Below, one piece after another: positions 1 to 64,000 of a stretch of 64,000 nt of DNA (the stretch's first letter is position 1; each line of letters opens with the position of its first letter). The DNA lies in the NCBI RefSeq assembly GCF_018736065.1, contig NZ_CP076128.1, forward strand, positions 3,845,001 through 3,909,000, written 5' to 3'. The position numbers and the translations under genes are program-made. Origin of the DNA: Flammeovirga kamogawensis. GTDB taxonomy: Bacteria > Bacteroidota > Bacteroidia > Cytophagales > Flammeovirgaceae. The notes below the pieces were generated by a model. That model worked only from the letters and a program-made list of their open reading frames with translations, ran no database searches and was not told where the DNA came from.

Positions 1-206
<206 letters not shown>

Positions 207-331
207 TTTACGGTTAGCACTCTAGTAATAGAGTGCTAGCAAAGTTTTTCCTTTTCACTGTCAAATAACTGATTTTATTAGTTATTTTGTATTAGTGATT
301 AGATTCGATAATCAAAGACATTAAGATATTG

Positions 332-442
332 ATGGTGTCAATGACGTGGGTGTTCACCTCTTTCCATTCCGAACAGAGCAGTTAAGCCCCACAGTGCTGA
401 TGGTACTGGGTTAACCCCCGGGAGAGTAGGTCGACGCCACAT
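332..442 (+). rRNA. 5S rRNA
   Basis: Typical bacterial 5S core: CATTCCGAACAGAG, AGTTAAGCCCCACAG, GATGGTACTGG and GAGAGTAGG in order, with complementary ends (GGTGTC near the start and GACGCCAC at the end). Length about 110 nt fits the family. It is separated from 23S by about 125 nt of AT-rich spacer without a tRNA. Ends are approximate by one or two bases. Confidence 0.95.
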
Positions 443-455
443 TCATTAGATATAG

Positions 456-491
456 AAGGTTAGTTAACACATGATGTTGACTAACCTTTTT
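456..491 (+). terminator. rRNA operon terminator
   Basis: Inverted repeat AAGGTTAGTTAACA (456-469) and TGTTGACTAACCTT (475-488) with a 5-nt loop, one G-U pair, followed by a T-run. It lies directly after 5S rRNA and is a convincing intrinsic terminator. The remaining spacer up to the next gene at 735 shows nothing further that I can name. Confidence 0.9.
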
Positions 492-734
492 TTGTGACTA
501 TACTTTTTTATGGAATAGTTGATTATTTTTAAAGTTATCGAGCTATATGTTGATAACTTTCCTACTTGAACTAAATATTTAACTGTGATTTGTGGATAGT
601 TGAAGACTTATCAACAGTTTTCTTATCTTATGGTATTGTTTTTATAAACCTTAACATCTTACAATGAAACTTTGTTTAATATTAAACGTTTAATTTAAAA
701 AAGCGAAAAATAATCTATCTATTATAAGAATAAA

Positions 735-1472
735 ATGAAAAAGATCTACAAATTACTTTTAGTACTTTCAATAGTATTTATATCAAACATTATTACGGCA
801 CAAGACTTGAAGAGTTGGAAAGAACCAATGCGATCAGAGATGATCAAAATGATTGAAAAAGCTCCTAAAAAGAATAGAATAGCTACATTTGATATGGATG
901 GTACGATGATATCAGAATCCCCAGCTTATGATATTGCAATTTTTACTCAAAAATATTCTGATGCTAAGATAGCATCAAAAGATGATTTGGTTAAAGCATT
1001 ACTAGCTTTAGCAAAAGACGAAAAATACAAAGAATATGTAGATGACTTCTTTACAACTCATAAATCAAAAGTTTATCAACCAATGGTAGAACTTGTTGAG
1101 TTGCTAAAGAAAAATCAATTTAAAGTGATTTTATGTACAGCATCAGAAGATTATTTTGGTACTGTAGCAATGAATACCGCTTTTCCGATATTTGATGATG
1201 TAATCGGTACTAATTTTAAAGTAAGATTAAATGATAAAGAAGGGAAAGTTGAAAACTTAAGAGAAGCAGGTATTAGACCTATGTTTGCTTTTGGTAATTC
1301 AGATGGAGATTATGCAATGTTAGAATATGCTAAGAAAGGCGGCTTTATTGTATTGCATAATGATAAAGCATCAGGAGAATATGATAAGCCAGAGGAATAT
1401 ATAAAAGAATGCGAAGAAAATAATTTTAAAATGATTAGAATTAATGGAGATTGGAAAACAATTTTTAAATAA
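735..1472 (+). CDS. secreted HAD-superfamily phosphatase-like hydrolase
   Basis: A 245-residue protein with an N-terminal signal peptide (hydrophobic stretch to about residue 22, ending ITAQ). HAD motif I is FDMDGT with nucleophile D53 and acid/base D55. Motif II is the CTAS segment (about residues 134-137), and the acidic motif IV is GNSDGDYAML. This makes it a phosphoserine-phosphatase-like HAD hydrolase acting in the periplasm. Substrate unknown. It stands alone between the rRNA terminator and its own terminator at 1498-1541; no operon partner. Confidence 0.85.
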   Translation: MKKIYKLLLVLSIVFISNIITAQDLKSWKEPMRSEMIKMIEKAPKKNRIATFDMDGTMISESPAYDIAIFTQKYSDAKIASKDDLVKALLALAKDEKYKEYVDDFFTTHKSKVYQPMVELVELLKKNQFKVILCTASEDYFGTVAMNTAFPIFDDVIGTNFKVRLNDKEGKVENLREAGIRPMFAFGNSDGDYAMLEYAKKGGFIVLHNDKASGEYDKPEEYIKECEENNFKMIRINGDWKTIFK

Positions 1473-1497
1473 TTCTATTTAAATTTTAGCATGAAAT

Positions 1498-1548
1498 GAG
1501 TCACCCCTTATTATTAAAATTATATAATTAAGGGATGACTCATGTTTT
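1498..1548. terminator. terminator between converging genes
   Basis: GAGTCACCCCTTA (1498-1510) pairs with TAAGGGATGACTC (1529-1541), with one bulged or mismatched base, followed by a T-run on the plus strand. It ends the HAD gene and faces the 3' end of the minus-strand gene at 1552, so it may serve both directions. Confidence 0.7.
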
Positions 1549-1551
1549 TTC

Positions 1552-1887
1552 TTAAACTTGAGATATTTTTTTGGTAACTCCAATACCTAAAATTATACTT
1601 AAAATAGGTAAGCATATACCGTTAACTATAAATGATTGAATAAAAGGATATAATAAAACACGAACATTAATAGTTTGGAAAATTGGATAGATTCCTTCTA
1701 AAAATATTATAAGAAAGAGATTAAATATTGTTACACCCAAAATAAAGTTAATTACAATTGACTTTCTAACAATTTCTGAGAGTACCAACTGGAAAAAACT
1801 TAATTGTGTTTGTTCGTTTTTTAATAAAGTATGAGCCACCGAAATGACAACAATAATAAGAAATAATACAATGGTAAAAGAATACAT
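1552..1887 (-). CDS. hypothetical three-TM membrane protein
   Basis: A 111-residue protein not recognised as a named family. It is almost entirely hydrophobic, with membrane segments at about residues 4-20, 45-66 and 80-104, and a short basic tail. It follows the HNH/AP2-like gene (1910-2491) by 22 bp on the same strand, so the two are probably cotranscribed. An immunity, anchor or regulatory role could be imagined, but nothing in the sequence shows one. Confidence 0.6.
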   Translation of the reverse strand: MYSFTIVLFLIIVVISVAHTLLKNEQTQLSFFQLVLSEIVRKSIVINFILGVTIFNLFLIIFLEGIYPIFQTINVRVLLYPFIQSFIVNGICLPILSIILGIGVTKKISQV

Positions 1888-1909
1888 GATTCTATATTTA
1901 TTTTAGTGA

Positions 1910-2491
1910 TTATTTTAATGAAGAATGAATTCGGTTAAGACCTTTAGTTGTACCAAATAGTTCTTCAGATTTTAAATTATATGCTCTAGCAGCAGCTTCA
2001 GCAGTGGGAAATAAACCTAGGTTATGACGAACACCTTTTGAATATAAAACAGCTCTATAGCTTGATTTACTTACTTGGACAACGCCTCTAAACCCAGTTC
2101 TATTTCTATGAGATTGATGTCTTCTTAATTCAGCCATAGTAACCCACTCTAAATTGGTTTCCCTACAGTCCAATGAATCTCCATTTTTATTTCTCACAAA
2201 CAATCTTTTAGAACTTAGGGGTTTTTCTACAAAGTTTTCTGCAATTAGTTTGTGTAAGTAAATTGTTACGTTTTTATATTTTCCATTAGAAAGAGGATAA
2301 TTCTTTTGGAAAAAAATATACCCACTTACATGTTTTCTTAAATTATTAAGTAAATCAATTTCCTTTAAATAGTTATTTACTTCTAAATACTCAAACGTTC
2401 GATCAGAAATCAATACAAAATCAGGTGAATTTTTAAGTTTTATTTTACACAACATATTTAATAATTTAGTTGATTGAAAATTCAAACACAT
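1910..2491 (-). CDS. HNH-like/AP2-domain DNA-binding protein with altered HNH site
   Basis: A 193-residue protein. Residues 131-181 are a clear AP2/ERF-type DNA-binding domain (FRGVVQ, SYRAVLYSKGVR, LGLFPTAEAAARAYN). Residues about 75-125 resemble the HNH half of phage/homing HNH-AP2 nucleases: LHKLIAENFV, then NKNGD and ETNLEWVT. At the position where the family usually has the catalytic His of the V-x-H-x-D/N-G motif this protein has Asn101 (VRNKNGD), suggesting lost nuclease activity and a purely DNA-binding role. It is divergent from the gene at 2627. M13 (codon ending at 2455) is an alternative start. Confidence 0.75.
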   Translation of the reverse strand: MCLNFQSTKLLNMLCKIKLKNSPDFVLISDRTFEYLEVNNYLKEIDLLNNLRKHVSGYIFFQKNYPLSNGKYKNVTIYLHKLIAENFVEKPLSSKRLFVRNKNGDSLDCRETNLEWVTMAELRRHQSHRNRTGFRGVVQVSKSSYRAVLYSKGVRHNLGLFPTAEAAARAYNLKSEELFGTTKGLNRIHSSLK

Positions 2492-2493
2492 TA

Positions 2494-2508
2494 ATTCGAA
2501 CGATTGAT
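2494..2508. promoter_or_regulatory. ATTCAA-TCGT-TTGAAT-like inverted repeat, copy 1
   Basis: ATTCGAACGATTGAT is the reverse complement of a motif also found at 5028, 21078 and 25470. It lies directly in front of the start codon of the minus-strand AP2 gene and about 120 bp before the divergent gene at 2627, where a regulator could act on both. Operator function is inference from recurrence and location. Confidence 0.4.
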
Positions 2509-2626
2509 TTAATTTTAAGTTGTATTTTATTCAAACTATTTACGTTTATTAAATTCTTTTTAACTAACTATGATAGTTAAATAATTTATTTCAGATGAAA
2601 TAATACCTATTTTTCACAATGAAAAT

Positions 2627-4690
2627 GTGTTCAATTTATTTTATATAATGGGGATCATTACAACCTTTAATACAATCCAATCAGGAATATTTATAACCCT
2701 ATCTTTATTATATATACTTAATTATATTTTATCTAGAAGAGACAAGGTACAATTAATATATAGTGGTATTTGTATTCTATCAAGTATGTTTATTCTTACT
2801 TCTACTTTTATGCACCAAGAAGGAGATGTAGACAGATACAGAAATTTATTTTTTGTAGTAGTGCTAACCTATATGTTATTGATGGAAGCGATATTTTTTC
2901 TTATTTATTTTTTAAATAAGCGAAAAGGGAAAAAGCCTTTCTTTATTATAACAATAATCACTGCTGTTATTATATTAATAATACTTGTTCAGAATAAAGG
3001 TTTTGTGTATGGTGCAGACGCTAATATTGTAAAATATACATTCTTTAGTAATGAAAACTACTATATTATTTCTGGAGTGGTTTCAAAGTGGTATAGTTAT
3101 TCAACATTAGTTTTTTATGGAAGTAGCATAATCTATTTTATTTGGATGGTTATAGGATCTGATGTTAGAAAGTCTACTTTTAGATATCAAATACAATTAT
3201 ATGTAATCATATTATTTTTAATAGGAAATTTTTATGATGTACTAATAGATATAGAAATTATTAAGAATTCAGTGTATATATCAGAATATACTATTATTCT
3301 TTCAATTTTACTGTTTAATCTTGATTTGATTAATGATATATACAAAGGAAATAAAGACAGAGAAAAATTTATAATCCTATCTCAGAACTTTAATAAATTA
3401 ATTCAAGAAATCCGATTGTATGTAATCGGTTTTGATGAGTATAAAAATATCAATTTCATCAATAAATATGCAACAGAAGTTTTTGGAAAAGGAATCGTTA
3501 AAAAACAACTGTCCTCTTTATTAACTATTGAATCAGAAGATACTACTAGTGACTTAACTATTTTTCATACCAATGATAGACTTAAGAAATATATTAAATC
3601 TTCAATTATCACTTTAAATACACAAGACAATGTACAGTCTTATATAATAGGGTATGATATAACAGAAAGAAAAAAGGAGCAGAAGAAGTTAAAGTCTACG
3701 CTGTTAGAGTTGCATAAACTGACAGAAGAACTTGAGCAAGAAAATACAATTTTGAAAGTAGCCTCACGAAATAATAATAAACCTAATGAGTTATTTGTGG
3801 GAAGTTTTGCATCGAGTATTGAAGAGGAAGTAAAAAGAATAGCAAACTATAAAAGTACTGTACTTATTGAAGGAGCTAATGGAACAGGTAAGAAATATGT
3901 TGCTGATTTAATTATACAAGCAAGTAATAGAGTTAATAAGCCCAGTGTCGTTTATAACTGTCATCAGTCTATTAAATCTATTTTTCAAACGCAATATTAT
4001 GGTAATAGTTCACACAAACAAGCGAATGATAGGAGTATTTTAAATGTAGTGAACAATGGATCATTAATTCTATCTGACATTGAAAATATGTCTGAGACTG
4101 ACCAAGAACTATTATTATCTCTTTTAAAAGACAATGATAGCGAAAGTTTAAAATATGATATTCGATTTATTATAACCACAACTAAAGATTTAAAGCAGCT
4201 AGTAAGAGAAGGAAGTTTTAATATGGAGTTATATCAATATTTAAGTATTTACAGTATACATATACCTGAATTAAAAAATAGATTATCTGATATTCCTTAT
4301 TTGACAGCTACCTTTGTAGCTCAATTTTGTGAAAGACATAATATTCATAAACTCTCAATATCTGTAGCATCTATTAAAAAACTTCAATCATACAATTGGC
4401 CTGGAAATATTAAAGAGTTCCGATATATTTTACAAAAGGCTGTTTTAGCATCTAAAGGAAAAACACTTAAACTAACAGGTTTTGAAGAATACAAAAAAGA
4501 ACAGGAAAAGAAGAATAGTACGATTTTAACCTTAGAAGAATTTGAACGGAAATATATATTAGATATTCTGGACTTATCTAAGTGGAAAGTAAGTGGTAAG
4601 AATAGTGCTTCAGAATACTTAGGAATTAATGAAGCTACCTTGAGATCTAAAATGAAAAAATTATCTATAGCTAAAAACAAAAAAATGTAA
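2627..4690 (+). CDS. 7-TM membrane protein with degenerate NtrC-like AAA+ domain and Fis-type HTH
   Basis: A 687-residue protein starting with GTG; ATG at 2648 is an alternative start. Seven membrane segments fill residues about 10-235 in the manner of the histidine-kinase 7-TM sensor module. A PAS-like stretch (about 250-350) and a coiled coil follow. An NtrC-type AAA+ domain runs from about 390 to 610, with Walker A GANGTGKK at 416-423. The GAFTGA loop that contacts sigma-54 is absent, and Walker B reads LILSDIE (480-486) instead of LFLDEI. A Fis-type helix-turn-helix (about 650-685) closes the protein. Probably a membrane-bound transcription regulator, not a normal sigma-54 activator. Confidence 0.75.
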   Translation: MFNLFYIMGIITTFNTIQSGIFITLSLLYILNYILSRRDKVQLIYSGICILSSMFILTSTFMHQEGDVDRYRNLFFVVVLTYMLLMEAIFFLIYFLNKRKGKKPFFIITIITAVIILIILVQNKGFVYGADANIVKYTFFSNENYYIISGVVSKWYSYSTLVFYGSSIIYFIWMVIGSDVRKSTFRYQIQLYVIILFLIGNFYDVLIDIEIIKNSVYISEYTIILSILLFNLDLINDIYKGNKDREKFIILSQNFNKLIQEIRLYVIGFDEYKNINFINKYATEVFGKGIVKKQLSSLLTIESEDTTSDLTIFHTNDRLKKYIKSSIITLNTQDNVQSYIIGYDITERKKEQKKLKSTLLELHKLTEELEQENTILKVASRNNNKPNELFVGSFASSIEEEVKRIANYKSTVLIEGANGTGKKYVADLIIQASNRVNKPSVVYNCHQSIKSIFQTQYYGNSSHKQANDRSILNVVNNGSLILSDIENMSETDQELLLSLLKDNDSESLKYDIRFIITTTKDLKQLVREGSFNMELYQYLSIYSIHIPELKNRLSDIPYLTATFVAQFCERHNIHKLSISVASIKKLQSYNWPGNIKEFRYILQKAVLASKGKTLKLTGFEEYKKEQEKKNSTILTLEEFERKYILDILDLSKWKVSGKNSASEYLGINEATLRSKMKKLSIAKNKKM

Positions 4691-5116
4691 ATTAGTTACT
4701 GTTAAAGAATTAACAAAAGTGATATTTCACGAAAAATCAGCACTTTTTTTTAAATTTAAAACGAGTTAATGTATTGATAATTAGTGATTTGTATTGTAAT
4801 TAGTTGTTTTTATTTAATTTATTATCGTTAGTAAATATTTGTTATTAATATTGCATACAAATATATGATACTAGATATCATAACCTTATCCTATCAAAAA
4901 ACAAATCAAATCATTAAATGTTATTCACAAACAATTTAACCCTAGGAGTGAAACTTTCTTTTCCGTAATGTCGTATTCTAATTTGCAGCCGCTTCAAATG
5001 CGACTGTTTTTAAATTAAAATTAATTTATTCAATCGTTTGAATAGTAATTATTTCTACTTCTTTCAGACATTACTACGTTTTAAAAGTTCATTACTACAA
5101 ATTTAAAAATACAATC
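4691..5116 (+). promoter_or_regulatory. leader region of the 5.1-21 kb cluster
   Basis: A 426-bp AT-rich gap. It contains a weak hairpin followed by T8 just after the upstream gene (about 4721-4749), a TATGATA-CTAGA-TATCATA inverted repeat (4864-4882), and a hairpin CAGCCGC/GCGACTG (4986-5006, one mismatch) followed by T5 that could be an attenuator. It also holds the recurrent ATTCAATCGTTTGAAT element (5028-5043) and two CATTACTAC copies (5069-5077 and 5090-5098) 21 bp apart. The density suggests regulated expression of the downstream cluster; individual roles are unproven. Confidence 0.45.
5028..5043. promoter_or_regulatory. ATTCAA-TCGT-TTGAAT inverted repeat, copy 2
   Basis: Best copy of the recurring motif: arms ATTCAA and TTGAAT around TCGT, 74 bp before the ureohydrolase start codon. 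Its symmetry and length fit a dimeric repressor or activator site. Confidence 0.45.
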
Positions 5117-6280
5117 ATGAAAAAAGATATTAAAAAGTACCCTGCGTTAGACAAAGAAAAATTAGCGAAGTACAAAGATCTATATGAAAACTCTAGAAGT
5201 ACAGATGGAATTCATCCAGATGTGGTAAACCATTTAACTAGAGTAAAAACAATGGGAGGAGGAAAAGGTATTGAATTCCTTTCTAACCTTAATAAAGATT
5301 ATTTAGGTGCTTTTATGGCTCCTTTCTCTCAAGATTTAGAGAATGCTGATATTGCCGTTGTAGGACTTCCTTTAGAAAAGTCTGCTCCAATGAATGCTTC
5401 TCATAAATATGGCCCTAAAGTATTGCGTGAACTTTCTAAGAATTTCATGGGTACTACTGAACCTTGGGTAGACGGCAAATTTGATATTCCATTTGATTGG
5501 GCAAATATTGTAGACTATGGTACAATTGATACTTATGGTCAGTTTGATCTTTCTTCTGAGGTAGAAACGTGTTTATCTCACTTCGATGATATTGTTGTTA
5601 AGAATAAGTGTTCTACTTTCTCTTGGGGTGGAGATCATACCATCTCATATATTCCAATTGCAAAATTAGCAGAGGTACATGGTCCGTTAAGCGTAATTCA
5701 CTTTGATGCTCACTTTGATTTAGTGACGTATGCAGATTTCCCTTATCCATACCATTCAGGTGCAATGTTTACACGTAATATGGCAGAAGGTCATATTGAT
5801 GCTGATAGAATGATTACAATGGGTATTCGTGGTAGAATGACTGGTCTTGTTGGTGGACATGCAGATAACTTTGGTGTGAAATATTTAACGGCTGATGAGT
5901 GTCGTAGAACAGATCCTAAAGTGATGGCTCAACAAATTATTGATCGTGTTGGAGATGGTCCTACGTACTTAACGTTTGATTTAGATGCACTAGATCCAAT
6001 TTATAATTCAGCTTCTTCTGCTGTAGAACCATTTGGTTTAGATTTAAACTGGTGTTGGGATGTATTAAGAGAGGTACGTTTATCTGGAAAGGTAAATCTT
6101 GTAGGTGCTGATGTAGCAGAATATGCTCCTCAAAATGACCCTGCAAAAACTTTTGGTTACTGTGCAGCTGGCTTAAGCTGGAAATTATTAATCTGGTTAG
6201 CTGAATGTGCTAAAAGACGTAACGGAGGAGTAGATAACCCTACTGTTTGGGATATGTCTCTTGGTAACGTGACACTTTAA
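5117..6280 (+). CDS. agmatinase/arginase-family ureohydrolase, divergent
   Basis: A 387-residue ureohydrolase-fold enzyme, first gene of the long cluster. The binuclear-metal ligands are all present: GGDH with H174, DAHFD with D197/H199/D201, and DLDALDP with D288/D290/D293. Compared with agmatinases (about 300 residues) it has an N-terminal extension of about 70 residues. The usual GTGTPEPGG substrate loop after DxDxxDP is replaced by a segment reading YNSASSAVEPFGLD. It should hydrolyse a guanidino or related C-N bond, releasing urea or ammonia, but the altered loop argues against plain agmatine. Guanidine-hydrolase-like enzymes are also long members of this family and are an alternative. 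Confidence 0.8.
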   Translation: MKKDIKKYPALDKEKLAKYKDLYENSRSTDGIHPDVVNHLTRVKTMGGGKGIEFLSNLNKDYLGAFMAPFSQDLENADIAVVGLPLEKSAPMNASHKYGPKVLRELSKNFMGTTEPWVDGKFDIPFDWANIVDYGTIDTYGQFDLSSEVETCLSHFDDIVVKNKCSTFSWGGDHTISYIPIAKLAEVHGPLSVIHFDAHFDLVTYADFPYPYHSGAMFTRNMAEGHIDADRMITMGIRGRMTGLVGGHADNFGVKYLTADECRRTDPKVMAQQIIDRVGDGPTYLTFDLDALDPIYNSASSAVEPFGLDLNWCWDVLREVRLSGKVNLVGADVAEYAPQNDPAKTFGYCAAGLSWKLLIWLAECAKRRNGGVDNPTVWDMSLGNVTL

Positions 6281-6314
6281 TCAATCAATTTTAGACTAAA
6301 AAAATATTAATATA

Positions 6315-7085
6315 ATGGCAAATTTCTTTTCATTAGCAGGACAAGTTGCAGTTATTACTGGTGGTACTTCAGGCATAGGACTGAAGTCAGCGGAACGCTT
6401 TATTGAAGCGGGAGCTAAAGTAGTAATCTCTGGTCGTAAAGATGGTACTGAGATCGCTGAGAAAATCGGAGCTACTTTCGTACAGTGTGATGTTGGTAAT
6501 CCTGAGTCTGTTCAAAATATGATGAAAACAACCGTAGATACTTATGGTAAAATAGATATCATCGTAAATAATGCAGGTGCAAATTTTGGTTATGAAACCA
6601 TTATGGATACTGATTTAGAGAACTTTGACAAGAACTTTGGTATCAATACTAAAGGGGTTGTTCATGGTATTAAATATGGTGTGCCATTAATGAATGATGG
6701 TGGTCGTATTGTCAATGTAGCTTCAGCTGCAGCCGTTCAAGGTGTGGCTTATTTAGCCCCTTACGTGGCTAGTAAATGGGCTGTTGTGGGTATTACAAAA
6801 ACGGCGGCTATCGAATTAGGTGATCGTAGAATAAGAGTAAATGTTATTGCTCCTACTTCAGTAAATACACCTATGGCCAACACAGAAGATGGTCAACCTC
6901 AATTACGTATGGAACACAAAGCAGTACCGTTAGGTCGTATTGCTGAGCCAGAAGAAGTTGCTTCATTAATCCATTTCTTATCTGCTAAAGATTGTGACTT
7001 TGTAAACGGTCAAGTAATTGGTGTTGATGGTGGTTTTACTGCTGGGTTCAGTATGGATGCTTACAATACGTTAGCAGCTGAGTAG
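6315..7085 (+). CDS. SDR-family NAD(P)-dependent oxidoreductase
   Basis: A 256-residue classical short-chain dehydrogenase. The Rossmann motif is TGGTSGIG near the N-terminus, then NNAG, catalytic S137 and YVASK with Y150 and K154. The C-terminal GQVIGVDGG segment is typical. It lies 34 bp after the ureohydrolase and presumably interconverts an alcohol and a ketone in the same pathway. Substrate cannot be read from sequence. Confidence 0.9.
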   Translation: MANFFSLAGQVAVITGGTSGIGLKSAERFIEAGAKVVISGRKDGTEIAEKIGATFVQCDVGNPESVQNMMKTTVDTYGKIDIIVNNAGANFGYETIMDTDLENFDKNFGINTKGVVHGIKYGVPLMNDGGRIVNVASAAAVQGVAYLAPYVASKWAVVGITKTAAIELGDRRIRVNVIAPTSVNTPMANTEDGQPQLRMEHKAVPLGRIAEPEEVASLIHFLSAKDCDFVNGQVIGVDGGFTAGFSMDAYNTLAAE

Positions 7086-7113
7086 ATCAAATCTATTTAA
7101 AAATATAATTAAT

Positions 7114-7134
7114 GGACGTAGCAATGCTACGTCC
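7114..7134. repeat. intra-operon hairpin 1
   Basis: Perfect inverted repeat with arms GGACGTAGC (7114-7122) and GCTACGTCC (7126-7134) around AAT, in the gap between the SDR and the Ldh2-type gene. There is no T-run after it, so it is not a standard terminator. Its form resembles palindromic REP-like units dispersed in Bacteroidota genomes; that family assignment is inference. Confidence 0.7.
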
Positions 7135-7171
7135 CTTCAAAAAATAATCTGACAATTAAAAAAATAAAACA

Positions 7172-8317
7172 ATGGGAGCACAAGGGAAAACAAAATCGAC
7201 AAATGCAGATTTCTTACGCTACGCTTTAAAAAGAACTTGGATGGCAGCAGGTGCATCAGAAGAGCACGGTAATGCAGTAGCAGATGCACTAATGTTGGGT
7301 ATCCGACAAGGTAAATTAAACCAAGGTTTAGGTGTATACGAAGCAATTGATATCATGAATCAAAAAGGTTTGTTAGATATCAACGCAGAGCCAGAAGTTG
7401 TAGGTGAGGGAGATACTTGGGCATCAATCGATGGTAAACGTTCTTCTGGTTACTGGACATTGACTAAAATGGCGAACATGGCGATCGAAAAAGCGAAGAA
7501 GCATGGTATTGCTATCGTATTCGGTCATAATCATAATGATGCAGGTTCATTCGGTGCTTATACTTGGATGGCATCAAAAGCAGGTTGTGTAGCGTTAACT
7601 TCTAATAACTCGGTACCAATGTGTTCACCGCTAGGTGGTATGTCAAACACTATCTCAGTACCTCCATTAGATGGTATTGGTCCTGCAGGTGAGAAGCCTC
7701 CAGTATGGATGTCGACTAAACTTTGTGAGTGGTATGATGCAGATACAGCACAAGCTGTACTTCAAGGTACTAAACTGAAAGGTGATTATGTAATTGATCC
7801 TGAAACTGGTGGATTATCAAACGATTTGGCTCCATACGCTCAGCCAATCGAAGGTTATGGTCGTGTGTATAACCAATCGGCATTCCAACAACTTTCAAAT
7901 CCAAGAGTATACATGTTGAACTTATTCAACGAATTACTTTCTGGTATCATTAACCCAGGTGCAACAATTACTCCTGAAGTACCTTCTTTAGGTGATATTG
8001 TAGATGGTACGGCTGAAGGTACATCTGTTGGTGGATCTTACTTTATCTGTATTGATCCTTCACACTTTGGTCCTTTAGGTGATGTGTTAGCAAAATCAGA
8101 TCGTTTTGCACAAGCAATCGAAGATTCTCCAGCTCGTCCAGGTCAAAGAAAGCCAGGTATGCCAGGTGCTAAAGGTTATGAGTCAATCATCAAAGATGAA
8201 GAAATCGTTGAGGTATTAGATTCTCACTGGGAACCATTTTTTAAGACTCAAGCTGGTCGTTACGGCATGACTGAAGAAAGTTTAAGAGCTGATTGGGAAG
8301 CGCAAAGAAATAAATAA
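7172..8317 (+). CDS. Ldh2/malate-lactate dehydrogenase family oxidoreductase
   Basis: A 381-residue member of the Ldh2 (malate/L-lactate dehydrogenase) family, whose NAD(P)-binding fold is unlike Rossmann enzymes. The HNHNDAGSFGAY segment and the TSNNS...SPLGG stretch correspond to the family's conserved nucleotide and substrate region. The family includes ureidoglycolate dehydrogenase, sulfolactate dehydrogenase and piperideine-carboxylate reductase as well as malate dehydrogenase. With an agmatinase-like enzyme and a PLP decarboxylase nearby, a 2-oxo or cyclic-imino acid reductase is plausible, but this is inference. Confidence 0.85.
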   Translation: MGAQGKTKSTNADFLRYALKRTWMAAGASEEHGNAVADALMLGIRQGKLNQGLGVYEAIDIMNQKGLLDINAEPEVVGEGDTWASIDGKRSSGYWTLTKMANMAIEKAKKHGIAIVFGHNHNDAGSFGAYTWMASKAGCVALTSNNSVPMCSPLGGMSNTISVPPLDGIGPAGEKPPVWMSTKLCEWYDADTAQAVLQGTKLKGDYVIDPETGGLSNDLAPYAQPIEGYGRVYNQSAFQQLSNPRVYMLNLFNELLSGIINPGATITPEVPSLGDIVDGTAEGTSVGGSYFICIDPSHFGPLGDVLAKSDRFAQAIEDSPARPGQRKPGMPGAKGYESIIKDEEIVEVLDSHWEPFFKTQAGRYGMTEESLRADWEAQRNK

Positions 8318-8347
8318 TTAGTTAGAAATATTTCTATTAGGATTATC

Positions 8348-8373
8348 TAGCCCACGATTTCAATCATGGGTTA
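8348..8373. repeat. intra-operon hairpin 2
   Basis: TAGCCCACGATT (8348-8359) pairs with AATCATGGGTTA (8362-8373), with one G-U and one mismatch. It lies in the Ldh2-SDR gap without a T-run. Its AGCCCAYGA...TCRTGGG core is shared with hairpin 6 (17639-17674), and partly with hairpin 3, pointing to one repeat family. Confidence 0.65.
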
Positions 8374-8406
8374 GTGAAAATTCAAACGTACAAAAATAGA
8401 GAGAAT

Positions 8407-9207
8407 ATGCAACTTCTAGAAAATAAAGTAGCTCTTGTAACTGGAGCAACAAAAACAAAAGGTTTAGGTAGAGCAATTGCTGAGAAATTAGCAGAGCTTG
8501 GAGCTAAAGTGGTTTTAACAGGCCGTAATAGCTCTAAAGAAGGGATGGAAGCAAATGTTGCTGATATTAAAGCCAAAGGTGGTGAAGCAATGGGTGTATT
8601 AGTTGATGTTTCTGATGCAGCACAAGTTGATTCAGCAATCCAACAAGTACTTGATGCTTACGGTTCTTTAGATATCGTAGTAAACAATGCAGGTGTAGGT
8701 TTTGGATCTGCTTTATTAGATGAAAATACAGATAAAGATTGGGATGCAAACTATGCTGTAAATGTAAAAGGTGCATTAGCAGTTTGTAAAGGTGCTATTC
8801 CTGCTATGGAAAAATCTGGTGGAGGAGCGATCGTAAATGTTGCTTCAACTGCTGGTATAGCTGCAGGTATGGGCATGCCTTATCCTTACGTTGCTACTAA
8901 ACATGCATTAGTAGGTGCTACTAAGGTATTGGCAATCGAGCAAGCGCCAAAAGGTATTCGTGCAAATGTTGTAGCTCCTGGTGCTATCAATACTGATATG
9001 TTACAAGAAGCATACAAAGCAATTGCAGAAGCAGAAGGTTGTTCTGTTGAAGAAGCAGCTGCAAAAGAAAATGCAGGTATTCCTTTGGGTCGCCCAGCAG
9101 AGCCAAGTGAAATTGCAGAAGCAATTGTTTACTTAGCTTCTCCAGCCGCAAGTTATATCACAGGTATTGTATTGCCGGTTCACGGTGGTATGGCACCAGG
9201 TTTATAG
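8407..9207 (+). CDS. SDR-family NAD(P)-dependent oxidoreductase
   Basis: A 266-residue classical SDR starting at ATG 8407, where the family's N-terminus (MQLLENKVALVTGA) begins. An in-frame GTG 11 codons upstream falls right after hairpin 2 and is less likely. Motifs: TGATKTKGLG cofactor loop, NNAG, and YVATK with Y161 and K165; the end GIVLPVHGG is typical. It resembles 3-oxoacyl-ACP/2-deoxygluconate dehydrogenase-type SDRs. It is the second of three SDR genes in this cluster. Confidence 0.9.
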   Translation: MQLLENKVALVTGATKTKGLGRAIAEKLAELGAKVVLTGRNSSKEGMEANVADIKAKGGEAMGVLVDVSDAAQVDSAIQQVLDAYGSLDIVVNNAGVGFGSALLDENTDKDWDANYAVNVKGALAVCKGAIPAMEKSGGGAIVNVASTAGIAAGMGMPYPYVATKHALVGATKVLAIEQAPKGIRANVVAPGAINTDMLQEAYKAIAEAEGCSVEEAAAKENAGIPLGRPAEPSEIAEAIVYLASPAASYITGIVLPVHGGMAPGL

Positions 9208-9215
9208 AAAATTAC

Positions 9216-9243
9216 ATCAGTCCATATTTCGGTATGGGCTGAT
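9216..9243. repeat. intra-operon hairpin 3
   Basis: ATCAGTCCATA (9216-9226) pairs with TATGGGCTGAT (9233-9243) around TTTCGG, with one G-U pair. It lies between the second and third SDR genes without a T-run, and the AGTCCATA...TATGGGCT core resembles hairpins 2 and 6. Confidence 0.65.
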
Positions 9244-9273
9244 AAATTATCCTTCTTTATCATTCAATAGAAA

Positions 9274-10016
9274 ATGAAAAAAGTAGCATTAATTACAGGT
9301 GCTGCACAAGGGATTGGTTTCGAAACAACAAGATTACTAGAGAACAAAAATATACAGTCATTTTAGCTGATGTTCAAAGTAATGTTGTAGAGAAAGCAGA
9401 AGAACTTCAAAAGCAAGACATTGATGCATACCCTTTTCAATTTGATTTAGCAGATACTTCTACTTTTCAACCTTTAGTTGAATTTATTTCTAAAGAATTC
9501 AGAAAGTTAGATGCTTTGATCAATAATGCTGCAATGCTTGTAGATATGGGGAAACATCCTTCAGATTTATCAGAAGAGCTTTTTAGAAAAGTAATGGAAG
9601 TAAATTATATAGGTCCTTTCCTATTAACACAAAAATTAGTTCCATTGTTAAAGAAAAGTGAAGCGGGACGAATTGTCAATTTATCTAATCAGGTAGCACA
9701 GTTAAAACAACTTTCAGATATGAATTCACCTTTGAGGGAAGATATATGTTCCGCTTATCAAAGTTCAAAAATTGGTGTAAATGCCATGACTGTACTTTAT
9801 GCTAAGGAATTAGAAGAGTTCGGTATCAAAGTAAATAGTTGTTGTCCAGGGTGGGTAGATAGTGCTATGAATACTGAAGAGTTACCTGATTATGGAGAGG
9901 GGGCAAGACCTAAAACATTGTCAGAAGGAGCAGATACTTCTGTTTGGTTAGCAACACTTTCAGAAGATGGACCAACTGCAGGTTTCTATACAGATAGAGA
10001 AAGAATAGATTGGTAA
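9274..10016 (+). pseudogene. SDR oxidoreductase broken by a frameshift in an A5 run
   Basis: The ATG at 9274 opens a normal SDR N-terminus (MKKVALITGAAQGIG) that stops at TAG after 30 codons. The next frame continues without a stop from the A5 run at 9346-9350 through K-Y-T-V-I-L-A-D-V, INNAA and SAYQSSK (the YxxxK site) to 10016. Adding one A at 9346-9350 restores a single SDR of about 248 residues. The downstream frame shows no decay, so a sequencing error, a recent mutation or a phase-variable tract are all possible. Called pseudogene only because the frame is broken as given. Confidence 0.8.
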
Positions 10017-10034
10017 TTATTAGATCAATAAATT

Positions 10035-10643
10035 ATGTGTAAAACTACAGAAAAGCCAGAATTAAATTTTGATACTCCACTCTTTAATTATGATGAGTTG
10101 GAGCAGCAGTTAAATGATTATGAGGCAAACCCTGAAGGTTATAAACATGATGGTCCTTCTATTATTTCTGTTCGACAAGGAATTAGAGCAGGAAGAGCAG
10201 GAAGCGTTGCAGTAGGTGGTTGCCTTTTACATCATGATCAAGTGATTTCTGAAAATATGTCTAAGGCAAATGCTCCTTATCACCGTTTAGATCTTCATGC
10301 AGAAATGGTTCTTTTGAATGAGTTGGAGGATAGACTTTGTGACAATAAGACTCCAAAGATGAGAGATTATACTCTTTTTACATCTCAAGAGCCTTGCCCA
10401 ATGTGTTTAGCAAGAATCTGTTGTAGTCAGGTTGGTAAAACATATTATGTCTACAGAGATGCAAAAAGTATTGAAGCTGGAGATCAAACAAATTATGAAA
10501 GATTACCCGAAGGTTTTAAATTATTAGGATCTAGGTTAGTTATTGAGGAAGCTGATTGTTCTCCAAAGCTAAAAGAAATTGCTCGTCAGGTATGGTTAAA
10601 TTCTATTGATCACTGTGTTGATGAATGGTTAGAAAGATATTAA
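10035..10643 (+). CDS. cytidine/deoxycytidylate-deaminase-fold deaminase
   Basis: A 202-residue zinc deaminase. The HAE motif (H88, E90) and the PCPMC motif (C121, C124) supply the zinc ligands and proton-shuttling glutamate of the CDA superfamily. Guanine deaminase and TadA are family relatives, but the N-terminal about 55 residues and the C-terminal 60 residues are not typical of either. It follows the broken SDR by 18 bp and precedes the next gene by 1 bp, so it belongs to the cluster. It likely removes an amino group from an amidine- or purine-like intermediate; substrate unknown. Confidence 0.8.
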   Translation: MCKTTEKPELNFDTPLFNYDELEQQLNDYEANPEGYKHDGPSIISVRQGIRAGRAGSVAVGGCLLHHDQVISENMSKANAPYHRLDLHAEMVLLNELEDRLCDNKTPKMRDYTLFTSQEPCPMCLARICCSQVGKTYYVYRDAKSIEAGDQTNYERLPEGFKLLGSRLVIEEADCSPKLKEIARQVWLNSIDHCVDEWLERY

Positions 10644-10644
10644 T

Positions 10645-11289
10645 ATGACACCATCAGAAAATATAACACCAAGGGATCATACCTACTTTCTTGAATATGT
10701 AAGACAGTTAGGAATGCTTCTCTTTGCAATTAGCATGACAACACCTGTATTAGGATTGGTAATTTTTGATGTAGAAACCGAAATTGTTGATGGAGATAAA
10801 GTAATGGATACTCAAATGATTTGGGATAAACCTTTTTTACCTTACGTAGCAGGTTTTCTAATTTTAGTAATCCACTGGTTTAAATTTGTTGAAGTACATC
10901 ATTCAATGAAAACAACAAATCTAAATCAAATACTTATCACTTTTGGATACTTCTTTCTACTGTGTTTGTATCCTTATTTTGAGATGAATATTGAGTTTAC
11001 TTCAGATCAACCTCATTCAAGAGCAATTTTTAGTGGAGTTTGGGGGTTACTTGGTATTTTTTCTTATTTGAAATTACATCATGCTAAGAAAAACGGAATG
11101 CTAAAAGATGAATTAACGGAAGGACGAATTAAAGTCTTATCGAATGAAATTTTAGCAGATCCAGTAGTCGCTATTGCTTGTGTAGGACTTTCGTATGTAA
11201 GCTTTATAGCATGGTTAATAGGTATGGTAGTTTTAGTGCCAATTGCCAATTATGTATTAGCAAGAACCAGTATAAAGGCTGGTTATTAA
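10645..11289 (+). CDS. multi-pass membrane protein, possibly TMEM175-like
   Basis: A 214-residue protein with membrane segments at about residues 20-40, 66-85, 92-110, 130-145 and 170-205. The opening RQLGMLLFAISMTTPVLGLVIF followed by a histidine-rich FKFVEVHHSMK segment is reminiscent of the bacterial TMEM175/DUF1211 potassium-channel family, but the match is weak. It overlaps no gene and is spaced 1 bp from the deaminase, suggesting translational coupling. Function within the cluster is unknown. Confidence 0.6.
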   Translation: MTPSENITPRDHTYFLEYVRQLGMLLFAISMTTPVLGLVIFDVETEIVDGDKVMDTQMIWDKPFLPYVAGFLILVIHWFKFVEVHHSMKTTNLNQILITFGYFFLLCLYPYFEMNIEFTSDQPHSRAIFSGVWGLLGIFSYLKLHHAKKNGMLKDELTEGRIKVLSNEILADPVVAIACVGLSYVSFIAWLIGMVVLVPIANYVLARTSIKAGY

Positions 11290-11298
11290 TTATTTATT

Positions 11299-12045
11299 AT
11301 GAAACAATCATTCATCTGTTTAGTATTTCTACTTCTTTCAAATATTCTTTTCGCGCAAGACGAAGAAATTGATGCTTCAAAACCAACTAATTTTTATACG
11401 CAATTGTATAACCACTTAGAGTACAATTACTCTAAAGATGGACCTGATACTTTTGGGTATAGAGCTGAGTTTATGTTTGCACCGAGTGAGGCTCACTTAC
11501 TTTTAGCAGAGCTACCATTATTACATAATACAGGAACAAACAAAACAGGTATTGGAGATTTTAGAGCAAGATATTTTTATCTGCCTTATAAAAATTATGA
11601 TAAACTGTTAGGAGCATTTGGTCCATCAGTGGATGTTTTTGCTCCAACAGGTGATTACGATAAAGGATTAGGAACAGGAACTTGGTTAGTTCAACCAGGG
11701 GTAACGGTAGGTTTAATGTTCGCAGATTGGATTCAAGCCTTTCCAATTTTGTCTTACCAATATACTTCTTCTCCTGTGATTGACCGTCCAGAACTTCTAG
11801 ATGAAGCACAGCACGGGATCTCATTCCAGATTATCACACCGATCATCTTTAGTGAGAAATTCTTTATGCAAGTCACACCTATATATACTGCAAGTAATCT
11901 ATCTAAGGATAGAAATGATAGATACATACAAGAAGTGGTAGCTCAATATGCCTTAAGTGATAAATTACAGATTAGTTCTTTTTACAGAGGTATTTTTAAA
12001 GACAATAACCACACAGCAAGATTAGCCCTTCTAGTATTTCTTTAA
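11299..12045 (+). CDS. outer-membrane beta-barrel protein (SphA/MetA-pathway porin-like)
   Basis: A 248-residue protein with a signal peptide ending FAQ (residues 1-20) followed by alternating aromatic/polar beta strands and a C-terminal hydrophobic strand ending in FL. The pattern (AEFMFAPSEAHLLLAELPL, GIGDFRARYFYLP, VDVFAPTGDYDKGLGTGTW) resembles the phenol-degradation MetA-type outer-membrane channel family. It probably lets the cluster's substrate or product cross the outer membrane. Gap to the previous gene is 9 bp. Confidence 0.65.
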   Translation: MKQSFICLVFLLLSNILFAQDEEIDASKPTNFYTQLYNHLEYNYSKDGPDTFGYRAEFMFAPSEAHLLLAELPLLHNTGTNKTGIGDFRARYFYLPYKNYDKLLGAFGPSVDVFAPTGDYDKGLGTGTWLVQPGVTVGLMFADWIQAFPILSYQYTSSPVIDRPELLDEAQHGISFQIITPIIFSEKFFMQVTPIYTASNLSKDRNDRYIQEVVAQYALSDKLQISSFYRGIFKDNNHTARLALLVFL

Positions 12046-12081
12046 TAAGTCATTAAAAACACTATAAATAAAAATAAGATC

Positions 12082-13467
12082 ATGAGCGATATCAAAATGA
12101 ACCCGTTGTTAAACGTTAAAGATGGTGATTTATACATCGAAGATGTAAACACTGTGGAGATTGCAGAAAAATTTGGTACTCCATTATTCGTAGTATCTGA
12201 GAATATCTTAGTAAAAAACTACTTAGCGTTTCAAAACACATTTCAGAAATTCTATCCTGAAGGACGTATTCGTGTAATGGCTGCCGTAAAAGCAAACCCA
12301 ACAGTTGCAGTAAGAAGAGTATTAACACAAGCAGGTTGTGGATGTGATACTTTTGGTGCAGGTGAATTAGAAACAGCAATTAGAGGTGGTGTTCCTTATG
12401 AAGATATCGCTGTAAATGGTTCTATTAAGTCTGATGATATTATCCGTAAAGCAATTGATTTAGGTATCCATATTGTTTTGGATAATAAAGATGAGCTGGG
12501 TGTTTGTCAAAGAATTGCAAAAGAGTTAGGAAAAGAAGCACACGTTATGCTACGTATCAAGCCTTATATGAAAGACTTGGATGAGCCTTCTGATTTCTTC
12601 CCTGCTCGTTTAATTCGTGAGATGACACAAACTGTAAAATACGGTATTCCTACTTCTGAAGTAAGGGAAATGCTACCTCAGTTTGCAGATTGTTCTAACG
12701 TGAAATTAGTAGGTGTACATACGCATGCTGGCCGTCATTCTAAAAAGCCTATTTTCTGGCAATCATTAGTGCAGTCAATTGTAGACATGATCAAAGAAAT
12801 TCATGATGGAGTAGGTAATAACTGGTCGCCAGCAATTGTTTCTGTTGGTGGTGGTTTCCCTTCTGATATGGATAAAGAATCTCGTGTTGCTGTGACTGAT
12901 TATGAAACGCCCCATATGGAAGATTTTGCAAAAGTTATCACAGAAACTTTTAGAAACGGAATGAAAGCAATTGGTCTTTCTTCTGATGGAATAATCTTAG
13001 AAATTGAACCAGGTCGTGCAATGTACAATGAGAGTGGTATCCACTTATTTAAAGTACATAACATGAAACACGAGACAGCAAATGGTATGGATTACCAATG
13101 GGCTGAAACAGATACTTCGGAGACTTTCTTGAGTGTTGGTGGTTTAAATGTAGTGCCTCCATTTGATTTAGTGGCTTGTAATAAAGCTGAAAAAGAATAC
13201 GATACTCCAGTGGATGTTGTGGGTATTACTTGTAACTATGATTGTTTAGCAGAGCAATATAAAATGCCTCAATTGGAGAAAGGAGATACACTTGCATTTC
13301 TAAATACAGGATCGTATATCGAACCTTATACTTGTAACTTCAATGCTTTGCCACGTCCAGGTATGGTGATGGTAAAAGGAGATACAGTGGAATGGGTGAA
13401 AACACCTGAAACTCAAGATGAGGTATTCTCAAGACACGTTGTTCCAGAAAGATTGAAAGATATCTAA
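12082..13467 (+). CDS. fold-III PLP-dependent decarboxylase (LysA-like)
   Basis: A 461-residue alanine-racemase-fold decarboxylase. PLP-binding Lys is K70 in AAVKANP; HTHAGRH, GGGFPSD and EIEPGRAM are the family's phosphate and substrate motifs. The canonical CESGD segment near the C-terminus is replaced by CNYDCLAE, and the final active-site region reads GSYIEPYTCNFN. These changes suggest a substrate other than meso-diaminopimelate, perhaps another basic or modified amino acid. It is therefore unlikely to be the housekeeping lysA, though this cannot be excluded. Confidence 0.8.
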   Translation: MSDIKMNPLLNVKDGDLYIEDVNTVEIAEKFGTPLFVVSENILVKNYLAFQNTFQKFYPEGRIRVMAAVKANPTVAVRRVLTQAGCGCDTFGAGELETAIRGGVPYEDIAVNGSIKSDDIIRKAIDLGIHIVLDNKDELGVCQRIAKELGKEAHVMLRIKPYMKDLDEPSDFFPARLIREMTQTVKYGIPTSEVREMLPQFADCSNVKLVGVHTHAGRHSKKPIFWQSLVQSIVDMIKEIHDGVGNNWSPAIVSVGGGFPSDMDKESRVAVTDYETPHMEDFAKVITETFRNGMKAIGLSSDGIILEIEPGRAMYNESGIHLFKVHNMKHETANGMDYQWAETDTSETFLSVGGLNVVPPFDLVACNKAEKEYDTPVDVVGITCNYDCLAEQYKMPQLEKGDTLAFLNTGSYIEPYTCNFNALPRPGMVMVKGDTVEWVKTPETQDEVFSRHVVPERLKDI

Positions 13468-13490
13468 GCAAAGAATATTTAGATGAAATT

Positions 13491-13526
13491 ATCAATTACT
13501 CAGGGCTTCGGTTCTGAGTGGTTGAT
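13491..13526. repeat. intra-operon hairpin 4 with UUCG tetraloop
   Basis: ATCAATTACTCAGGGC (13491-13506) pairs fully with GTTCTGAGTGGTTGAT (13511-13526), counting four G-U pairs, and closes on the very stable C(UUCG)G tetraloop. It lies between the decarboxylase and PHP-protein genes with no T-run. It may protect or punctuate the mRNA. Confidence 0.75.
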
Positions 13527-13564
13527 ATCTATAATAACCTCTCTATTTGATTACTACTAAGAGA

Positions 13565-15682
13565 ATGAAAAGAATACTACTAAGTTTATGTTGGCTTCTA
13601 GCTTTGCCTGTTTTAGCTCATCAACCTGATAATGCATCTGGTACTTTTGAGTTAGATTGGCATACTAGTCAGATTGATAAAACCATTGCTACAGGCGTTT
13701 TTCAGACGATGGGATTACGTGTGGATAATGATCCATCTAGAGCAGGGGTGAAAGAAGAAGGAGGAAAAAAGATACTTTTTGGGATCGCCTTAGGGTTTAG
13801 TATTGACGATCAGTTTGCTTTTGATATTGATCAGAAAATAAAAGTGACCGTAGAATTAGATGCGAGTAACTTGACAGAGTTTTTCTACGCTTACGATAGA
13901 AATGGAGTAGTAGAATCTGTGCATAGAATAGAAATAGCGCAAGGAACAAAAGGGTTTCAAACCTATGAATTTGTTTTAGATAGAGCTCGATTTGCAAATA
14001 GAGGCTACAGTCAAACGGACTTTGCAATTTCTAGTGGTTTAGATATGTCGAGTAAGCTACTTTTTATTAGAGACATTAAATTTGAATTAGTAGGTGAAAC
14101 TGCGAAAAGAAATGCTTCAGGAAAATTACAATTAAACCTAATTGAAAAGAAATCGAAAGAGCGTGTAGCAGCACAAATTGGATTGTATGATGCTTCGGGT
14201 AGAATGCCTCTTCCAACAGAAAGTGCTATTGAGTTACAGTTCTTTGAAACTATGGTTCGTTCGGTAGAAATACGAGAGGAGTTAGATCAAATTAATTGGC
14301 CTAATGATAACCATTACTCTATGTATGTAGATGGTTTATACCAAGCCAATATACCTGCAGGGAAATATACATTAGTAGTAATGAAAGGCCCTGAATACCC
14401 AATTCTCACAAAAGAAATTGAGATCGAAGCAGACCAAGATAACAATATCAATATCACTTTGGATCATGTTATTGATATGCCTTCTAAAGGTTGGTATTCT
14501 GGAGATGTTCATAATCACTTTTCTCGTAGAAACTCATCTGTAAATACTAATCAAATGGCCCATGCGAGAGCAACAGATTTACACATGCATTGGTTGTATG
14601 CTTTAGGTAATTCAGTAACGACACACTTCGATCAATATGCTTGGGGTAAAGATGGTCAGTATAAAGAAAAAGATTATTACATCGCATCAGGTCAAGAAGA
14701 TCCAAGAACGGACTTTTTGGGGCATGTTTTAGCAATGGGACAGAATGAGTTTGTACGTTACCCTAATGATTATTTTCATTATGATAAAGTATCAAAAGAG
14801 GTACATAAACAAGGTGGAGTTTTTGGCGTAGCACATATGGATTTTGCTCAATTTCAACAAAATATTGCATTGGCAATGTTGGCTCCAGAAGATGAAGTGG
14901 ACTTTGTCGAAATTTTCCAATATCATTCTTTAAACCTAAACGATTGGTATGCATTTTTAAACTTAGGTTTCAAATTAGCTGCAGCAGCAGGATCAGATTG
15001 GCCTTATATGTCTTTACCAGGATCGGTGAGAACGTATGTAAAAGTGGATGGAGAATTTACACCTGATGCTTGGAATAAAGGTTTGGCAGAAGGGAAATCA
15101 TTTGCATCAAACGGTCCAATGGTTGATTTTAACATTAATGGAAATGATATAGGGTCAACTGTACAAGTGAAAAAAGGAGAAACGATTCAGATTAAAGCAA
15201 AAGGGTATATAGTTCCTAGCTGGGATCTTTTAAAATACGCTAGCATTATTGTAAATGGTGATGTAGTGAAAGAAGTCAAACTAGAAAAAGGACAAAAAGA
15301 AATTGAAATTGATTTGGAATTACCAATGAATGAAAGTGCTTGGATAGCAGTAAAAGTTCATGGTGAAAAAGCACATGATATTGTGTTCCAAAGTGATTTT
15401 ACAAAAAGAATACAAGCACATACTTCACCGATTTATATAGAGGTAGATGGTCAGCCAACTTGGTCAAAAGAGAAAGCTCCAGAAATTATAGATCGATTAA
15501 TAGAAAGAATGGAAGTGGTAAAAGAAATGAAATATCAACGCAACGATAATGAGGCTTGGGAAAGTCCAGATCGTACAGCAGAGATGTTAGAAGCTTTTCG
15601 TCCCTACTTAAGAACTTGGATAGATCAAACTTCTGAGTTTTACGAAAAAAGAAAAAAAGAAATTGTGACACCATCAAAATAA
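13565..15682 (+). CDS. secreted CehA/McbA-family PHP-type metallohydrolase
   Basis: A 705-residue protein from ATG 13565, where a clean signal peptide begins (MKRILLSLCWLLALPVLAHQ); an upstream in-frame TTG at 13547 is rejected. Residues about 25-190 form a beta-rich N-terminal domain and about 190-300 a carboxypeptidase-regulatory-like segment. A PHP-type metal site follows: HNH at 316-318, then GGVFGVAHMD and AAAAGSDWP. The last 150 residues are again beta-rich. It probably hydrolyses an ester, carbamate or phosphate bond in the periplasm, upstream of import. Substrate unknown. Confidence 0.8.
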   Translation: MKRILLSLCWLLALPVLAHQPDNASGTFELDWHTSQIDKTIATGVFQTMGLRVDNDPSRAGVKEEGGKKILFGIALGFSIDDQFAFDIDQKIKVTVELDASNLTEFFYAYDRNGVVESVHRIEIAQGTKGFQTYEFVLDRARFANRGYSQTDFAISSGLDMSSKLLFIRDIKFELVGETAKRNASGKLQLNLIEKKSKERVAAQIGLYDASGRMPLPTESAIELQFFETMVRSVEIREELDQINWPNDNHYSMYVDGLYQANIPAGKYTLVVMKGPEYPILTKEIEIEADQDNNINITLDHVIDMPSKGWYSGDVHNHFSRRNSSVNTNQMAHARATDLHMHWLYALGNSVTTHFDQYAWGKDGQYKEKDYYIASGQEDPRTDFLGHVLAMGQNEFVRYPNDYFHYDKVSKEVHKQGGVFGVAHMDFAQFQQNIALAMLAPEDEVDFVEIFQYHSLNLNDWYAFLNLGFKLAAAAGSDWPYMSLPGSVRTYVKVDGEFTPDAWNKGLAEGKSFASNGPMVDFNINGNDIGSTVQVKKGETIQIKAKGYIVPSWDLLKYASIIVNGDVVKEVKLEKGQKEIEIDLELPMNESAWIAVKVHGEKAHDIVFQSDFTKRIQAHTSPIYIEVDGQPTWSKEKAPEIIDRLIERMEVVKEMKYQRNDNEAWESPDRTAEMLEAFRPYLRTWIDQTSEFYEKRKKEIVTPSK

Positions 15683-15690
15683 ACTAAACA

Positions 15691-17325
15691 ATGAGTACAC
15701 AAGAAAAAATGAATTGGAAACCATTAATCGTAATCATCTTATCGATGGTGATGATGTACATTACATCATTTAGTATTAATGTATTGATTGGACCGATTGT
15801 ACAAGATTTGAATTGGTCTGTATCAGGTTTACAAATGGTAATTGTTTCTGCCTCATTAATTGCAGGTACATTAATGGTTACTGCTGGCAGATTAGGAGAT
15901 AAAATAGGAAAGAAAAAAGTATTCTTAATAGGATCTATCATATACACTATTGGTTTAACAATAGTAGTTTTAGCACCTAACTCTACAATATTTAGTATTG
16001 CATGGGCTTTAATTTGGCCTTTTGGTATGGTAATGGTCATTCCAACATCAATTGCCTTAATTATGTACTTTTATGAAGGAGGGCAAAGAGCTACAGCTTT
16101 TGCTATTTATGGTGCGGTGTTATCTATTATTTCTGCTATTGCACCGGTAGTGGTTGGTTATTTAGCCTCTGTAGTATCGTGGAGAATAGCATTAGGTTTA
16201 TCACCAGCATTTGGTGTATTGACTATTATTGCTGCTTTTACTTTACCAGAAACAGAAAAAGATTCTTCTATTAAAATAGATATTCTATCAGTATTCTTAT
16301 CAGTTGTAGCTTTTGGTACTTTCTTGATTGCCACAACAATGGCTTCAGAATACGGATGGTTAATGGAAAAGAGACCATTTGAAATCGGTGGAACAGTGAT
16401 TCCTTTAGGAGGATTATCGATTGTACCAATTATGTATGCGATTGCAATTGTATTGTTGATTATTTTCTTCAAGAGAGGAGCAGCGTTAACCGCTAAAGGA
16501 GAAACACCATTATTAAGTGCTTCTATCTTAAAGAACATACCTTTCTCAATTGGTATGACGGTTCAAGCATTATTATACTTTTTAATTGCAGCCGTATTAT
16601 TTACTATTTCAGTATTTGTACAATCAGCAGCAGGATTAGATTCATTTGATACAGCATTAACCACTTTACCAATTTCAATTGGTGTAGCATTCACAGCCTT
16701 TGGAACAGCTAGTTTAGGGGAGAAAATTTCTCCAAAACTAATCGTGATTGTTGGTTTCATTATCATATTAGGAGGTTCATTCTTATTGACGCAACAAGCA
16801 TCAGTAGATATGACTTGGACGTCAACTATTTCTGGGGCATTAGTTTTTGGTATTGGTTGTGGATTAGTGATGGCTCAAATTGCAACGCTGACAATGATAA
16901 AAGTACCTTCTTCACAAGATGGTGAGGCATCAGGTTTATCTGAAACGATGAAAGAAATTGTTGGGCAGGGATTTGCAATTGCTTTTGCAGGATCTATCTT
17001 ATTTGGTTCAGTTTACACAAATATGGTAGACGGTTACGAAGCAACTGAAGAATTGCAATTATCGAAGATAGATAAAGAAGCAATTATCATCGAATTAGAA
17101 GATACATTTATGGAAATTACTCCTGAACAGGAAAAAACTTGGGTACAGGAGCAGTTACCAGAAAAAACAAAAGAGGCTTATCAAGAAATTGTGAATGCAT
17201 CTGCGGAAAAAGCATTCCAAGATACATTTATAATTGTAAGTATCTTTACACTGATCTCTTTAGTGCTAAGTTTCTTACTTCCGGGAATGAAGCTAGGAGC
17301 TTCTGAAGAGAAAACTACAGCTTAA
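15691..17325 (+). CDS. MFS transporter, DHA2 (EmrB/QacA)-like, 14 TM
   Basis: A 544-residue major facilitator with about 14 predicted membrane segments. The MFS loop motif GRLGDKIGKKKV follows TM2, and the motif-C-like GAVLSIISAIAPVVVGYL lies in TM5. A large charged segment at about residues 445-510 sits before the last TM. The family mostly exports drugs or metabolites by proton antiport, so this cluster may export its product or an inhibitory intermediate. It starts 8 bp after the PHP gene. Confidence 0.85.
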   Translation: MSTQEKMNWKPLIVIILSMVMMYITSFSINVLIGPIVQDLNWSVSGLQMVIVSASLIAGTLMVTAGRLGDKIGKKKVFLIGSIIYTIGLTIVVLAPNSTIFSIAWALIWPFGMVMVIPTSIALIMYFYEGGQRATAFAIYGAVLSIISAIAPVVVGYLASVVSWRIALGLSPAFGVLTIIAAFTLPETEKDSSIKIDILSVFLSVVAFGTFLIATTMASEYGWLMEKRPFEIGGTVIPLGGLSIVPIMYAIAIVLLIIFFKRGAALTAKGETPLLSASILKNIPFSIGMTVQALLYFLIAAVLFTISVFVQSAAGLDSFDTALTTLPISIGVAFTAFGTASLGEKISPKLIVIVGFIIILGGSFLLTQQASVDMTWTSTISGALVFGIGCGLVMAQIATLTMIKVPSSQDGEASGLSETMKEIVGQGFAIAFAGSILFGSVYTNMVDGYEATEELQLSKIDKEAIIIELEDTFMEITPEQEKTWVQEQLPEKTKEAYQEIVNASAEKAFQDTFIIVSIFTLISLVLSFLLPGMKLGASEEKTTA

Positions 17326-17330
17326 CCTTT

Positions 17331-17367
17331 TCATCAACCCTCGGTTTCAACAACTGTGGTTTGATGA
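17331..17367. repeat. intra-operon hairpin 5
   Basis: TCATCAA (17331-17337) pairs with TTGATGA (17361-17367); the inner part (CCCTCGG with CTGTGG) pairs less well. No T-run follows. Same position class as hairpins 1-4 and 6, but the weakest of the set. Confidence 0.5.
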
Positions 17368-17416
17368 GAATTACAATATTTCATATTTATCACACTGACT
17401 TAAAAAGACAAACTCA

Positions 17417-17623
17417 ATGAAAACATTTATAGGCGTATCTATTATTGATACAGATGGAAAGAAAAAAGACTTTATCCTTAACACTCCTTTTTTAGGTGAT
17501 GAAAATAGATTGATTGAGGAAGTTTATGTTGAGGATTGGCATCAGTATCCTTTGGTTATTGTAAAGACAAACCATGGAGAACAACACTTTGCTGATGTAA
17601 AGTTTGAAATGCTTTACGAATAA
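17417..17623 (+). CDS. hypothetical 68-residue protein
   Basis: A small acidic protein, not recognised. It has no signal peptide or membrane segment and a predicted mixed beta pattern (KTFIGVSIIDTDG, YPLVIVKTNHGEQHFADVKFEML). It is flanked by hairpins 5 and 6 and shares the direction of the cluster, which supports it being a real gene. Confidence 0.55.
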   Translation: MKTFIGVSIIDTDGKKKDFILNTPFLGDENRLIEEVYVEDWHQYPLVIVKTNHGEQHFADVKFEMLYE

Positions 17624-17638
17624 CATTATAGTATTTTT

Positions 17639-17674
17639 ATCATTAGTCCATGACTTTAGTCGTGGGGTAATGAT
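17639..17674. repeat. intra-operon hairpin 6
   Basis: ATCATTAGTCCATGAC (17639-17654) pairs with GTCGTGGGGTAATGAT (17659-17674) around TTTA, with one mismatch and two G-U pairs. No T-run follows. Its core AGTCCATGA...TCGTGGG is related to hairpin 2. Confidence 0.7.
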
Positions 17675-17714
17675 ATGATAAAATCTCAATCATTCATTTC
17701 GCAATCAACTTATC

Positions 17715-18485
17715 ATGAAATATCAAAAATTAGCTTTTGTAAAATCTGGAAGCCCAAAAAGTGAAGAAGCTTATAATTTACTTATTGATAAATATGAAAA
17801 CCATTCAATTGATGAAGCAGACGTAATTGTTGCTTTAGGTGGTGATGGTTTTTTATTACAAACATTGCATACTTATCCTCATTTAAAAACACCAATTTTT
17901 GGGATGAACAGAGGAACATTAGGTTTCCTTTTGAATGAATATAAAGAAGATGTAAACCTTTTAGGGCGTATTAATCACTCTAAAGATGTGCACCTTTGTC
18001 CAATTTCTGTAGATATTGAAGATGTAGAAGGAGAACACCACCATTATAAAGCCTACAATGAAGTTTCTGTAATTCGTTACTCAGGTCAGAGTGCAAACTT
18101 AAAAATTGACGTTAACGGAAAAACAATGCTAGAAACTTTAAATGCAGATGGTGTTTTGGTATCTACTCCTGCAGGAAGTACAGCTTATAATTTTTCAGCT
18201 CATGGCCCAATTATTCCTTTAAATGCCAATTTACTAGCACTAACACCGGTTTCACCTTTTAGACCACGAAGATGGAAGGGCGCTTTATTACCAGATGACG
18301 TTACGATTGAAATTACAAATCTTGATCCAGTGAAAAGACCTATTGGTGCTGCAGCAGACTCAAAAGAGGTGAAAAATGTAGTAAAAGCAAAGGTATGGCA
18401 GGACAAGGGTGATTTAAGACATTTACTATTTGATCAAGATCAGTCTTTAGAGGAAAGAATTTTGATTGAACAATTTAACGTGTAA
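17715..18485 (+). CDS. NAD kinase, alphaproteobacterial type
   Basis: A 256-residue NAD(+) kinase making NADP from NAD and ATP in the cytoplasm. Catalytic GGDG lies in VALGGDGFLLQTLH (about residues 42-55); GMNRGTLGFLLNEY and the NADGVLVSTPAGSTAYN site follow. The length and segments such as SPFRPRRWKGALLPDD and the LEERILIEQF tail closely follow the short alphaproteobacterial NAD kinases I recall, not the longer (about 290-residue) Bacteroidota form. It may be a second, horizontally acquired NAD kinase serving the cluster's dehydrogenases. The next gene begins 4 bp after its stop. Confidence 0.9.
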   Translation: MKYQKLAFVKSGSPKSEEAYNLLIDKYENHSIDEADVIVALGGDGFLLQTLHTYPHLKTPIFGMNRGTLGFLLNEYKEDVNLLGRINHSKDVHLCPISVDIEDVEGEHHHYKAYNEVSVIRYSGQSANLKIDVNGKTMLETLNADGVLVSTPAGSTAYNFSAHGPIIPLNANLLALTPVSPFRPRRWKGALLPDDVTIEITNLDPVKRPIGAAADSKEVKNVVKAKVWQDKGDLRHLLFDQDQSLEERILIEQFNV

Positions 18486-18489
18486 AAAA

Positions 18490-19953
18490 ATGTCGAATGT
18501 AAGGAAGTATTCTACTTTATTTTTGATTTTAATTATTGGTTTTCAGGTGGAGGCTCAAGATGTAAATAAAGACTTGGAGCTTCCTTCTTATGCTGATAGA
18601 AGATATAAAGAAAACTGGAAACTTTCAGACTGGTCTGATAGAGATAAGAGAGCAAAAGATTGGTCTGATATGATCAAGACAGTTCCTTTATCAAACAATA
18701 AGAAAATTTGGGCTTCATTTGGTGGGCAAGTACGTGGACGGTATATGCCTACTATAAATGAAGAGTTTGGACCAGAAAACTCAGGCTTGTTTACATTGCG
18801 TTTACGCGCACATGCAGATGTACATTTTGGAAATAATTTTAGAGTGTTTGCAGAAGGTATTTACTCTAATACCACAAAAGACGATGGATCTCGGTTAGGA
18901 GCAGGTACACCTGTAACGAAAGGTGCTTTTCTAAATTTATTTGCCGAGTATAAGTTCAATGTATACAATAAAACAAATTTAGGCATTTGGGCAGGTAGAA
19001 GAGAGCTACAAGCGGGGCATGAACGTTTACTATCTCCCGGAAACTGGTTAACAACACGTCGTACTTTTGACGGGGCAGGGTTTTACTTTGGGAATGAAAA
19101 AGATAAATTAACTGCTTTTGTTTCTCGACCAGTAATTCCTGTTCCAGATGGTTATACAACTAGAGATGATAATACAACAATTTGGGGTGTTAGGTACGAA
19201 TCTAGTGATCTTCCTTATACTACTCATGCAGGTTTTGGTGTGCCAAGTTGGTCATCTTTTGATAGGACCTATTTTGAACCATATATATATTGCTTACATC
19301 GTCAGAATGCTGTTTACGAAGAAGGTACAGCAAACGAAACAAGATACACTGCAGGTTTCTTGTTAGCAGGACCAATTAAACGTATCTTTAATTATGAGAT
19401 AGAAGCAATGTATCAATTTGGATCATTTGGTGACCAAAAGATTGCAGCATATTCTATTACTACAGAGTTTGGAGTATCTTTTCCAGAAGTTAAATTACAA
19501 CCTCATATTTGGTTAGGTTTTGATTATTCTTCAGGAGATCAAAACCCAAATGATGGTACGTTGGGTACATTCAACCCATTATTTCCTCAAGTAGCACAAT
19601 TTTTTGGCGAACATGGAGCTATGGATAGAAAAAACCTAACTTCTTTGTCTGCTAATGTTGATTTGACTGTATTTAAAATAGTGAAATCAAGATTAACGTA
19701 TTGGAATTTCCAACGCTCTAGTATAAACGATGCTGTATACAATACCTCTAACGGAATTATGAGAAGTGGTAATAGCAATTCTAGAGATTTAGGAGATTCT
19801 ATGCAATTATCTACAGTTATATCTTTAAGTAGACATTGGGAAATTTGTGCAACTTATAACTTTTGGGTACCTGGGCAATACTTTTGGGATACCCAATCAG
19901 GAGCGGCCTATACTCAGCACTTTTTTATGATCACTACTCAATTTACATTTTAA
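18490..19953 (+). CDS. outer-membrane porin, alginate-export-like
   Basis: A 487-residue protein from ATG 18490, where a signal peptide begins and ends EAQ; an in-frame TTG at 18466 overlapping NAD kinase is rejected. The segment WAGRRELQAGHERLLSPGNW followed by RRTFDGAGFYF matches the alginate-export (AlgE-like) barrel family, in which an R/Q/G-rich strand region recurs. The C-terminus ends in an aromatic strand (QFTF). It likely forms a channel for an anionic solute. The next gene starts directly at its stop codon. Confidence 0.7.
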   Translation: MSNVRKYSTLFLILIIGFQVEAQDVNKDLELPSYADRRYKENWKLSDWSDRDKRAKDWSDMIKTVPLSNNKKIWASFGGQVRGRYMPTINEEFGPENSGLFTLRLRAHADVHFGNNFRVFAEGIYSNTTKDDGSRLGAGTPVTKGAFLNLFAEYKFNVYNKTNLGIWAGRRELQAGHERLLSPGNWLTTRRTFDGAGFYFGNEKDKLTAFVSRPVIPVPDGYTTRDDNTTIWGVRYESSDLPYTTHAGFGVPSWSSFDRTYFEPYIYCLHRQNAVYEEGTANETRYTAGFLLAGPIKRIFNYEIEAMYQFGSFGDQKIAAYSITTEFGVSFPEVKLQPHIWLGFDYSSGDQNPNDGTLGTFNPLFPQVAQFFGEHGAMDRKNLTSLSANVDLTVFKIVKSRLTYWNFQRSSINDAVYNTSNGIMRSGNSNSRDLGDSMQLSTVISLSRHWEICATYNFWVPGQYFWDTQSGAAYTQHFFMITTQFTF

Positions 19954-21051
19954 TTGAAGAAGAAATTATTATATAGCTTTTTACTTTTTTTACTTCCCTT
20001 TTTAGGAATTTGTAGCGATTCAGACTCTCTAAAAAAGGAAGTGTATAAAGATAATATTCTCCCATCACCAGCTTTTACATATAGTCCAAAAACAGATGTT
20101 GTTTTAGGAATTTACTTATTGTATCAGTTTAAGATGGATCGAAGAGATTATTCTACACGCCCATCAAATATTAATTTTTATTACGGCTCTTCTTTTAAAG
20201 GACAAAACTTCTTGTCTTCAGAGCATACTATCTTAACAAATAAGGAGAAGTTCTTTTTAAAAGGAATCATCGAATATAAAAATACTCCCGAACAATTATT
20301 TGGTATAGGGCCTAACTCATCAGACGATTATATCTTATCAGAATATACCTCTTTTGAATTTAAAGAGAGAGTACTTTATCAGTTTAGACCAAAATTATTT
20401 GTTGGAGGAAGGTTAAGATATATCACATTATTTGATTTTACTTATAACGACCAGGAAAACAATAGTATTCCACCACCTAATGTTACAGGAGCAGAAGGTG
20501 GACACTATCTAGGTTTCGGTCCTGTTTTAATGTACGATAAGCGAAATAGTATTCTAACACCTACCCAAAACTATTATTTAGATTTTGCCGCCACATTTTA
20601 TGCAAGTTCTTTAGAAGATGGTGGCTTTGCTACTATAGAGCTAGATGCAAGACGCTATTTAGACTTCGATACTGATGGAAAAAGAGTACTGGCTTTTCAA
20701 GGATTAATGAAATCAACTTTTGGTAATGTACCCTTTAATGAATTGGCTCTTTTAGGAGGGAAACAAATTTTAAGAGGATATACGTTAGGTAGATTTAGAG
20801 ATGAACATTATCTACAATTACAGGCTGAATTTAGAGCAACTTTAATTGGAAGGTTTGGGGCAACAGCATTTGCTGGAACAGGCACTGTTTATGATCAGTT
20901 TGATGATTTTAAGTATTTAAAAGCAGCCTTAGGTGGTGGTTTACGTTTTAATATTAATAGAAAAGACCCCGCAAATGTTCGTATTGATTTTGCTTGGAGT
21001 GTAACAGATAATAATAAAGGACTTTATATAACATTGGGAGAGGCATTTTAA
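19954..21051 (+). CDS. BamA/TamA (Omp85-like) outer-membrane barrel protein
   Basis: A 365-residue protein starting with TTG immediately after the previous stop codon; the signal peptide (KKKLLYSFLLFLLPFLGICS) begins right there, supporting this start. It has no POTRA domains, only a surface-antigen D15-like barrel: the segment LLGGKQILRGYTLGRFRD resembles the Omp85 lid-lock VRGY region, and the end reads GGGLRFNI...GLYITLGEAF. It is the last gene of the cluster; a T-rich tract follows without a clear hairpin. Related in kind to the minus-strand gene at 23971. Confidence 0.75.
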   Translation: MKKKLLYSFLLFLLPFLGICSDSDSLKKEVYKDNILPSPAFTYSPKTDVVLGIYLLYQFKMDRRDYSTRPSNINFYYGSSFKGQNFLSSEHTILTNKEKFFLKGIIEYKNTPEQLFGIGPNSSDDYILSEYTSFEFKERVLYQFRPKLFVGGRLRYITLFDFTYNDQENNSIPPPNVTGAEGGHYLGFGPVLMYDKRNSILTPTQNYYLDFAATFYASSLEDGGFATIELDARRYLDFDTDGKRVLAFQGLMKSTFGNVPFNELALLGGKQILRGYTLGRFRDEHYLQLQAEFRATLIGRFGATAFAGTGTVYDQFDDFKYLKAALGGGLRFNINRKDPANVRIDFAWSVTDNNKGLYITLGEAF

Positions 21052-21077
21052 TTATTTTTTTTTAATAAAACTAAATA

Positions 21078-21093
21078 AATCAAACGATTGAAT
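21078..21093. promoter_or_regulatory. ATTCAA-TCGT-TTGAAT-like inverted repeat, copy 3
   Basis: AATCAAACGATTGAAT differs by one base from the reverse complement of copy 2. It lies 205 bp before the lipoprotein gene at 21298, next to a near-palindrome AATAATGCATGCGTTATT (21091-21108). The rest of the gap to 21298 shows nothing else. Confidence 0.35.
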
Positions 21094-21297
21094 AATGCAT
21101 GCGTTATTAAAATTATACATCAAAAGATTCATTATTAAATGATGAACGATTTTCCTGATTGGTAGTTAGAAAAATACACCAAAAGGGATTATTGGGTAAG
21201 GTGATAAAACTATTCACAAGTAATTTTATTTGTATGTAGACATTACTCTTATCAAAATATTTAAACTTTATTTAATTACTATTTTAATATCAAGATT

Positions 21298-21756
21298 ATG
21301 AAAAGGATTTTAATTTCAATAATTACATTTTTGAGTATTACTTTAATTTCATCTTGTGCAAAGGAGAACCCACAACCATCTTCAAAGCCATCTATTACAT
21401 CTAATTTCACAGGAGCATCTTTTTCTCAAGGAAACTTTCATAGTAATATAGATTTCAATGTAAATGTACCAAGTAAAATATCACATTTAGTGGCTGTTTT
21501 TCCTACTTTAGAAGGAAGTGAGAATGCTACTGATTTAGCTTCTGAGCCTCAAGATCAACAAGAATTTGAGGCACAAGATATTTTATTAATAGGCAAAACA
21601 TATTTAGATGTAAAAGGAGCTCAATATGCTAGAGTAGAGCTTCAACAAGAATATTTAAATGAGTTGAAACCAGGCTTATATACTATTGAGCTTCAAGTTG
21701 AGGATGCAAACAATATATCTTCAAGACGTATTGTAGAATTAGAAATTCAAAACTGA
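21298..21756 (+). CDS. lipoprotein, paralogue of the next gene
   Basis: A 152-residue protein with a lipoprotein signal ending ISSC (Cys at about residue 20). The body is beta-rich, with one Ig-like module. It shares a layout with the following gene: a short proline/serine linker, a GNFHSNIDFNVNVPSKIS strand, then DILLIGKTYLDVKG and LNELKPGLYTIELQV. The family is unknown to me; an extracytoplasmic surface-exposed role is likely. Confidence 0.75.
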   Translation: MKRILISIITFLSITLISSCAKENPQPSSKPSITSNFTGASFSQGNFHSNIDFNVNVPSKISHLVAVFPTLEGSENATDLASEPQDQQEFEAQDILLIGKTYLDVKGAQYARVELQQEYLNELKPGLYTIELQVEDANNISSRRIVELEIQN

Positions 21757-21846
21757 AGAAAATATCGATTGATTAATCAATGCGTTTTTTAATAGTACTG
21801 ATAGGATTACTATTCAATAATTACTCACTACTTAAAATTTACAATC

Positions 21847-22317
21847 ATGAAAAAGTCACTTCAATTTTTAGTCAGCGTATTATTTATAGCATTAATGTCT
21901 GCTTGTGGTGGCAGAAACTTAAATGATGTTATTCCAAAATCTACTACTTTCGAGTTTTCTGCGGGGATTTCACCAACGGTAGAAGAAGGAAATTTCACAT
22001 CATCTCTAATAACAACGATATATGTTCCTGGAAAAGTTTCTACATTAGACGTCTCAGTTCCTTTTGAGAATGATTTTCTTCAGATTAACCTTGCTCGAAA
22101 AACAAGGTCTGCTTTTGAAGAACAAGTACATGATATTCTATTAAAAGGAAAACATTACTTAAATGTGAAAGGTAATGACGAGGTTAAAGTTCATTTTCCT
22201 AAAAAATTATTGAACGAGCTAAAAGTAGGTGAGTATATTGTTTCTTTTAGTGTATTAGATGAGAAAAATGATTTTAAAAATCAGGATTTAAAGATAAAAG
22301 TAGTGGCAAAAAAATAG
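21847..22317 (+). CDS. lipoprotein, paralogue of the previous gene
   Basis: A 156-residue lipoprotein (signal ending MSAC, Cys at about residue 20). The matching segments GNFTSSLITTIYVPGKVS, DILLKGKHYLNVKG and LNELKVGEYIVSFSV show it is a duplicated, diverged copy of the gene at 21298. Gap 90 bp. A clear terminator follows directly. Confidence 0.75.
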   Translation: MKKSLQFLVSVLFIALMSACGGRNLNDVIPKSTTFEFSAGISPTVEEGNFTSSLITTIYVPGKVSTLDVSVPFENDFLQINLARKTRSAFEEQVHDILLKGKHYLNVKGNDEVKVHFPKKLLNELKVGEYIVSFSVLDEKNDFKNQDLKIKVVAKK

Positions 22318-22320
22318 TAA

Positions 22321-22353
22321 AAAACTCTTAAGTACCCCCTTAAGAGTTTTTTT
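22321..22353 (+). terminator. terminator after the lipoprotein pair
   Basis: AAAACTCTTAAG (22321-22332) pairs with CTTAAGAGTTTT (22339-22350) around TACCCC, followed by further T residues. Confidence 0.9.
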
Positions 22354-22466
22354 ATTTGTAATAATTAACTATTGTTAGGTGTTTAACTAAATAATCTGTT
22401 TTTGATAGTGTATGAGCGTTTTTTGATATAAATTTTCATTTATATAATACTTTTCAATTTAGTTAA

Positions 22467-22480
22467 GTTTGATATCAAAC
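22467..22480. promoter_or_regulatory. perfect palindrome upstream of PKD lipoprotein
   Basis: GTTTGATATCAAAC is a perfect 14-bp palindrome 65 bp before the start codon at 22545. Its place suggests an operator, but no regulator is identified. Confidence 0.35.
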
Positions 22481-22544
22481 AACTTAATTTACTTTGTTAC
22501 CGTTGATAAAGTCAAAATTAAGTTGAAAAAATTATCATACATCA

Positions 22545-23915
22545 ATGAAAAATTTACTATATATTTCTATCGCAGTTTTAATATCGTTATTTACATCATG
22601 TAGTAATGATGACCCTGAAGTGGCTTTACAACCTAAAGCGGAATTTACAGTTAATACCATAGATAATGAAACATTGGAATTAATAGTAGATAACCAATCT
22701 TTAGATGCTCCTGCTAACGTAAACTACCAGTGGACTTGGGGTGATGATCAAGAACCTGAAATAAATAATAATGCTACTGTATCACATAATTATACATCTC
22801 CTGGGCAGTATACTGTTACACTTAAAATGTTTGATTTAGATACAGATCAAGAAGTATCGTCAGTAATAGAATCAATTTCTATTGGAGATGATGTAAATGA
22901 AGGTGGAATTCAGATTCAATTTTCTCAAACAAACTATGGTGCTTGGGATACTGAATTATTTTGGAATTTTGTTAATGGATCTTCTATTAATCAAGTAAAA
23001 AATATGTATGTAACTTTAGCAACTGACGCTGAATTTACAAACTTATTAAGTCCTTCAAGAGGATTAGAAATCGGAGCCCCAAAGGCGGAAGAAGAATTTG
23101 ATATAAGTCAAACATTATTATTGAAAAACTTAGCCTCATCTTCAAAATATTTTGTAAAAATCAGATTTTTAGATAAATATGATAAAGAGAGCGTATATAC
23201 ATTAGAATTTGTAACTAAAGCTAATAATAACCCAACAGTTCAATTTGGTGGAGATATAAATACATTTACTGTTCAAAGTAAATCAAATAATTTAGAAGGT
23301 TATTTAGATACTGATTTTACAACTGTAGAGGTTACTAATAACATGGATTTAACAGAAATCAGTAGGTCTGAAGACGGTACTCATATTGTATATTTTAAAA
23401 ATATAGGTTCAGAAGCAGTTGAGGTTGAAGTTTCAGAAACAGCTTTTAATAGAGAAAAAGAAGAAACTTCTTTGACTACAGATGGTGAAGGTTCTGCATC
23501 AGAGCATGTTATCTTTAATACATTGAATAGTGGCCCATTAACAAGTAGTTCTAAGGCTAGAAAAGTAACTATAAATGGAGCTTCTTTTATTTATATTGGA
23601 GATGATACGGAAGCAGTACCAACTGGTGAAGGTTTATATATTAAATATGATAGTACACCTACTAAAGGTGATTTAATTGAGTTAACTCCAGAAAATGCTT
23701 ACGTGATTACTACAGAAGGTACAGCACCAATAGCAGAAAACTCTGAAATAAATCAGAAATTTGGATTAAGAATTTTAAAAATTGTTGATGGACAAATAAA
23801 TGCAGCTGTAGAGAATGTTGCTAAAGATGGTGGTGTTGGTTTTATATTAGAGTTTAAAAACCAAGATGCCACTGTAACTTCATCAATCGGACAGTTATTA
23901 TTCATCACAGAGTAA
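22545..23915 (+). CDS. PKD-domain lipoprotein
   Basis: A 456-residue lipoprotein with signal ending FTSC (Cys at about residue 19) and SNDD after it, the acidic context often seen in surface-exported Bacteroidota lipoproteins. Residues about 32-115 are a PKD domain (YQWTWGDDQEPEI, YTSPGQYTVTLKMFD). The middle part (about 120-230) is an FN3/Ig-like region. The C-terminal half is beta-rich and not recognised. Probably surface-exposed binding or adhesion; no catalytic motif seen. Confidence 0.75.
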   Translation: MKNLLYISIAVLISLFTSCSNDDPEVALQPKAEFTVNTIDNETLELIVDNQSLDAPANVNYQWTWGDDQEPEINNNATVSHNYTSPGQYTVTLKMFDLDTDQEVSSVIESISIGDDVNEGGIQIQFSQTNYGAWDTELFWNFVNGSSINQVKNMYVTLATDAEFTNLLSPSRGLEIGAPKAEEEFDISQTLLLKNLASSSKYFVKIRFLDKYDKESVYTLEFVTKANNNPTVQFGGDINTFTVQSKSNNLEGYLDTDFTTVEVTNNMDLTEISRSEDGTHIVYFKNIGSEAVEVEVSETAFNREKEETSLTTDGEGSASEHVIFNTLNSGPLTSSSKARKVTINGASFIYIGDDTEAVPTGEGLYIKYDSTPTKGDLIELTPENAYVITTEGTAPIAENSEINQKFGLRILKIVDGQINAAVENVAKDGGVGFILEFKNQDATVTSSIGQLLFITE

Positions 23916-23935
23916 TTTCTATATTAGTATTTTGT

Positions 23936-23970
23936 AAATCCTCATTGATTAATTTCAATGGGGATTTTTT
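23936..23970. terminator. terminator between converging genes
   Basis: AATCCTCATTGA (from about 23937) pairs with TTTCAATGGGGATT (to about 23966), with one G-U pair, followed by T8. It closes the PKD gene and faces the convergent barrel gene. Confidence 0.8.
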
Positions 23971-25122
23971 TTATCTAAACCAATTACTACCAATAGTTAG
24001 GTACCAAGCCCAAATTTCGGGACCTTTAGCCACATCAATACCTGCATGTAATCCATAATCACTAGCTACTAAATATCTAAAACCTAGTCCACCTGCTACT
24101 CTAGATTGATTAAAATCGAATTCTTGAATTTTAGGAGCTGTATAACCTACGCCAACAAAACCCACAGCACTCCATCTTTTAAAAACTTGCCATCTCCATT
24201 CGGTTTCTCCAACAAGTGCATTATGATCTTGATACCTTAATGCAGGAATACCTCTTAATGTAACAAATGGTAGCTCATAGAAGGGAACATAATCACCCCA
24301 TTTTGCTTCATAATTTAGTCTAAACCCAGAGAAGAGTTTTTCTTTAATTATTGGTTGATAAAAATAAGTGCGATGACTGAAGTTCATATAATCATTGTCG
24401 CCACCAAGTGCTTGGTCAAAAACACCAAATTCAGTAGCCGTCATTACCCCTTTAGTTGGTGTAAATGTATTGTTTCTATTGTCCCACATGGCAACTACAT
24501 TCATTCCACCTAAATTCGTTTCTGATTGTAAAGGAGCTGTTTCAGGTGTTTGATCATCAAAAGTGATGTTATTATTAAAATAGATATAATTTAATCCCAT
24601 AAAGAAGGGTACACTTTTATTTATCCTAAAAAGAAACTCCTGAAAAGTAAGAAACCCTTTCATGTTGAAAGAATATTCTCCAGCTTCTAAACCTTGTCCT
24701 CCATAATATTTTAAATTAATAGACATATAACCAATGGCACCTGTGTATCTAAATCTATCGTTATGATAAGACCCTTGATGTGCTAACATTGTCACCCATG
24801 TACCATTAGAAGTATACATGGCTGCAGCAGCGGTTAATATTGGAGGAAGATCTTTATTATTTTCAAAAGATTTGGTTGAATCTGATGTGACTTTTTTCTT
24901 TTTTTGACCATGAAAATATATTCCGGCTAATCCTCCACCAAATCCAACTGCAGGTTCTGTAATTACCATTGGGACAGGTAAAAAACCAAAACCAGCATTC
25001 AGAAAATTACTTACATCAATAGCATTATCGGTAGAGTCTACAAAGTATTTTTGGAACATACTTTGGCTATATCCAATATGAAAAGTGAAGAACAAGGAAA
25101 GTAGTAATATAAGTTTTTTCAC
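23971..25122 (-). CDS. BamA/TamA-like outer-membrane barrel protein
   Basis: A 383-residue protein. I choose the GTG at 25122 because the signal peptide (KKLILLLSLFFTFHIGYSQ) begins there; the longer frame reaches ATG at 25185. The body is an Omp85-type barrel without POTRA domains: VTLRGIPALRYQDHN resembles the conserved RGY motif, followed by GETEWRWQVFKRW. It ends with a family-like pattern GGLGFRYLVASDYGLHAGIDVAKG...TIGSNWFR. Function unknown; possibly lipid- or patatin-related export. Confidence 0.75.
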   Translation of the reverse strand: MKKLILLLSLFFTFHIGYSQSMFQKYFVDSTDNAIDVSNFLNAGFGFLPVPMVITEPAVGFGGGLAGIYFHGQKKKKVTSDSTKSFENNKDLPPILTAAAAMYTSNGTWVTMLAHQGSYHNDRFRYTGAIGYMSINLKYYGGQGLEAGEYSFNMKGFLTFQEFLFRINKSVPFFMGLNYIYFNNNITFDDQTPETAPLQSETNLGGMNVVAMWDNRNNTFTPTKGVMTATEFGVFDQALGGDNDYMNFSHRTYFYQPIIKEKLFSGFRLNYEAKWGDYVPFYELPFVTLRGIPALRYQDHNALVGETEWRWQVFKRWSAVGFVGVGYTAPKIQEFDFNQSRVAGGLGFRYLVASDYGLHAGIDVAKGPEIWAWYLTIGSNWFR

Positions 25123-25231
25123 AGCTTGAAATTTGATTCGAAGATTAGGAATTACAGTAGTATAATGCTTAAGACAAATGTACAAAATCGATGATTCAAT
25201 TCTTAAAAAAATAAAAAAATAGAAATAAAAA

Positions 25232-25253
25232 AGCCACCAATTTATTGGTGGCT
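25232..25253 (-). terminator. terminator of the small minus-strand ORF
   Basis: AGCCACCAA (25232-25240) pairs perfectly with TTGGTGGCT (25245-25253) around TTTA. On the minus strand it is followed by a T6 run. It lies 29 bp after the stop codon of the 44-residue ORF and so supports transcription of that ORF. Confidence 0.8.
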
Positions 25254-25281
25254 AATAGAACGCTGTAAAAGGGGAAGAAAA

Positions 25282-25416
25282 TTAATTAATATCTTTTGTA
25301 GAGCAATGCCCACTTTTTTCTGGATTCTTACCAAATGGCATTAAAAATACAGATAAGGCTAAAACTTTAACACTAATAATTAATGCTTTGGAGCAATTAT
25401 TTAATACGGCTTTCAT
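25282..25416 (-). CDS. small protein of 44 residues, hypothetical
   Basis: An ORF reading MKAVLNNCSKALIISVKVLA at its N-terminus, with one hydrophobic segment (about residues 11-28) and a polar tail containing PEKSGHCSTKD. Two cysteines (C8, C37). It sits alone in the 384-bp gap between 25186 and 25569 and is followed by a good terminator. Sequence family unknown. Both the ATG and the terminator support it, but coding is not proven; it could instead be part of a small RNA. Confidence 0.5.
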   Translation of the reverse strand: MKAVLNNCSKALIISVKVLALSVFLMPFGKNPEKSGHCSTKDIN

Positions 25417-25469
25417 AAGTATAGTAAGTTATAATTGAAATTAAGTTGTTCTGTTATACGTAACTAATC

Positions 25470-25485
25470 ATTCAATCGTTCGAAT
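25470..25485. promoter_or_regulatory. ATTCAA-TCGT-TTGAAT-like inverted repeat, copy 4
   Basis: ATTCAATCGTTCGAAT, 15 of 16 bases identical to copy 2, between the small minus-strand ORF (54 bp away) and the GNAT gene (85 bp away). It could regulate either. Confidence 0.45.
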
Positions 25486-25569
25486 GTTTTTATTTATTTA
25501 AAATCTATTAACTATATTCATAAGCAATTATAGAACTATGTAAAATAGAAGAAAATACTAAATCAAATA

Positions 25570-26073
25570 ATGAGAACTGATAGATTACAACTAGAACATA
25601 TAAAACCAACTGACTTTACTGAAGTTTTATTAATGTTTAAGGAGAACGATATATTTAAATATATAGCCCCATTACAGACATTCTCTGAAGTAGAACACAT
25701 TGCCTATTTGCATAGAAAAATTGATGAAATCAAAACAGGGAAGGGATACTTATGGGTTGCAAGAGTTAGTGATTCTGATGAGTTTGTGGGACTTTTTAAT
25801 TTAAATCCGATACCAGATTCTGAAGAAATACAGATAGGGTGGATTTTAAGCGAAAAGAGTAGAGGAAAAGGTTTTGCTTTAGAAGCTGCAAAAAGAGTTT
25901 TTGATTTTGGGGTAAACGAATGGAAAATAGACCCTATTTACGCAGTAGTAGAAGATGGTAATATTCCATCTGAAAAGATAGCGTTAAAATTAGGGTTGAA
26001 ATATTTTCATGATTTTAAAGATAACCAAGGTACAGCTCTCAAGAAGTTTAAGTATTCTACTAAATCTATTTAA
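25570..26073 (+). CDS. GNAT acetyltransferase, RimJ/RimL-like
   Basis: A 167-residue N-acetyltransferase: MRTDRLQLEHIKPTDF start, WVARVSDSDEFVGLFNL strand, IQIGWILSEKSRGKGFALEAAK with the acetyl-CoA pyrophosphate loop (R/Q-x-x-G-x-G/A form) and VEDGNIPSEKIALKLGLKY near the C-terminus. It would acetylate a small amine or protein N-terminus in the cytoplasm. It converges on the AraC gene with only 5 bp between them. Confidence 0.85.
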   Translation: MRTDRLQLEHIKPTDFTEVLLMFKENDIFKYIAPLQTFSEVEHIAYLHRKIDEIKTGKGYLWVARVSDSDEFVGLFNLNPIPDSEEIQIGWILSEKSRGKGFALEAAKRVFDFGVNEWKIDPIYAVVEDGNIPSEKIALKLGLKYFHDFKDNQGTALKKFKYSTKSI

Positions 26074-26078
26074 ATATT

Positions 26079-27062
26079 TTACTCTTTAATACGCATAGCA
26101 TATTGCTTTGGGTTAATACCATATTTTTTTCTGAATGACCTTGTAAAATGACTAACATTTGAGTAACCAATATCAAAAGCAATATCTTTAATAGATAATT
26201 TTCCTTCTTCTATTAATTCTTTAGCTTTTTCCATTCTAATTGATTGATAAAAACTATATATCGGTAAGCCAAATGCTTTATTAAAAATGGTTTTGGCAAA
26301 TGTAGGACTAATGCCTATTTCCTTACTTATTTCTGGAATAGTTAAAGGTGAGTCCATGTTGTTTAATATTAGATCTCTAATTTTTAAAGCTATCTGAAGT
26401 TGGTCTTTTGTGATTTTCTTTTTTATAAGTGATTGGTCGGATTGATTAATCAATTGTAATGAAAATGTAATAAACTCTATAGCCTTTGACGTTAGGTACA
26501 TATTTAAATAGGGTTCTTCAATAGTTAATGAAGCTTCAATTTCATCTATAACTTTTAATAATTGAGGTGTAAGACGTTCCATAAAAATAACAGGATTTTC
26601 AGGGTCAACAGCACTTTCTATTTCTTTATCTAAATGAGAAATAATTTTTTGAAGAAAAACTTTTCCCATCCGAATACTAAAAAACTTAGTAGGGGTATTT
26701 TTATTTATCTTTCCAAGAAAGCCAAAATAAGTATTATTAATTAGTAGGTTACCTCTGCTATTATTATTGGTAGTATTGCTTTGGTCTTTATGCGTTATTT
26801 GTAATTCTAGGTTGATACTTCCTGTAAATACTAACTTCTCTCCAGATACCTGTTCTTCTCTATGTAAGTTTAGGTCCTCATTAATTTTGCCAGAAAGATA
26901 GATAATCTCTAAGCCAATTGGGAAATTCATTTGAAGGCACTTCAGCTTCCCAATTTTAGAATCAATGTCCATAACAATATCAGAATCTCCAGTTGCATTA
27001 AACTGTTGCTTTAAATTAGAGAATATATCATCATAATCATTACCTGATGCAGAAATGTCCAT
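26079..27062 (-). CDS. AraC-family transcriptional regulator
   Basis: A 327-residue regulator. The C-terminal about 100 residues carry the two helix-turn-helix units: LTIPEISKEIGISPTFAKTIFNKAFG and LSIKDIAFDIGYSNVSHFTRSFRKKYGINPKQY. The N-terminal about 220 residues are an effector/dimer domain I do not recognise. It is divergent from the sulfatase gene with 98 bp between them, so it probably controls that gene. Confidence 0.85.
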   Translation of the reverse strand: MDISASGNDYDDIFSNLKQQFNATGDSDIVMDIDSKIGKLKCLQMNFPIGLEIIYLSGKINEDLNLHREEQVSGEKLVFTGSINLELQITHKDQSNTTNNNSRGNLLINNTYFGFLGKINKNTPTKFFSIRMGKVFLQKIISHLDKEIESAVDPENPVIFMERLTPQLLKVIDEIEASLTIEEPYLNMYLTSKAIEFITFSLQLINQSDQSLIKKKITKDQLQIALKIRDLILNNMDSPLTIPEISKEIGISPTFAKTIFNKAFGLPIYSFYQSIRMEKAKELIEEGKLSIKDIAFDIGYSNVSHFTRSFRKKYGINPKQYAMRIKE

Positions 27063-27160
27063 TTGGAGTATTTTTATGTCTTTTTGTTGATTAAAAACCC
27101 TTGTAATTACGTCAAATTTGTATCAACAAAAAACAAATAGAACGAATAATTACATTAGGT

Positions 27161-28717
27161 ATGAAAAGAAAAATACAGTTATTATCAAAGTTACTACTTT
27201 GTACTTTACTTTTTACATCAGCTTTAGAAGCAAAAAATAAGAAGCCTAATTTCTTAATTATGTGGGGTGATGATATTGGAATGTATAACCTCTCTACATG
27301 GAATAATGGCATGATGGGGTATTCCACTCCAAATATTGATAAAATTGCGAATGAAGGGATGAAATTTACAGATTACTATGGTGAACAATCTTGTACAGCT
27401 GGTAGATCATCTTTTGTTACAGGGCAATCTGGTTTAAGAACAGGAATGACTAAAGTTGGCCTTCCTGGTGCAAATAAGGGTTTGACAGATGATACACCAA
27501 CTATTGCAGAACTTTTAAAAGCTGAAGGTTATGCAACAGGTCAGTTTGGTAAAAATCATTTTGGAGATAGAGATGTAGACTTACCTACAAACCATGGTTT
27601 TGATGAATTTTATGGAAACCTTTACCATTTAAACGCAGAAGAAGAACCGGAGTCGCCTTATTATCCAAAAGACCCTGAGTTTAAGAAAAAATTTGGTCCA
27701 AGAGGTGTAATTCATTCGTATGCAGATGGTCGTATTTCTGATACAGGCCCTCTTACTAAAAAAAGAATGGAAACAATTGATACAGAAATTTTAGATGCCA
27801 CTAAAGTATTTATTAAAAGCCAAGTTTCTTCAGATAAACCTTTCTTTGTTTGGTTTAATACCACCAGAATGCACTTTAAAACACATATCACCAAAGAAGA
27901 AGCAGGAAAAACAGGGCAGGGTTTTTATGCAGATGCAATGAAAGCACATGATAATGTAATTGGTGAATTGTTAGATTACATTGAAGAATTAGGTATTGAA
28001 GAAAACACTTTTGTAATGTATTCTACAGATAACGGACCACATTATAATACATTTCCAGATGCTGCTGTTACACCTTTTAGGGGTGAGAAAAATACCAATT
28101 GGGAAGGGGCGTATAGAGTTCCATGTTTAGTAAAATATCCAGGACATATTCAAGAAGGAAAAATATCTAATGATATGGTTTCTCATTTAGATTGGGTACC
28201 TACTATTTTACATTATGCTGGAAACGATCATATTAAAAAAGATCTTTTAAAAGGTGGTGTTCATGCAAATGGAAAAGAGTTTAAAGCACATTTAGACGGC
28301 TATGACATGGTAGCACATTTAGCAGGTAATGAAGTATCTCCTAGAAAACAATTTTTATATTTCTCTGATGATGCAGACTTAACTGGTATCAGAATGGGAG
28401 ATTGGAAAGTAGTTTTTATGGAACAAAGAGCACATACAATGCAAGTATGGACTGAGCCATTTATTCCACTTAGAATACCAAAAATATTCAATTTAAGAAT
28501 GGACCCGTATGAAAGAGCAGATTTAGAATCGAATGGATATTGGAACTGGTACGTAGATATTGTACCGTATATCTATATGGCTCAAGATGAGGTATCTAAA
28601 TTCTTGCAGACATTGATTACTTATCCACCTAAACAGAAAGCAGCCTCTTTCTCCGTTGACCAAATTGTTGAGATGATAATGGAACAAACAGAATCATCTA
28701 GCAAAAGTCATAATTAA
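27161..28717 (+). CDS. secreted sulfatase, formylglycine type
   Basis: A 518-residue sulfatase with signal peptide (to about residue 23). The metal-binding WGDDIG follows the signal. The catalytic Cys is C78 in C-T-A-G-R (C78 to R82), of the C-x-A/P-x-R type matured to formylglycine by an FGE or anSME. The STDNGPHYN motif and KNHFGD are further metal/substrate residues. It likely releases sulfate from a sulfated glycan or ester in the periplasm. No T9SS sorting domain at its C-terminus. Confidence 0.9.
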   Translation: MKRKIQLLSKLLLCTLLFTSALEAKNKKPNFLIMWGDDIGMYNLSTWNNGMMGYSTPNIDKIANEGMKFTDYYGEQSCTAGRSSFVTGQSGLRTGMTKVGLPGANKGLTDDTPTIAELLKAEGYATGQFGKNHFGDRDVDLPTNHGFDEFYGNLYHLNAEEEPESPYYPKDPEFKKKFGPRGVIHSYADGRISDTGPLTKKRMETIDTEILDATKVFIKSQVSSDKPFFVWFNTTRMHFKTHITKEEAGKTGQGFYADAMKAHDNVIGELLDYIEELGIEENTFVMYSTDNGPHYNTFPDAAVTPFRGEKNTNWEGAYRVPCLVKYPGHIQEGKISNDMVSHLDWVPTILHYAGNDHIKKDLLKGGVHANGKEFKAHLDGYDMVAHLAGNEVSPRKQFLYFSDDADLTGIRMGDWKVVFMEQRAHTMQVWTEPFIPLRIPKIFNLRMDPYERADLESNGYWNWYVDIVPYIYMAQDEVSKFLQTLITYPPKQKAASFSVDQIVEMIMEQTESSSKSHN

Positions 28718-28747
28718 TTACAAGAAGCAAACTATTAATGTAATTTT

Positions 28748-28782
28748 CCTTATTCATCTAATTTTTAGGTGAATAAGGTTTA
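28748..28782 (+). terminator. hairpin after the sulfatase gene
   Basis: CCTTATTCATCTAA (28748-28761) pairs with TTAGGTGAATAAGG (28765-28778) around TTT, with one G-U pair, but only a short T stretch follows. Confidence 0.6.
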
Positions 28783-28845
28783 GAACAGATTAATTTAAAG
28801 TAGTTATAAAGTCATTTTAGTAGTAGAGAATGATTTTAGTTAAAT

Positions 28846-28878
28846 AAAAAGCCGTCAATAGATTATTGACGGCTTTTT
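28846..28878. terminator. bidirectional terminator between sulfatase and AsmA-like gene
   Basis: AAAAAGCCGTCAA (28846-28858) pairs perfectly with TTGACGGCTTTTT (28866-28878), T-rich on both strands, between convergent genes. Confidence 0.9.
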
Positions 28879-28921
28879 CATGTCTTTTTACTAGACAGAA
28901 ATAATTTTGATCAGACAGTAA

Positions 28922-31900
28922 TTATTTACCTTTTTTGTCTTTCTTATTTTTCTTCCCTTTACCTAGTTTTATACTATAATCATCTATGTTACCTTCAATT
29001 CTTACGGCAACATATTTTCCTCCTTCATCTTTCTGAATTTCATCTTCTTCGCCTTCTTTTTTCTTTTTGCCACCACCAGTTAAGGTATTCCAAGCAACAG
29101 AACGTACAAGTTTAAAAGGAACCTCTACCATATACGCCATATTCATATCTAGGTGTTGTTCTCCAGAAATGTATAACTGACCAATTGTAGAGCTAATATC
29201 CATTCTAGGAATGTAGAAAACACCATCTTTTACAGTAAAATTATTTTCAATTTTATCAAAGCGGATGTTATTCATGTCTTTATTGCCAAAATAAGTAGCC
29301 ATTGCACTTAATGGAGCAAAATCCATAATACGACCATCTTCTAAAGTCATATTTATTTCAGCAGTTGTTTTAGAAATATCTATACTCAAATTATCATTAA
29401 TATGTGCTTTTGCTGTCATGGTAGAATTAAGAATTCCATTAAAGTTCTTAGAAACATTAATTACATCATCTTCATACTCAACATTAATATCTACCTGAGA
29501 TAAGTCAACATTTTTTAAAGTAGCACTACCATCAAGAATTACATTCTTAGGATCTTGAAGATTTGCTAAACCAGACATTTCTAAACCTCCAATATCACCT
29601 AAACGAACTTTCACTTTATCTAAACTTATAGTTTGATCTGAAGATGTTCTTACTTTACCCTTGAAATTTTTAATATCCATCTCCATCAATTTCATACGTT
29701 TTACCTTAACGTCTAATTCAAGATTTGGGTATTTGATAGCAAAAATATCAACGGGTTCTTCCTCTTCGATAGTTTCGGCTCTAGAAGCCGACGATTCTGC
29801 GTAACTTTCCTCTGGGACTACTAATTTTAGTAATTCATTAAAGTTAAGCATCTTAGCATCTACTTGAAATTTACCGTTAAAGTCCTGCCTTGTACTATCT
29901 GTTACATTATAAAGTTGTGCATTAAAAGTCATATCACTTTGGCCAACTTTTCCTGTAAAGTCATTCAGATAGATATCGTTATCTTTTTTAACTAGCTCAA
30001 ATTTAAAATTTCTAAATAATAAAGGCGATATACTTAATCTCCACTTTAAACCTTTCATCCAAAGTCTAAAGTTTGGTACTTTTTTTCCAGAAAATAATTC
30101 TTGATTCACAATATCTACTCCTCCTGAAATCTGGAAATTATTCATCTTTTCATTCTCAAATGATTTTGGAACAAGCAATGAATCTCCGTAGGTGAAAAAG
30201 TCTACTACACGCATAGAATTTGATGTAATATTAAATCCTGATTTTATAGTAATTGTAGAGTCTTTATAAAATAGACCATCGTAATCTTCAAAACCACCCA
30301 CAAATGTAAAATCACTCTTTCCTATATTACCGCTTAACCTTTTAATGCCTAGATGTTTTTTAGTAATTCCCATTACACCTTTTACATTATGAATAGGTTG
30401 AAACTTATCAAAATGTGTTTGGAGGTTATTGATTTTTAAAGAACCATAGGGCAATAATTTATACTCATTTAGCCCTTTAGTAGTAGTGTTTAAAGTGAAA
30501 TCAATGATAATATCATGAAGGTTATCAGCAAGATCAGCATTGGCAGAGTCAGTATATTGAAGTAATTCTTTCACTAATAAATGCTTAGATTCTAGCTTTA
30601 TATCAGCAACAATATCTGTGTTATAACCCAATGCATAGAACAAGAGATTATCAATATTGCCATTAAATTTAAAATCGCTTCCATCAACTTTAGCACTTAA
30701 ATCTTTAACACCTAAATGATTGTCCCAGATATAAAAAACACCATTTATTTCTCTTGGCGATATACCTGTTTCAGTATGTCTAAGTGCTATATCTTTTAAT
30801 TTTAAAGCAATTTTTTGTTCGGCATTTTTTACGTTTAAGAATTTACGTTTTTCAATGTCAATATCATATTCTATGTCTGCCTGAAACTCTAATCTACCTC
30901 TTAAACTATCAATAGGAACATTTGTGAGAAGATCATTAAGGTTATCTAATTCCATATCTGCTTCCCATTGTAAATCTAAATGAGGTTGCTTAATACCATT
31001 AGAAACACCTAATTTTCCTCTCATAAAACCATTTGTAGTCTCAAGATTAAATTTATTTAAATCAAAAGCGAGTTGAGAAAGGTCTGTAGAATCACCTGTG
31101 TTTAGGTGTGCTTCAAAACTAAAATCTTGGATAGCATATGGTGTTTTTAAACTTTTTAAAGTGAATTTATCCAATTTAACATCAGCTGTAACCTTTGGTA
31201 ATGTAGCAGCAGATTTACCTATTATTTTGGCATCAAATTCTAAGCCTCCTAATGTACTAGAGTAATTTGATTTTAATTTTTCAACATCTAATTTCCCATT
31301 GGCAATAAGGTTAATAATATTTAGGTCTTTTTGAGATGCATGAATATCTAGATCTAAAAACATTTCGTTAGGAATATCCACTGTTCCAGAAAGAGAAAAA
31401 GCGGCACCTTCAAGATTCATATCACAAGTATCTATGTTGATAAATTTTGTCTTGCGATCGAAACGTAAATCAGAAGTTAATTCAAGATGCTTGTTAGGCC
31501 ACAATATTTTTTCATCTTTTAGAATGCCAAGTAGTTCAACATTTACGAGTAAGTGATTCTTAATTTCATCTTTATTATAACCTAAAGAAGTAGTTATCTG
31601 ATGTATTTGCATACCAGTACCCACTTCTGTTAATCCATTATAAGCCGTTATTTTGATATTTTTTAAAGTAAATTCATCTAATTGAAGGGCAAATGCTGGA
31701 GGAGCTTTTTTAGTAGTGTCAGCAGGTTCTTCTACTTTGGTTGTATCCGTAAGGTCTATTCCTAAAGCATTAATAATATTTACCGTACTATCTTTAAATG
31801 CTCTTAAATTTACTTCTCCATCTTCTAGTTTTATGGCACCAACATGTACGTTACCACCAAATAGTTTTACAATATTTATAGAAACAAAGAAATTACCAAG

Positions 31901-32194
31901 TGCGGCAATTGGTTTATCTTCCTCTTGTCTTAATGCTGATTTTTTCTCATGATAGACAATATCTTGAAGCTGTAATGTAAAATTGGGGAAGTCTTCAAAA
32001 GGAGCAATACCAATCTGACCAATCTGTAAATCGCCATTTTGTTCTTGATTAACTACCTCAATTACTTTTGCTTTAATTTTATCTCTATTGGCATAAAAAA
32101 GCAGTACAGCTAATAAAGAAATAAACACAATTGTGCCTATTAAATAACCAACTAGTTTTAATGCTTTTTTCCCGATTGGAGTTTGATCTTTCAC
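28922..32194 (-). CDS. AsmA-like inner-membrane-anchored protein
   Basis: A 1090-residue protein with a single N-terminal membrane anchor (LVGYLIGTIVFISLLAVLLFYA) and then a very long beta-rich body of the AsmA/TamB-like repeating-groove type. The N-terminal AsmA signature is present (IKAKVIEVVNQEQNGDLQIGQI...FPNFTLQLQDI). A C-terminal AsmA_2-like part contains LEDGRIMDFAPLSAM and IPRMDISSTIGQLYISGEQH. The tail is strongly basic (KGKKNKKDKKGK). Family members bridge the periplasm and are thought to carry phospholipid to the outer membrane. It is a single-gene unit. Confidence 0.8.
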   Translation of the reverse strand: MKDQTPIGKKALKLVGYLIGTIVFISLLAVLLFYANRDKIKAKVIEVVNQEQNGDLQIGQIGIAPFEDFPNFTLQLQDIVYHEKKSALRQEEDKPIAALGNFFVSINIVKLFGGNVHVGAIKLEDGEVNLRAFKDSTVNIINALGIDLTDTTKVEEPADTTKKAPPAFALQLDEFTLKNIKITAYNGLTEVGTGMQIHQITTSLGYNKDEIKNHLLVNVELLGILKDEKILWPNKHLELTSDLRFDRKTKFINIDTCDMNLEGAAFSLSGTVDIPNEMFLDLDIHASQKDLNIINLIANGKLDVEKLKSNYSSTLGGLEFDAKIIGKSAATLPKVTADVKLDKFTLKSLKTPYAIQDFSFEAHLNTGDSTDLSQLAFDLNKFNLETTNGFMRGKLGVSNGIKQPHLDLQWEADMELDNLNDLLTNVPIDSLRGRLEFQADIEYDIDIEKRKFLNVKNAEQKIALKLKDIALRHTETGISPREINGVFYIWDNHLGVKDLSAKVDGSDFKFNGNIDNLLFYALGYNTDIVADIKLESKHLLVKELLQYTDSANADLADNLHDIIIDFTLNTTTKGLNEYKLLPYGSLKINNLQTHFDKFQPIHNVKGVMGITKKHLGIKRLSGNIGKSDFTFVGGFEDYDGLFYKDSTITIKSGFNITSNSMRVVDFFTYGDSLLVPKSFENEKMNNFQISGGVDIVNQELFSGKKVPNFRLWMKGLKWRLSISPLLFRNFKFELVKKDNDIYLNDFTGKVGQSDMTFNAQLYNVTDSTRQDFNGKFQVDAKMLNFNELLKLVVPEESYAESSASRAETIEEEEPVDIFAIKYPNLELDVKVKRMKLMEMDIKNFKGKVRTSSDQTISLDKVKVRLGDIGGLEMSGLANLQDPKNVILDGSATLKNVDLSQVDINVEYEDDVINVSKNFNGILNSTMTAKAHINDNLSIDISKTTAEINMTLEDGRIMDFAPLSAMATYFGNKDMNNIRFDKIENNFTVKDGVFYIPRMDISSTIGQLYISGEQHLDMNMAYMVEVPFKLVRSVAWNTLTGGGKKKKEGEEDEIQKDEGGKYVAVRIEGNIDDYSIKLGKGKKNKKDKKGK

Positions 32195-32376
32195 GGTTTA
32201 ATAAATTTTGTAGGGTTTATAGTTATTGTAGTAATAGAAACTGTTTTCCTCGTTTCAAATTCAATTTAATACCGATTTTAATTAGTTAAGTAGTAGATTG
32301 AGAAAAAAATGATTTAATTGATCTTTTTTTTATTTATGTAATACTTATTGTGTTTTTTTAAAGACTAAATAATAAT

Positions 32377-33096
32377 TTGAGCACAGACTACACATATCAA
32401 TCTTATACAGAAGATAAACAACCAAAATGGAATTGGAAATACGAATTATTAAAATTTTTAGGTAAATGTATACTCTTTTTCGTCTTAATTACTTTTCCAT
32501 TTATTTTATTAATACGTACAAGTATTTTTTTATATCATTCTTATAATGTTCCAACTTGGTTAGGTTTAATAGGTGGAATGAGTGTGGTATCTATCTGTTT
32601 ATTTCTCTATTTATTTGTAGGTTATAGCTTCTTCATTAAATCAGAAAAGTATAAATTTTCACACATAAGGGTAATGGGTATTGCTTCTTTTGTAGTTGTA
32701 ATTGCCTATGTTGTATTTGCAGTTTTTTCTTTTAGCGGAAAAAATGCACAAACAAATAAAGTGAAAAGTGAATATGCAGATCTACACCCGTATTTAAAAA
32801 TTAGCGTTAGGACATTGTTATTTTTTGATAAAAATGTTTTGATTACAAGTTTGTCTAGAGTGCCAGAAGACTATAACAGAATGGGATTACAAACAAAAAA
32901 AAGGTCTTTACATTACATACAGAATACAGGTTATACCCATGCAATGGATTTAAGAACAAAAGGAAGACCATTTTGGATGATTTGGATTGCTCAGATTTAT
33001 TTTAATATTTTGGGGTTTAATGTAGTTAGACATACTGGAACAGCAGATCATTTACATATTTCAATATCAACATACGAAAGGCAAGGGTCTTGGTAA
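32377..33096 (+). CDS. membrane protein with M15-peptidase-like C-terminus
   Basis: A 239-residue protein with TTG start (no ATG precedes the first membrane segment). Three membrane segments at about residues 28-55, 62-90 and 98-120 precede a soluble domain. That domain contains RSLHYIQNTGYTHAMDLRTK and GTADHLHISI, close to the S-x-H...A-x-D and D-x-x-H zinc pattern of M15-type peptidases. A cell-wall peptidase role is plausible but not certain. The gene is followed by an ABC transporter pair, 11 bp away. Confidence 0.5.
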   Translation: MSTDYTYQSYTEDKQPKWNWKYELLKFLGKCILFFVLITFPFILLIRTSIFLYHSYNVPTWLGLIGGMSVVSICLFLYLFVGYSFFIKSEKYKFSHIRVMGIASFVVVIAYVVFAVFSFSGKNAQTNKVKSEYADLHPYLKISVRTLLFFDKNVLITSLSRVPEDYNRMGLQTKKRSLHYIQNTGYTHAMDLRTKGRPFWMIWIAQIYFNILGFNVVRHTGTADHLHISISTYERQGSW

Positions 33097-33107
33097 AATA
33101 AACAACT

Positions 33108-34052
33108 GTGGTAGCTAAAATATTCTTTTCATTACTAAACATAAAAAGAAAGCAATTTACAAGAGAGATGAAAAATTTAGGGTTCTTGAGAACTTTATTT
33201 TTAATGCTTCTTTTTGGTTTTCTTCAATTCTTAATTGCACAAGCAGAAGCAATACATATAGTTGTTATACTGGCGTTATTATTTACTTTAATTGCAGGAA
33301 TGCATTCTTATAGAGGAGATGAAAAATTATTATTAAATCTTTTAGAGTTTCCAGTTGGGTATTATGTTTTTGAGTATGCAGTTATTATTGCTTTAGTATC
33401 TATCGGGGTTTTATTTTCTGCACAACCTCAATTCTGGTTTATAGGTATATTTCTAGGATCATTAATTTCTTTTTTACCTACTAAAATTGAAATTGATAAT
33501 ACTGGTTTTTCCATTCCATTACCATTTTCTAAAACAGCATTTGAATGGAAAGCGGGTATGAGAAATGGCGGAGTGTGGGGCTTAGTAATAGGCTTTGCAG
33601 TTACTTTTTTAGGCGTTTTACGTTTTGAATTATTGATTGTAGGCTTGTTTTTAATGAACCTTTCAATTGTAGGTTTTTTTAAATTCAATGAGCCAAGAGC
33701 ATTACTATATGCTATATCAGATTCTCCTGTGGGGCTTTTAACACAGAAAATTCATACATCATTTAAAATTTATTTTATATTAAATGTGCCCTACTTATTA
33801 ATAGGTTTAGTTTTTTATACATCACTGTTTTATATTTTAGTTTATCTATTTATTGTAACAGCAATTATAATTATGTTGGCCATCTTAATGAAGTATGCTT
33901 CTTATGAACCAGAAACTGCGTCATTTGCTAACTCAACATTACTAGGGTTTTATTATATATGTCTTTTTATTCCATTTTTACTACCAATACCTTTATTGGT
34001 AAGTATCAGAACCTGGAAAAGAGCCTCTAAACAATTATCTTTTTTTTACTAG
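33108..34052 (+). CDS. ABC transporter permease-like membrane protein
   Basis: A 314-residue polytopic membrane protein starting with GTG, about eight or nine membrane segments, no soluble domain. It precedes an ABC ATPase by 12 bp, so it is its likely membrane partner, though it has no recognisable permease signature. Neighbour logic (TM peptidase-like protein, permease, ATPase) suggests a three-gene unit. Confidence 0.6.
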   Translation: MVAKIFFSLLNIKRKQFTREMKNLGFLRTLFLMLLFGFLQFLIAQAEAIHIVVILALLFTLIAGMHSYRGDEKLLLNLLEFPVGYYVFEYAVIIALVSIGVLFSAQPQFWFIGIFLGSLISFLPTKIEIDNTGFSIPLPFSKTAFEWKAGMRNGGVWGLVIGFAVTFLGVLRFELLIVGLFLMNLSIVGFFKFNEPRALLYAISDSPVGLLTQKIHTSFKIYFILNVPYLLIGLVFYTSLFYILVYLFIVTAIIIMLAILMKYASYEPETASFANSTLLGFYYICLFIPFLLPIPLLVSIRTWKRASKQLSFFY

Positions 34053-34064
34053 ATAAAAACAGCC

Positions 34065-34751
34065 ATGCTAAAGCTTAATGATATATCGATTTCCTTTGGG
34101 GAAAAGCAAGTTCTTAAAAAGGTTTCTTTTGAAATCCAATCTGGAGAAATACTAGGTGTTTTAGGAAATAATGGTGTTGGTAAAACAACATTATTTGAAA
34201 TTATTGCTCAGTGGAAAAGAAACTTTTCAGGAGAATTATTTTTAGAGGAGGAAAAACTACAGCGAAAAGATGTGGTGTATTTAGAAGCTAAACCTCAGTT
34301 TTATTCTAGAATAACAGGCAAAGAGCATCTTGATTTATTTAAAGTAAAGTATCCTAATTTTGATTACGAGGAATGGAATAAAGTTTTTCAACTGCCTTTA
34401 AATGATTTGGTAGATCATTATTCAACAGGAATGAAAAAGCGACTGGCGTTAATGATGTTACTTAGTTCTGACGCTCCTATTATTTTATTAGACGAACCTT
34501 TTATTGGTTTGGATGTTGAAGCATCTTTTGATTTAGACAAAATTATTTTATCACTCAAAGAAAAAGGAAAGATTATTTTAATTGCTTCTCATACAATCAG
34601 CTCTTTACAAAAGTTATGCGATAGTATTTATCATTTTGCAAATGGAGAAATTGCAAATGTTTTTCATAAAGATGCTTTTGATACATTAGATAATTATGCT
34701 GAAGATTTTTTTAAAAATGATCATCAAAAAACATTAGATAAACTTTTATAG
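34065..34751 (+). CDS. ABC transporter ATP-binding protein
   Basis: A 228-residue ABC ATPase: Walker A GNNGVGKT at 34-41 (K40), signature YSTGMKKRLAL (variant of LSGGQ), Walker B PIILLDEPF, D-loop GLDVEAS and H-loop IASHT. The STGMKKR signature is typical of ABC-2 exporters of the CcmA/NatA kind. Likely energises the preceding permease. Confidence 0.9.
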   Translation: MLKLNDISISFGEKQVLKKVSFEIQSGEILGVLGNNGVGKTTLFEIIAQWKRNFSGELFLEEEKLQRKDVVYLEAKPQFYSRITGKEHLDLFKVKYPNFDYEEWNKVFQLPLNDLVDHYSTGMKKRLALMMLLSSDAPIILLDEPFIGLDVEASFDLDKIILSLKEKGKIILIASHTISSLQKLCDSIYHFANGEIANVFHKDAFDTLDNYAEDFFKNDHQKTLDKLL

Positions 34752-34914
34752 TATTTCTATATTGGTTTTGAGTTTAAATTCACCTATTATATAATAAGTG
34801 AATCATCATATTTGTATTAGCTATTGACAATGACCATAATTATTTACATCTTGTAAATCAATATAGTATGCATGCATACCATTATTAACCAACTCAACAC
34901 CAATAAATAGCACT

Positions 34915-35904
34915 ATGGAAAAAATTTCCACACCACTAACCGAGATGTTAGGTATAAAATACCCTATCATTATGGCTCCAATGTTTCTTGTATCCACTGC
35001 CGAAATGCTTATTGCAGCGGCAGAAAGTGGTATAACAGGAGCAGTTCCAGCCTTAAACTACCGTACAGATAAAGAATTTAGAGCAGCAATACAACAAATT
35101 AGAAAAGGAACCAAAGGTCCGTTTGGTGTAAATTTGATTGCTAATAAATCAAATGTACGCATGATGGAACAACTCAATACATGTGTTGAACTTAGAGTAG
35201 ATTATATCATTACATCTTTAGGTTCTCCTAGAAAAATTATAGAAAAATGTAAGCCTGTGGGTATAAAAGTTTTCTGTGATGTTGTGGATATTAAATATGC
35301 AAAAATTGTAGAAGAGTTAGGGGCAGATGCAGTAATTGCTGTAAATAAAGAAGCAGGAGGACATGCAGGCCCTACACCGGCTAGCGAATTAATTCCATCT
35401 TTGGTAGAGGCTTGCACAATACCTGTAATTTCTGCAGGAGGTGTAGGTAATGGAAACCAAATGAAAAATAAATTGGATTTAGGTGCTGTAGGTATCTCAA
35501 TGGGTAGTCCATTTATTGCAACAAATGAAGGTGGTGTTAATGATGCTTACAAGCAAGCCTGTGTAGATTATGGAGCAAAAGACATTGTAATGACCACAAA
35601 ACTTTCGGGAACACCCTGTACGGTAATAAACACACCTTACATGAAGGAAATCGGAACTAAACAAAATTGGTTAGAGTCGTTATTGAATAAAAATAAGACA
35701 TTAAAGAAGTTTGCTAAAATGCTGACTTTCTATAAAGGCATGAAAATGTTAGAAAAATCTGCTTTTGGTGCTACCTATAAATCTGTTTGGTGTGCAGGAC
35801 CTTCTATTGAATATGTAAAATCCATTCGTTCAGTAAAAGAAGTTGTAGATTCTTTAATTGAAGAATACCATGCAGAGAACGAAAAAATAGAAATAAAGAA
35901 CTAA
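34915..35904 (+). CDS. nitronate monooxygenase-like (NPD family) FMN enzyme
   Basis: A 329-residue TIM-barrel FMN enzyme of the 2-nitropropane dioxygenase family: KYPIIMAPMFLVST, EAGGHAGPTPAS with the active-site His region, PVISAGGVGNG and GISMGSPFIAT for FMN phosphate. The family oxidises alkyl nitronates or related substrates; some members are enoyl reductases (FabK-like). Monocistronic, terminator at 35934. Confidence 0.85.
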   Translation: MEKISTPLTEMLGIKYPIIMAPMFLVSTAEMLIAAAESGITGAVPALNYRTDKEFRAAIQQIRKGTKGPFGVNLIANKSNVRMMEQLNTCVELRVDYIITSLGSPRKIIEKCKPVGIKVFCDVVDIKYAKIVEELGADAVIAVNKEAGGHAGPTPASELIPSLVEACTIPVISAGGVGNGNQMKNKLDLGAVGISMGSPFIATNEGGVNDAYKQACVDYGAKDIVMTTKLSGTPCTVINTPYMKEIGTKQNWLESLLNKNKTLKKFAKMLTFYKGMKMLEKSAFGATYKSVWCAGPSIEYVKSIRSVKEVVDSLIEEYHAENEKIEIKN

Positions 35905-35933
35905 GAAATTCTTTTCCGTTATATTAAAATACT

Positions 35934-35961
35934 GAGCCTGTCAATTTGATAGGCTCTTTTT
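35934..35961 (+). terminator. terminator after the NPD-family gene
   Basis: GAGCCTGTCAA (35934-35944) pairs with TTGATAGGCTC (35946-35956), one G-U pair, followed by T5. Confidence 0.8.
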
Positions 35962-36061
35962 ATATTATCACTTTACTGATAAAAAAGTAAAAATCAATAC
36001 TTAACTTTTTTATACTTACTTAATTCATAACTCTAAACTCTTTATCTTGCATTAGAATAGG

Positions 36062-36454
36062 ATGCAAACAAATATCATGAGTAGAAATATAATTATTATT
36101 GGTGCGATTTTTTGTGCTTTAGCAGTAGGTATTGGTGCATTTGGAGCACACGGGTTAAAGTCAGTTTTATTAGAAAATGGAAGATTAGAAACTTTTGAAA
36201 CAGGTGTGAAATATCACTTCTATCATGGTTTAGGCTTACTTATATTAGGTGCTTTAGCTCAGCAAATAGATAAAGGTTGGTTAAAATGGGCTGCAGTTTT
36301 TATGGTTGCAGGCATTTTTATCTTCTCAGGTAGTTTGTATATTCTATCAATAACTGGAATTACATGGTTAGGAGCTATAACTCCAATTGGAGGAGTTGGC
36401 TTTATTGCCGCATGGATTGCTTTGGCTTGTGGTGTGAAAAAAGAAAGTAATTAA
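36062..36454 (+). CDS. DUF423 family small membrane protein
   Basis: A 130-residue protein with four membrane segments and the family motif AVGIGAFGAHGLK near the N-terminus and HFYHGLGLL in the second segment. An alternative ATG at 36077 exists. Function of DUF423 is unknown. It precedes recJ by 7 bp. Confidence 0.85.
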   Translation: MQTNIMSRNIIIIGAIFCALAVGIGAFGAHGLKSVLLENGRLETFETGVKYHFYHGLGLLILGALAQQIDKGWLKWAAVFMVAGIFIFSGSLYILSITGITWLGAITPIGGVGFIAAWIALACGVKKESN

Positions 36455-36461
36455 GCAGAAT

Positions 36462-38162
36462 ATGGAGAAAGTGTGGAAAATTTTACCCAAGGCTAATCAA
36501 GATCACGTTAAGGAGTTATTAAAACAACCTAATGTTCCCAAAATAATAGCAGAATTACTAGTGCAAAGAGGGGTAACAACAATTCCAAAAGCAAGAGATT
36601 ATTTTCGCCCAACATTAGAAAAACTGTACGATCCTTTCTTAATGAAAGATATGGATATTGCTGTAGCTAGGTTAACACTAGCAATTGAACATGGCGAAAG
36701 AATATTGTTTTTTGGGGACTATGATGTTGATGGAACTTCTGCGGTAGCATTATTTATGCACTTTTTTAGAGAGGTATATGATAACATTGATTTTTATATA
36801 CCAGATAAGTATACAGAAGGATATGGTGTGTCTTTAAGAGGAGTAGAGTATGCAGCACAAACCAATTGCCAACTAATAATATCTCTAGATTGTGGTATTA
36901 TGAGTCATGAAGCAATTGAGGAATCTATTCATAGAAATATTGATTTTATTGTTTGTGATCATCATCAATTAGGAGATACTATTCCAAAAGCCACAGCGGT
37001 GCTCAACCCTCAACGTCCAGATTGTAATTATCCTTTTAAAGGTTTATCAGGATGCGGAGTAGGATTTAAGTTTTTGCAAGGGTTTTGTCAAAAACATGGT
37101 ATAGACCCAACACCTTTATGGCAACATTTAGATTTAGTGGTTTTAGGTACTGCTTGTGATGTAGTACCTATGACAGACGAAAATAGAGTGATTGCAAATG
37201 AAGGAATTAAGTATTTAAGAAAGTCTACAAAACCAGGAATAGTAGCCTTATTTAAAGTACTGAATAGGGAACAGTCTGAAATTCAAGTGCAAGATTTAGG
37301 ATATACTTTTGGTCCAATAATTAATGCTGCGGGTAGAATTGCTCATGCTCAAATTTCAGCAGAGCTACTATCTACTATAGATAATAAAGAAGCGAAAGAA
37401 TTAGCAGAAGAATTAAATCGTCTTAATCAATTAAGAAAAAATTACGATCGCACAAATACAGAAGAAGCACTAGTAATGGCAGAGGAAAACAAATCTGCAC
37501 CGGCTTTAGTATTATATAATGAGAGCTGGCATAAAGGAGTATTAGGAATAGTTGCTTCTAGATGTGCAGAAAAATTTGGGAAGCCTACAGTAGCACTAAC
37601 TTTATCAAGAGATGAAGTGACAGGATCTGCAAGAGCAATTGCTAATTTTGATATACATAAAGCTCTTACTGCAAGTGCAGAATTTCTAGATCAGTTTGGG
37701 GGACATACTTCAGCGGCAGGTTTGTCACTCAAAAAAGAAAATTTGTCAGCTTTTACAGATAAATTTGAAGCAGAAGTAAAGAATTTGACAAATGGAAAGA
37801 ATTTTGTTTCTGAGCTTAATGTTGATTTGGAAATTGATCTAGCAGACTTAGATCTTGCTTCAGCAACAATAATAAATAAGATGAGCCCTTTTGGACATGA
37901 AAATCCATTACCTCTTTTTATAGCTAAGAATGTGAAAGTAGCCACTACACCCAGAGTATTAAAAGATAAACATTTAAAAATGCAGGTCTTTCAAGAAGAA
38001 GGTGATCAAAAGATTGATGCAATAGCTTTTAATCAAGCTGACCAATTGGATGTAGTGATGGAGGGATTTTTTGATATTTTATTCCGTTTGGATATAAATG
38101 AGTATCGTGGAAATAAAACACTCCAATTAAATATAAAAGAAATTAGTACTTCTAAAAAGTAG
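36462..38162 (+). CDS. recJ: single-stranded-DNA-specific exonuclease RecJ
   Basis: A 566-residue DHH-family nuclease: DYDVDGT (about residues 86-92), the DHH motif D166-H167-H168, and the DHHA1 part with GQFGGHTSAAG-like residues (LDQFGGHTSAAGLS), followed by an OB-type C-terminal domain. RecJ degrades single-stranded DNA 5'->3' in recombination and repair. Length fits the family. Confidence 0.95.
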   Translation: MEKVWKILPKANQDHVKELLKQPNVPKIIAELLVQRGVTTIPKARDYFRPTLEKLYDPFLMKDMDIAVARLTLAIEHGERILFFGDYDVDGTSAVALFMHFFREVYDNIDFYIPDKYTEGYGVSLRGVEYAAQTNCQLIISLDCGIMSHEAIEESIHRNIDFIVCDHHQLGDTIPKATAVLNPQRPDCNYPFKGLSGCGVGFKFLQGFCQKHGIDPTPLWQHLDLVVLGTACDVVPMTDENRVIANEGIKYLRKSTKPGIVALFKVLNREQSEIQVQDLGYTFGPIINAAGRIAHAQISAELLSTIDNKEAKELAEELNRLNQLRKNYDRTNTEEALVMAEENKSAPALVLYNESWHKGVLGIVASRCAEKFGKPTVALTLSRDEVTGSARAIANFDIHKALTASAEFLDQFGGHTSAAGLSLKKENLSAFTDKFEAEVKNLTNGKNFVSELNVDLEIDLADLDLASATIINKMSPFGHENPLPLFIAKNVKVATTPRVLKDKHLKMQVFQEEGDQKIDAIAFNQADQLDVVMEGFFDILFRLDINEYRGNKTLQLNIKEISTSKK

Positions 38163-38188
38163 TACATAACAACCTTGAAAATATACGA

Positions 38189-38986
38189 ATGGGACAAAAT
38201 TTAACGCCGTACGTCAAAATTATTTTATTAATTAATCTAGCAATTTTTGCATTGTGTAACCTTACAAGTTTACCAATTGTAGATTTATTAGGTTACCACA
38301 ATATTAACTCAGAATATTTTCAGGTGTACCAACCAATAACATACATGTTTGTGCACGAAAGTTTTGCTCATATTTTTGGTAATATGTTTGCACTTTTTGT
38401 GTTTGGACCAATGTTAGAAAATGTACTAGGTTCTAAAAAGTTCCTTATTCTATACATGGTTACTGGTATTGGTGGAGGTGCTTTATATGGTATTACCAAT
38501 TATGTAGAAGTACATAATATGGCAGTATCTGCAGAGCAATTTATTACTGATCAAACACCTGTAAACTTTTTAGCATTTTGTCAAGATCATGCTTCTCAAT
38601 TTTTAGAGCACAGTCAAGATTTATACAATTTTGCTGAAAGTACATTTCCTGCTGATCCTAATAACCCAGGTTTACAAACAGAAGCAGTAGAGTTTGTTAG
38701 AAAGTTGACAATAACAAGGATGAATATCCCAATGATTGGTGCATCAGGTGCAATTTTCGGTATCCTCTTTACTTTTGCATTTTTATTTCCAAATCTAAAA
38801 TTGATGTTACTGTTTCCTCCAATTCCGATTAGAGCGAAATACCTTGTAGGTCTTTATATTTTATATGAAACATATGAGCTTTGGAATCAAAATCCAGCAG
38901 ATAACGTAGCTCACTTAGCCCATTTAGGAGGAGCATTATTTGCCTACTTCTTAATGAAACATTGGAAATATAAGAGCTATCAATAG
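38189..38986 (+). CDS. rhomboid-family intramembrane serine protease
   Basis: A 265-residue rhomboid: catalytic Ser186 in IGASGAIFG and His245 in NVAHLAHLGG; six membrane segments. A hydrophilic insert of about 70 residues lies between TM4 and TM5. The HESFAHIFGNM motif of the L1/TM2 region is present. Tandem with a second rhomboid at 39192. Confidence 0.9.
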   Translation: MGQNLTPYVKIILLINLAIFALCNLTSLPIVDLLGYHNINSEYFQVYQPITYMFVHESFAHIFGNMFALFVFGPMLENVLGSKKFLILYMVTGIGGGALYGITNYVEVHNMAVSAEQFITDQTPVNFLAFCQDHASQFLEHSQDLYNFAESTFPADPNNPGLQTEAVEFVRKLTITRMNIPMIGASGAIFGILFTFAFLFPNLKLMLLFPPIPIRAKYLVGLYILYETYELWNQNPADNVAHLAHLGGALFAYFLMKHWKYKSYQ

Positions 38987-39191
38987 GAGATAATTAAGTG
39001 AAGTGAATATCAATTCCAAATTGTGAAAATAGATATTCATCTATCTAATAATAAAATGTACATATTAGGTTTTTACGTCATTTCAATTTTTAATAGTAGT
39101 TGATTTTATGTAAATTAAGTAAACCTAATACAGACCTATATCAGAGTAACAGGCTTTTAAAGTTACTCATTGAACCATTACTTTTCTTTAT

Positions 39192-40109
39192 ATGAACAGT
39201 TTTATCTCTGATTTAAAATATACATGGAATAAGCCAGGAAGTGGACTTTTAAGACTTATCATTATTAATGTAGTTGTTTATGTATGTATGAGTATTCTGA
39301 TGCTTGTGTTAAAGTTATCAGGGTTTCAAGATTTTTATAATTTATACATTTTTGATAATGTAGCCTTACCTCCAAGTATTTACGCTGTGGCACATAAACC
39401 ATGGACGTTAATAACTTATTTTTTCGTTCATAGTATGAGCGATTTTTTCCACATATTATTCAATATGTTGGTAATGTATTGGTTTGGAGTAATTTTTACA
39501 GAGTTCTTAGGAGATAAAAAATTAGTAGCACTTTACTTTTTAGGTGGTATTGCAGGTGGGTTAGCTTACATTTTTATGTTTAATGTTGTTCCTTTTTATA
39601 AAGAACAAGCAGATATGGTAAGCGGTTTAATTGGAGCATCTGCTTGTGTTTATGCCATTGTTGTAGGTGCAGCCACTATTGCTCCTGAGTATAAAATAAA
39701 CTTATTATTTGTTGGCCCAGTTAGAATAAAGTACTTAGCAGCTGTCTATATATTTTTATCACTTATTCAATCTGCTGGTTCTAATGCAGGCGGAGAAATT
39801 GCCCATCTAGGTGGAGCATTAATGGGATTTGGATATGTAGCGTTGTTAAAGAAAGGTACAGACCTTGGTAAGCCCATGTATGCCGTATCAAATTTCTTCG
39901 GTAACATTATGAACTCTAAGAGAAAATTAAAAGTTGTTCGTGGAGGTAAAAAAGGAAAAGCTGCAGCTAAAGCAGAGAAAAATGTTCCTCATCAACCATC
40001 ACAAGATAGCATAGATGAAATTTTAGATAAAATATCTGTAAAAGGTTACGAAGGACTTACGCAAGAAGAAAAGGAGATTCTCTTTAAAGCAAGTCAACGT
40101 AAACATTAA
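39192..40109 (+). CDS. rhomboid-family intramembrane serine protease
   Basis: A 305-residue rhomboid: HSMSDFFHILFNMLVMYWFG in TM2, catalytic Ser150 in IGASACVYA and His205 in EIAHLGGALMGF. The usual GxSG is GASA here, a known kind of variation. A basic C-terminal tail (SKRKLKVVRGGKKGKAAAK) and a short acidic helix follow the membrane part. A hairpin GAGTAAC/GTTACTC (39144-39168) lies in its leader. Confidence 0.88.
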   Translation: MNSFISDLKYTWNKPGSGLLRLIIINVVVYVCMSILMLVLKLSGFQDFYNLYIFDNVALPPSIYAVAHKPWTLITYFFVHSMSDFFHILFNMLVMYWFGVIFTEFLGDKKLVALYFLGGIAGGLAYIFMFNVVPFYKEQADMVSGLIGASACVYAIVVGAATIAPEYKINLLFVGPVRIKYLAAVYIFLSLIQSAGSNAGGEIAHLGGALMGFGYVALLKKGTDLGKPMYAVSNFFGNIMNSKRKLKVVRGGKKGKAAAKAEKNVPHQPSQDSIDEILDKISVKGYEGLTQEEKEILFKASQRKH

Positions 40110-40159
40110 AAGAGTAGTGTTTATGTCTAAATTTTATTAATATTGTAATGAAATTCATT

Positions 40160-40198
40160 AAAAGTCATTTCTTTTATAAAAGAATGACTTTTTTTTTG
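40160..40198 (+). terminator. terminator after second rhomboid
   Basis: AAAGTCATT...CTTTT pairs with AAAAG...AATGACTTT around a small loop and is followed by a run of T. Confidence 0.85.
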
Positions 40199-40271
40199 AA
40201 ATATATTAAAGTTGCGACTGTAACATTTTTTTTAGTTTCGATATATTGGAACTGTCTATAGATCAGTAATT

Positions 40272-41729
40272 ATGGATAAGACGATTTTAGATAAATATGA
40301 GTTAGTAATTGGTTTAGAGGTACACTCTCAATTACAAACTAAAAGTAAAATTTTTGCATCAGATCCGACAACATACGGTCAGGATCCAAATGTAAATATT
40401 AGTGCAATAACATTGGCTTTGCCTGGTACTTTACCAAAAGTGAATAAATCTGTTTTAGAGTATTCTATTAAAATGGGTTTAGCTTGTAATTGCTCTATTT
40501 CTGAATATCAATTCTTTGATCGTAAAAATTATTTTTATCCAGACTTACCAAAAGGTTACCAAACAACTCAAGATAAAACACCAATATGTGTTGGTGGACA
40601 TGTTGATGTTGTATCTAAAAAAGGAGATGAATTTCGTGTTATTCTAAACAGAATTCACATGGAAGAGGATGCTGGTAAATCTACCCATTTAGATGGTGCT
40701 CCAGATACTTTAGTAGATCTAAACCGTGCAGGAGTTCCGTTAATGGAGATTGTTACAGAACCTTGTATTCATGACTCTGCAGTTGCAGCAGCTTTTGTAG
40801 GAGAAATCAGAAAAATTGTTCGTTACCTAGATATATCTGATGGTAACATGGAAGAGGGGTCATTACGTTGTGATGCCAATGTGTCTGTCCGTTTAAAAGG
40901 AGAAACTAAATTGGGAGAGAAGTGTGAAATTAAAAACATGAACTCTATGCGTAATATCCAGAAAGCAATTGATTATGAGATGAAACGTCAGATTAAATTA
41001 ATTGAAGCTGGAGAGCCTATTTTATCAGAAACAAGAACTTTTAATGTTGATACAGGAAAAACGTATGGAATGCGTTCTAAGGAAACATTAAATGATTATA
41101 GATATTTCCCTTGTCCAGATTTACCTCCTATGATTGTTAAACAAGAGTGGGTGGATAAATTGAAAGCAGAAATGCCAAGTTTACCAGCAGAACTGATAAA
41201 GAAATTTATTTCTGATTATAAATTACCAGAATATGATGCAGAGCAATTAACAGAGTCGAAAGAAACGGCAATGTATTTTGAAGCATTATGTAATGATACT
41301 AAAAATTATAAAGTTGCATCAAACTGGATGATGGGACCTCTTAAATCATTATTAAATGAGACAGGTGGTACATTTGAAACGTTAACTGTTCGTCCAAATC
41401 AAGTGGCAGATACAATTGCTTTAGTAGATGATAAGAAAATTAGTAATGCAGCAGCAACGCAACAATTACTAAAAGCATTATCAGAAAAAGAGGGAGTATC
41501 AGCAGAAGAATTAGCGAAAGAGTTAGACCTAATTCAAGATAGTGGAGATGACTTCTTAGTGCCTTTGATTCAACAAGCAATAGATAAATTCCCAGATAAA
41601 GCAGCAGCTTATAAAAAAGGGAAAAAGAACTTAATAGGCTTATTTATGGGCGAAGTAATGAAATTGGCAAAAGGTAAAGCTGATCCTCAAAAGACAAATC
41701 AATTATTGAGAGAAGCTTTAGAAAAGTAA
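40272..41729 (+). CDS. gatB: aspartyl/glutamyl-tRNA amidotransferase subunit B
   Basis: A 485-residue GatB: YELVIGLEVHSQLQTKSKIF at the N-terminus, RKNYFYPDLPKGYQ, DLNRAGVPLMEIVTEP and the YqeY-like C-terminal tail with KANPQ-type ending (KADPQKTNQLL). It transamidates misacylated Glu-tRNA(Gln)/Asp-tRNA(Asn) with GatA and GatC, which are not in this window. Confidence 0.97.
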   Translation: MDKTILDKYELVIGLEVHSQLQTKSKIFASDPTTYGQDPNVNISAITLALPGTLPKVNKSVLEYSIKMGLACNCSISEYQFFDRKNYFYPDLPKGYQTTQDKTPICVGGHVDVVSKKGDEFRVILNRIHMEEDAGKSTHLDGAPDTLVDLNRAGVPLMEIVTEPCIHDSAVAAAFVGEIRKIVRYLDISDGNMEEGSLRCDANVSVRLKGETKLGEKCEIKNMNSMRNIQKAIDYEMKRQIKLIEAGEPILSETRTFNVDTGKTYGMRSKETLNDYRYFPCPDLPPMIVKQEWVDKLKAEMPSLPAELIKKFISDYKLPEYDAEQLTESKETAMYFEALCNDTKNYKVASNWMMGPLKSLLNETGGTFETLTVRPNQVADTIALVDDKKISNAAATQQLLKALSEKEGVSAEELAKELDLIQDSGDDFLVPLIQQAIDKFPDKAAAYKKGKKNLIGLFMGEVMKLAKGKADPQKTNQLLREALEK

Positions 41730-41777
41730 AGATCTGTGTATATTGCATGTATTACGGAAATAAGTAAACAAACAATA

Positions 41778-42875
41778 GTGAAAACAGTAAAACATATTTT
41801 TATTCTTCTTCTTACAATTTTTGCTGTAAGTTGCGGAGTATCAGAGGAAGGTGATGGATCTTATCCTGCCAAAGTAAAAATATCGGGTAAGTTAAATGAT
41901 TTACCAGATGGTACTAAAGTTGTTTTATATACAATACAACGTGTTGGCGGTAAGAAAAATGTTGCCGAAACAACAACAGATGCTTCAGGTAAGTTTACTT
42001 TAAAGTATACAGTTCCAAAAATTGGTTTGTATACTTTGAATATTGGAAATCAAGCCGAAGAATTATTAGTTTTAGAAGGAAAGGATTTAACCGTAGCAAA
42101 TGCTAAAGTAGGTTATAAAATTTCTGGATCGAAAGAAAATGAGCAATTAACAGAACTTAAGCAGATGTATGATAAATACTCTGAAAAAGGGAATGTTTTG
42201 CAACAGGAATATGCATCTTCTGAAAATAAAGAAGAAGTATTGAAAAAGTTTCAAGCACTACAAACTGAACAAAAAGTAGCAGTAGAAGAAATGCTTGGTA
42301 AGTTAAATGGTGCATATGTATCATTAGTGGCTTTAAATTTTATTCAAGATAAAGATGGTAGTTTTGATGCTATCTCAAAATCAATTGAAAAGTTAGAGCA
42401 AAACTTTCCTCAAGATAGTTTAGTAATGGAAGTTGCTAAAGCTTATAATGCTAAAAAGGCAACTGTAGTAGGCGCTGAAGCTATAGATATCTCTTTACCA
42501 TCTCCAGAAGGAAAAACAGTTACATTGTCTTCTCTTAGAGGAAAATATGTAATGATTGATTTTTGGGCATCTTGGTGTAGACCTTGTAGAATGGAAAACC
42601 CTAATGTATTAAGAGCTTACAACCATTATAAATCTAAAGGTTTTGAGGTATACGGTGTTTCTATTGATAGAGATACGGAAGCATGGAAACAAGCAATTGA
42701 ACAAGATCATATTACATGGTCTCAAGTTCATGATGCAGGTGGAGTTGTTGCAGCTGAATATGGTGTTGAAGGTATTCCTTTCACACTGTTATTAGATAAA
42801 GAAGGAAAAATTATAGCTAAAAATCTTAGAGGAGACGATCTAGATAAGAAATTAGCTGAATTGCTAGGTAAGTAA
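41778..42875 (+). CDS. TlpA-like thioredoxin-fold lipoprotein with DUF4369
   Basis: A 365-residue protein from GTG 41778, where the lipoprotein signal begins (KTVKHIFILLLTIFAVSC, Cys19). An N-terminal DUF4369-type beta domain (about 25-130) is followed by a helical linker and a redoxin domain with W-C-R-P-C, cysteines C267 and C270. It likely reduces or exchanges disulfides at the membrane. An upstream in-frame GTG at 41736 gives a longer but signal-less start and is rejected. Confidence 0.85.
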   Translation: MKTVKHIFILLLTIFAVSCGVSEEGDGSYPAKVKISGKLNDLPDGTKVVLYTIQRVGGKKNVAETTTDASGKFTLKYTVPKIGLYTLNIGNQAEELLVLEGKDLTVANAKVGYKISGSKENEQLTELKQMYDKYSEKGNVLQQEYASSENKEEVLKKFQALQTEQKVAVEEMLGKLNGAYVSLVALNFIQDKDGSFDAISKSIEKLEQNFPQDSLVMEVAKAYNAKKATVVGAEAIDISLPSPEGKTVTLSSLRGKYVMIDFWASWCRPCRMENPNVLRAYNHYKSKGFEVYGVSIDRDTEAWKQAIEQDHITWSQVHDAGGVVAAEYGVEGIPFTLLLDKEGKIIAKNLRGDDLDKKLAELLGK

Positions 42876-42896
42876 TTTTACTTAAAAAGTAAGTGG

Positions 42897-42933
42897 AAAG
42901 GTGTACTAATTTTGAATTAGTACACCTTTTTAT
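42897..42933 (+). terminator. terminator after the redoxin gene
   Basis: AAAGGTGTACTAATT (42897-42911) pairs with AATTAGTACACCTTT (42915-42929) around TTG, followed by T-rich sequence. The rest of the gap to 43208 holds only AT-rich sequence with no convincing promoter match. Confidence 0.9.
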
Positions 42934-43207
42934 TTTTAATTATTCTCTAACTACGTAGTTTTGCAAAAGATGAAATTTGTAGTAAAGTATTGACTTCACT
43001 AATAAATCATCTGATAAATATTAAAAATGACCTCTTTAATTTAAAAAAATAGGCCTATTTATTATTTTTTTGACAAAATCGATGATTTTCAGCCCTTTTT
43101 GTTTAAAAAGAATATAGATTACTCTTATTTTTGTTTAAAGTCAGTAAATTTTTATAAATAGCACTGATTTTTGTCACTAATTGAAATTTTTACTAAACGA
43201 CACGCAT

Positions 43208-45475
43208 ATGGCTTTTGACATTGAGATGATAAAGGAGCTTTACTCGAAATATCCTGAACGAGTAGAAGCGGCAAGAAAAGCAACAGGTAAACCCTTAACT
43301 TTAGCTGAAAAGATTTTATACACTCACCTTTGGGATGGTAATGCTACAAAAGCATTAGAAAGAGGTAAGGATTATGTAGACTTTGCTCCAGATAGAATTG
43401 CATGTCAAGATGCGACAGCTCAAATGGCATTGTTACAATTCATGCAAGCAGGTAAAGATAGAGTAGCTGTACCTACAACGGTTCACGCTGACCACTTAAT
43501 CCAAGCAAAAGACGGTGCAAAAGCAGATTTAAAACGTTCTGACGTAACAAATAAAGAAGTATTTGACTTCTTAGGATCAGTTTCTAACAAATATGGAATT
43601 GGATTCTGGAAGCCAGGTGCAGGTATTATTCACCAAGTAGTATTAGAAAACTATGCTTTCCCAGGTGGTATGATGATCGGTACAGATTCTCATACAGTAA
43701 ATGCTGGTGGTTTAGGTATGGTAGCTGTTGGTGTTGGTGGAGCTGACGCAGTAGATGTAATGGCTGGTATGGCTTGGGAACTTAAATTCCCTAAGTTGAT
43801 TGGTGTTAAATTAACTGGTAAACTTAGCGGTTGGGCTGCTCCTAAAGATGTAATCTTAAAAGTAGCTGGTATCTTAACTGTAAAAGGTGGAACTGGATGT
43901 ATTGTAGAATACTTTGGTGAAGGTGCTAACAACATGTCTTGTACTGGTAAAGGTACAATTTGTAACATGGGAGCAGAAATTGGAGCAACAACTTCAACTT
44001 TCGGTTATGATGAGTCTATGGAGCGTTACTTACGTTCTACTGACCGTGATGATGTTGCTGATGCTGCAAACGGAATTAAAGAACATTTAACTGGTGATGC
44101 TGCTGTATATGCTGACCCTGATAAATATTTTGATCAAGTAATCGAGATTAACCTAGACGAACTTGGACCTCACTTAAACGGACCTTTTACTCCTGATAGA
44201 GCAACTGAAGTTGCAGACATGAAGAGTGAGGCTGCTGAGAATGGATGGCCTTTAGACGTAGAATGGGGACTAATCGGTTCTTGTACAAACTCTTCTTATG
44301 AAGATTTAACAAGAGCAGCTTCTATTGTAGAAGATGCAGTGAGCAAAGGTGTTAAACCAAAAGCAATTTTAGGTATTAACCCTGGTTCTGAGCAAGTTAG
44401 ATTTACAGCTGAGCGTGATGGCTTATTAGATACATTCAATAAATTTGAATCTTCTAAGATTTTCACAAACGCATGTGGACCTTGTATTGGACAATGGGCT
44501 CGTCCTGGTGCAGAAAAGAATGAGAAAAACTCGATAGTTCACTCATTTAACCGTAACTTTGCAAAACGTGCAGACGGTAACCCGAATACTCACGCATTTG
44601 TAGCTTCTCCAGAAATGGTTGCTGCTATTGCAATTTCAGGTCGTTTGGACTTTAATCCTCTTACGGATACATTAACTAATGAAAATGGTGAAGCTGTAAA
44701 ATTAGCAGTTCCAACAGGATCAGAGTTACCAGAAAGCGGATTTGCAGTAGATGATAACGGTTACGAAGCTCCAGCAGCAGACGGATCTAGTGTTATAGTT
44801 GATGTATCTCCAACTTCGGAGCGTTTACAATTACTTACTCCATTTGCTCCTTGGGAAGGAACAGATTTATCTGGAATGAAGTTATTAATTAAAGCGGAAG
44901 GAAAATGTACTACTGACCACATTTCTATGGCAGGTCCTTGGTTACGTTACCGTGGTCATTTAGATAACATTTCTAATAACTGTTTAATCGGTGCTGTAAA
45001 TGCATTTGGTGGAGCTACTAACGAAGTAGTTAACCAATTAACAGGAGATAAAGGAGAAGTTCCAGCAACTGCAAGAGCTTATAAAGCTGCAGGTATTGGT
45101 TCTATCGTTGTTGGTGACGAAAACTATGGTGAAGGTTCTTCTAGAGAGCATGCAGCTATGGAGCCTCGTCATTTAGGTGTTCGTGCAGTAATAGTAAAAT
45201 CTTTTGCTCGTATTCACGAAACTAACCTTAAGAAGCAAGGTATGTTAGGATTAACTTTTGCTAACCCTGCAGATTACGATAAAGTTCGTGAAGACGATAC
45301 TATCGCAATTAAAGGATTAACAGAATTTGCTCCTGGTAAGCAATTAACAGTTGAGTTAACTCATGCAGATGGTTCTGTGGAAACATTCCCAGTAAACCAT
45401 ACGTATAATGCTCAACAAATTGAGTGGTTCAAAGCTGGTTCAGCATTGAACTTAATCAAAGAACAAGCAGTCTAA
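43208..45475 (+). CDS. acn: aconitate hydratase
   Basis: A 755-residue aconitase from ATG 43208 ([12 protein letters not shown]); an upstream in-frame TTG at 43181 adds an unlikely nine residues. The [4Fe-4S] ligands and motifs are visible: [50 protein letters not shown] and [19 protein letters not shown]. Length and motifs fit the mitochondrial-type aconitase (about 750 residues). It converts citrate to isocitrate in the TCA cycle. Strong terminator at 45556. Confidence 0.97.
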
Positions 45476-45486
45476 GTGCTCTTCTA

Positions 45487-45521
45487 TAATGCGATGGAGA
45501 TGGATTTCTCTATCGCGTTAT
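45487..45521. repeat. hairpin after acn
   Basis: ATAATGCGATGGAGA pairs with TCTCTATCGCGTTAT (one mismatch and one G-U), just downstream of the aconitase stop codon and upstream of the strong terminator. Confidence 0.6.
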
Positions 45522-45555
45522 GAAGAGAAACTAAAATATAAATAGCATTCTGGTG

Positions 45556-45588
45556 GCGACATCTCTGAAAAGAGATGTCGCTTTTTTT
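45556..45588 (+). terminator. terminator after aconitase
   Basis: GCGACATCTCT (45556-45566) pairs perfectly with AGAGATGTCGC (45571-45581) around a GAAA tetraloop, followed by T7. The rest of the gap to 45786 is AT-rich with no other feature seen. Confidence 0.95.
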
Positions 45589-45785
45589 ATTTCCAAAGGG
45601 ATAATGTAACTATAACAAGGTAATCGAATTTGATTAGTGATAGACTAGCTAATTTTTTGTAAATTATATTAAACCTAAAAAGCATAAGTAATTGATTTTG
45701 ATTACTATACTCTAATCATACTAAAACCTAATTAAAAGTATGATTAAAACGATTTAACCTAATACCCAAGACCTAATTATCACTC

Positions 45786-48700
45786 ATGAAACTAGCTGTA
45801 TTCAATTCGTTTTACACGAAGAGTTTCTATTTACTATTTCTCTTATCGCTATTATACATATCTACTTTTGCCCAAAATACCGCATTGATACCAGATATGT
45901 CTCAAGATCAAACGATCTATCATAAATTTAAGAGACAGAAAGATGATCCTGAAGCTCGTCAGAATTATGAACATCGTTTATTAGAAAATCCAAAATTGCA
46001 TTTAATTCCAAATAATATTTTTGAGTTAGAGCATAGCTTTGCTCAAAAATTGCATTTTAAAACTCAACTTTTTGACGATTTATCTGTGGGAGAAATAACT
46101 ACTGTAAATTGGAAAAAAAGAGGACCATTTAATGTTGGAGGTAGAACAAGAGCATTAGCAATTGATAAATCGAATGAAAATATACTATTAGCAGGGGGGG
46201 TAGCTGGAGGATTATGGAGGTCAATTAATGGAGGAACTTCTTGGGTAAAAGTGACAACACCTACAGACCGACAAAGTATTACTTGTATTGCACAAGATCC
46301 AAGACCTAATTATGCCAATGTTTGGTATTATGGAGCAGGAGAAATATATGGAAACTCTGCTTCTGGTGGAGGTGCAACATATAGGGGGAATGGAATTTAT
46401 AAATCTACAGATGGAGGAGTATCTTGGAACCAGTTATCTTCTACAGTAAGTGACCCTACAATAAATGAAGGAACTTTTCAATATGTTTCAAGAATTGCAG
46501 TTACTCCTAAAGGGCATGTATATGTTGCCCATAAAGGAGGGATATCAAAATCCATTGATAGAGGTAATTCATGGCAATTATCTTTAGAAGAAGATGGTGC
46601 TATTTTTACAGAAATTATGGTTACTTCTGAAGGACGTTTATTTGCTACAATAGCAAATACAGGTTTCTTTACCTCATTAGATGGAGTAGACTGGGTAGAT
46701 ATTACACCTCAAGAAGTATCATCTATCACCTTGAATAGGACAGTAATGGATTTCTCTTCTTCGAACCCAAATAATATTTATTTCTTTGCACATACTCCGG
46801 GAAATGGAGAAGCAAGCCACATGCTTTTTAAATATAATGTAGCAGATGGAATATGGGAGGATAGAACAGAGAATTTACCAGGTTATGGAGGTTATGTTGG
46901 TGATTTATCTCAAGGAAGTTATAATCAATATATTCGTGTTAAGCCCAATAATGAAAATGTAATCTTTATAGGAAGTACAAATCTTTATAGATCTGAAGAT
47001 GGATTTACATCAAATGCTAATACAAGATGGGTTGGAGGGTATTCTCCTAAGAATAATGTAAGTATTTACCCAAATCATCATCCTGATAATCATTGGTTAG
47101 AATTTTTACCATCAAACCCAAATATCGTTATAACAAGTCATGATGGAGGAATAAGTAAAACTCAAAACTGTTTGGCAGAAAATGTAGAATGGGAATACTT
47201 AAATAATGGATATTATACAACACAAGCCTACGCTATTGCTATTGATGAGAAAACAGAAGGCGACAATAGAATAATGGCTGGGTTCCAAGATAACGGAAAA
47301 TGGTATACTAATTCAACAGAAGAGGGAGCCTCTTGGATTGAAGAATATGCAGGAGGAGATGGTTGTTATGTAGCTATAGTTCCCGGAGAAGATATCCGTT
47401 ATACAAGTACACAATACGGAAAAATATTAAGATTTAAAGGAGCTGACCCAAGAAACCCTACAGATTATGATGGTATTCAACCCAGAGCAGCTACAAATCA
47501 AATGTTTGTACATCCTTATATTTTAGACCATAATGATCCTAATGTGATGTATTACCCTGCAGGAAATAAGATGTGGTTTAATTTATCACTTGATCAAATT
47601 AATTCTGGTTATACTTTTAGAGGAACAAACTCTGGGTGGATGCAGTATACTAATATTGCCGCTAATGCTACAATTACTTCTTTAGATGTATCGACAAAAG
47701 AAGAAAATATACTTTACTTCGGGACATCCTCTGGAGGAATTTACAAGGTAAATAACTCGAGAAGTCAGAGTACTGATATGGTAGATATCTTTACAGAAAA
47801 AGGCTTGCCAAAAGCGTATGTTTCTTGTATTGCTGTAAATCCTAAAAATGCAGAACATGTATTGGTCGTTTTTTCAAATTATCAAACACAAAGCGTTTTT
47901 CAGACTTTAGATGGAGGAGATAGTTGGTTACATGTATCTGGAAATTTAGAAGAGAACGAAGACGGTTCTGGTGCAGGTCCTTCTGTTCGATGGGCAGCCT
48001 TTCATCAACCAAATAATGGAACAGAAGGTGTTTTTCTTGGAACTAGTGTAGGATTATTTTATGCAAGTTCTCTACATCAGTTTACAGATTGGAAACAGCA
48101 AGCGGAGAATGAAATTGGTGATGCAGTTGTAACAATGATTAAGACCAGAGAAGATGGTTTAGTGGTAATAGGAACACATTCAAATGGAATTTACAGTGCT
48201 TATTTTGGTGTTGATGATACCCCTCCAGTTGTATCAAAAGATATAGAGAATAAAGAGTATTCTTTAGGTGATTTTGGAGAAACATATGATTTGTCAAAAT
48301 TATTTTTTGATGAAAATGGAGACCAATTATCATTTGAAATCTTCAACAATAATCTGGATGTTGTAGTAGTCTCAATCATAAATAACCAACTACATATAAA
48401 ACCAAGTAATGAAAATATTGGGAATGCTGTAATTAATGTAAAGGGAACTGCAAAAGGGAAAGAAGCTATTTTAACTTTTAATGTAATTGTAAAAGATGTT
48501 TCTCCAACTTTAGTAAGTCAAAAAAATCCTGATGGAAATAGCTATAGATCTCAATACTTTACAGATTTTGATGCTCCAATTTACTTAGCAGATGATTTTG
48601 AAATTGAAGAAGGTGATGAATGGGAGATAAATGCGGTGAAAGCATTTGGAGAGTCTACTGTTTCTTCTATTTCGGATGTAGATGTTATTATTTGGAGTGA

Positions 48701-51542
48701 TGACAACGGTAAGCCATCAATAGAAGAAGTTTTTAATGCTGATAGTGATGGTTTGGTATATTATAATGATGGAATAATTGAGTTTATTTTTACATCACCT
48801 TTAATTCTTTCAGAAGGTAAATACTGGTTAACTATTGCTCCTGTAATGTCTTACTCAAAAGATGGAAGCTGGTATTGGAAAGGAAATGTTGATACTAAAC
48901 CATATGGAGGAGACTTTTATATGTGGGACCAAAATGATTTATTTAGACAAGATTATACTTCATGGACTCATAGAGATGATATTGGTTTTGCAGATCATGA
49001 TTTAGCCTTTGAAATTTATGGTAATTCTACCAAAACGAGTGTATTACCTTATATTTCAATTTTAAATGCAAAAGGTATTACGGAAGGACGAATTGAGTTA
49101 GATTGGGAAGGAATTTCTGAAGCGTCAGGATATTATATCGAGCGTTCAACGTCTCCAAATGGAGATTATCAAAGAATTGCTACAATGTCTAGTGAACACA
49201 ATTATTGGATAGATAACTCTGATAAGATTGACGGAGTAACTTATTTCTATAAAGTGAAAGGCTTTAATGCATACGGTGTAGCAGATGGGTCTCCAATAGT
49301 TTCGGCTGTTGTATATCAAATACCTAATGCTGTACAAAACCTTTCTGTTGATAAAGTTACTGGAGGATTACTTGTTGAGTGGGAAGATAAAAGTAATAAC
49401 GAAACAGAGTTTGTAATAGAGTATTCATTACATCCAAACAATGGGTATGTTCCAATTGCAACAGCAGGAAGAGATGCTACTTCTTATTTAGTTTCAATGG
49501 ATTTATTAGGGTCTTTAAAATATTATTTGCGGGTGGCTGCTGCTAATGGAGCAGGAAAATCACCTTATCAAGTAGTATCATCCTATACAAAATTGGAAGC
49601 ACCAGGTAATATATTTTACGAAGAAAAATCAGCTACTTCATTATTTATTTCTTGGAGCGACAGATCTGCTTTAGAAACAGGTTTTCTTTTAGAGTATTCA
49701 ACAGATCATGGTAACTATTTCCCTTTTTCTAAAATTACAGATGTGAATGCAGAATCATTTGTACTAAATGGTTTACTTCCTAACATGACTTATTATTTCA
49801 GGCTGTCTGCAATTAATGGATTACTAGATGGTGATTTAATGAGTGAGCCAATATTATTTGTACACACAATGGGTAATAGTACAAAACCTTCTTTTGTAAC
49901 AGATGTAGCTGCATCTTACCAAAATCAGAATGTAATGCTTAATTGGGAAGATAGCGTTCATAATGAATTAGGGTTTAAAGTATACAAAAAAGAGTCAGTT
50001 TTTATAAATGGTTATCAACTAATAGCTCAGTTACCATATAATACACAAGAATTCTTAGATGAAAATGTAAATGAAGGAACTAGTTGTACTTATAAAATTG
50101 AAAGTTATAACGTCTTGGGGACATCAGAAAGTGAAGAAATAGTTATTGATATTCCCATTAATAGTCCTCATTCTTTACGATTGTTAAATAGAAATTTAGT
50201 TAATCACATACAGTGGAAAGATGCTTCTAATTTAGAAGATGAGTACGTGATTTATAGAAAAACAGGGAACAGTAGTTTTAGACAGTTAACTAGGCTTCCT
50301 GCATCAACAACTAATTATGTTGATAACTCAATTTTAGAAAATCAAATATATTTCTACAAAGTTGCAGCAGTGAAATCAGGAGATGATTTTTTTACAGAAA
50401 CAGTAGAAGTATCAACCTTCCCCAATGTACCTCATGGAGTGACAAGTTTGACCGTTCAAGAAAAAGTTGCTGGTAGAGTTGAACTAGATTGGACTGATGA
50501 TACAGATGACGAAGAAGGGTATATGATTTATAGAAAAATAATTGGGACTAAAGATTCAACATTAATAGCAACAGTTGATAATTCTGTTTATTCATTAGTA
50601 GATAATACTGCAGCTCCAGAAACTTTATATAGATACTATGTAATAAGTTATGTAGGAAGTAGTACTGTCAATCCATTGTCAGCCCAAATAGAAACGAAAG
50701 CAGTAAATGCTAGTCTCCCTAATTTTCCTATTAACCTAATAGCTTCGAATGATATAAATGGAGTGATGTTAACATGGGAAGATATGTCTGATAATGAATT
50801 GGGGTTTGAAATTTTCAGAAGATTAAAAAATGATACTGAATTGAAATCAATAGGGACTGTCAATGAAAATATGACTGTTTTTAGAGATGATATAGCAGAT
50901 ATAAATTTATGTTATGAATATACTGTAGCTGCATACAACGCAACAGGGTATTCTGTAAAAATGCAGACAATGTATGATGCATTTGAAAATGATGATGCAA
51001 TACAAATAATCGCACCCGAGAAATTTAAAGCAAGAGAAAGATCGAAAGATGTAATTTTGTCTTGGACGGATATGTCAGAAAATGAAGATGGTTTTAAAAT
51101 TTATAGATTGAATGAATCTTCTGGTGAGGTAATTCAAATAGGAACAACAATTGAAAATCAGAATTTATATATAGATCACAATGAATATTCTGATGGAGTA
51201 TATACGTATTATTTGACAGCCTTTAATACTGATTTTGAAACAAATCATATCGAAACATCTGTAGTACTTAATAGACAAGATAAAAGTGTATTAGATCAAT
51301 TAGCAGCCTTAAACGTTTCTTTATTTCCAAACCCTAGTGATGGTGTTTTTAGGTTAAACTTAGGAAATGATTGGGAAGAAATCTCAGTTGATATTTTTAA
51401 TATTCAAGGTAGAAAAGTATATACCAATGAGTTCATTAGTTCTTTTGTAGAATTAAATTTAGAACATCTACAATCTGGACAATATATAGTTGTAATAAGC
51501 AACGAAGTAAATAGTGTGAGGAAGAATATTATAAAAAAATAA
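45786..51542 (+). CDS. secreted multidomain protein: Asp-box propeller, FN3 repeats, T9SS sorting domain
   Basis: A 1918-residue protein with a signal peptide ending STFAQ (about residue 30). Residues about 110-850 hold Asp-box/BNR-type propeller units of S-x-D-x-G-x-x-W form (STDGGVSW, TLDGGDSW). A cadherin-like domain (about 815-910) and a GEVED-like beta domain (910-1080) follow, then eight FN3 domains (about 1085-1830) with recurrent W-x-D and L-x-F-x-I-Y-R-like strands. The last about 75 residues (SLFPNPSDGVFRLNL to SVRKNIIKK) form a type A T9SS C-terminal sorting domain. Exported by the type IX system and cell-surface or released; no catalytic triad seen. Confidence 0.85.
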   Translation: MKLAVFNSFYTKSFYLLFLLSLLYISTFAQNTALIPDMSQDQTIYHKFKRQKDDPEARQNYEHRLLENPKLHLIPNNIFELEHSFAQKLHFKTQLFDDLSVGEITTVNWKKRGPFNVGGRTRALAIDKSNENILLAGGVAGGLWRSINGGTSWVKVTTPTDRQSITCIAQDPRPNYANVWYYGAGEIYGNSASGGGATYRGNGIYKSTDGGVSWNQLSSTVSDPTINEGTFQYVSRIAVTPKGHVYVAHKGGISKSIDRGNSWQLSLEEDGAIFTEIMVTSEGRLFATIANTGFFTSLDGVDWVDITPQEVSSITLNRTVMDFSSSNPNNIYFFAHTPGNGEASHMLFKYNVADGIWEDRTENLPGYGGYVGDLSQGSYNQYIRVKPNNENVIFIGSTNLYRSEDGFTSNANTRWVGGYSPKNNVSIYPNHHPDNHWLEFLPSNPNIVITSHDGGISKTQNCLAENVEWEYLNNGYYTTQAYAIAIDEKTEGDNRIMAGFQDNGKWYTNSTEEGASWIEEYAGGDGCYVAIVPGEDIRYTSTQYGKILRFKGADPRNPTDYDGIQPRAATNQMFVHPYILDHNDPNVMYYPAGNKMWFNLSLDQINSGYTFRGTNSGWMQYTNIAANATITSLDVSTKEENILYFGTSSGGIYKVNNSRSQSTDMVDIFTEKGLPKAYVSCIAVNPKNAEHVLVVFSNYQTQSVFQTLDGGDSWLHVSGNLEENEDGSGAGPSVRWAAFHQPNNGTEGVFLGTSVGLFYASSLHQFTDWKQQAENEIGDAVVTMIKTREDGLVVIGTHSNGIYSAYFGVDDTPPVVSKDIENKEYSLGDFGETYDLSKLFFDENGDQLSFEIFNNNLDVVVVSIINNQLHIKPSNENIGNAVINVKGTAKGKEAILTFNVIVKDVSPTLVSQKNPDGNSYRSQYFTDFDAPIYLADDFEIEEGDEWEINAVKAFGESTVSSISDVDVIIWSDDNGKPSIEEVFNADSDGLVYYNDGIIEFIFTSPLILSEGKYWLTIAPVMSYSKDGSWYWKGNVDTKPYGGDFYMWDQNDLFRQDYTSWTHRDDIGFADHDLAFEIYGNSTKTSVLPYISILNAKGITEGRIELDWEGISEASGYYIERSTSPNGDYQRIATMSSEHNYWIDNSDKIDGVTYFYKVKGFNAYGVADGSPIVSAVVYQIPNAVQNLSVDKVTGGLLVEWEDKSNNETEFVIEYSLHPNNGYVPIATAGRDATSYLVSMDLLGSLKYYLRVAAANGAGKSPYQVVSSYTKLEAPGNIFYEEKSATSLFISWSDRSALETGFLLEYSTDHGNYFPFSKITDVNAESFVLNGLLPNMTYYFRLSAINGLLDGDLMSEPILFVHTMGNSTKPSFVTDVAASYQNQNVMLNWEDSVHNELGFKVYKKESVFINGYQLIAQLPYNTQEFLDENVNEGTSCTYKIESYNVLGTSESEEIVIDIPINSPHSLRLLNRNLVNHIQWKDASNLEDEYVIYRKTGNSSFRQLTRLPASTTNYVDNSILENQIYFYKVAAVKSGDDFFTETVEVSTFPNVPHGVTSLTVQEKVAGRVELDWTDDTDDEEGYMIYRKIIGTKDSTLIATVDNSVYSLVDNTAAPETLYRYYVISYVGSSTVNPLSAQIETKAVNASLPNFPINLIASNDINGVMLTWEDMSDNELGFEIFRRLKNDTELKSIGTVNENMTVFRDDIADINLCYEYTVAAYNATGYSVKMQTMYDAFENDDAIQIIAPEKFKARERSKDVILSWTDMSENEDGFKIYRLNESSGEVIQIGTTIENQNLYIDHNEYSDGVYTYYLTAFNTDFETNHIETSVVLNRQDKSVLDQLAALNVSLFPNPSDGVFRLNLGNDWEEISVDIFNIQGRKVYTNEFISSFVELNLEHLQSGQYIVVISNEVNSVRKNIIKK

Positions 51543-51677
51543 AACTTTGTTTTACTCTAGATTGTAAGAATTGAATGTTAGAGCATTTTAAATGCTACTT
51601 AATAAATTAAAAGTATAGTGTTTATTGAATTGTCTCTTGTAAATTCGCTTTATTCATTAACACTCAATTTTATAGTT

Positions 51678-52043
51678 ATGAAGCTGAATTATATTTTATT
51701 CTACAGTCTTTTAAGTCTTTTTATGTCGTGTAAATCTCAACAAGTAGTAATTGTTGGAGGTGACGGCTATGGCCAAGTAGAACAAGAGCAAGAACAGATA
51801 AGGGTTACTCCAGGTACTTGTGTATTTTATGGAGAGGTACTCGCTATAGATGGTGGTGGAATTATGTTTGGCGTAAGTTCTTTAGACGGTTGTGGCCCAG
51901 GTGTTACTACCTATCCTAAAGTAGGAGCAAAACTTTCTGCTAGATTTAAAGGAGAAGTTCCTTGTCAAGTAGGAGATAGAGTTCAAGTTAAAGTAGCAGA
52001 ATTCGAAAAATCATATTCTATTTTGGATGTAATTACATTGTAG
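51678..52043 (+). CDS. hypothetical lipoprotein
   Basis: A 121-residue protein from ATG 51678 with a lipoprotein signal ending FMSC (Cys18); an upstream GTG at 51618 without signal is rejected. It has a beta-rich body with GVSSLDGCGPGVTTYPKVGAKLSARFKGE, an OB-like pattern (ARFKGEVPCQVGDRVQVKVAEFEKS). Family unknown. Confidence 0.65.
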   Translation: MKLNYILFYSLLSLFMSCKSQQVVIVGGDGYGQVEQEQEQIRVTPGTCVFYGEVLAIDGGGIMFGVSSLDGCGPGVTTYPKVGAKLSARFKGEVPCQVGDRVQVKVAEFEKSYSILDVITL

Positions 52044-52101
52044 TTTTTCCTACTTTTGTACTAATCACATATACATATACATACTAACCCCATTATAAAT
52101 T

Positions 52102-53010
52102 ATGCTGAAAAGTATTTCAGAACTAGTTGATATCTTAGATACTCAAACTGTAAAACGTCGTCTTGTTTTATGTGCAGCAGCAGACGATAATGCATTGGAT
52201 GCAGTGTATAGAGCATATAAAAAGAATATTATTGAGCCTATTCTTGTTGGAAATAAAGAGGATATAAAAGATTTATGTACGGAAATGAATTTTGACTTTT
52301 TTGATAAAGTTGAAATAATTAATGTCGTAGATCCGAAAGAAATGGTAAAAACTTCAGTTTCTTTAATTCATAATGGAAAAGCAGACTTTTTAATGAAAGG
52401 TCATATTTCTACAGCAGAACTAATGCGTGGAGTTTTAAATAAAGAATGGGGATTAAAGAAGAGGAGAGTAATTTCTCATTTTGCACTATTTGATTTACCA
52501 GCATACCATAAGCCTCTAGCATTAACAGATGTAGCTATGAATATAGCACCTGATCTAGAAACAAAAATCGGTATTTTAAATAATGCCATTGAGTTTATGA
52601 GAAAGGTAGGTGTCAAAAAACCAAAAGTAGCCGCACTGGCTGCAGTAGAAATGGTAAATGAAAAGATGCAAGCAACTTTAGATGCAGCTTTACTTACTAT
52701 TATGGCTAATAGAGGTCAGATAAGACATTGTGAAATTGATGGACCTTTAGCATTTGATAATGCCATTAGTCAAGAATCATCGTCTCACAAAGGAATTAAG
52801 AGTACAGTGGCAGGGGATGCAGATTTATTGTTAGTACCAGATATTGAAGCAGGTAATGTTCTTTATAAAGCCTTTGTTTTCTTTGCAAATGCCAAAGTTG
52901 CATCAATTATTTTAGGAGCAAAAGCACCAATTGTATTAACATCAAGAGCTGACTCTATGGAGACAAAGCTAAATAGTATCAGGTTGGCTGCAGCATCAAT
53001 AGAATTATAA
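52102..53010 (+). CDS. ptb: phosphate butyryl/acyltransferase (Ptb-like)
   Basis: A 302-residue phosphate acyltransferase: LVLCAAADDNALDAVYRA at the N-terminus and GPLAFDNAISQESS...GDADLLLVPDIEAGNVLYKA near the C-terminus, as in Ptb. It converts butyryl- or branched acyl-CoA and phosphate to the acyl phosphate. It is followed by buk with 4 bp between, forming a ptb-buk operon. Confidence 0.9.
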   Translation: MLKSISELVDILDTQTVKRRLVLCAAADDNALDAVYRAYKKNIIEPILVGNKEDIKDLCTEMNFDFFDKVEIINVVDPKEMVKTSVSLIHNGKADFLMKGHISTAELMRGVLNKEWGLKKRRVISHFALFDLPAYHKPLALTDVAMNIAPDLETKIGILNNAIEFMRKVGVKKPKVAALAAVEMVNEKMQATLDAALLTIMANRGQIRHCEIDGPLAFDNAISQESSSHKGIKSTVAGDADLLLVPDIEAGNVLYKAFVFFANAKVASIILGAKAPIVLTSRADSMETKLNSIRLAAASIEL

Positions 53011-53014
53011 AAAG

Positions 53015-54094
53015 ATGAACAATAGAATATTAGTTATCAACCCTGGTTCTACATCTACAAAAGTAGCTCTTTTTGAAGGTGAAAATGTTTTTTGTGAACA
53101 AACACTTAGACATCCTTCTGAAGAATTATTACAATTTTCATCAGAAAAAGAACAGTTAGATTTTAGACGAGAAAAAGTTTTAAACTTTTTAAAAGAGGAA
53201 GAGATTACTTTGTCGTCATTAGATATTGTAATGGCAAGAGGTGGTTTATGTAAACCAATCCCATCAGGTGTATATTCTATAGATGAAAATTTATTACATG
53301 ATTTAGCTGAAACACCAAGAAAACATGCAAGTAATCTTGGTGCTAAAATAGCGTTTGATATTGCTTCGAAATTAGCCATTCCTTCTTGTATTGCAGACCC
53401 TGTAGTTGTAGATGAGTTGTCTGATATTTCTCGCTTTTCTGGTCACCCAAAATTTCCGAGACTTTCTATATTTCATGCTTTAAACCAAAAAGCAATAGGA
53501 AGAGTATTTGCTAAGCAAGTAGGTATTAAATATGAAGATTTAAACCTGATCATTGTTCATTTGGGTGGTGGTATTTCAGTAGGAGCACATCAGAAAGGAA
53601 AAGTAATAGATGTAAATCAAGGTTTAGATGGGTCTGGTCCATTTTCTCCTGAAAGAAGCGGAACTCTTCCTGTTGGAGATATTATAAGAGCTTCTTTTAG
53701 TGGTGCTTATACACAACAGCAAATGATTGAAATGGTTGTTGGACGTGGTGGATTGTATGCTTATCTAGGAACCAATGATGCAAAAGCAATTAGAGAAGCA
53801 GCAGAAAGAGGAGAAGAAAAAGAATTAGAAATTATGAATGCCATGATATATCAAGTGGCAAAAGAAATTTGTAGTTTAACAGTTTCATTAGAAAATAATA
53901 TAAATGCAATCTTACTTACTGGCGGTTTAGCACATGGAAAGTGGATTACAGATAGGATAACAGAAAAAGTTAAACACATTTCTGATGTGCATGTTTTTCC
54001 TGGCGAGGATGAAATGTGGGCACTAGCTCAGAATGGTTTAATGGTCTTGAATAAAGAAGCTATACCACAAGTGTATGGAGATACTATTTACTAG
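53015..54094 (+). CDS. buk: butyrate kinase
   Basis: A 359-residue acetokinase-family enzyme: ILVINPGSTSTKVALFE at the N-terminus, HLGGGISVGAHQKGKV, GPFSPERSGTLP and AILLTGGLAHG near the C-terminus, all typical of butyrate kinases. It transfers phosphate from acyl phosphate to ADP. The actual chain length may be butyryl or branched chain. Confidence 0.93.
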   Translation: MNNRILVINPGSTSTKVALFEGENVFCEQTLRHPSEELLQFSSEKEQLDFRREKVLNFLKEEEITLSSLDIVMARGGLCKPIPSGVYSIDENLLHDLAETPRKHASNLGAKIAFDIASKLAIPSCIADPVVVDELSDISRFSGHPKFPRLSIFHALNQKAIGRVFAKQVGIKYEDLNLIIVHLGGGISVGAHQKGKVIDVNQGLDGSGPFSPERSGTLPVGDIIRASFSGAYTQQQMIEMVVGRGGLYAYLGTNDAKAIREAAERGEEKELEIMNAMIYQVAKEICSLTVSLENNINAILLTGGLAHGKWITDRITEKVKHISDVHVFPGEDEMWALAQNGLMVLNKEAIPQVYGDTIY

Positions 54095-54106
54095 TAAAAA
54101 GCAGGA

Positions 54107-55288
54107 ATGATAAATCAGGAAACAAAGAAGTTTATTTTAGAAAATGAGAAGGAAAACCCCTCTTCAGTAGTGTTAAAAGCAGCTAAGTATACTAATGTTG
54201 ATGGTAAGATTGCCGCTCAACAGATAGGGGCTAGACAAAAAGCTAAAAAGAAACTTCCTTCTTGGTATGAAAATACAAATATAGAATACCCATCAAAAGT
54301 ACCTTTAGAGCAATGTTCTTCTGAAAGAGCTGCAAATTTTAAAGCGAAGATTGTTACGGGTACTTCGCTTATTGATTTAACTGGTGGGATGGGTGTTGAT
54401 GATTGGGCTTTTTCAAAGTATTTTTCTGAAGTAACTTATTTTGAGCGACAAAAAGATTTATCAGAAATAACAAAAAAGAACTTCGTCACTTTAAATCAAT
54501 TAAATATTGACGTTAAGAGTGGTGATAGTTTAGAGTGGCTTCAAAAGAATAATATTAATTTTGATGTTGTATATCTTGATCCTGCAAGACGAGATAAAGA
54601 AAACCGCAAACTAGTAAGGGTAGAGGATTGTGAACCAAATGTGCTAGAATTTAAAGATTTACTTTTTAATAGAGCAAATAAGGTTTTAATAAAATTATCT
54701 CCAATGATTGATATAAAAAGTACCCTACGATCACTTCCTGAAGTAAGTAACGTATGGGTAGTTTCTGTTGATGGAGAATGTAAAGAGGTATTATTCTTAT
54801 TAGATAAAAAGGAACATCCAGATGTTAAAATTCATACTGTTGACCTAAAAGGAGAAGAAAAAGAGATTATTTTTTCTTTTGATCTAAACGAAGAAGAACA
54901 ATGTGGAGTTGAATTGGCAAGTGAATTGCACCAATATTTATACGAGCCTAATGCATCTGTGATGAAAGGAGGTGCATTTAAAAGTATCTCAAACAGATTT
55001 GGCTTAAAAAAATTACACATCAACTCCCATTTATACATTTCTGATGTACTAATAGAAAATTTTCCAGGCAGAAAATTTGAAATAACAAAGCAAATTCAAG
55101 CACAGAAAAAAAGTATTAAGAAAGAAATACCGAACTTAAAGGCTAATTTGTCGGTCAGAAATTTTCCTCAAACAGTAGACCAGCTTAGAAATAAGTTAAA
55201 GTTAAAAGAAGGTGGAGAAATTTACCTCTTTGCAACTACAATAATGAAAGAGGAAAAAGTGTTATTAGTATGTAAGCGTATAAATTGA
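54107..55288 (+). CDS. class I SAM methyltransferase with THUMP-like domain (PG_1098 type)
   Basis: A 393-residue protein. An N-terminal helical part is followed by the SAM-binding motif DLTGGMGVDDWAF and acidic residue region TYFERQ. The catalytic-type motif DPARR (VVYLDPARRDKENRKL) follows, and a C-terminal THUMP-like half (KFEITKQIQAQ). It resembles the Bacteroidota PG_1098 family; nucleic-acid methylation is likely but target unknown. It lies 12 bp after buk. Confidence 0.8.
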   Translation: MINQETKKFILENEKENPSSVVLKAAKYTNVDGKIAAQQIGARQKAKKKLPSWYENTNIEYPSKVPLEQCSSERAANFKAKIVTGTSLIDLTGGMGVDDWAFSKYFSEVTYFERQKDLSEITKKNFVTLNQLNIDVKSGDSLEWLQKNNINFDVVYLDPARRDKENRKLVRVEDCEPNVLEFKDLLFNRANKVLIKLSPMIDIKSTLRSLPEVSNVWVVSVDGECKEVLFLLDKKEHPDVKIHTVDLKGEEKEIIFSFDLNEEEQCGVELASELHQYLYEPNASVMKGGAFKSISNRFGLKKLHINSHLYISDVLIENFPGRKFEITKQIQAQKKSIKKEIPNLKANLSVRNFPQTVDQLRNKLKLKEGGEIYLFATTIMKEEKVLLVCKRIN

Positions 55289-55307
55289 GATCAACTTCGA
55301 ACAGAAT

Positions 55308-55562
55308 ATGTATAAAACAGTCTACGTAAAAACAAAAAAAGAATCTAGAAGAACTACTTCAGACAGATTAAGATCAGTAAAAGTTAGTGGAGAAGAAACT
55401 GCTGAGGCTTTAGAGACTTGCATTCAACAACATGCAAAAGAAGGTTATAAAGTATTTAGTATTACTCCTATGTCTTCTGCAAGTTCTAGTAATGTAGGCA
55501 CAGGTGGCTGGGGTTTTAGCTACACTGATGGTATGATTGTAGTTTTTGAGAAAGTATCTTAA
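55308..55562 (+). CDS. small DUF4177-like protein
   Basis: An 84-residue protein with no signal: YKTVYVKTKKESRR, LETCIQQHAKEGYKVFSITPM and MIVVFEKVS follow the strand-helix-strand shape of DUF4177-like proteins. Function unknown. It lies 19 bp after the methyltransferase gene and is followed by a terminator. Confidence 0.6.
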   Translation: MYKTVYVKTKKESRRTTSDRLRSVKVSGEETAEALETCIQQHAKEGYKVFSITPMSSASSSNVGTGGWGFSYTDGMIVVFEKVS

Positions 55563-55582
55563 ATATAGAACTACGCCAAAAG

Positions 55583-55612
55583 AAAAGGAGTACAATAGTA
55601 CTCCTTTTTTAT
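55583..55612 (+). terminator. terminator after the DUF4177-like gene
   Basis: AAAAGGAGTAC (55583-55593) pairs with GTACTCCTTTT (55598-55608) around AATA, followed by T. Confidence 0.9.
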
Positions 55613-55682
55613 TTATATATACTTGAAAGTGAGTTTGATGAGTTAATTAATCAACATAGATTCAAATAACTCTTAATCTTTT

Positions 55683-55713
55683 ATTGCATGCGATTAACAT
55701 CTTTGTATTTTTG
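55683..55713 (+). promoter_or_regulatory. Bacteroidetes-type promoter of the FKBP gene
   Basis: ATTG (55683-55686) and TATTTTTG (55706-55713) with a 19-bp spacer match the Bacteroidetes -33/-7 pattern TTTG-N19-21-TAnnTTTG, the -33 box with one mismatch. It lies 48 bp upstream of the FKBP start codon. Confidence 0.5.
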
Positions 55714-55761
55714 CAAACTTATTAGGCGGTGGTACGTCTAAAAAATTCAAAAGAAAAGAAA

Positions 55762-56223
55762 ATGTCAGTAGCACAAAAAGGTCATAAAGTAAAAGTACAC
55801 TATGTTGGTACTCTTAACGATGGAAGTCAATTTGATTCTTCAGTTGAACGTGGTGAGCCTATCGAATTCAAAGTTGGAGCAGGTCAAATGATTCCAGGTT
55901 TTGATGCAGCAGTAGAAGGTATGACTGTTGGTGATAAAAAAACAGTGAATATCCCTTCTGACCAAGCTTACGGTCCTGCTCGTGAAGATTTAATTATTGA
56001 GTTTAAGCGTAGCGACATTCCTGCAGATATGAACCCTAAAATTGGTGATCAAATTGGTCTTCAAAGCCCTCAGGGTCCTATTCCTGCAACTGTTGTAGAA
56101 TTAAACGATGAGATTATTAAAGTTGATGCTAACTCTCCAATGGCGGGTAAGGATCTTAACTTTGATATTGAGTTAGTAGAAGTTTGTGAAGATTCTTGTG
56201 AAGATGATAACTGCAATTGCTAG
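55762..56223 (+). CDS. FKBP-type peptidyl-prolyl isomerase, SlyD-like
   Basis: A 153-residue protein from ATG 55762 (MSVAQKGHKVKVHYVGTLNDG); an upstream GTG at 55729 is rejected because the FKBP domain begins at the ATG. The FKBP core (FDSSVERGEPIEFKVG, MIPGFDAAVEGMTVGDKKTV) is followed by an insert-in-flap domain. The last 12 residues (C-E-D-S-C-E-D-D-N-C-N-C) are cysteine- and acid-rich, as in SlyD metal-binding tails. Confidence 0.9.
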   Translation: MSVAQKGHKVKVHYVGTLNDGSQFDSSVERGEPIEFKVGAGQMIPGFDAAVEGMTVGDKKTVNIPSDQAYGPAREDLIIEFKRSDIPADMNPKIGDQIGLQSPQGPIPATVVELNDEIIKVDANSPMAGKDLNFDIELVEVCEDSCEDDNCNC

Positions 56224-56259
56224 TTCTAAAATATAAGTATTGATAGTAATATCAATTTT

Positions 56260-56298
56260 AAAAACACCGATTTGTATTTGTCAAATCGGTGTTTTTTT
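56260..56298 (+). terminator. terminator after the FKBP gene
   Basis: AAAAACACCGATTTG (56260-56274) pairs perfectly with CAAATCGGTGTTTTT (56282-56296), followed by T. Confidence 0.95.
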
Positions 56299-56383
56299 GT
56301 TTTCAATTGGAAACATTATAATAAAAAAACAAACTTTCTTAAGTTTTTATGTCATTACTCGTGTAATAGCTTAATAAAGTTTT

Positions 56384-56391
56384 TAAATTTG
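56384..56391 (+). promoter_or_regulatory. -7 type promoter element upstream of pheS
   Basis: TAAATTTG fits the -7 box TAnnTTTG 89 bp before the pheS start codon. No clear -33 TTTG box at the right distance, so confidence is low. Confidence 0.35.
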
Positions 56392-56479
56392 CAGATTGAT
56401 TGAGAATACTAAATTTTCATATCTTGAAATAAATCGAATGATATAAGTGACTAGTTCACTTTCAATATAGTTATAGATT

Positions 56480-57499
56480 ATGCTTGAGCAGATAAAAAAA
56501 ATTGAAGAACAAATAGAAAAAGCTACAGCTCAGACTAAGGAAGAGCTTGAAGATTTTCGTATTGGTGTAGTAGGTAGAAAAGGAATTATTGCAGATTTAT
56601 TTAGCCAAATGAAAACTGTTGCTCCAGAAGAGCGCAAAACATTTGGACAGACTGTAAATGCATTAAAAAATGCTGCTCAAGATAAATTTCAAGAGTTACA
56701 GGATGCCTTGGAATCTTTACAGGCTACAGATATAAATCATCAAGATTTAACCTTACCAAATATTCCTAACGAAATGGGGTCTGTTCACCCTATTACAAAA
56801 GTGCGTGAAGAAATTAGTCGTATTTTTGAACGTATTGGTTTTAATATTTCAGAAGGTCCAGAAATTGAAGATGATTGGCATAACTTCTCAGCTTTAAACT
56901 TCCCTCCAAATCACCCTGCTAGAGAGATGCAGGATACTTTCTTTATTGAAAAAGATCCTGATATTGCATTGCGTACACATACATCTTCTGTACAGGTAAG
57001 AATTATGGAAAATGCAAAGCCTCCATTCAGAACATTGTCGCCAGGTAGAGTATACCGTAATGAAACGATTTCTGCTAGAGCACACTGCATCTTCCATCAA
57101 ATTGAAGGTTTATATGTAGATAAAAATGTATCATTTAAAGATTTAAAAGATACACTTTATTATTTTGCGAAGGAGTTCTTTGGCCCTAATTCAAAAATAC
57201 GTTTAAGACCTTCGTATTTCCCATTTACAGAACCTTCTGCAGAGCTAGATGTTAGCTGTTCTGTTTGCGGAGGTAAAGGCTGTAACATCTGTAAGTACTC
57301 AGGATGGGTAGAAATAGGAGGTTGTGGTATGGTAGATCCAAATGTATTAAAAGCATCAGGAATTGATCCTGAAGAATATACTGGTTTTGCTTTCGGTATG
57401 GGAATTGAGCGAATGACGATGTTGAAATACAAAATCAATGATCTTAGATTGTTTACAGAAAATGATTTGAGATTCTTACGCCAATTCGAAGGACTGTAA
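56480..57499 (+). CDS. pheS: phenylalanine-tRNA ligase alpha subunit
   Basis: A 339-residue PheS: coiled-coil N-terminus (LEQIKKIEEQIEKAT), then class II motifs: motif 2 RTHTSSVQVRIM and RVYRNETISARAHCIFHQIEG, the FTEPSAELDVSC region and motif 3 GFAFGMGIERMTML. Length is normal. It charges tRNA-Phe with PheT, not in this window. Confidence 0.97.
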   Translation: MLEQIKKIEEQIEKATAQTKEELEDFRIGVVGRKGIIADLFSQMKTVAPEERKTFGQTVNALKNAAQDKFQELQDALESLQATDINHQDLTLPNIPNEMGSVHPITKVREEISRIFERIGFNISEGPEIEDDWHNFSALNFPPNHPAREMQDTFFIEKDPDIALRTHTSSVQVRIMENAKPPFRTLSPGRVYRNETISARAHCIFHQIEGLYVDKNVSFKDLKDTLYYFAKEFFGPNSKIRLRPSYFPFTEPSAELDVSCSVCGGKGCNICKYSGWVEIGGCGMVDPNVLKASGIDPEEYTGFAFGMGIERMTMLKYKINDLRLFTENDLRFLRQFEGL

Positions 57500-57523
57500 A
57501 GCAATCCAAAATTAGATGAAAAG

Positions 57524-57554
57524 AAAAAGGTTACTCGTGAGGGTAACCTTTTTT
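57524..57554. terminator. bidirectional terminator between pheS and thioesterase
   Basis: AAAAAGGTTAC (57524-57534) pairs with GTAACCTTTTT (57543-57553); T-rich on both strands between convergent genes. Confidence 0.9.
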
Positions 57555-57556
57555 GT

Positions 57557-58081
57557 TTAGTTATTTATGTCTTCAACAAATTCATGTAATGAGGTTGCGT
57601 CTTTTAATTTTATTCTACCTGCCATTACAAGCCTAAATTCTCTGCGCTGTAATGCACCGTCAAATAGTTTTTTCTCTTCTTCAGATTCTGGAATTAATTT
57701 AGGTACAATGATAGGTCTCCCCGTCTGATCAACTGCTACGAAAGTAAAGAAAGCTGTATTTGTTTCTATTTTAGTGCCATTTGGAATGTTTTCGGTGTAA
57801 ACACGAATAAAGACTTCCATAGAAGAATTGAAAGCTCTTGTAACATGTGCTTCTAAAGTTATTGTATCTCCAAGTTTTGGAGAATGCTTAAATGATACAT
57901 TATCTACAGAAGCGGTAACAACAACGCGGTTAGAGTGCTTTTGAGCTGAAATAGCAGCAACAACATCCATTAAATGTAATAATCGTCCACCCATTAAATT
58001 ATGAAGTGGGTTTGTATCGTTAGGAAGTACCATTTCAGCGCTTGTTACAAATGATTCTTTCGCAAACTTTTCATGTTTCAT
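57557..58081 (-). CDS. acyl-CoA thioesterase, hotdog fold (YciA/BACH-like)
   Basis: A 174-residue hotdog thioesterase: PNDTNPLHNLMGGRLLHLMDVVAAISAQKHS followed by VVTASVDNVSFKHSPKLGDTITLEA, the usual core of BACH/YciA enzymes. It hydrolyses acyl-CoA. The catalytic acid is expected in the LHNLMGGRLLHLMD segment. Alone on its strand. Confidence 0.9.
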   Translation of the reverse strand: MKHEKFAKESFVTSAEMVLPNDTNPLHNLMGGRLLHLMDVVAAISAQKHSNRVVVTASVDNVSFKHSPKLGDTITLEAHVTRAFNSSMEVFIRVYTENIPNGTKIETNTAFFTFVAVDQTGRPIIVPKLIPESEEEKKLFDGALQRREFRLVMAGRIKLKDATSLHEFVEDINN

Positions 58082-58208
58082 ATATTTTTTCTTTTAGTTT
58101 AATCATGTACGGATGTATGTATTTATAAGTTTAATTTAAAAAAATGAAACTTTACCTATTTGGAATACAGAATCTTAAATTTTATTTGTATTTTTTTTAA
58201 AGAAATTG

Positions 58209-58240
58209 TTTGGGTGCTATAAATTGTTGTATTACTTTTG
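58209..58240 (+). promoter_or_regulatory. Bacteroidetes-type promoter of tRNA-Cys
   Basis: TTTG (58209-58212), a 20-bp spacer and TACTTTTG (58233-58240) match the Bacteroidetes -33/-7 consensus exactly. It lies 21 bp before the tRNA. Confidence 0.75.
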
Positions 58241-58260
58241 CATCACTCTACGGGGAACAG

Positions 58261-58331
58261 GGTGCCATGGCCGAGCGGCTAGGCATCGGTCTGCAAAACC
58301 GCGTACGGCGGTTCGAATCCGCCTGGCACCT
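58261..58331 (+). tRNA. tRNA-Cys (GCA)
   Basis: Acceptor stem GGTGCCA pairs with TGGCACC. The anticodon loop CTGCAAA holds GCA at 58293-58295. T arm is GGCGG-TTCGAAT-CCGCC. Length 71 nt without CCA. A terminator follows directly. Confidence 0.95.
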
Positions 58332-58333
58332 CT

Positions 58334-58370
58334 AAAAGGTCAAAATCAGAAATGATTTTGACCTTTTTTG
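58334..58370 (+). terminator. terminator after tRNA-Cys
   Basis: AAAAGGTCAAAATCA (58334-58348) pairs perfectly with TGATTTTGACCTTTT around GAAA, followed by T. The next 300 bases up to the actA promoter are AT-rich; I see no gene or structure I can support there. Confidence 0.95.
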
Positions 58371-58688
58371 TTTTTAATTATTTTTAAAATAAGGAATTCT
58401 ATTTTTCTTTAGACATAAAAATAGAGCTGTTTTAGTGCGATTTTATTAAATAAAAAGAGGTTTCAACCGATTGTCTATTTTATCATATGTTATGTTAATA
58501 AGATGTTATTAAGGAAAGAAACTGATACTCGTTTATGGTGAAAAGATGTCGAATGTCATTTTTTATTGTAATTTGGAATAGTTCTAAATAAGTTTTTTTT
58601 ACACTTTTAGGTGTTTAAGTACTTGTTTTACAATTGTTTAAGTGTGTTTTTTTACTGTTTTAGTACTAAATGCCAATTTGTTTATAAG

Positions 58689-58720
58689 TTTGAATTATCT
58701 ACCCTCCCGTATTAGCTTTG
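58689..58720 (+). promoter_or_regulatory. Bacteroidetes-type promoter of the act operon
   Basis: TTTG (58689-58692), 20-bp spacer and TAGCTTTG (58713-58720) match the -33/-7 consensus exactly. The actA start codon is 58 bp downstream, giving a leader of about 50 nt. Confidence 0.75.
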
Positions 58721-58777
58721 CAGTTGAATGTACAATTGCATATTTCATCTAATTTTTTGTATAAAAACTTCAATGGT

Positions 58778-60031
58778 ATGAGTATCGGCAGAAGTGTATT
58801 AAGGTTGCGCTACACATTGGCTGTGGTGTGCGGTTTACTGCTAGCAAGCACAACAGTGTTTGGTCAAGGAGACGGCATTCCCACTGATGAAGCGTCGATC
58901 TCGGCCGGGATGGAGCTTTTCGATGGCAACTGCTCTTCCTGTCACCAAGTACACGAAAAAGGCGTCGGGCCGGCGCTTAAGAATGTTTACGAGCGTCGTG
59001 ACGTCAAGTGGCTGACCAAATTTATCAAACATCCAGGTAAAACTATCGAAAGTGGTGATGCATACGCAGCAGCACTTTATGACAAGTTCAAACCTACGAT
59101 TATGCCAAACCAAGATCTTTCTGATGAGGAAATATTACAGGTTTTAGCATACGTAAAAGATGCAACAGTAAAGGGTCCAGCAAAACCGGCAACTGCAGCA
59201 GCAGACGCATCGGGAACAGAAGGAGCAGCAGCTCCTCAAGGTATGGTAGTTAGTTCTAACCTTTTGGTTGGAGTAATTATCGGACTATTAGTCTTACTAG
59301 GTATAGTATTAGTAGTATTGGTTGTATTAGCCAATGTATTAACACAATACTTAAGACAACAAAAAGGACTAGACGAAGAAGATGAGGCTTACATCAATGC
59401 AAAATTTAGTTTTGCATCGATCTTTAAAAGTCAAGTTTTCATTGGAATGTCTTCTTTTGTATTCATCATGATTGTAGCTAAAGTAACTATTGATTCTTTA
59501 TTTGCAGTCGGAGTACAACAAGGATATGCTCCTGATCAACCTATCCAATTTTCACACAAACTTCACGCAGGGTATTACGAAATTGACTGTAAGTACTGTC
59601 ACACAGGTGTAGAGAAATCAAAGAATGCTAACATTCCTTCTGCAAACATCTGTATGAACTGTCACAACAGTATCCGTCAAAACTCTCCTGAAATTCAAAA
59701 AATCTACTCAGCAATTGAGAACGATGAACCTATACAATGGGTACGTGTTCACAACTTGCCAGATTTAGCGTATTTCAACCACTCACAACACGTGAAAGTG
59801 GGAGGCGTTGAATGTCAAACTTGCCACGGTGAGATTGAAAAAATGGAAATCGTTCAACAACATTCGTTGTTAACAATGGGATGGTGTATTGATTGTCACC
59901 GTAAGACAGATGTAAACGCAAAAGGTAATGCGTATTATGACAAAATGGTAGAAATGCATGACGCAACTTCTAAAGAACCAATGAAGGTAAAAGACATTGG
60001 TGGTTTGGAATGTGCTAAATGTCACTATTAA
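58778..60031 (+). CDS. actA: alternative complex III subunit ActA, six heme motifs
   Basis: A 417-residue multiheme c-type cytochrome from ATG 58778 (upstream in-frame TTG at 58718 overlaps the -7 box and is rejected). Signal peptide ends VFGQ. A monoheme cytochrome domain (C52-S-S-C-H56) is followed by two membrane segments (about residues 165-190 and 225-250). Five further CxxCH motifs begin at C271, C292, C346, C370 and C412. The five-heme part is the canonical ActA of menaquinol-oxidising alternative complex III; the monoheme domain is fused at the N-terminus. The first about 250 coding bases are clearly more GC-rich than the rest. Confidence 0.9.
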   Translation: MSIGRSVLRLRYTLAVVCGLLLASTTVFGQGDGIPTDEASISAGMELFDGNCSSCHQVHEKGVGPALKNVYERRDVKWLTKFIKHPGKTIESGDAYAAALYDKFKPTIMPNQDLSDEEILQVLAYVKDATVKGPAKPATAAADASGTEGAAAPQGMVVSSNLLVGVIIGLLVLLGIVLVVLVVLANVLTQYLRQQKGLDEEDEAYINAKFSFASIFKSQVFIGMSSFVFIMIVAKVTIDSLFAVGVQQGYAPDQPIQFSHKLHAGYYEIDCKYCHTGVEKSKNANIPSANICMNCHNSIRQNSPEIQKIYSAIENDEPIQWVRVHNLPDLAYFNHSQHVKVGGVECQTCHGEIEKMEIVQQHSLLTMGWCIDCHRKTDVNAKGNAYYDKMVEMHDATSKEPMKVKDIGGLECAKCHY

Positions 60032-60090
60032 TTTGTCGCTTTTTGAACCTTTTGGTCACTAAGCTTTCAACGGATTTTCTATAAAGAGAA

Positions 60091-63000
60091 ATGGCAAAGA
60101 AAGAATATTGGAAGGGCGTTGAGCAATTGACTAACGACCCTGAGTTTGTAAAATATGCGGAAAAAGAATTCCCGGATCACCTTACAATTAAGGATGCTTA
60201 CGGTGATAATTCTGAAGGAGACTTCAAAAGCAACAGACGTGACTTCTTAAAAGTTATGGGCTTTAGTGTAGCAGCGGTTTCGCTTGCAGCATGTGAAGCT
60301 CCTGTTAAGAAGGCAATTCCTTACCTAAATAAGCCAGAAAACATTGATCCAGGTGTAGCAAACTATTATGCTTCAACTTTCTTCAATGGTTCAGAGGCTA
60401 TGCCTGTAGTAGTAAAAACTAGAGAGGGGCGTCCTATCTTCATTGAAGGTAACACTTTCTCTAAGTATTCAAATGGAGCAGTTACTGCTCGTGCGAATGC
60501 ATCTATTATGGGACTTTATGATGAATCGAGAGCACAAGCTCCTTCTAAAGGTGGTGTAAATACTACTTGGAAAAAGGCTGATGCTGAGATTATCAAAGGT
60601 TTGAATGCTGCTGGAAAAGTTGCTGTAGTATCTAATACTATTGTATCTCCATCTACTAAAAAAGTAGTAAATCAATTTGCTGATAAGTATAACGCAGACT
60701 TGATCACTTATGATCAAGACAATAATTCAGCAATTATTGAAGCAAATAAATCACAGTTTGGTAAAGCTGCAGTTCCTTCTTACTCTTTTGGAGAAGCGGA
60801 CGTTGTTGTAAGTTTTAACGCAGACTTCTTAGGTAACTGGGTAGCTCCTGGAATTTTTGCAACAGATTTTGCAAAAACTCGTAAGGTTGGACCTAACAAA
60901 AAGAAGATGTCTCAACTTTTTAGTTTTGAGACAATGTTAACAATTACAGGAGCAGCAGCAGATTATCGTTCGGCATTAAAACCTTCTCAAGAAGGAGTAG
61001 CTGTAGCAGCATTATATAATGCAATTGCTAAAGCAACAGGTAATGCAACTGTGAAAGGTACTTTAAAAGATGCTAATGTTGCTAGAGCAGCAAAAGCTTT
61101 ATTAAAGGCAAAAGGTAAATCTATTGTAGTTTCAGGTATTAATGATGTTAACGTTCAACTTTTAGTGAACGGAATCAACCAAATGCTTGATAACTATGGT
61201 AAGACTATCGATTTAAATACTCCTTTATATACACGTCAAGGTTCTGATTTACAAATGAATGCATTTGTTGATGCATTAAAGTCAGGAAAATATGGTGCTG
61301 TTGTATTCTATAACTGTAATCCAGTTTATGATTACGCAAGAGGAAAAGAGATAGCAGCAGGTATTAAGAAAACAAAATTATCAGTAGCTACAAACGATCG
61401 TTTAGATACTACTGCATCACTTTGTACTTTTAATGCTCCTGATACTCATTTCTTAGAAGCATGGAATGATGCTGAATATAAGAGAGGATATTTTAGTGTA
61501 GCTCAACCTACTATCAATACAATTTTTGATTGTCGCCAAGCACAAGATTCATTCTTAGCATGGGCTGGGTCAGAAGAAGAATATGATGAGGTTGTAAAAT
61601 CTTTCTGGAAAAAAGATTTGTTTGCTTTGCAATCAAAAGAGCTTTCAGCTCAAACTTTCTGGGTAAGATCATTACACAATGGTATTTTTGAAATAGAGGA
61701 AACAGGTAGCTATAGATCTGCTAACGATACAGGTGTTGAAACAGTAAATTATTCAGCTTCAGCTGATGTTACTTCAGCAGGTGCTAAAGTTGCAGCTAAA
61801 TATAGAACTACTTCTGAATGGGAATTTGTTGCATACCCAGCTACAGTAATGGGCTACGGTACAATGGCAAACAACCCATATATTCAAGAAACTCCAGACC
61901 CAATTACTAAAGTAACTTGGGGTAACTTTGTAGCAATTACACCAGAGGACGCTCGTAAATTAGACGTTCACAAGGAATTTGAAACAAAGAAAAAAGTATT
62001 GAAAGTGTCTGCTAAAGCAGGTAGCTTTGAATTACCAGTTATCATGCAGCCGGGCTTAGCTCAAGGTGTTATTGCTGTTCCTTTAGGATACGGGCAAGGC
62101 ACTAAAGCAGGTAAAGTTGCAGAAGAAGCAGCTGGTTACAATGCAATGTCATTACTTACAGCTAAAGGTTTAACAAATTACTCGATCACTTCAGGTGTTA
62201 CAGTAGCGGCAACAGATGCATCAGTAGATGTTGCTCAAACACAAACACATGAAACAATCATGAGTCGTGAGTCTATTATTCAAGAGACTACACTTGCTCA
62301 ATATGTTAAGAACCCTGCAGCTGCAAGACATGATGTAATGATCAATACTTATGAGGGTAAGGAAAAAGCAACAGATATTTCTGCTTGGGACATTAATTCT
62401 GATGGTTATTCAGAAGATGCTCATAAGAAGGAAAGTCATAAACCTGGTGTAGCTCTTCTTTGGAATGAGGAAACAGGAATTAAGGCTGATGTTCATAAAT
62501 ATCCTAACCACCATTGGGGTCTAGCAATTGATTTGAACTCTTGTGATGGATGTTCAGCTTGTGTAACTGCATGTCATATTGAAAACAATGTGCCGATCGT
62601 AGGTAAGCAAGAAGTAATAAACCGTCGTGAAATGCACTGGATGCGTATCGATCGTTATTACAGTCAACGTCCAGAAGATGAGTTTACTGAAGAAGAAAAA
62701 GCATCAATGACAGATTACGAAATGATGGAGCGTGCTGCACGTAACCCTGAAGTCGTATTCCAACCAATGATGTGTCAGCACTGTAACAATGCTCCTTGTG
62801 AGACTGTTTGTCCTGTTGCTGCAACTTCACACTCTTCAGAAGGTTTGAACCAAATGACATACAACCGTTGTATCGGTACTAAGTATTGTGCGAATAACTG
62901 TCCTTACAAAGTGCGTCGTTTCAACTGGTTCAAATACCATAACAACGAAGAATTTGACTATCACATGAATAACGATTTAGGTAAAATGGTGTTAAACCCA

Positions 63001-63312
63001 GATGTTACTGTTCGTTCTCGTGGTGTGATGGAAAAATGTTCGATGTGTGTACAAAGAACTCAAGCAGGTAAATTAAATGCAAAAAGAGAAGGCCGTACTT
63101 TGGTTGACTCTGATGTATCTACAGCTTGTTCTACAGCTTGTTCTACAGGTGCAATCAAGTTTGGCGACTTGAATAATCCTGATTCAGAAGTTCGTCAGTT
63201 ATTACAGGGCGAATTACACGAGCGTGCATACAATGTCTTGGATGAAATCAACACTCGTCCTAACGTTTATTACCTTGCTAAGGTGAGAAACAAAGACGAG
63301 AAGAACGCATAA
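60091..63312 (+). CDS. actB: alternative complex III subunit ActB (molybdopterin-like plus Fe-S)
   Basis: A 1073-residue ActB. A twin-arginine-type signal lies at R49-R50-D-F-L-K, followed by a hydrophobic stretch and a lipobox-like LAAC with C68. The N-terminal two thirds resemble molybdopterin oxidoreductases but lack an obvious cofactor role in this family. The C-terminal third carries the Fe-S cluster cysteine groups starting at C818 (CDGCSACVTAC), C895 (CQHCNNAPCETVC), C927 (CIGTKYCANNC) and C983 (CSMCVQ). It receives electrons from menaquinol and passes them on to the heme subunit. Follows actA by 59 bp. Confidence 0.95.
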   Translation: MAKKEYWKGVEQLTNDPEFVKYAEKEFPDHLTIKDAYGDNSEGDFKSNRRDFLKVMGFSVAAVSLAACEAPVKKAIPYLNKPENIDPGVANYYASTFFNGSEAMPVVVKTREGRPIFIEGNTFSKYSNGAVTARANASIMGLYDESRAQAPSKGGVNTTWKKADAEIIKGLNAAGKVAVVSNTIVSPSTKKVVNQFADKYNADLITYDQDNNSAIIEANKSQFGKAAVPSYSFGEADVVVSFNADFLGNWVAPGIFATDFAKTRKVGPNKKKMSQLFSFETMLTITGAAADYRSALKPSQEGVAVAALYNAIAKATGNATVKGTLKDANVARAAKALLKAKGKSIVVSGINDVNVQLLVNGINQMLDNYGKTIDLNTPLYTRQGSDLQMNAFVDALKSGKYGAVVFYNCNPVYDYARGKEIAAGIKKTKLSVATNDRLDTTASLCTFNAPDTHFLEAWNDAEYKRGYFSVAQPTINTIFDCRQAQDSFLAWAGSEEEYDEVVKSFWKKDLFALQSKELSAQTFWVRSLHNGIFEIEETGSYRSANDTGVETVNYSASADVTSAGAKVAAKYRTTSEWEFVAYPATVMGYGTMANNPYIQETPDPITKVTWGNFVAITPEDARKLDVHKEFETKKKVLKVSAKAGSFELPVIMQPGLAQGVIAVPLGYGQGTKAGKVAEEAAGYNAMSLLTAKGLTNYSITSGVTVAATDASVDVAQTQTHETIMSRESIIQETTLAQYVKNPAAARHDVMINTYEGKEKATDISAWDINSDGYSEDAHKKESHKPGVALLWNEETGIKADVHKYPNHHWGLAIDLNSCDGCSACVTACHIENNVPIVGKQEVINRREMHWMRIDRYYSQRPEDEFTEEEKASMTDYEMMERAARNPEVVFQPMMCQHCNNAPCETVCPVAATSHSSEGLNQMTYNRCIGTKYCANNCPYKVRRFNWFKYHNNEEFDYHMNNDLGKMVLNPDVTVRSRGVMEKCSMCVQRTQAGKLNAKREGRTLVDSDVSTACSTACSTGAIKFGDLNNPDSEVRQLLQGELHERAYNVLDEINTRPNVYYLAKVRNKDEKNA

Positions 63313-63317
63313 TTAAA

Positions 63318-63351
63318 GGATACCTTTAGGTTGTATTATCGTAAGGTGTCC
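63318..63351. repeat. hairpin between actB and actC
   Basis: GGATACCTT (63318-63326) pairs with AAGGTGTCC (63343-63351), with one G-U pair; no T-run follows. It sits within the operon, between actB and actC, much like the hairpins in the 5-21 kb cluster, and could modulate expression or stability. Confidence 0.55.
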
Positions 63352-63392
63352 GATTTTAAAGTTTAAGTTATTCATACTCTACATAAGATAAA

Positions 63393-64000
63393 ATGCAGAT
63401 AGTATCGAAAGTTCGTGAGCCACTGGTAACCGGTGGCAAAACGTACAAGGACATAACAGAAGATGTCTGTCGACCTGTAGAAGGCAATCCTTCAATGGGT
63501 TGGTTTGCAGGAATGGCGGTTTCACTCATACTTCTCCTTGCAGGTGGCGTATTCTTAGCAGACCTTCTTTGGTCTGGTATTGGTCGTTGGGGTCTTAATA
63601 AGACTGTTCAATGGGCATGGGATATTACCAACTTCGTATGGTGGGTAGGTATCGGTCACGCAGGTACTTTGATTTCTGCTGTACTATTACTTTTCCGTCA
63701 GAAATGGAGAACTTCCATTAACCGTGCGGCAGAGGCAATGACTATTTTTGCTGTAATTTGTGCGGCAATATGGCCAGTAGTACACATGGGTCGTCCTTGG
63801 ATTGGTGGTATTTGGGCTTTACCATTACCAAACACATATGGTTCACTTTGGGTGAACTTCAACTCCCCATTATTATGGGATGTATTTGCCATCTCAACAT
63901 ACTTCTCTGTATCGTTGGTATTCTGGTTTATTGGTTTAATTCCTGATTTTGCTACAATTCGTGATCGTGCTATTAAGCCGATTCCTCGTTTAATCTACGG
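63393..64000 (+). CDS. actC: alternative complex III subunit ActC (NrfD-like), partial
   Basis: Starts at ATG 63393 with MQIVSKVREPLVTGGKTYKD and runs off the window, open to the last base (about 202 codons present). Membrane segments such as WFAGMAVSLILLLAGGVFLA and VWWVGIGHAGTLISAVLLL match NrfD/PsrC-like quinol-binding membrane subunits; the WWVGIGHAGT segment is a conserved site in ActC. It completes the act operon with actB. Its first coding bases are again GC-richer than the region average. Confidence 0.9.
   Translation, partial: MQIVSKVREPLVTGGKTYKDITEDVCRPVEGNPSMGWFAGMAVSLILLLAGGVFLADLLWSGIGRWGLNKTVQWAWDITNFVWWVGIGHAGTLISAVLLLFRQKWRTSINRAAEAMTIFAVICAAIWPVVHMGRPWIGGIWALPLPNTYGSLWVNFNSPLLWDVFAISTYFSVSLVFWFIGLIPDFATIRDRAIKPIPRLIY

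Follow-up and report, generated by a model that had tools for sequence, protein, structure and literature searches.

A ureohydrolase gene cluster shared by marine bacteria is a candidate inducible operon for a guanidino or amidino compound

Marine dissolved organic nitrogen includes guanidino and amidino compounds, and the genes acting on them are often labelled generically as "agmatinase". The closest described systems are the arginine decarboxylase/agmatinase route and the enzymes SpeB, GbuA, GpuA and proclavaminate amidinohydrolase, which share with the locus described here an alanine-racemase-fold PLP decarboxylase accompanying a ureohydrolase, and the same ureohydrolase fold and metal site. 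Unlike in that route, the ureohydrolase of the locus does not reach the cut-offs for agmatinase, arginase or HutG, carries a long N-terminal extension and has Glu at the position of the GbuA capping Arg, and the cluster adds SDRs, an Ldh_2 enzyme, a deaminase and an NAD kinase. Its decarboxylase resembles diaminopimelate decarboxylase (LysA) in fold and PLP residues but differs on the substrate side, and its Ldh_2 enzyme belongs with the malate/lactate, sulfolactate and ureidoglycolate dehydrogenases but departs from them in the catalytic motif. Guanidine utilisation relies on a guanidinase, also of the ureohydrolase superfamily, and on a carboxyguanidine deiminase, which we take to be the role of DUF1989. 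A DUF1989 gene occurs in one related locus, that of Desulfosarcina (L043), whereas the ureohydrolase of the cluster scores only 44.7 bits against the Nitrospira guanidinase chain and, to our knowledge, the remaining cluster enzymes have no role in guanidine utilisation. No published description of such a cluster was found in titles and abstract openings.

The window, a stretch of 64,000 nucleotides from a Flammeovirga-group genome, contains 15 co-directional open reading frames (ORFs) on the plus strand at 5117-21051, preceded on the same strand by a sigma-54-dependent activator gene at 2627-4690. All genes named in the first-pass annotation were found on this strand and within these limits; its list contained neither the activator nor a TMEM175-type membrane protein (10645-11289). 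For four genes we preferred start codons at 8407, 9274, 13565 and 18490 to the listed ORF starts, which leaves 34, 86, 89, 66, 18, 1, 9, 36, 97, 8, 389, 4 and 0 bases between successive genes. The 389-base gap contains an ORF of 68 residues (17417-17623, plus strand), also previously unlisted, which brings the total to 15 and has a 73-85% match in seven of the eight other Flammeovirga genomes. The G+C content of the cluster enzymes is 35-41%, versus 26-29% in the three upstream and 31-34% in the three downstream genes. No claim of recent transfer was drawn from base composition, third-position G+C being alike in the cluster enzymes (0.16-0.25) and the flanking genes (0.14-0.23).

The first gene (5117-6280) encodes an agmatinase-like, N-terminally extended ureohydrolase of 387 residues, whose nearest solved relatives are agmatinase, proclavaminate amidinohydrolase and guanidinobutyrase. 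Its match to PF00491 (171.6 bits, cut-off 22), its His/Asp metal ligands and its conserved Glu place it in the ureohydrolase superfamily. Columns G171, G172, H174, D197, H199, D201, D288, D290 and E335 are invariant in the 10 aligned rows, and the proton-shuttle His column is not among the invariant ones. A structure model (mean pLDDT 76.3) confirmed the fold only. All NCBIfam equivalog scores lie under their cut-offs (agmatinase 114.9 versus 174.3; arginase 32 versus 227.6; formimidoylglutamase 85.3 versus 229.15). PMC9772407 describes the roles of the metal ligands and the conserved Glu, and presents R72 of GbuA as the carboxylate-capping Arg. In the window protein the R72 column, which has gaps close by in the alignment, is occupied by the Glu of a TTEPW motif, so that the enzyme lacks this mark of guanidino-acid hydrolases of the GbuA type. 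This motif is present in 13 of 14 aligned rows; the exception, the ureohydrolase of L045, shares only 29% identity and groups apart from the core. Replacement of the capping Arg by Glu suggests that the recognised end of the substrate is not an acid and may be, for example, that of an already decarboxylated amine, giving a hint on the order of the reactions. The window ureohydrolase is a divergent allele, probably acquired by transfer.

The PLP-dependent LysA-like decarboxylase (12082-13467, plus strand; PF02784, 101.9 bits) scores 216.8 bits against TIGR01048, below the equivalog cut-off of 297.9. In diaminopimelate decarboxylase, Cys-Glu-Ser and Arg-Pro..Tyr are distal-substrate residues; here the former is changed to Cys-Asn-Tyr/Ala and the latter stretch is absent, the distal-substrate motif being lost. 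Basic amino acid decarboxylases likewise carry an acid at the position of this Glu, and with Asn there a guanidino amino acid is not an easy fit as direct substrate. An ordinary agmatine or lysine pathway is ruled out by the equivalog scores.

The product of 7172-8317 had been read as an SDR and turned out to be an Ldh_2 family oxidoreductase (PF02615, 143.7 bits, cut-off 38.8). The His of the Ser/Thr-His-Gly motif of this family is catalytic and is present in the three solved relatives viewed (the best 3 of 12), whereas all seven aligned orthologues of the cluster have Asn-Gln-Gly instead. The structure model (mean pLDDT 54.4) was too poor for use. A CDA-superfamily zinc deaminase with TadA and guanine deaminase-type relatives is encoded at 10035-10643 (PF00383, 37.3 bits, cut-off 25). 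Of the three SDRs, SDR1 (6315-7085) and SDR2 (8407-9207, listed ORF start 8374) both have an NADP-type beta2 residue. SDR3 (9274-10016) is frameshifted near 9340 in this assembly: its start at 9274 lies in another frame and the start-codon ORF covers only 9516-10016. SDR3 is missing from three of the eight other Flammeovirga genomes and the deaminase from one (G396). Together with the broken SDR3 of the window, these losses suggest that both steps may be dispensable. A search for solved relatives of SDR1 gave none at 1e-50, an overly strict cut.

An extra NAD kinase of the PRK04761 type is encoded at 17715-18485 (plus strand; NF003406, 343.2 bits, cut-off 211), a second NAD kinase being located elsewhere in the genome (C1:3980978). 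NADP-type SDRs mostly accompany this kinase. The residue that follows beta2 in SDR1 and SDR2 is Arg in Flammeovirga, L041, L042 and L044, each of these loci including an NAD kinase, and Asp in four gammaproteobacterial loci, in which no NAD kinase was found. The exception is the Desulfosarcina locus, with Arg-type SDRs and no NAD kinase found in that bin. SDRs form a huge family, and the gammaproteobacterial ones, 36-50% identical, are putative orthologues.

The remaining genes encode mostly membrane proteins: the TMEM175-type protein (PF06736, 29.2 bits, cut-off 25) and a DHA2/EmrB-like MFS transporter (15691-17325; PF07690, 111.9 bits; TIGR00711, 142.2 bits, below the cut-off of 230.2). Three outer-membrane barrels had been proposed, one of which is a clear Alginate_exp-family protein (18466-19953, chosen start 18490; PF13372, 206.9 bits). 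The other two fall below family cut-offs: putative barrel a (11299-12045; Phenol_MetA_deg, 20.7 bits, cut-off 22), with relatives in L041 and L042 (63-65%), and an Omp85-family-like protein (19954-21051; NF047779, 66.8 bits, cut-off 200). A CehA/McbA-family (PHP) metallohydrolase with a leader-like N-terminus (13547-15682, start at 13565 possible; NF038032, 198 bits, cut-off 80) is 31-33% identical to carbaryl hydrolase-type plasmid proteins and has no solved relative at 0.001. It has no match in L041-L048. This hydrolase, the Alginate_exp protein and the Omp85-like protein were detected in Flammeovirga loci only and, having no match in L041 or L042, do not belong to the shared core.

Cluster order is kept in all nine Flammeovirga genomes, three of which have lost SDR3 or the deaminase. 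A core formed by the ureohydrolase, SDR1, SDR2, the Ldh_2 enzyme, the deaminase and the LysA-like decarboxylase recurs in five loci outside the genus (L041-L045), in Lutimonas, a Cytophagales isolate and metagenome-assembled genomes of Desulfosarcina and Actinomycetota; the Ldh_2 enzymes of the loci sharing it are 71-91% identical. The NAD kinase and the MFS transporter adjoin the core in L041 and L042. A reduced core is found in Gammaproteobacteria (L065/L066, L048 and L032), and on a Halioglobus plasmid relatives of SDR2 and of the decarboxylase lie within one ORF of 730 residues. Neighbourhood conservation had been set beforehand as the test able to refute a single co-conserved unit; it held in the genus and in the outside loci, bearing out the unit. 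Chance co-location is ruled out by conservation in the genus and by loci in four phyla. The core was absent from the sampled relatives of the outside host groups (Lutimonas, the Cytophagales isolate, Desulfosarcina, Actinomycetota and Gammaproteobacteria), which points to horizontal transfer. To judge from these sequences, it appears to have passed horizontally among marine bacteria of four phyla. No relatives were found on viral contigs, and plasmid agmatinases matching the N-terminal part (Sagittula, Thioclava, Azospirillum, Gemmobacter) had no core-like annotated neighbourhood. A decarboxylase match on an Antarctobacter plasmid (28%) had no core by annotation; another on a Microvirga plasmid (30%) is accompanied by a 31% identical ureohydrolase, encoded on the opposite strand at a distance of about 2.7 kb, and by no further core gene. 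For two proteins encoded upstream of the Alg240 cluster (L069), no match to Pfam was obtained.

The activator (PF00158/PF14532, AAA lid and Fis-type HTH) has five hydrophobic segments within residues 10-200 of its 680-residue form, so that its N-terminal part is probably membrane-embedded. It adjoins the cluster in all nine Flammeovirga genomes (39-81% identity) and in L041 and L042 (30-35%), and is likely the dedicated regulator. Between the activator and ureohydrolase genes lies a 17-bp palindromic operator-like site, GTGATATTTCACGAAAA (4719-4735, plus strand), which gave one match at 0-1 mismatch in the 6.97-Mb genome, while the reversed control gave none. Sites of this type occur at the equivalent place in two other genera. 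The locus thus has the adjacent activator gene and conserved upstream site of a sigma-54-controlled operon, and the site is a candidate for binding by the activator. None of the 11 upstream regions matched the strict sigma-54 promoter TGGCAC-N5-TTGC ahead of the first gene. Less strict patterns were matched in three of them (G400, G398 and L042), the window not being among these.

The guanidino reading raised at first, widened here to a guanidino/amidino theme, is supported by the conserved metal-site columns of the ureohydrolase, and by an amidino-group enzyme on the same contig as the decarboxylase, within about 12 kb, in eight of nine assessable loci outside the genus. Seven of these are ureohydrolases (one being that 29% identical) and one is a dimethylargininase-like gene below family cut-offs; none was found in 13.4 kb of L047, which does have the decarboxylase. 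M20 carbamoylase-type genes are present in L066 and L070. In Gammaproteobacteria the loci have genes for an aldehyde dehydrogenase, an aminotransferase III, an amidase or a dimethylformamidase-like protein nearby, neighbours that look degradative. Urease alpha was not found above cut-off in any of 12 genomes, some of them incomplete bins; urea is therefore not an obvious nitrogen source, and nitrogen gain through urea and urease is not supported. As possible substrates we weighed mycosporine-like amino acids, taurocyamine and red-algal amino acids of the gigartinine type; no sequence evidence favours one of them, and no such pathway was found in literature titles and abstract openings.

On balance, we favour with some reserve a dedicated ligand-inducible operon, moved between marine bacteria, that serves a guanidino or amidino compound, probably in catabolism. 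The membrane-bound activator would sense the compound or its product, bind the palindromic site and turn the operon on. The barrel porins, the MFS transporter and the TMEM175-type protein would move the compound, and the ureohydrolase would cleave its guanidino or amidino C-N bond. Oxidation or reduction of hydroxyl, keto or imine groups may fall to the modified Ldh_2 enzyme and to two or three NADP-linked SDRs; the LysA-like enzyme may decarboxylate an amino-acid intermediate, the zinc deaminase may take off amidine-type nitrogen, and the extra NAD kinase would maintain the NADP(H) supply. The order of these reactions, the class of the substrate and the catabolic rather than synthetic direction are proposed on the same footing. 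A drug-efflux-type MFS transporter and NADP-linked-looking enzymes equally fit synthesis and export.

The operon could instead start from a guanidino (arginine-derived) precursor and build a small specialised metabolite for export, with SDR reductions driven by NADPH, a decarboxylation, trimming by the ureohydrolase and release by the MFS and outer-membrane proteins. The EmrB/DHA2-like transporter, the NADP-type SDRs with their NAD kinase, the TonB receptors that neighbour the Halioglobus, L048 and Lutimonas loci, and the action of decarboxylases of the same fold in siderophore synthesis (a weak match to FslC, 57 bits versus a cut-off of 500) are all consistent with this. However, the window cluster holds no ligase, NRPS, PKS or glycosyltransferase, and the gammaproteobacterial loci combine NAD-type SDRs with degradative-looking neighbours; we regard synthesis as unlikely, though the strongest competitor. 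The same efflux-type transporter, the absence of a urease above cut-off and a patchy spread like that of resistance islands would suit a protective operon, by which a harmful guanidino compound from marine animals or competitors is modified and expelled and not used as food. So many successive redox and decarboxylation steps exceed the usual needs of inactivation, and porin-like barrels with TonB neighbours suggest uptake, which makes detoxification improbable.

A division into at least two independent units side by side, namely a core-metabolism unit (5117-13467), a set made up of the hydrolase and barrels (13547-15682 and 18466-21051) and an NAD kinase unrelated to them, would explain why the PHP, Alginate_exp and Omp85 genes are unmatched in L041 and L042, and why a second locus in G402 has relatives of the activator, MFS transporter, ureohydrolase, TMEM175-type protein and barrel a without SDRs or decarboxylase. 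Yet the kinase and the transporter adjoin the core in L041 and L042, the gaps are mostly small, and the whole set occurs in all nine genus genomes save the SDR3 and deaminase losses, so that we give this division hardly any weight.

A more ambitious form of the single-operon reading, which we advance tentatively and with slightly less than even confidence, is a horizontally spread and undescribed marine pathway for a single widespread guanidino or amidino metabolite. It would have its own sensor, a genome-unique operator, a kinase for cofactor supply and two enzyme subfamilies with new chemistry, namely an Ldh_2 oxidoreductase without the His and a decarboxylase of LysA fold with new specificity, the decarboxylase being joined to its partner dehydrogenase in one reading frame in one plasmid lineage. 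A compact operon common to Bacteroidota, Desulfobacterota, Actinomycetota and Gammaproteobacteria would offer a handle on a small nitrogen-containing compound of the sea that all of them encounter. With a single-copy operator-like site and cultured hosts (Flammeovirga, Lutimonas and Marinobacterium), the question of its substrate is directly testable.

The cluster occupies positions 5117-21051 of the forward strand in a 6.97-Mb genome, which was grouped into one genus with eight further genomes. It is composed of 14 ORFs of 166-711 aa plus one conserved 68-aa ORF, with family names assigned from profile matches. The order is ureohydrolase, SDR1, Ldh_2, SDR2, SDR3 (broken), CDA deaminase, TMEM175-like protein and a putative outer-membrane barrel (barrel a), followed by LysA-like decarboxylase, CehA/McbA hydrolase, MFS, the 68-aa ORF, NAD kinase, Alginate_exp protein and Omp85-like protein. 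Upstream lies the gene of a sigma-54 activator whose N-terminal part is hydrophobic. SDR3 (9274-10016) carries a frameshift in the window, and the 68-aa ORF (17417-17623) is matched in 7 of the 8 other genus genomes. The CehA/McbA metallohydrolase (13547-15682) has a leader-like N-terminus; carbaryl hydrolase-type proteins, found on five plasmids of Sphingobium, Sphingomonas and Pseudomonas, are 31-33% identical to it over 89-97% of its length. An HNH-type gene (1910-2491, reverse strand), whose Pfam match is weak and below cut-off, precedes the activator in all 8 other genus genomes (59-93% identity).

The ureohydrolase is present in all nine genus genomes, and a search of 49 other relatives (E 1e-20) did not detect it. 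Gene order from the activator to Omp85 is identical in 9/9 genomes (tblastn, 1e-10), apart from losses: the same search did not find SDR3 in G396 (sister of the window genome), G401 and G398, nor the deaminase in G396. Among 395 genomes across the phylum, the window's own genome was the sole match for the ureohydrolase (E 1e-60) and for Ldh_2 (E 1e-30). The decarboxylase profile (1e-120) likewise matched only this genome among 395 of the class, and in each of three other orders the centre genome was the single match (1/138, 1/146 and 1/174).

At 4719-4735, directly 3' of the activator gene and some 380 bases upstream of the ureohydrolase, alignment of upstream regions revealed GTGATATTTCACGAAAA, a palindrome with a tail. 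It occurs once in the genome when up to one mismatch is allowed (reversed control, 0) and stands at the same place in 9/9 genus genomes, altered at no more than one position. The site carries one mismatch in the Cytophagales bacterium Alg240-R148 and is present as two tandem copies in Lutimonas. Elsewhere in 8 genomes, 4 matches with one mismatch each versus 3 for the control correspond to chance level, as does a second match in the window, at 17710, with three mismatches. A strict sigma-54 promoter pattern was found in none of 11 upstream regions, and looser patterns matched only in G400, G398 and the Lutimonas locus.

Scanning of named genomes with only two peptide patterns, so that further members may exist, yielded 14 loci, five of them from Flammeovirga; the Halioglobus locus came from a plasmid search. 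Several related loci come from metagenome bins in which contigs break off within the cluster. The Alg240 and Lutimonas loci (L041, L042) encode ureohydrolase, SDR1, Ldh_2, SDR2, deaminase, SDR3, decarboxylase and NAD kinase, together with activator, TMEM175, barrel a and MFS; the PHP (CehA/McbA) hydrolase, Alginate_exp and Omp85 genes of the window had no match there. Directly upstream of the Lutimonas activator (L070:8297-16498) lie genes for a TonB receptor, an AMP-ligase, an MFS protein, two SDRs (43% identical to SDR1 and 41% to SDR2) and an aminotransferase III, perhaps a sister pathway. The Desulfosarcina locus shares SDR1 (75%), Ldh_2 (77%), SDR2 (77%), deaminase (51%), ureohydrolase (71%), SDR3 (58%), decarboxylase (62%) and MFS (59%, truncated at the end of the contig), and has a DUF1989 gene. 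The two Actinomycetota loci, L044 and L045, share Ldh_2 (71% in both), SDR2 (59% and 57%), decarboxylase (59% and 57%), ureohydrolase (59% and 29%) and SDR1 (61%, upstream, and 63%). The deaminase is 66% identical in L045 and split into two pieces in different frames in L044 (61% and 69%). L044 also has NAD kinase (50%) and SDR3 (46%); in the L045 genome a cluster-type NAD kinase (52%) sits at the end of another contig.

Gammaproteobacterial loci hold a reduced core. L048 combines ureohydrolase (32%), SDR1 (38%), decarboxylase (49%) and SDR2 (43%) with MFS, VOC, amidase and dimethylformamidase-like genes. The Marinobacterium loci group SDR2 (48%), SDR1 (50%) and ureohydrolase (31%) with MFS, a PLP decarboxylase of another type and aminotransferase III; Ldh_2 (53%) lies several kb beyond, and about 10 kb away on the opposite side an aldehyde dehydrogenase accompanies the LysA-like decarboxylase (55%). 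On the Halioglobus pacificus plasmid pRR3-57, a single 730-aa ORF (L032:19995-22187) unites relatives of the decarboxylase and SDR2, which are separate, non-adjacent genes in the window; this locus also carries TonB receptor, AraC, MFS, SDR1 and a dimethylargininase-like gene (59 bits, below the cut-off of 300). L047 contains only decarboxylase, VOC, aldehyde dehydrogenase and SDR2. All nine loci outside the genus (L040, a 3-kb contig, being left out) hold an SDR2 relative; eight have SDR1, eight have an amidino-group enzyme, six have Ldh_2, five the deaminase and four SDR3. The gamma SDRs, at 36-50% identity within a large family, may be non-orthologous. A second locus in a Flammeovirga genome (L030; G402:C1:5146000-5165900) has relatives of activator (34%), MFS (42%), ureohydrolase (28%), TMEM175 (69%) and barrel a (49%). 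It lacks SDRs and the decarboxylase, as though the regulator, transport functions and ureohydrolase made up a module of their own. On a plasmid of Microvirga sp. VF16, decarboxylase (30%) and ureohydrolase (31%) relatives lie about 2.7 kb apart on opposite strands, other core genes being absent.

An Arg after the second strand of an SDR marks the NADP type. SDR1 and SDR2 have this Arg in Flammeovirga, Alg240, Lutimonas, Desulfosarcina and the two Actinomycetota; Asp takes its place in Marinobacterium, Halioglobus and L048, and in the single SDR of L047. NAD kinase lies inside the locus in Flammeovirga, Alg240, Lutimonas and L044, and was unmatched in the gamma loci. The Desulfosarcina bin is an exception, with NAD kinase unmatched anywhere despite Arg-type SDRs. 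Of the two NAD kinases in each of the genomes G000, G396, G397, G402, G446 and G447, one belongs to the cluster; both copies of G451, and both of G452, lie outside the retrieved loci.

Ldh_2 has Asn-Gln-Gly in place of Ser/Thr-His-Gly in 7/7 orthologues. In the decarboxylase the PLP Lys and EPGR are conserved, but Cys-Asn replaces the Cys-Glu of diaminopimelate decarboxylase and that enzyme's Arg-Pro..Tyr stretch is absent. In the ureohydrolase, the metal-ligand columns and a Glu are invariant, the proton-shuttle His column is missing from the invariant list, and a Glu aligns with R72 of guanidinobutyrase, whose role is described in PMC9772407. These residue changes suggest that the substrates differ from those of the named families, and they name no single substrate.

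The identity of Ldh_2 across groups (Flammeovirga versus Desulfosarcina 77%, versus Actinomycetota 71-72%), together with rarity inside each group, points to horizontal spread of the cluster. Ldh_2, SDR2 and decarboxylase of the window are 94-98% identical to those of seven more distant Flammeovirga, and its ureohydrolase (5117-6280) only 71-72%. The ureohydrolases of these seven share 97-100% identity with each other and 89-91% with Alg240 and Lutimonas. In a tree including three of the seven, the window/G396 pair falls outside a clade that joins those three to Alg240 and Lutimonas (support 100/100). Because of this divergence relative to its neighbours and this placement, the ureohydrolase of the window/G396 lineage was probably replaced in place by an outside relative; an alternative explanation for the divergence is faster evolution. 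The same tree joins the ureohydrolases of L048 and Marinobacterium to the core ones (96/92), along with two other genomic copies, and puts that of L045 outside, the deep, long-branched part of the tree being unsure.

Most constant are a C-N hydrolase of guanidino/amidino type, the decarboxylase and two SDRs. Ldh_2, deaminase and SDR3 are often present; transport, regulation and extra hydrolases vary. A literature search including passages of PMC8503589, PMC9772407 and PMC11410670 found no description of this cluster. Urease alpha above cut-off was found in 0/12 genomes (G453 gave two weak partial matches below it); urea, if made, would then be lost or consumed by another route. We take the cluster to be one inducible pathway for one compound class. 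The gamma-locus neighbours (aldehyde dehydrogenase, aminotransferase III and amidase) and possible uptake functions favour catabolism, the main competing reading being synthesis with export.
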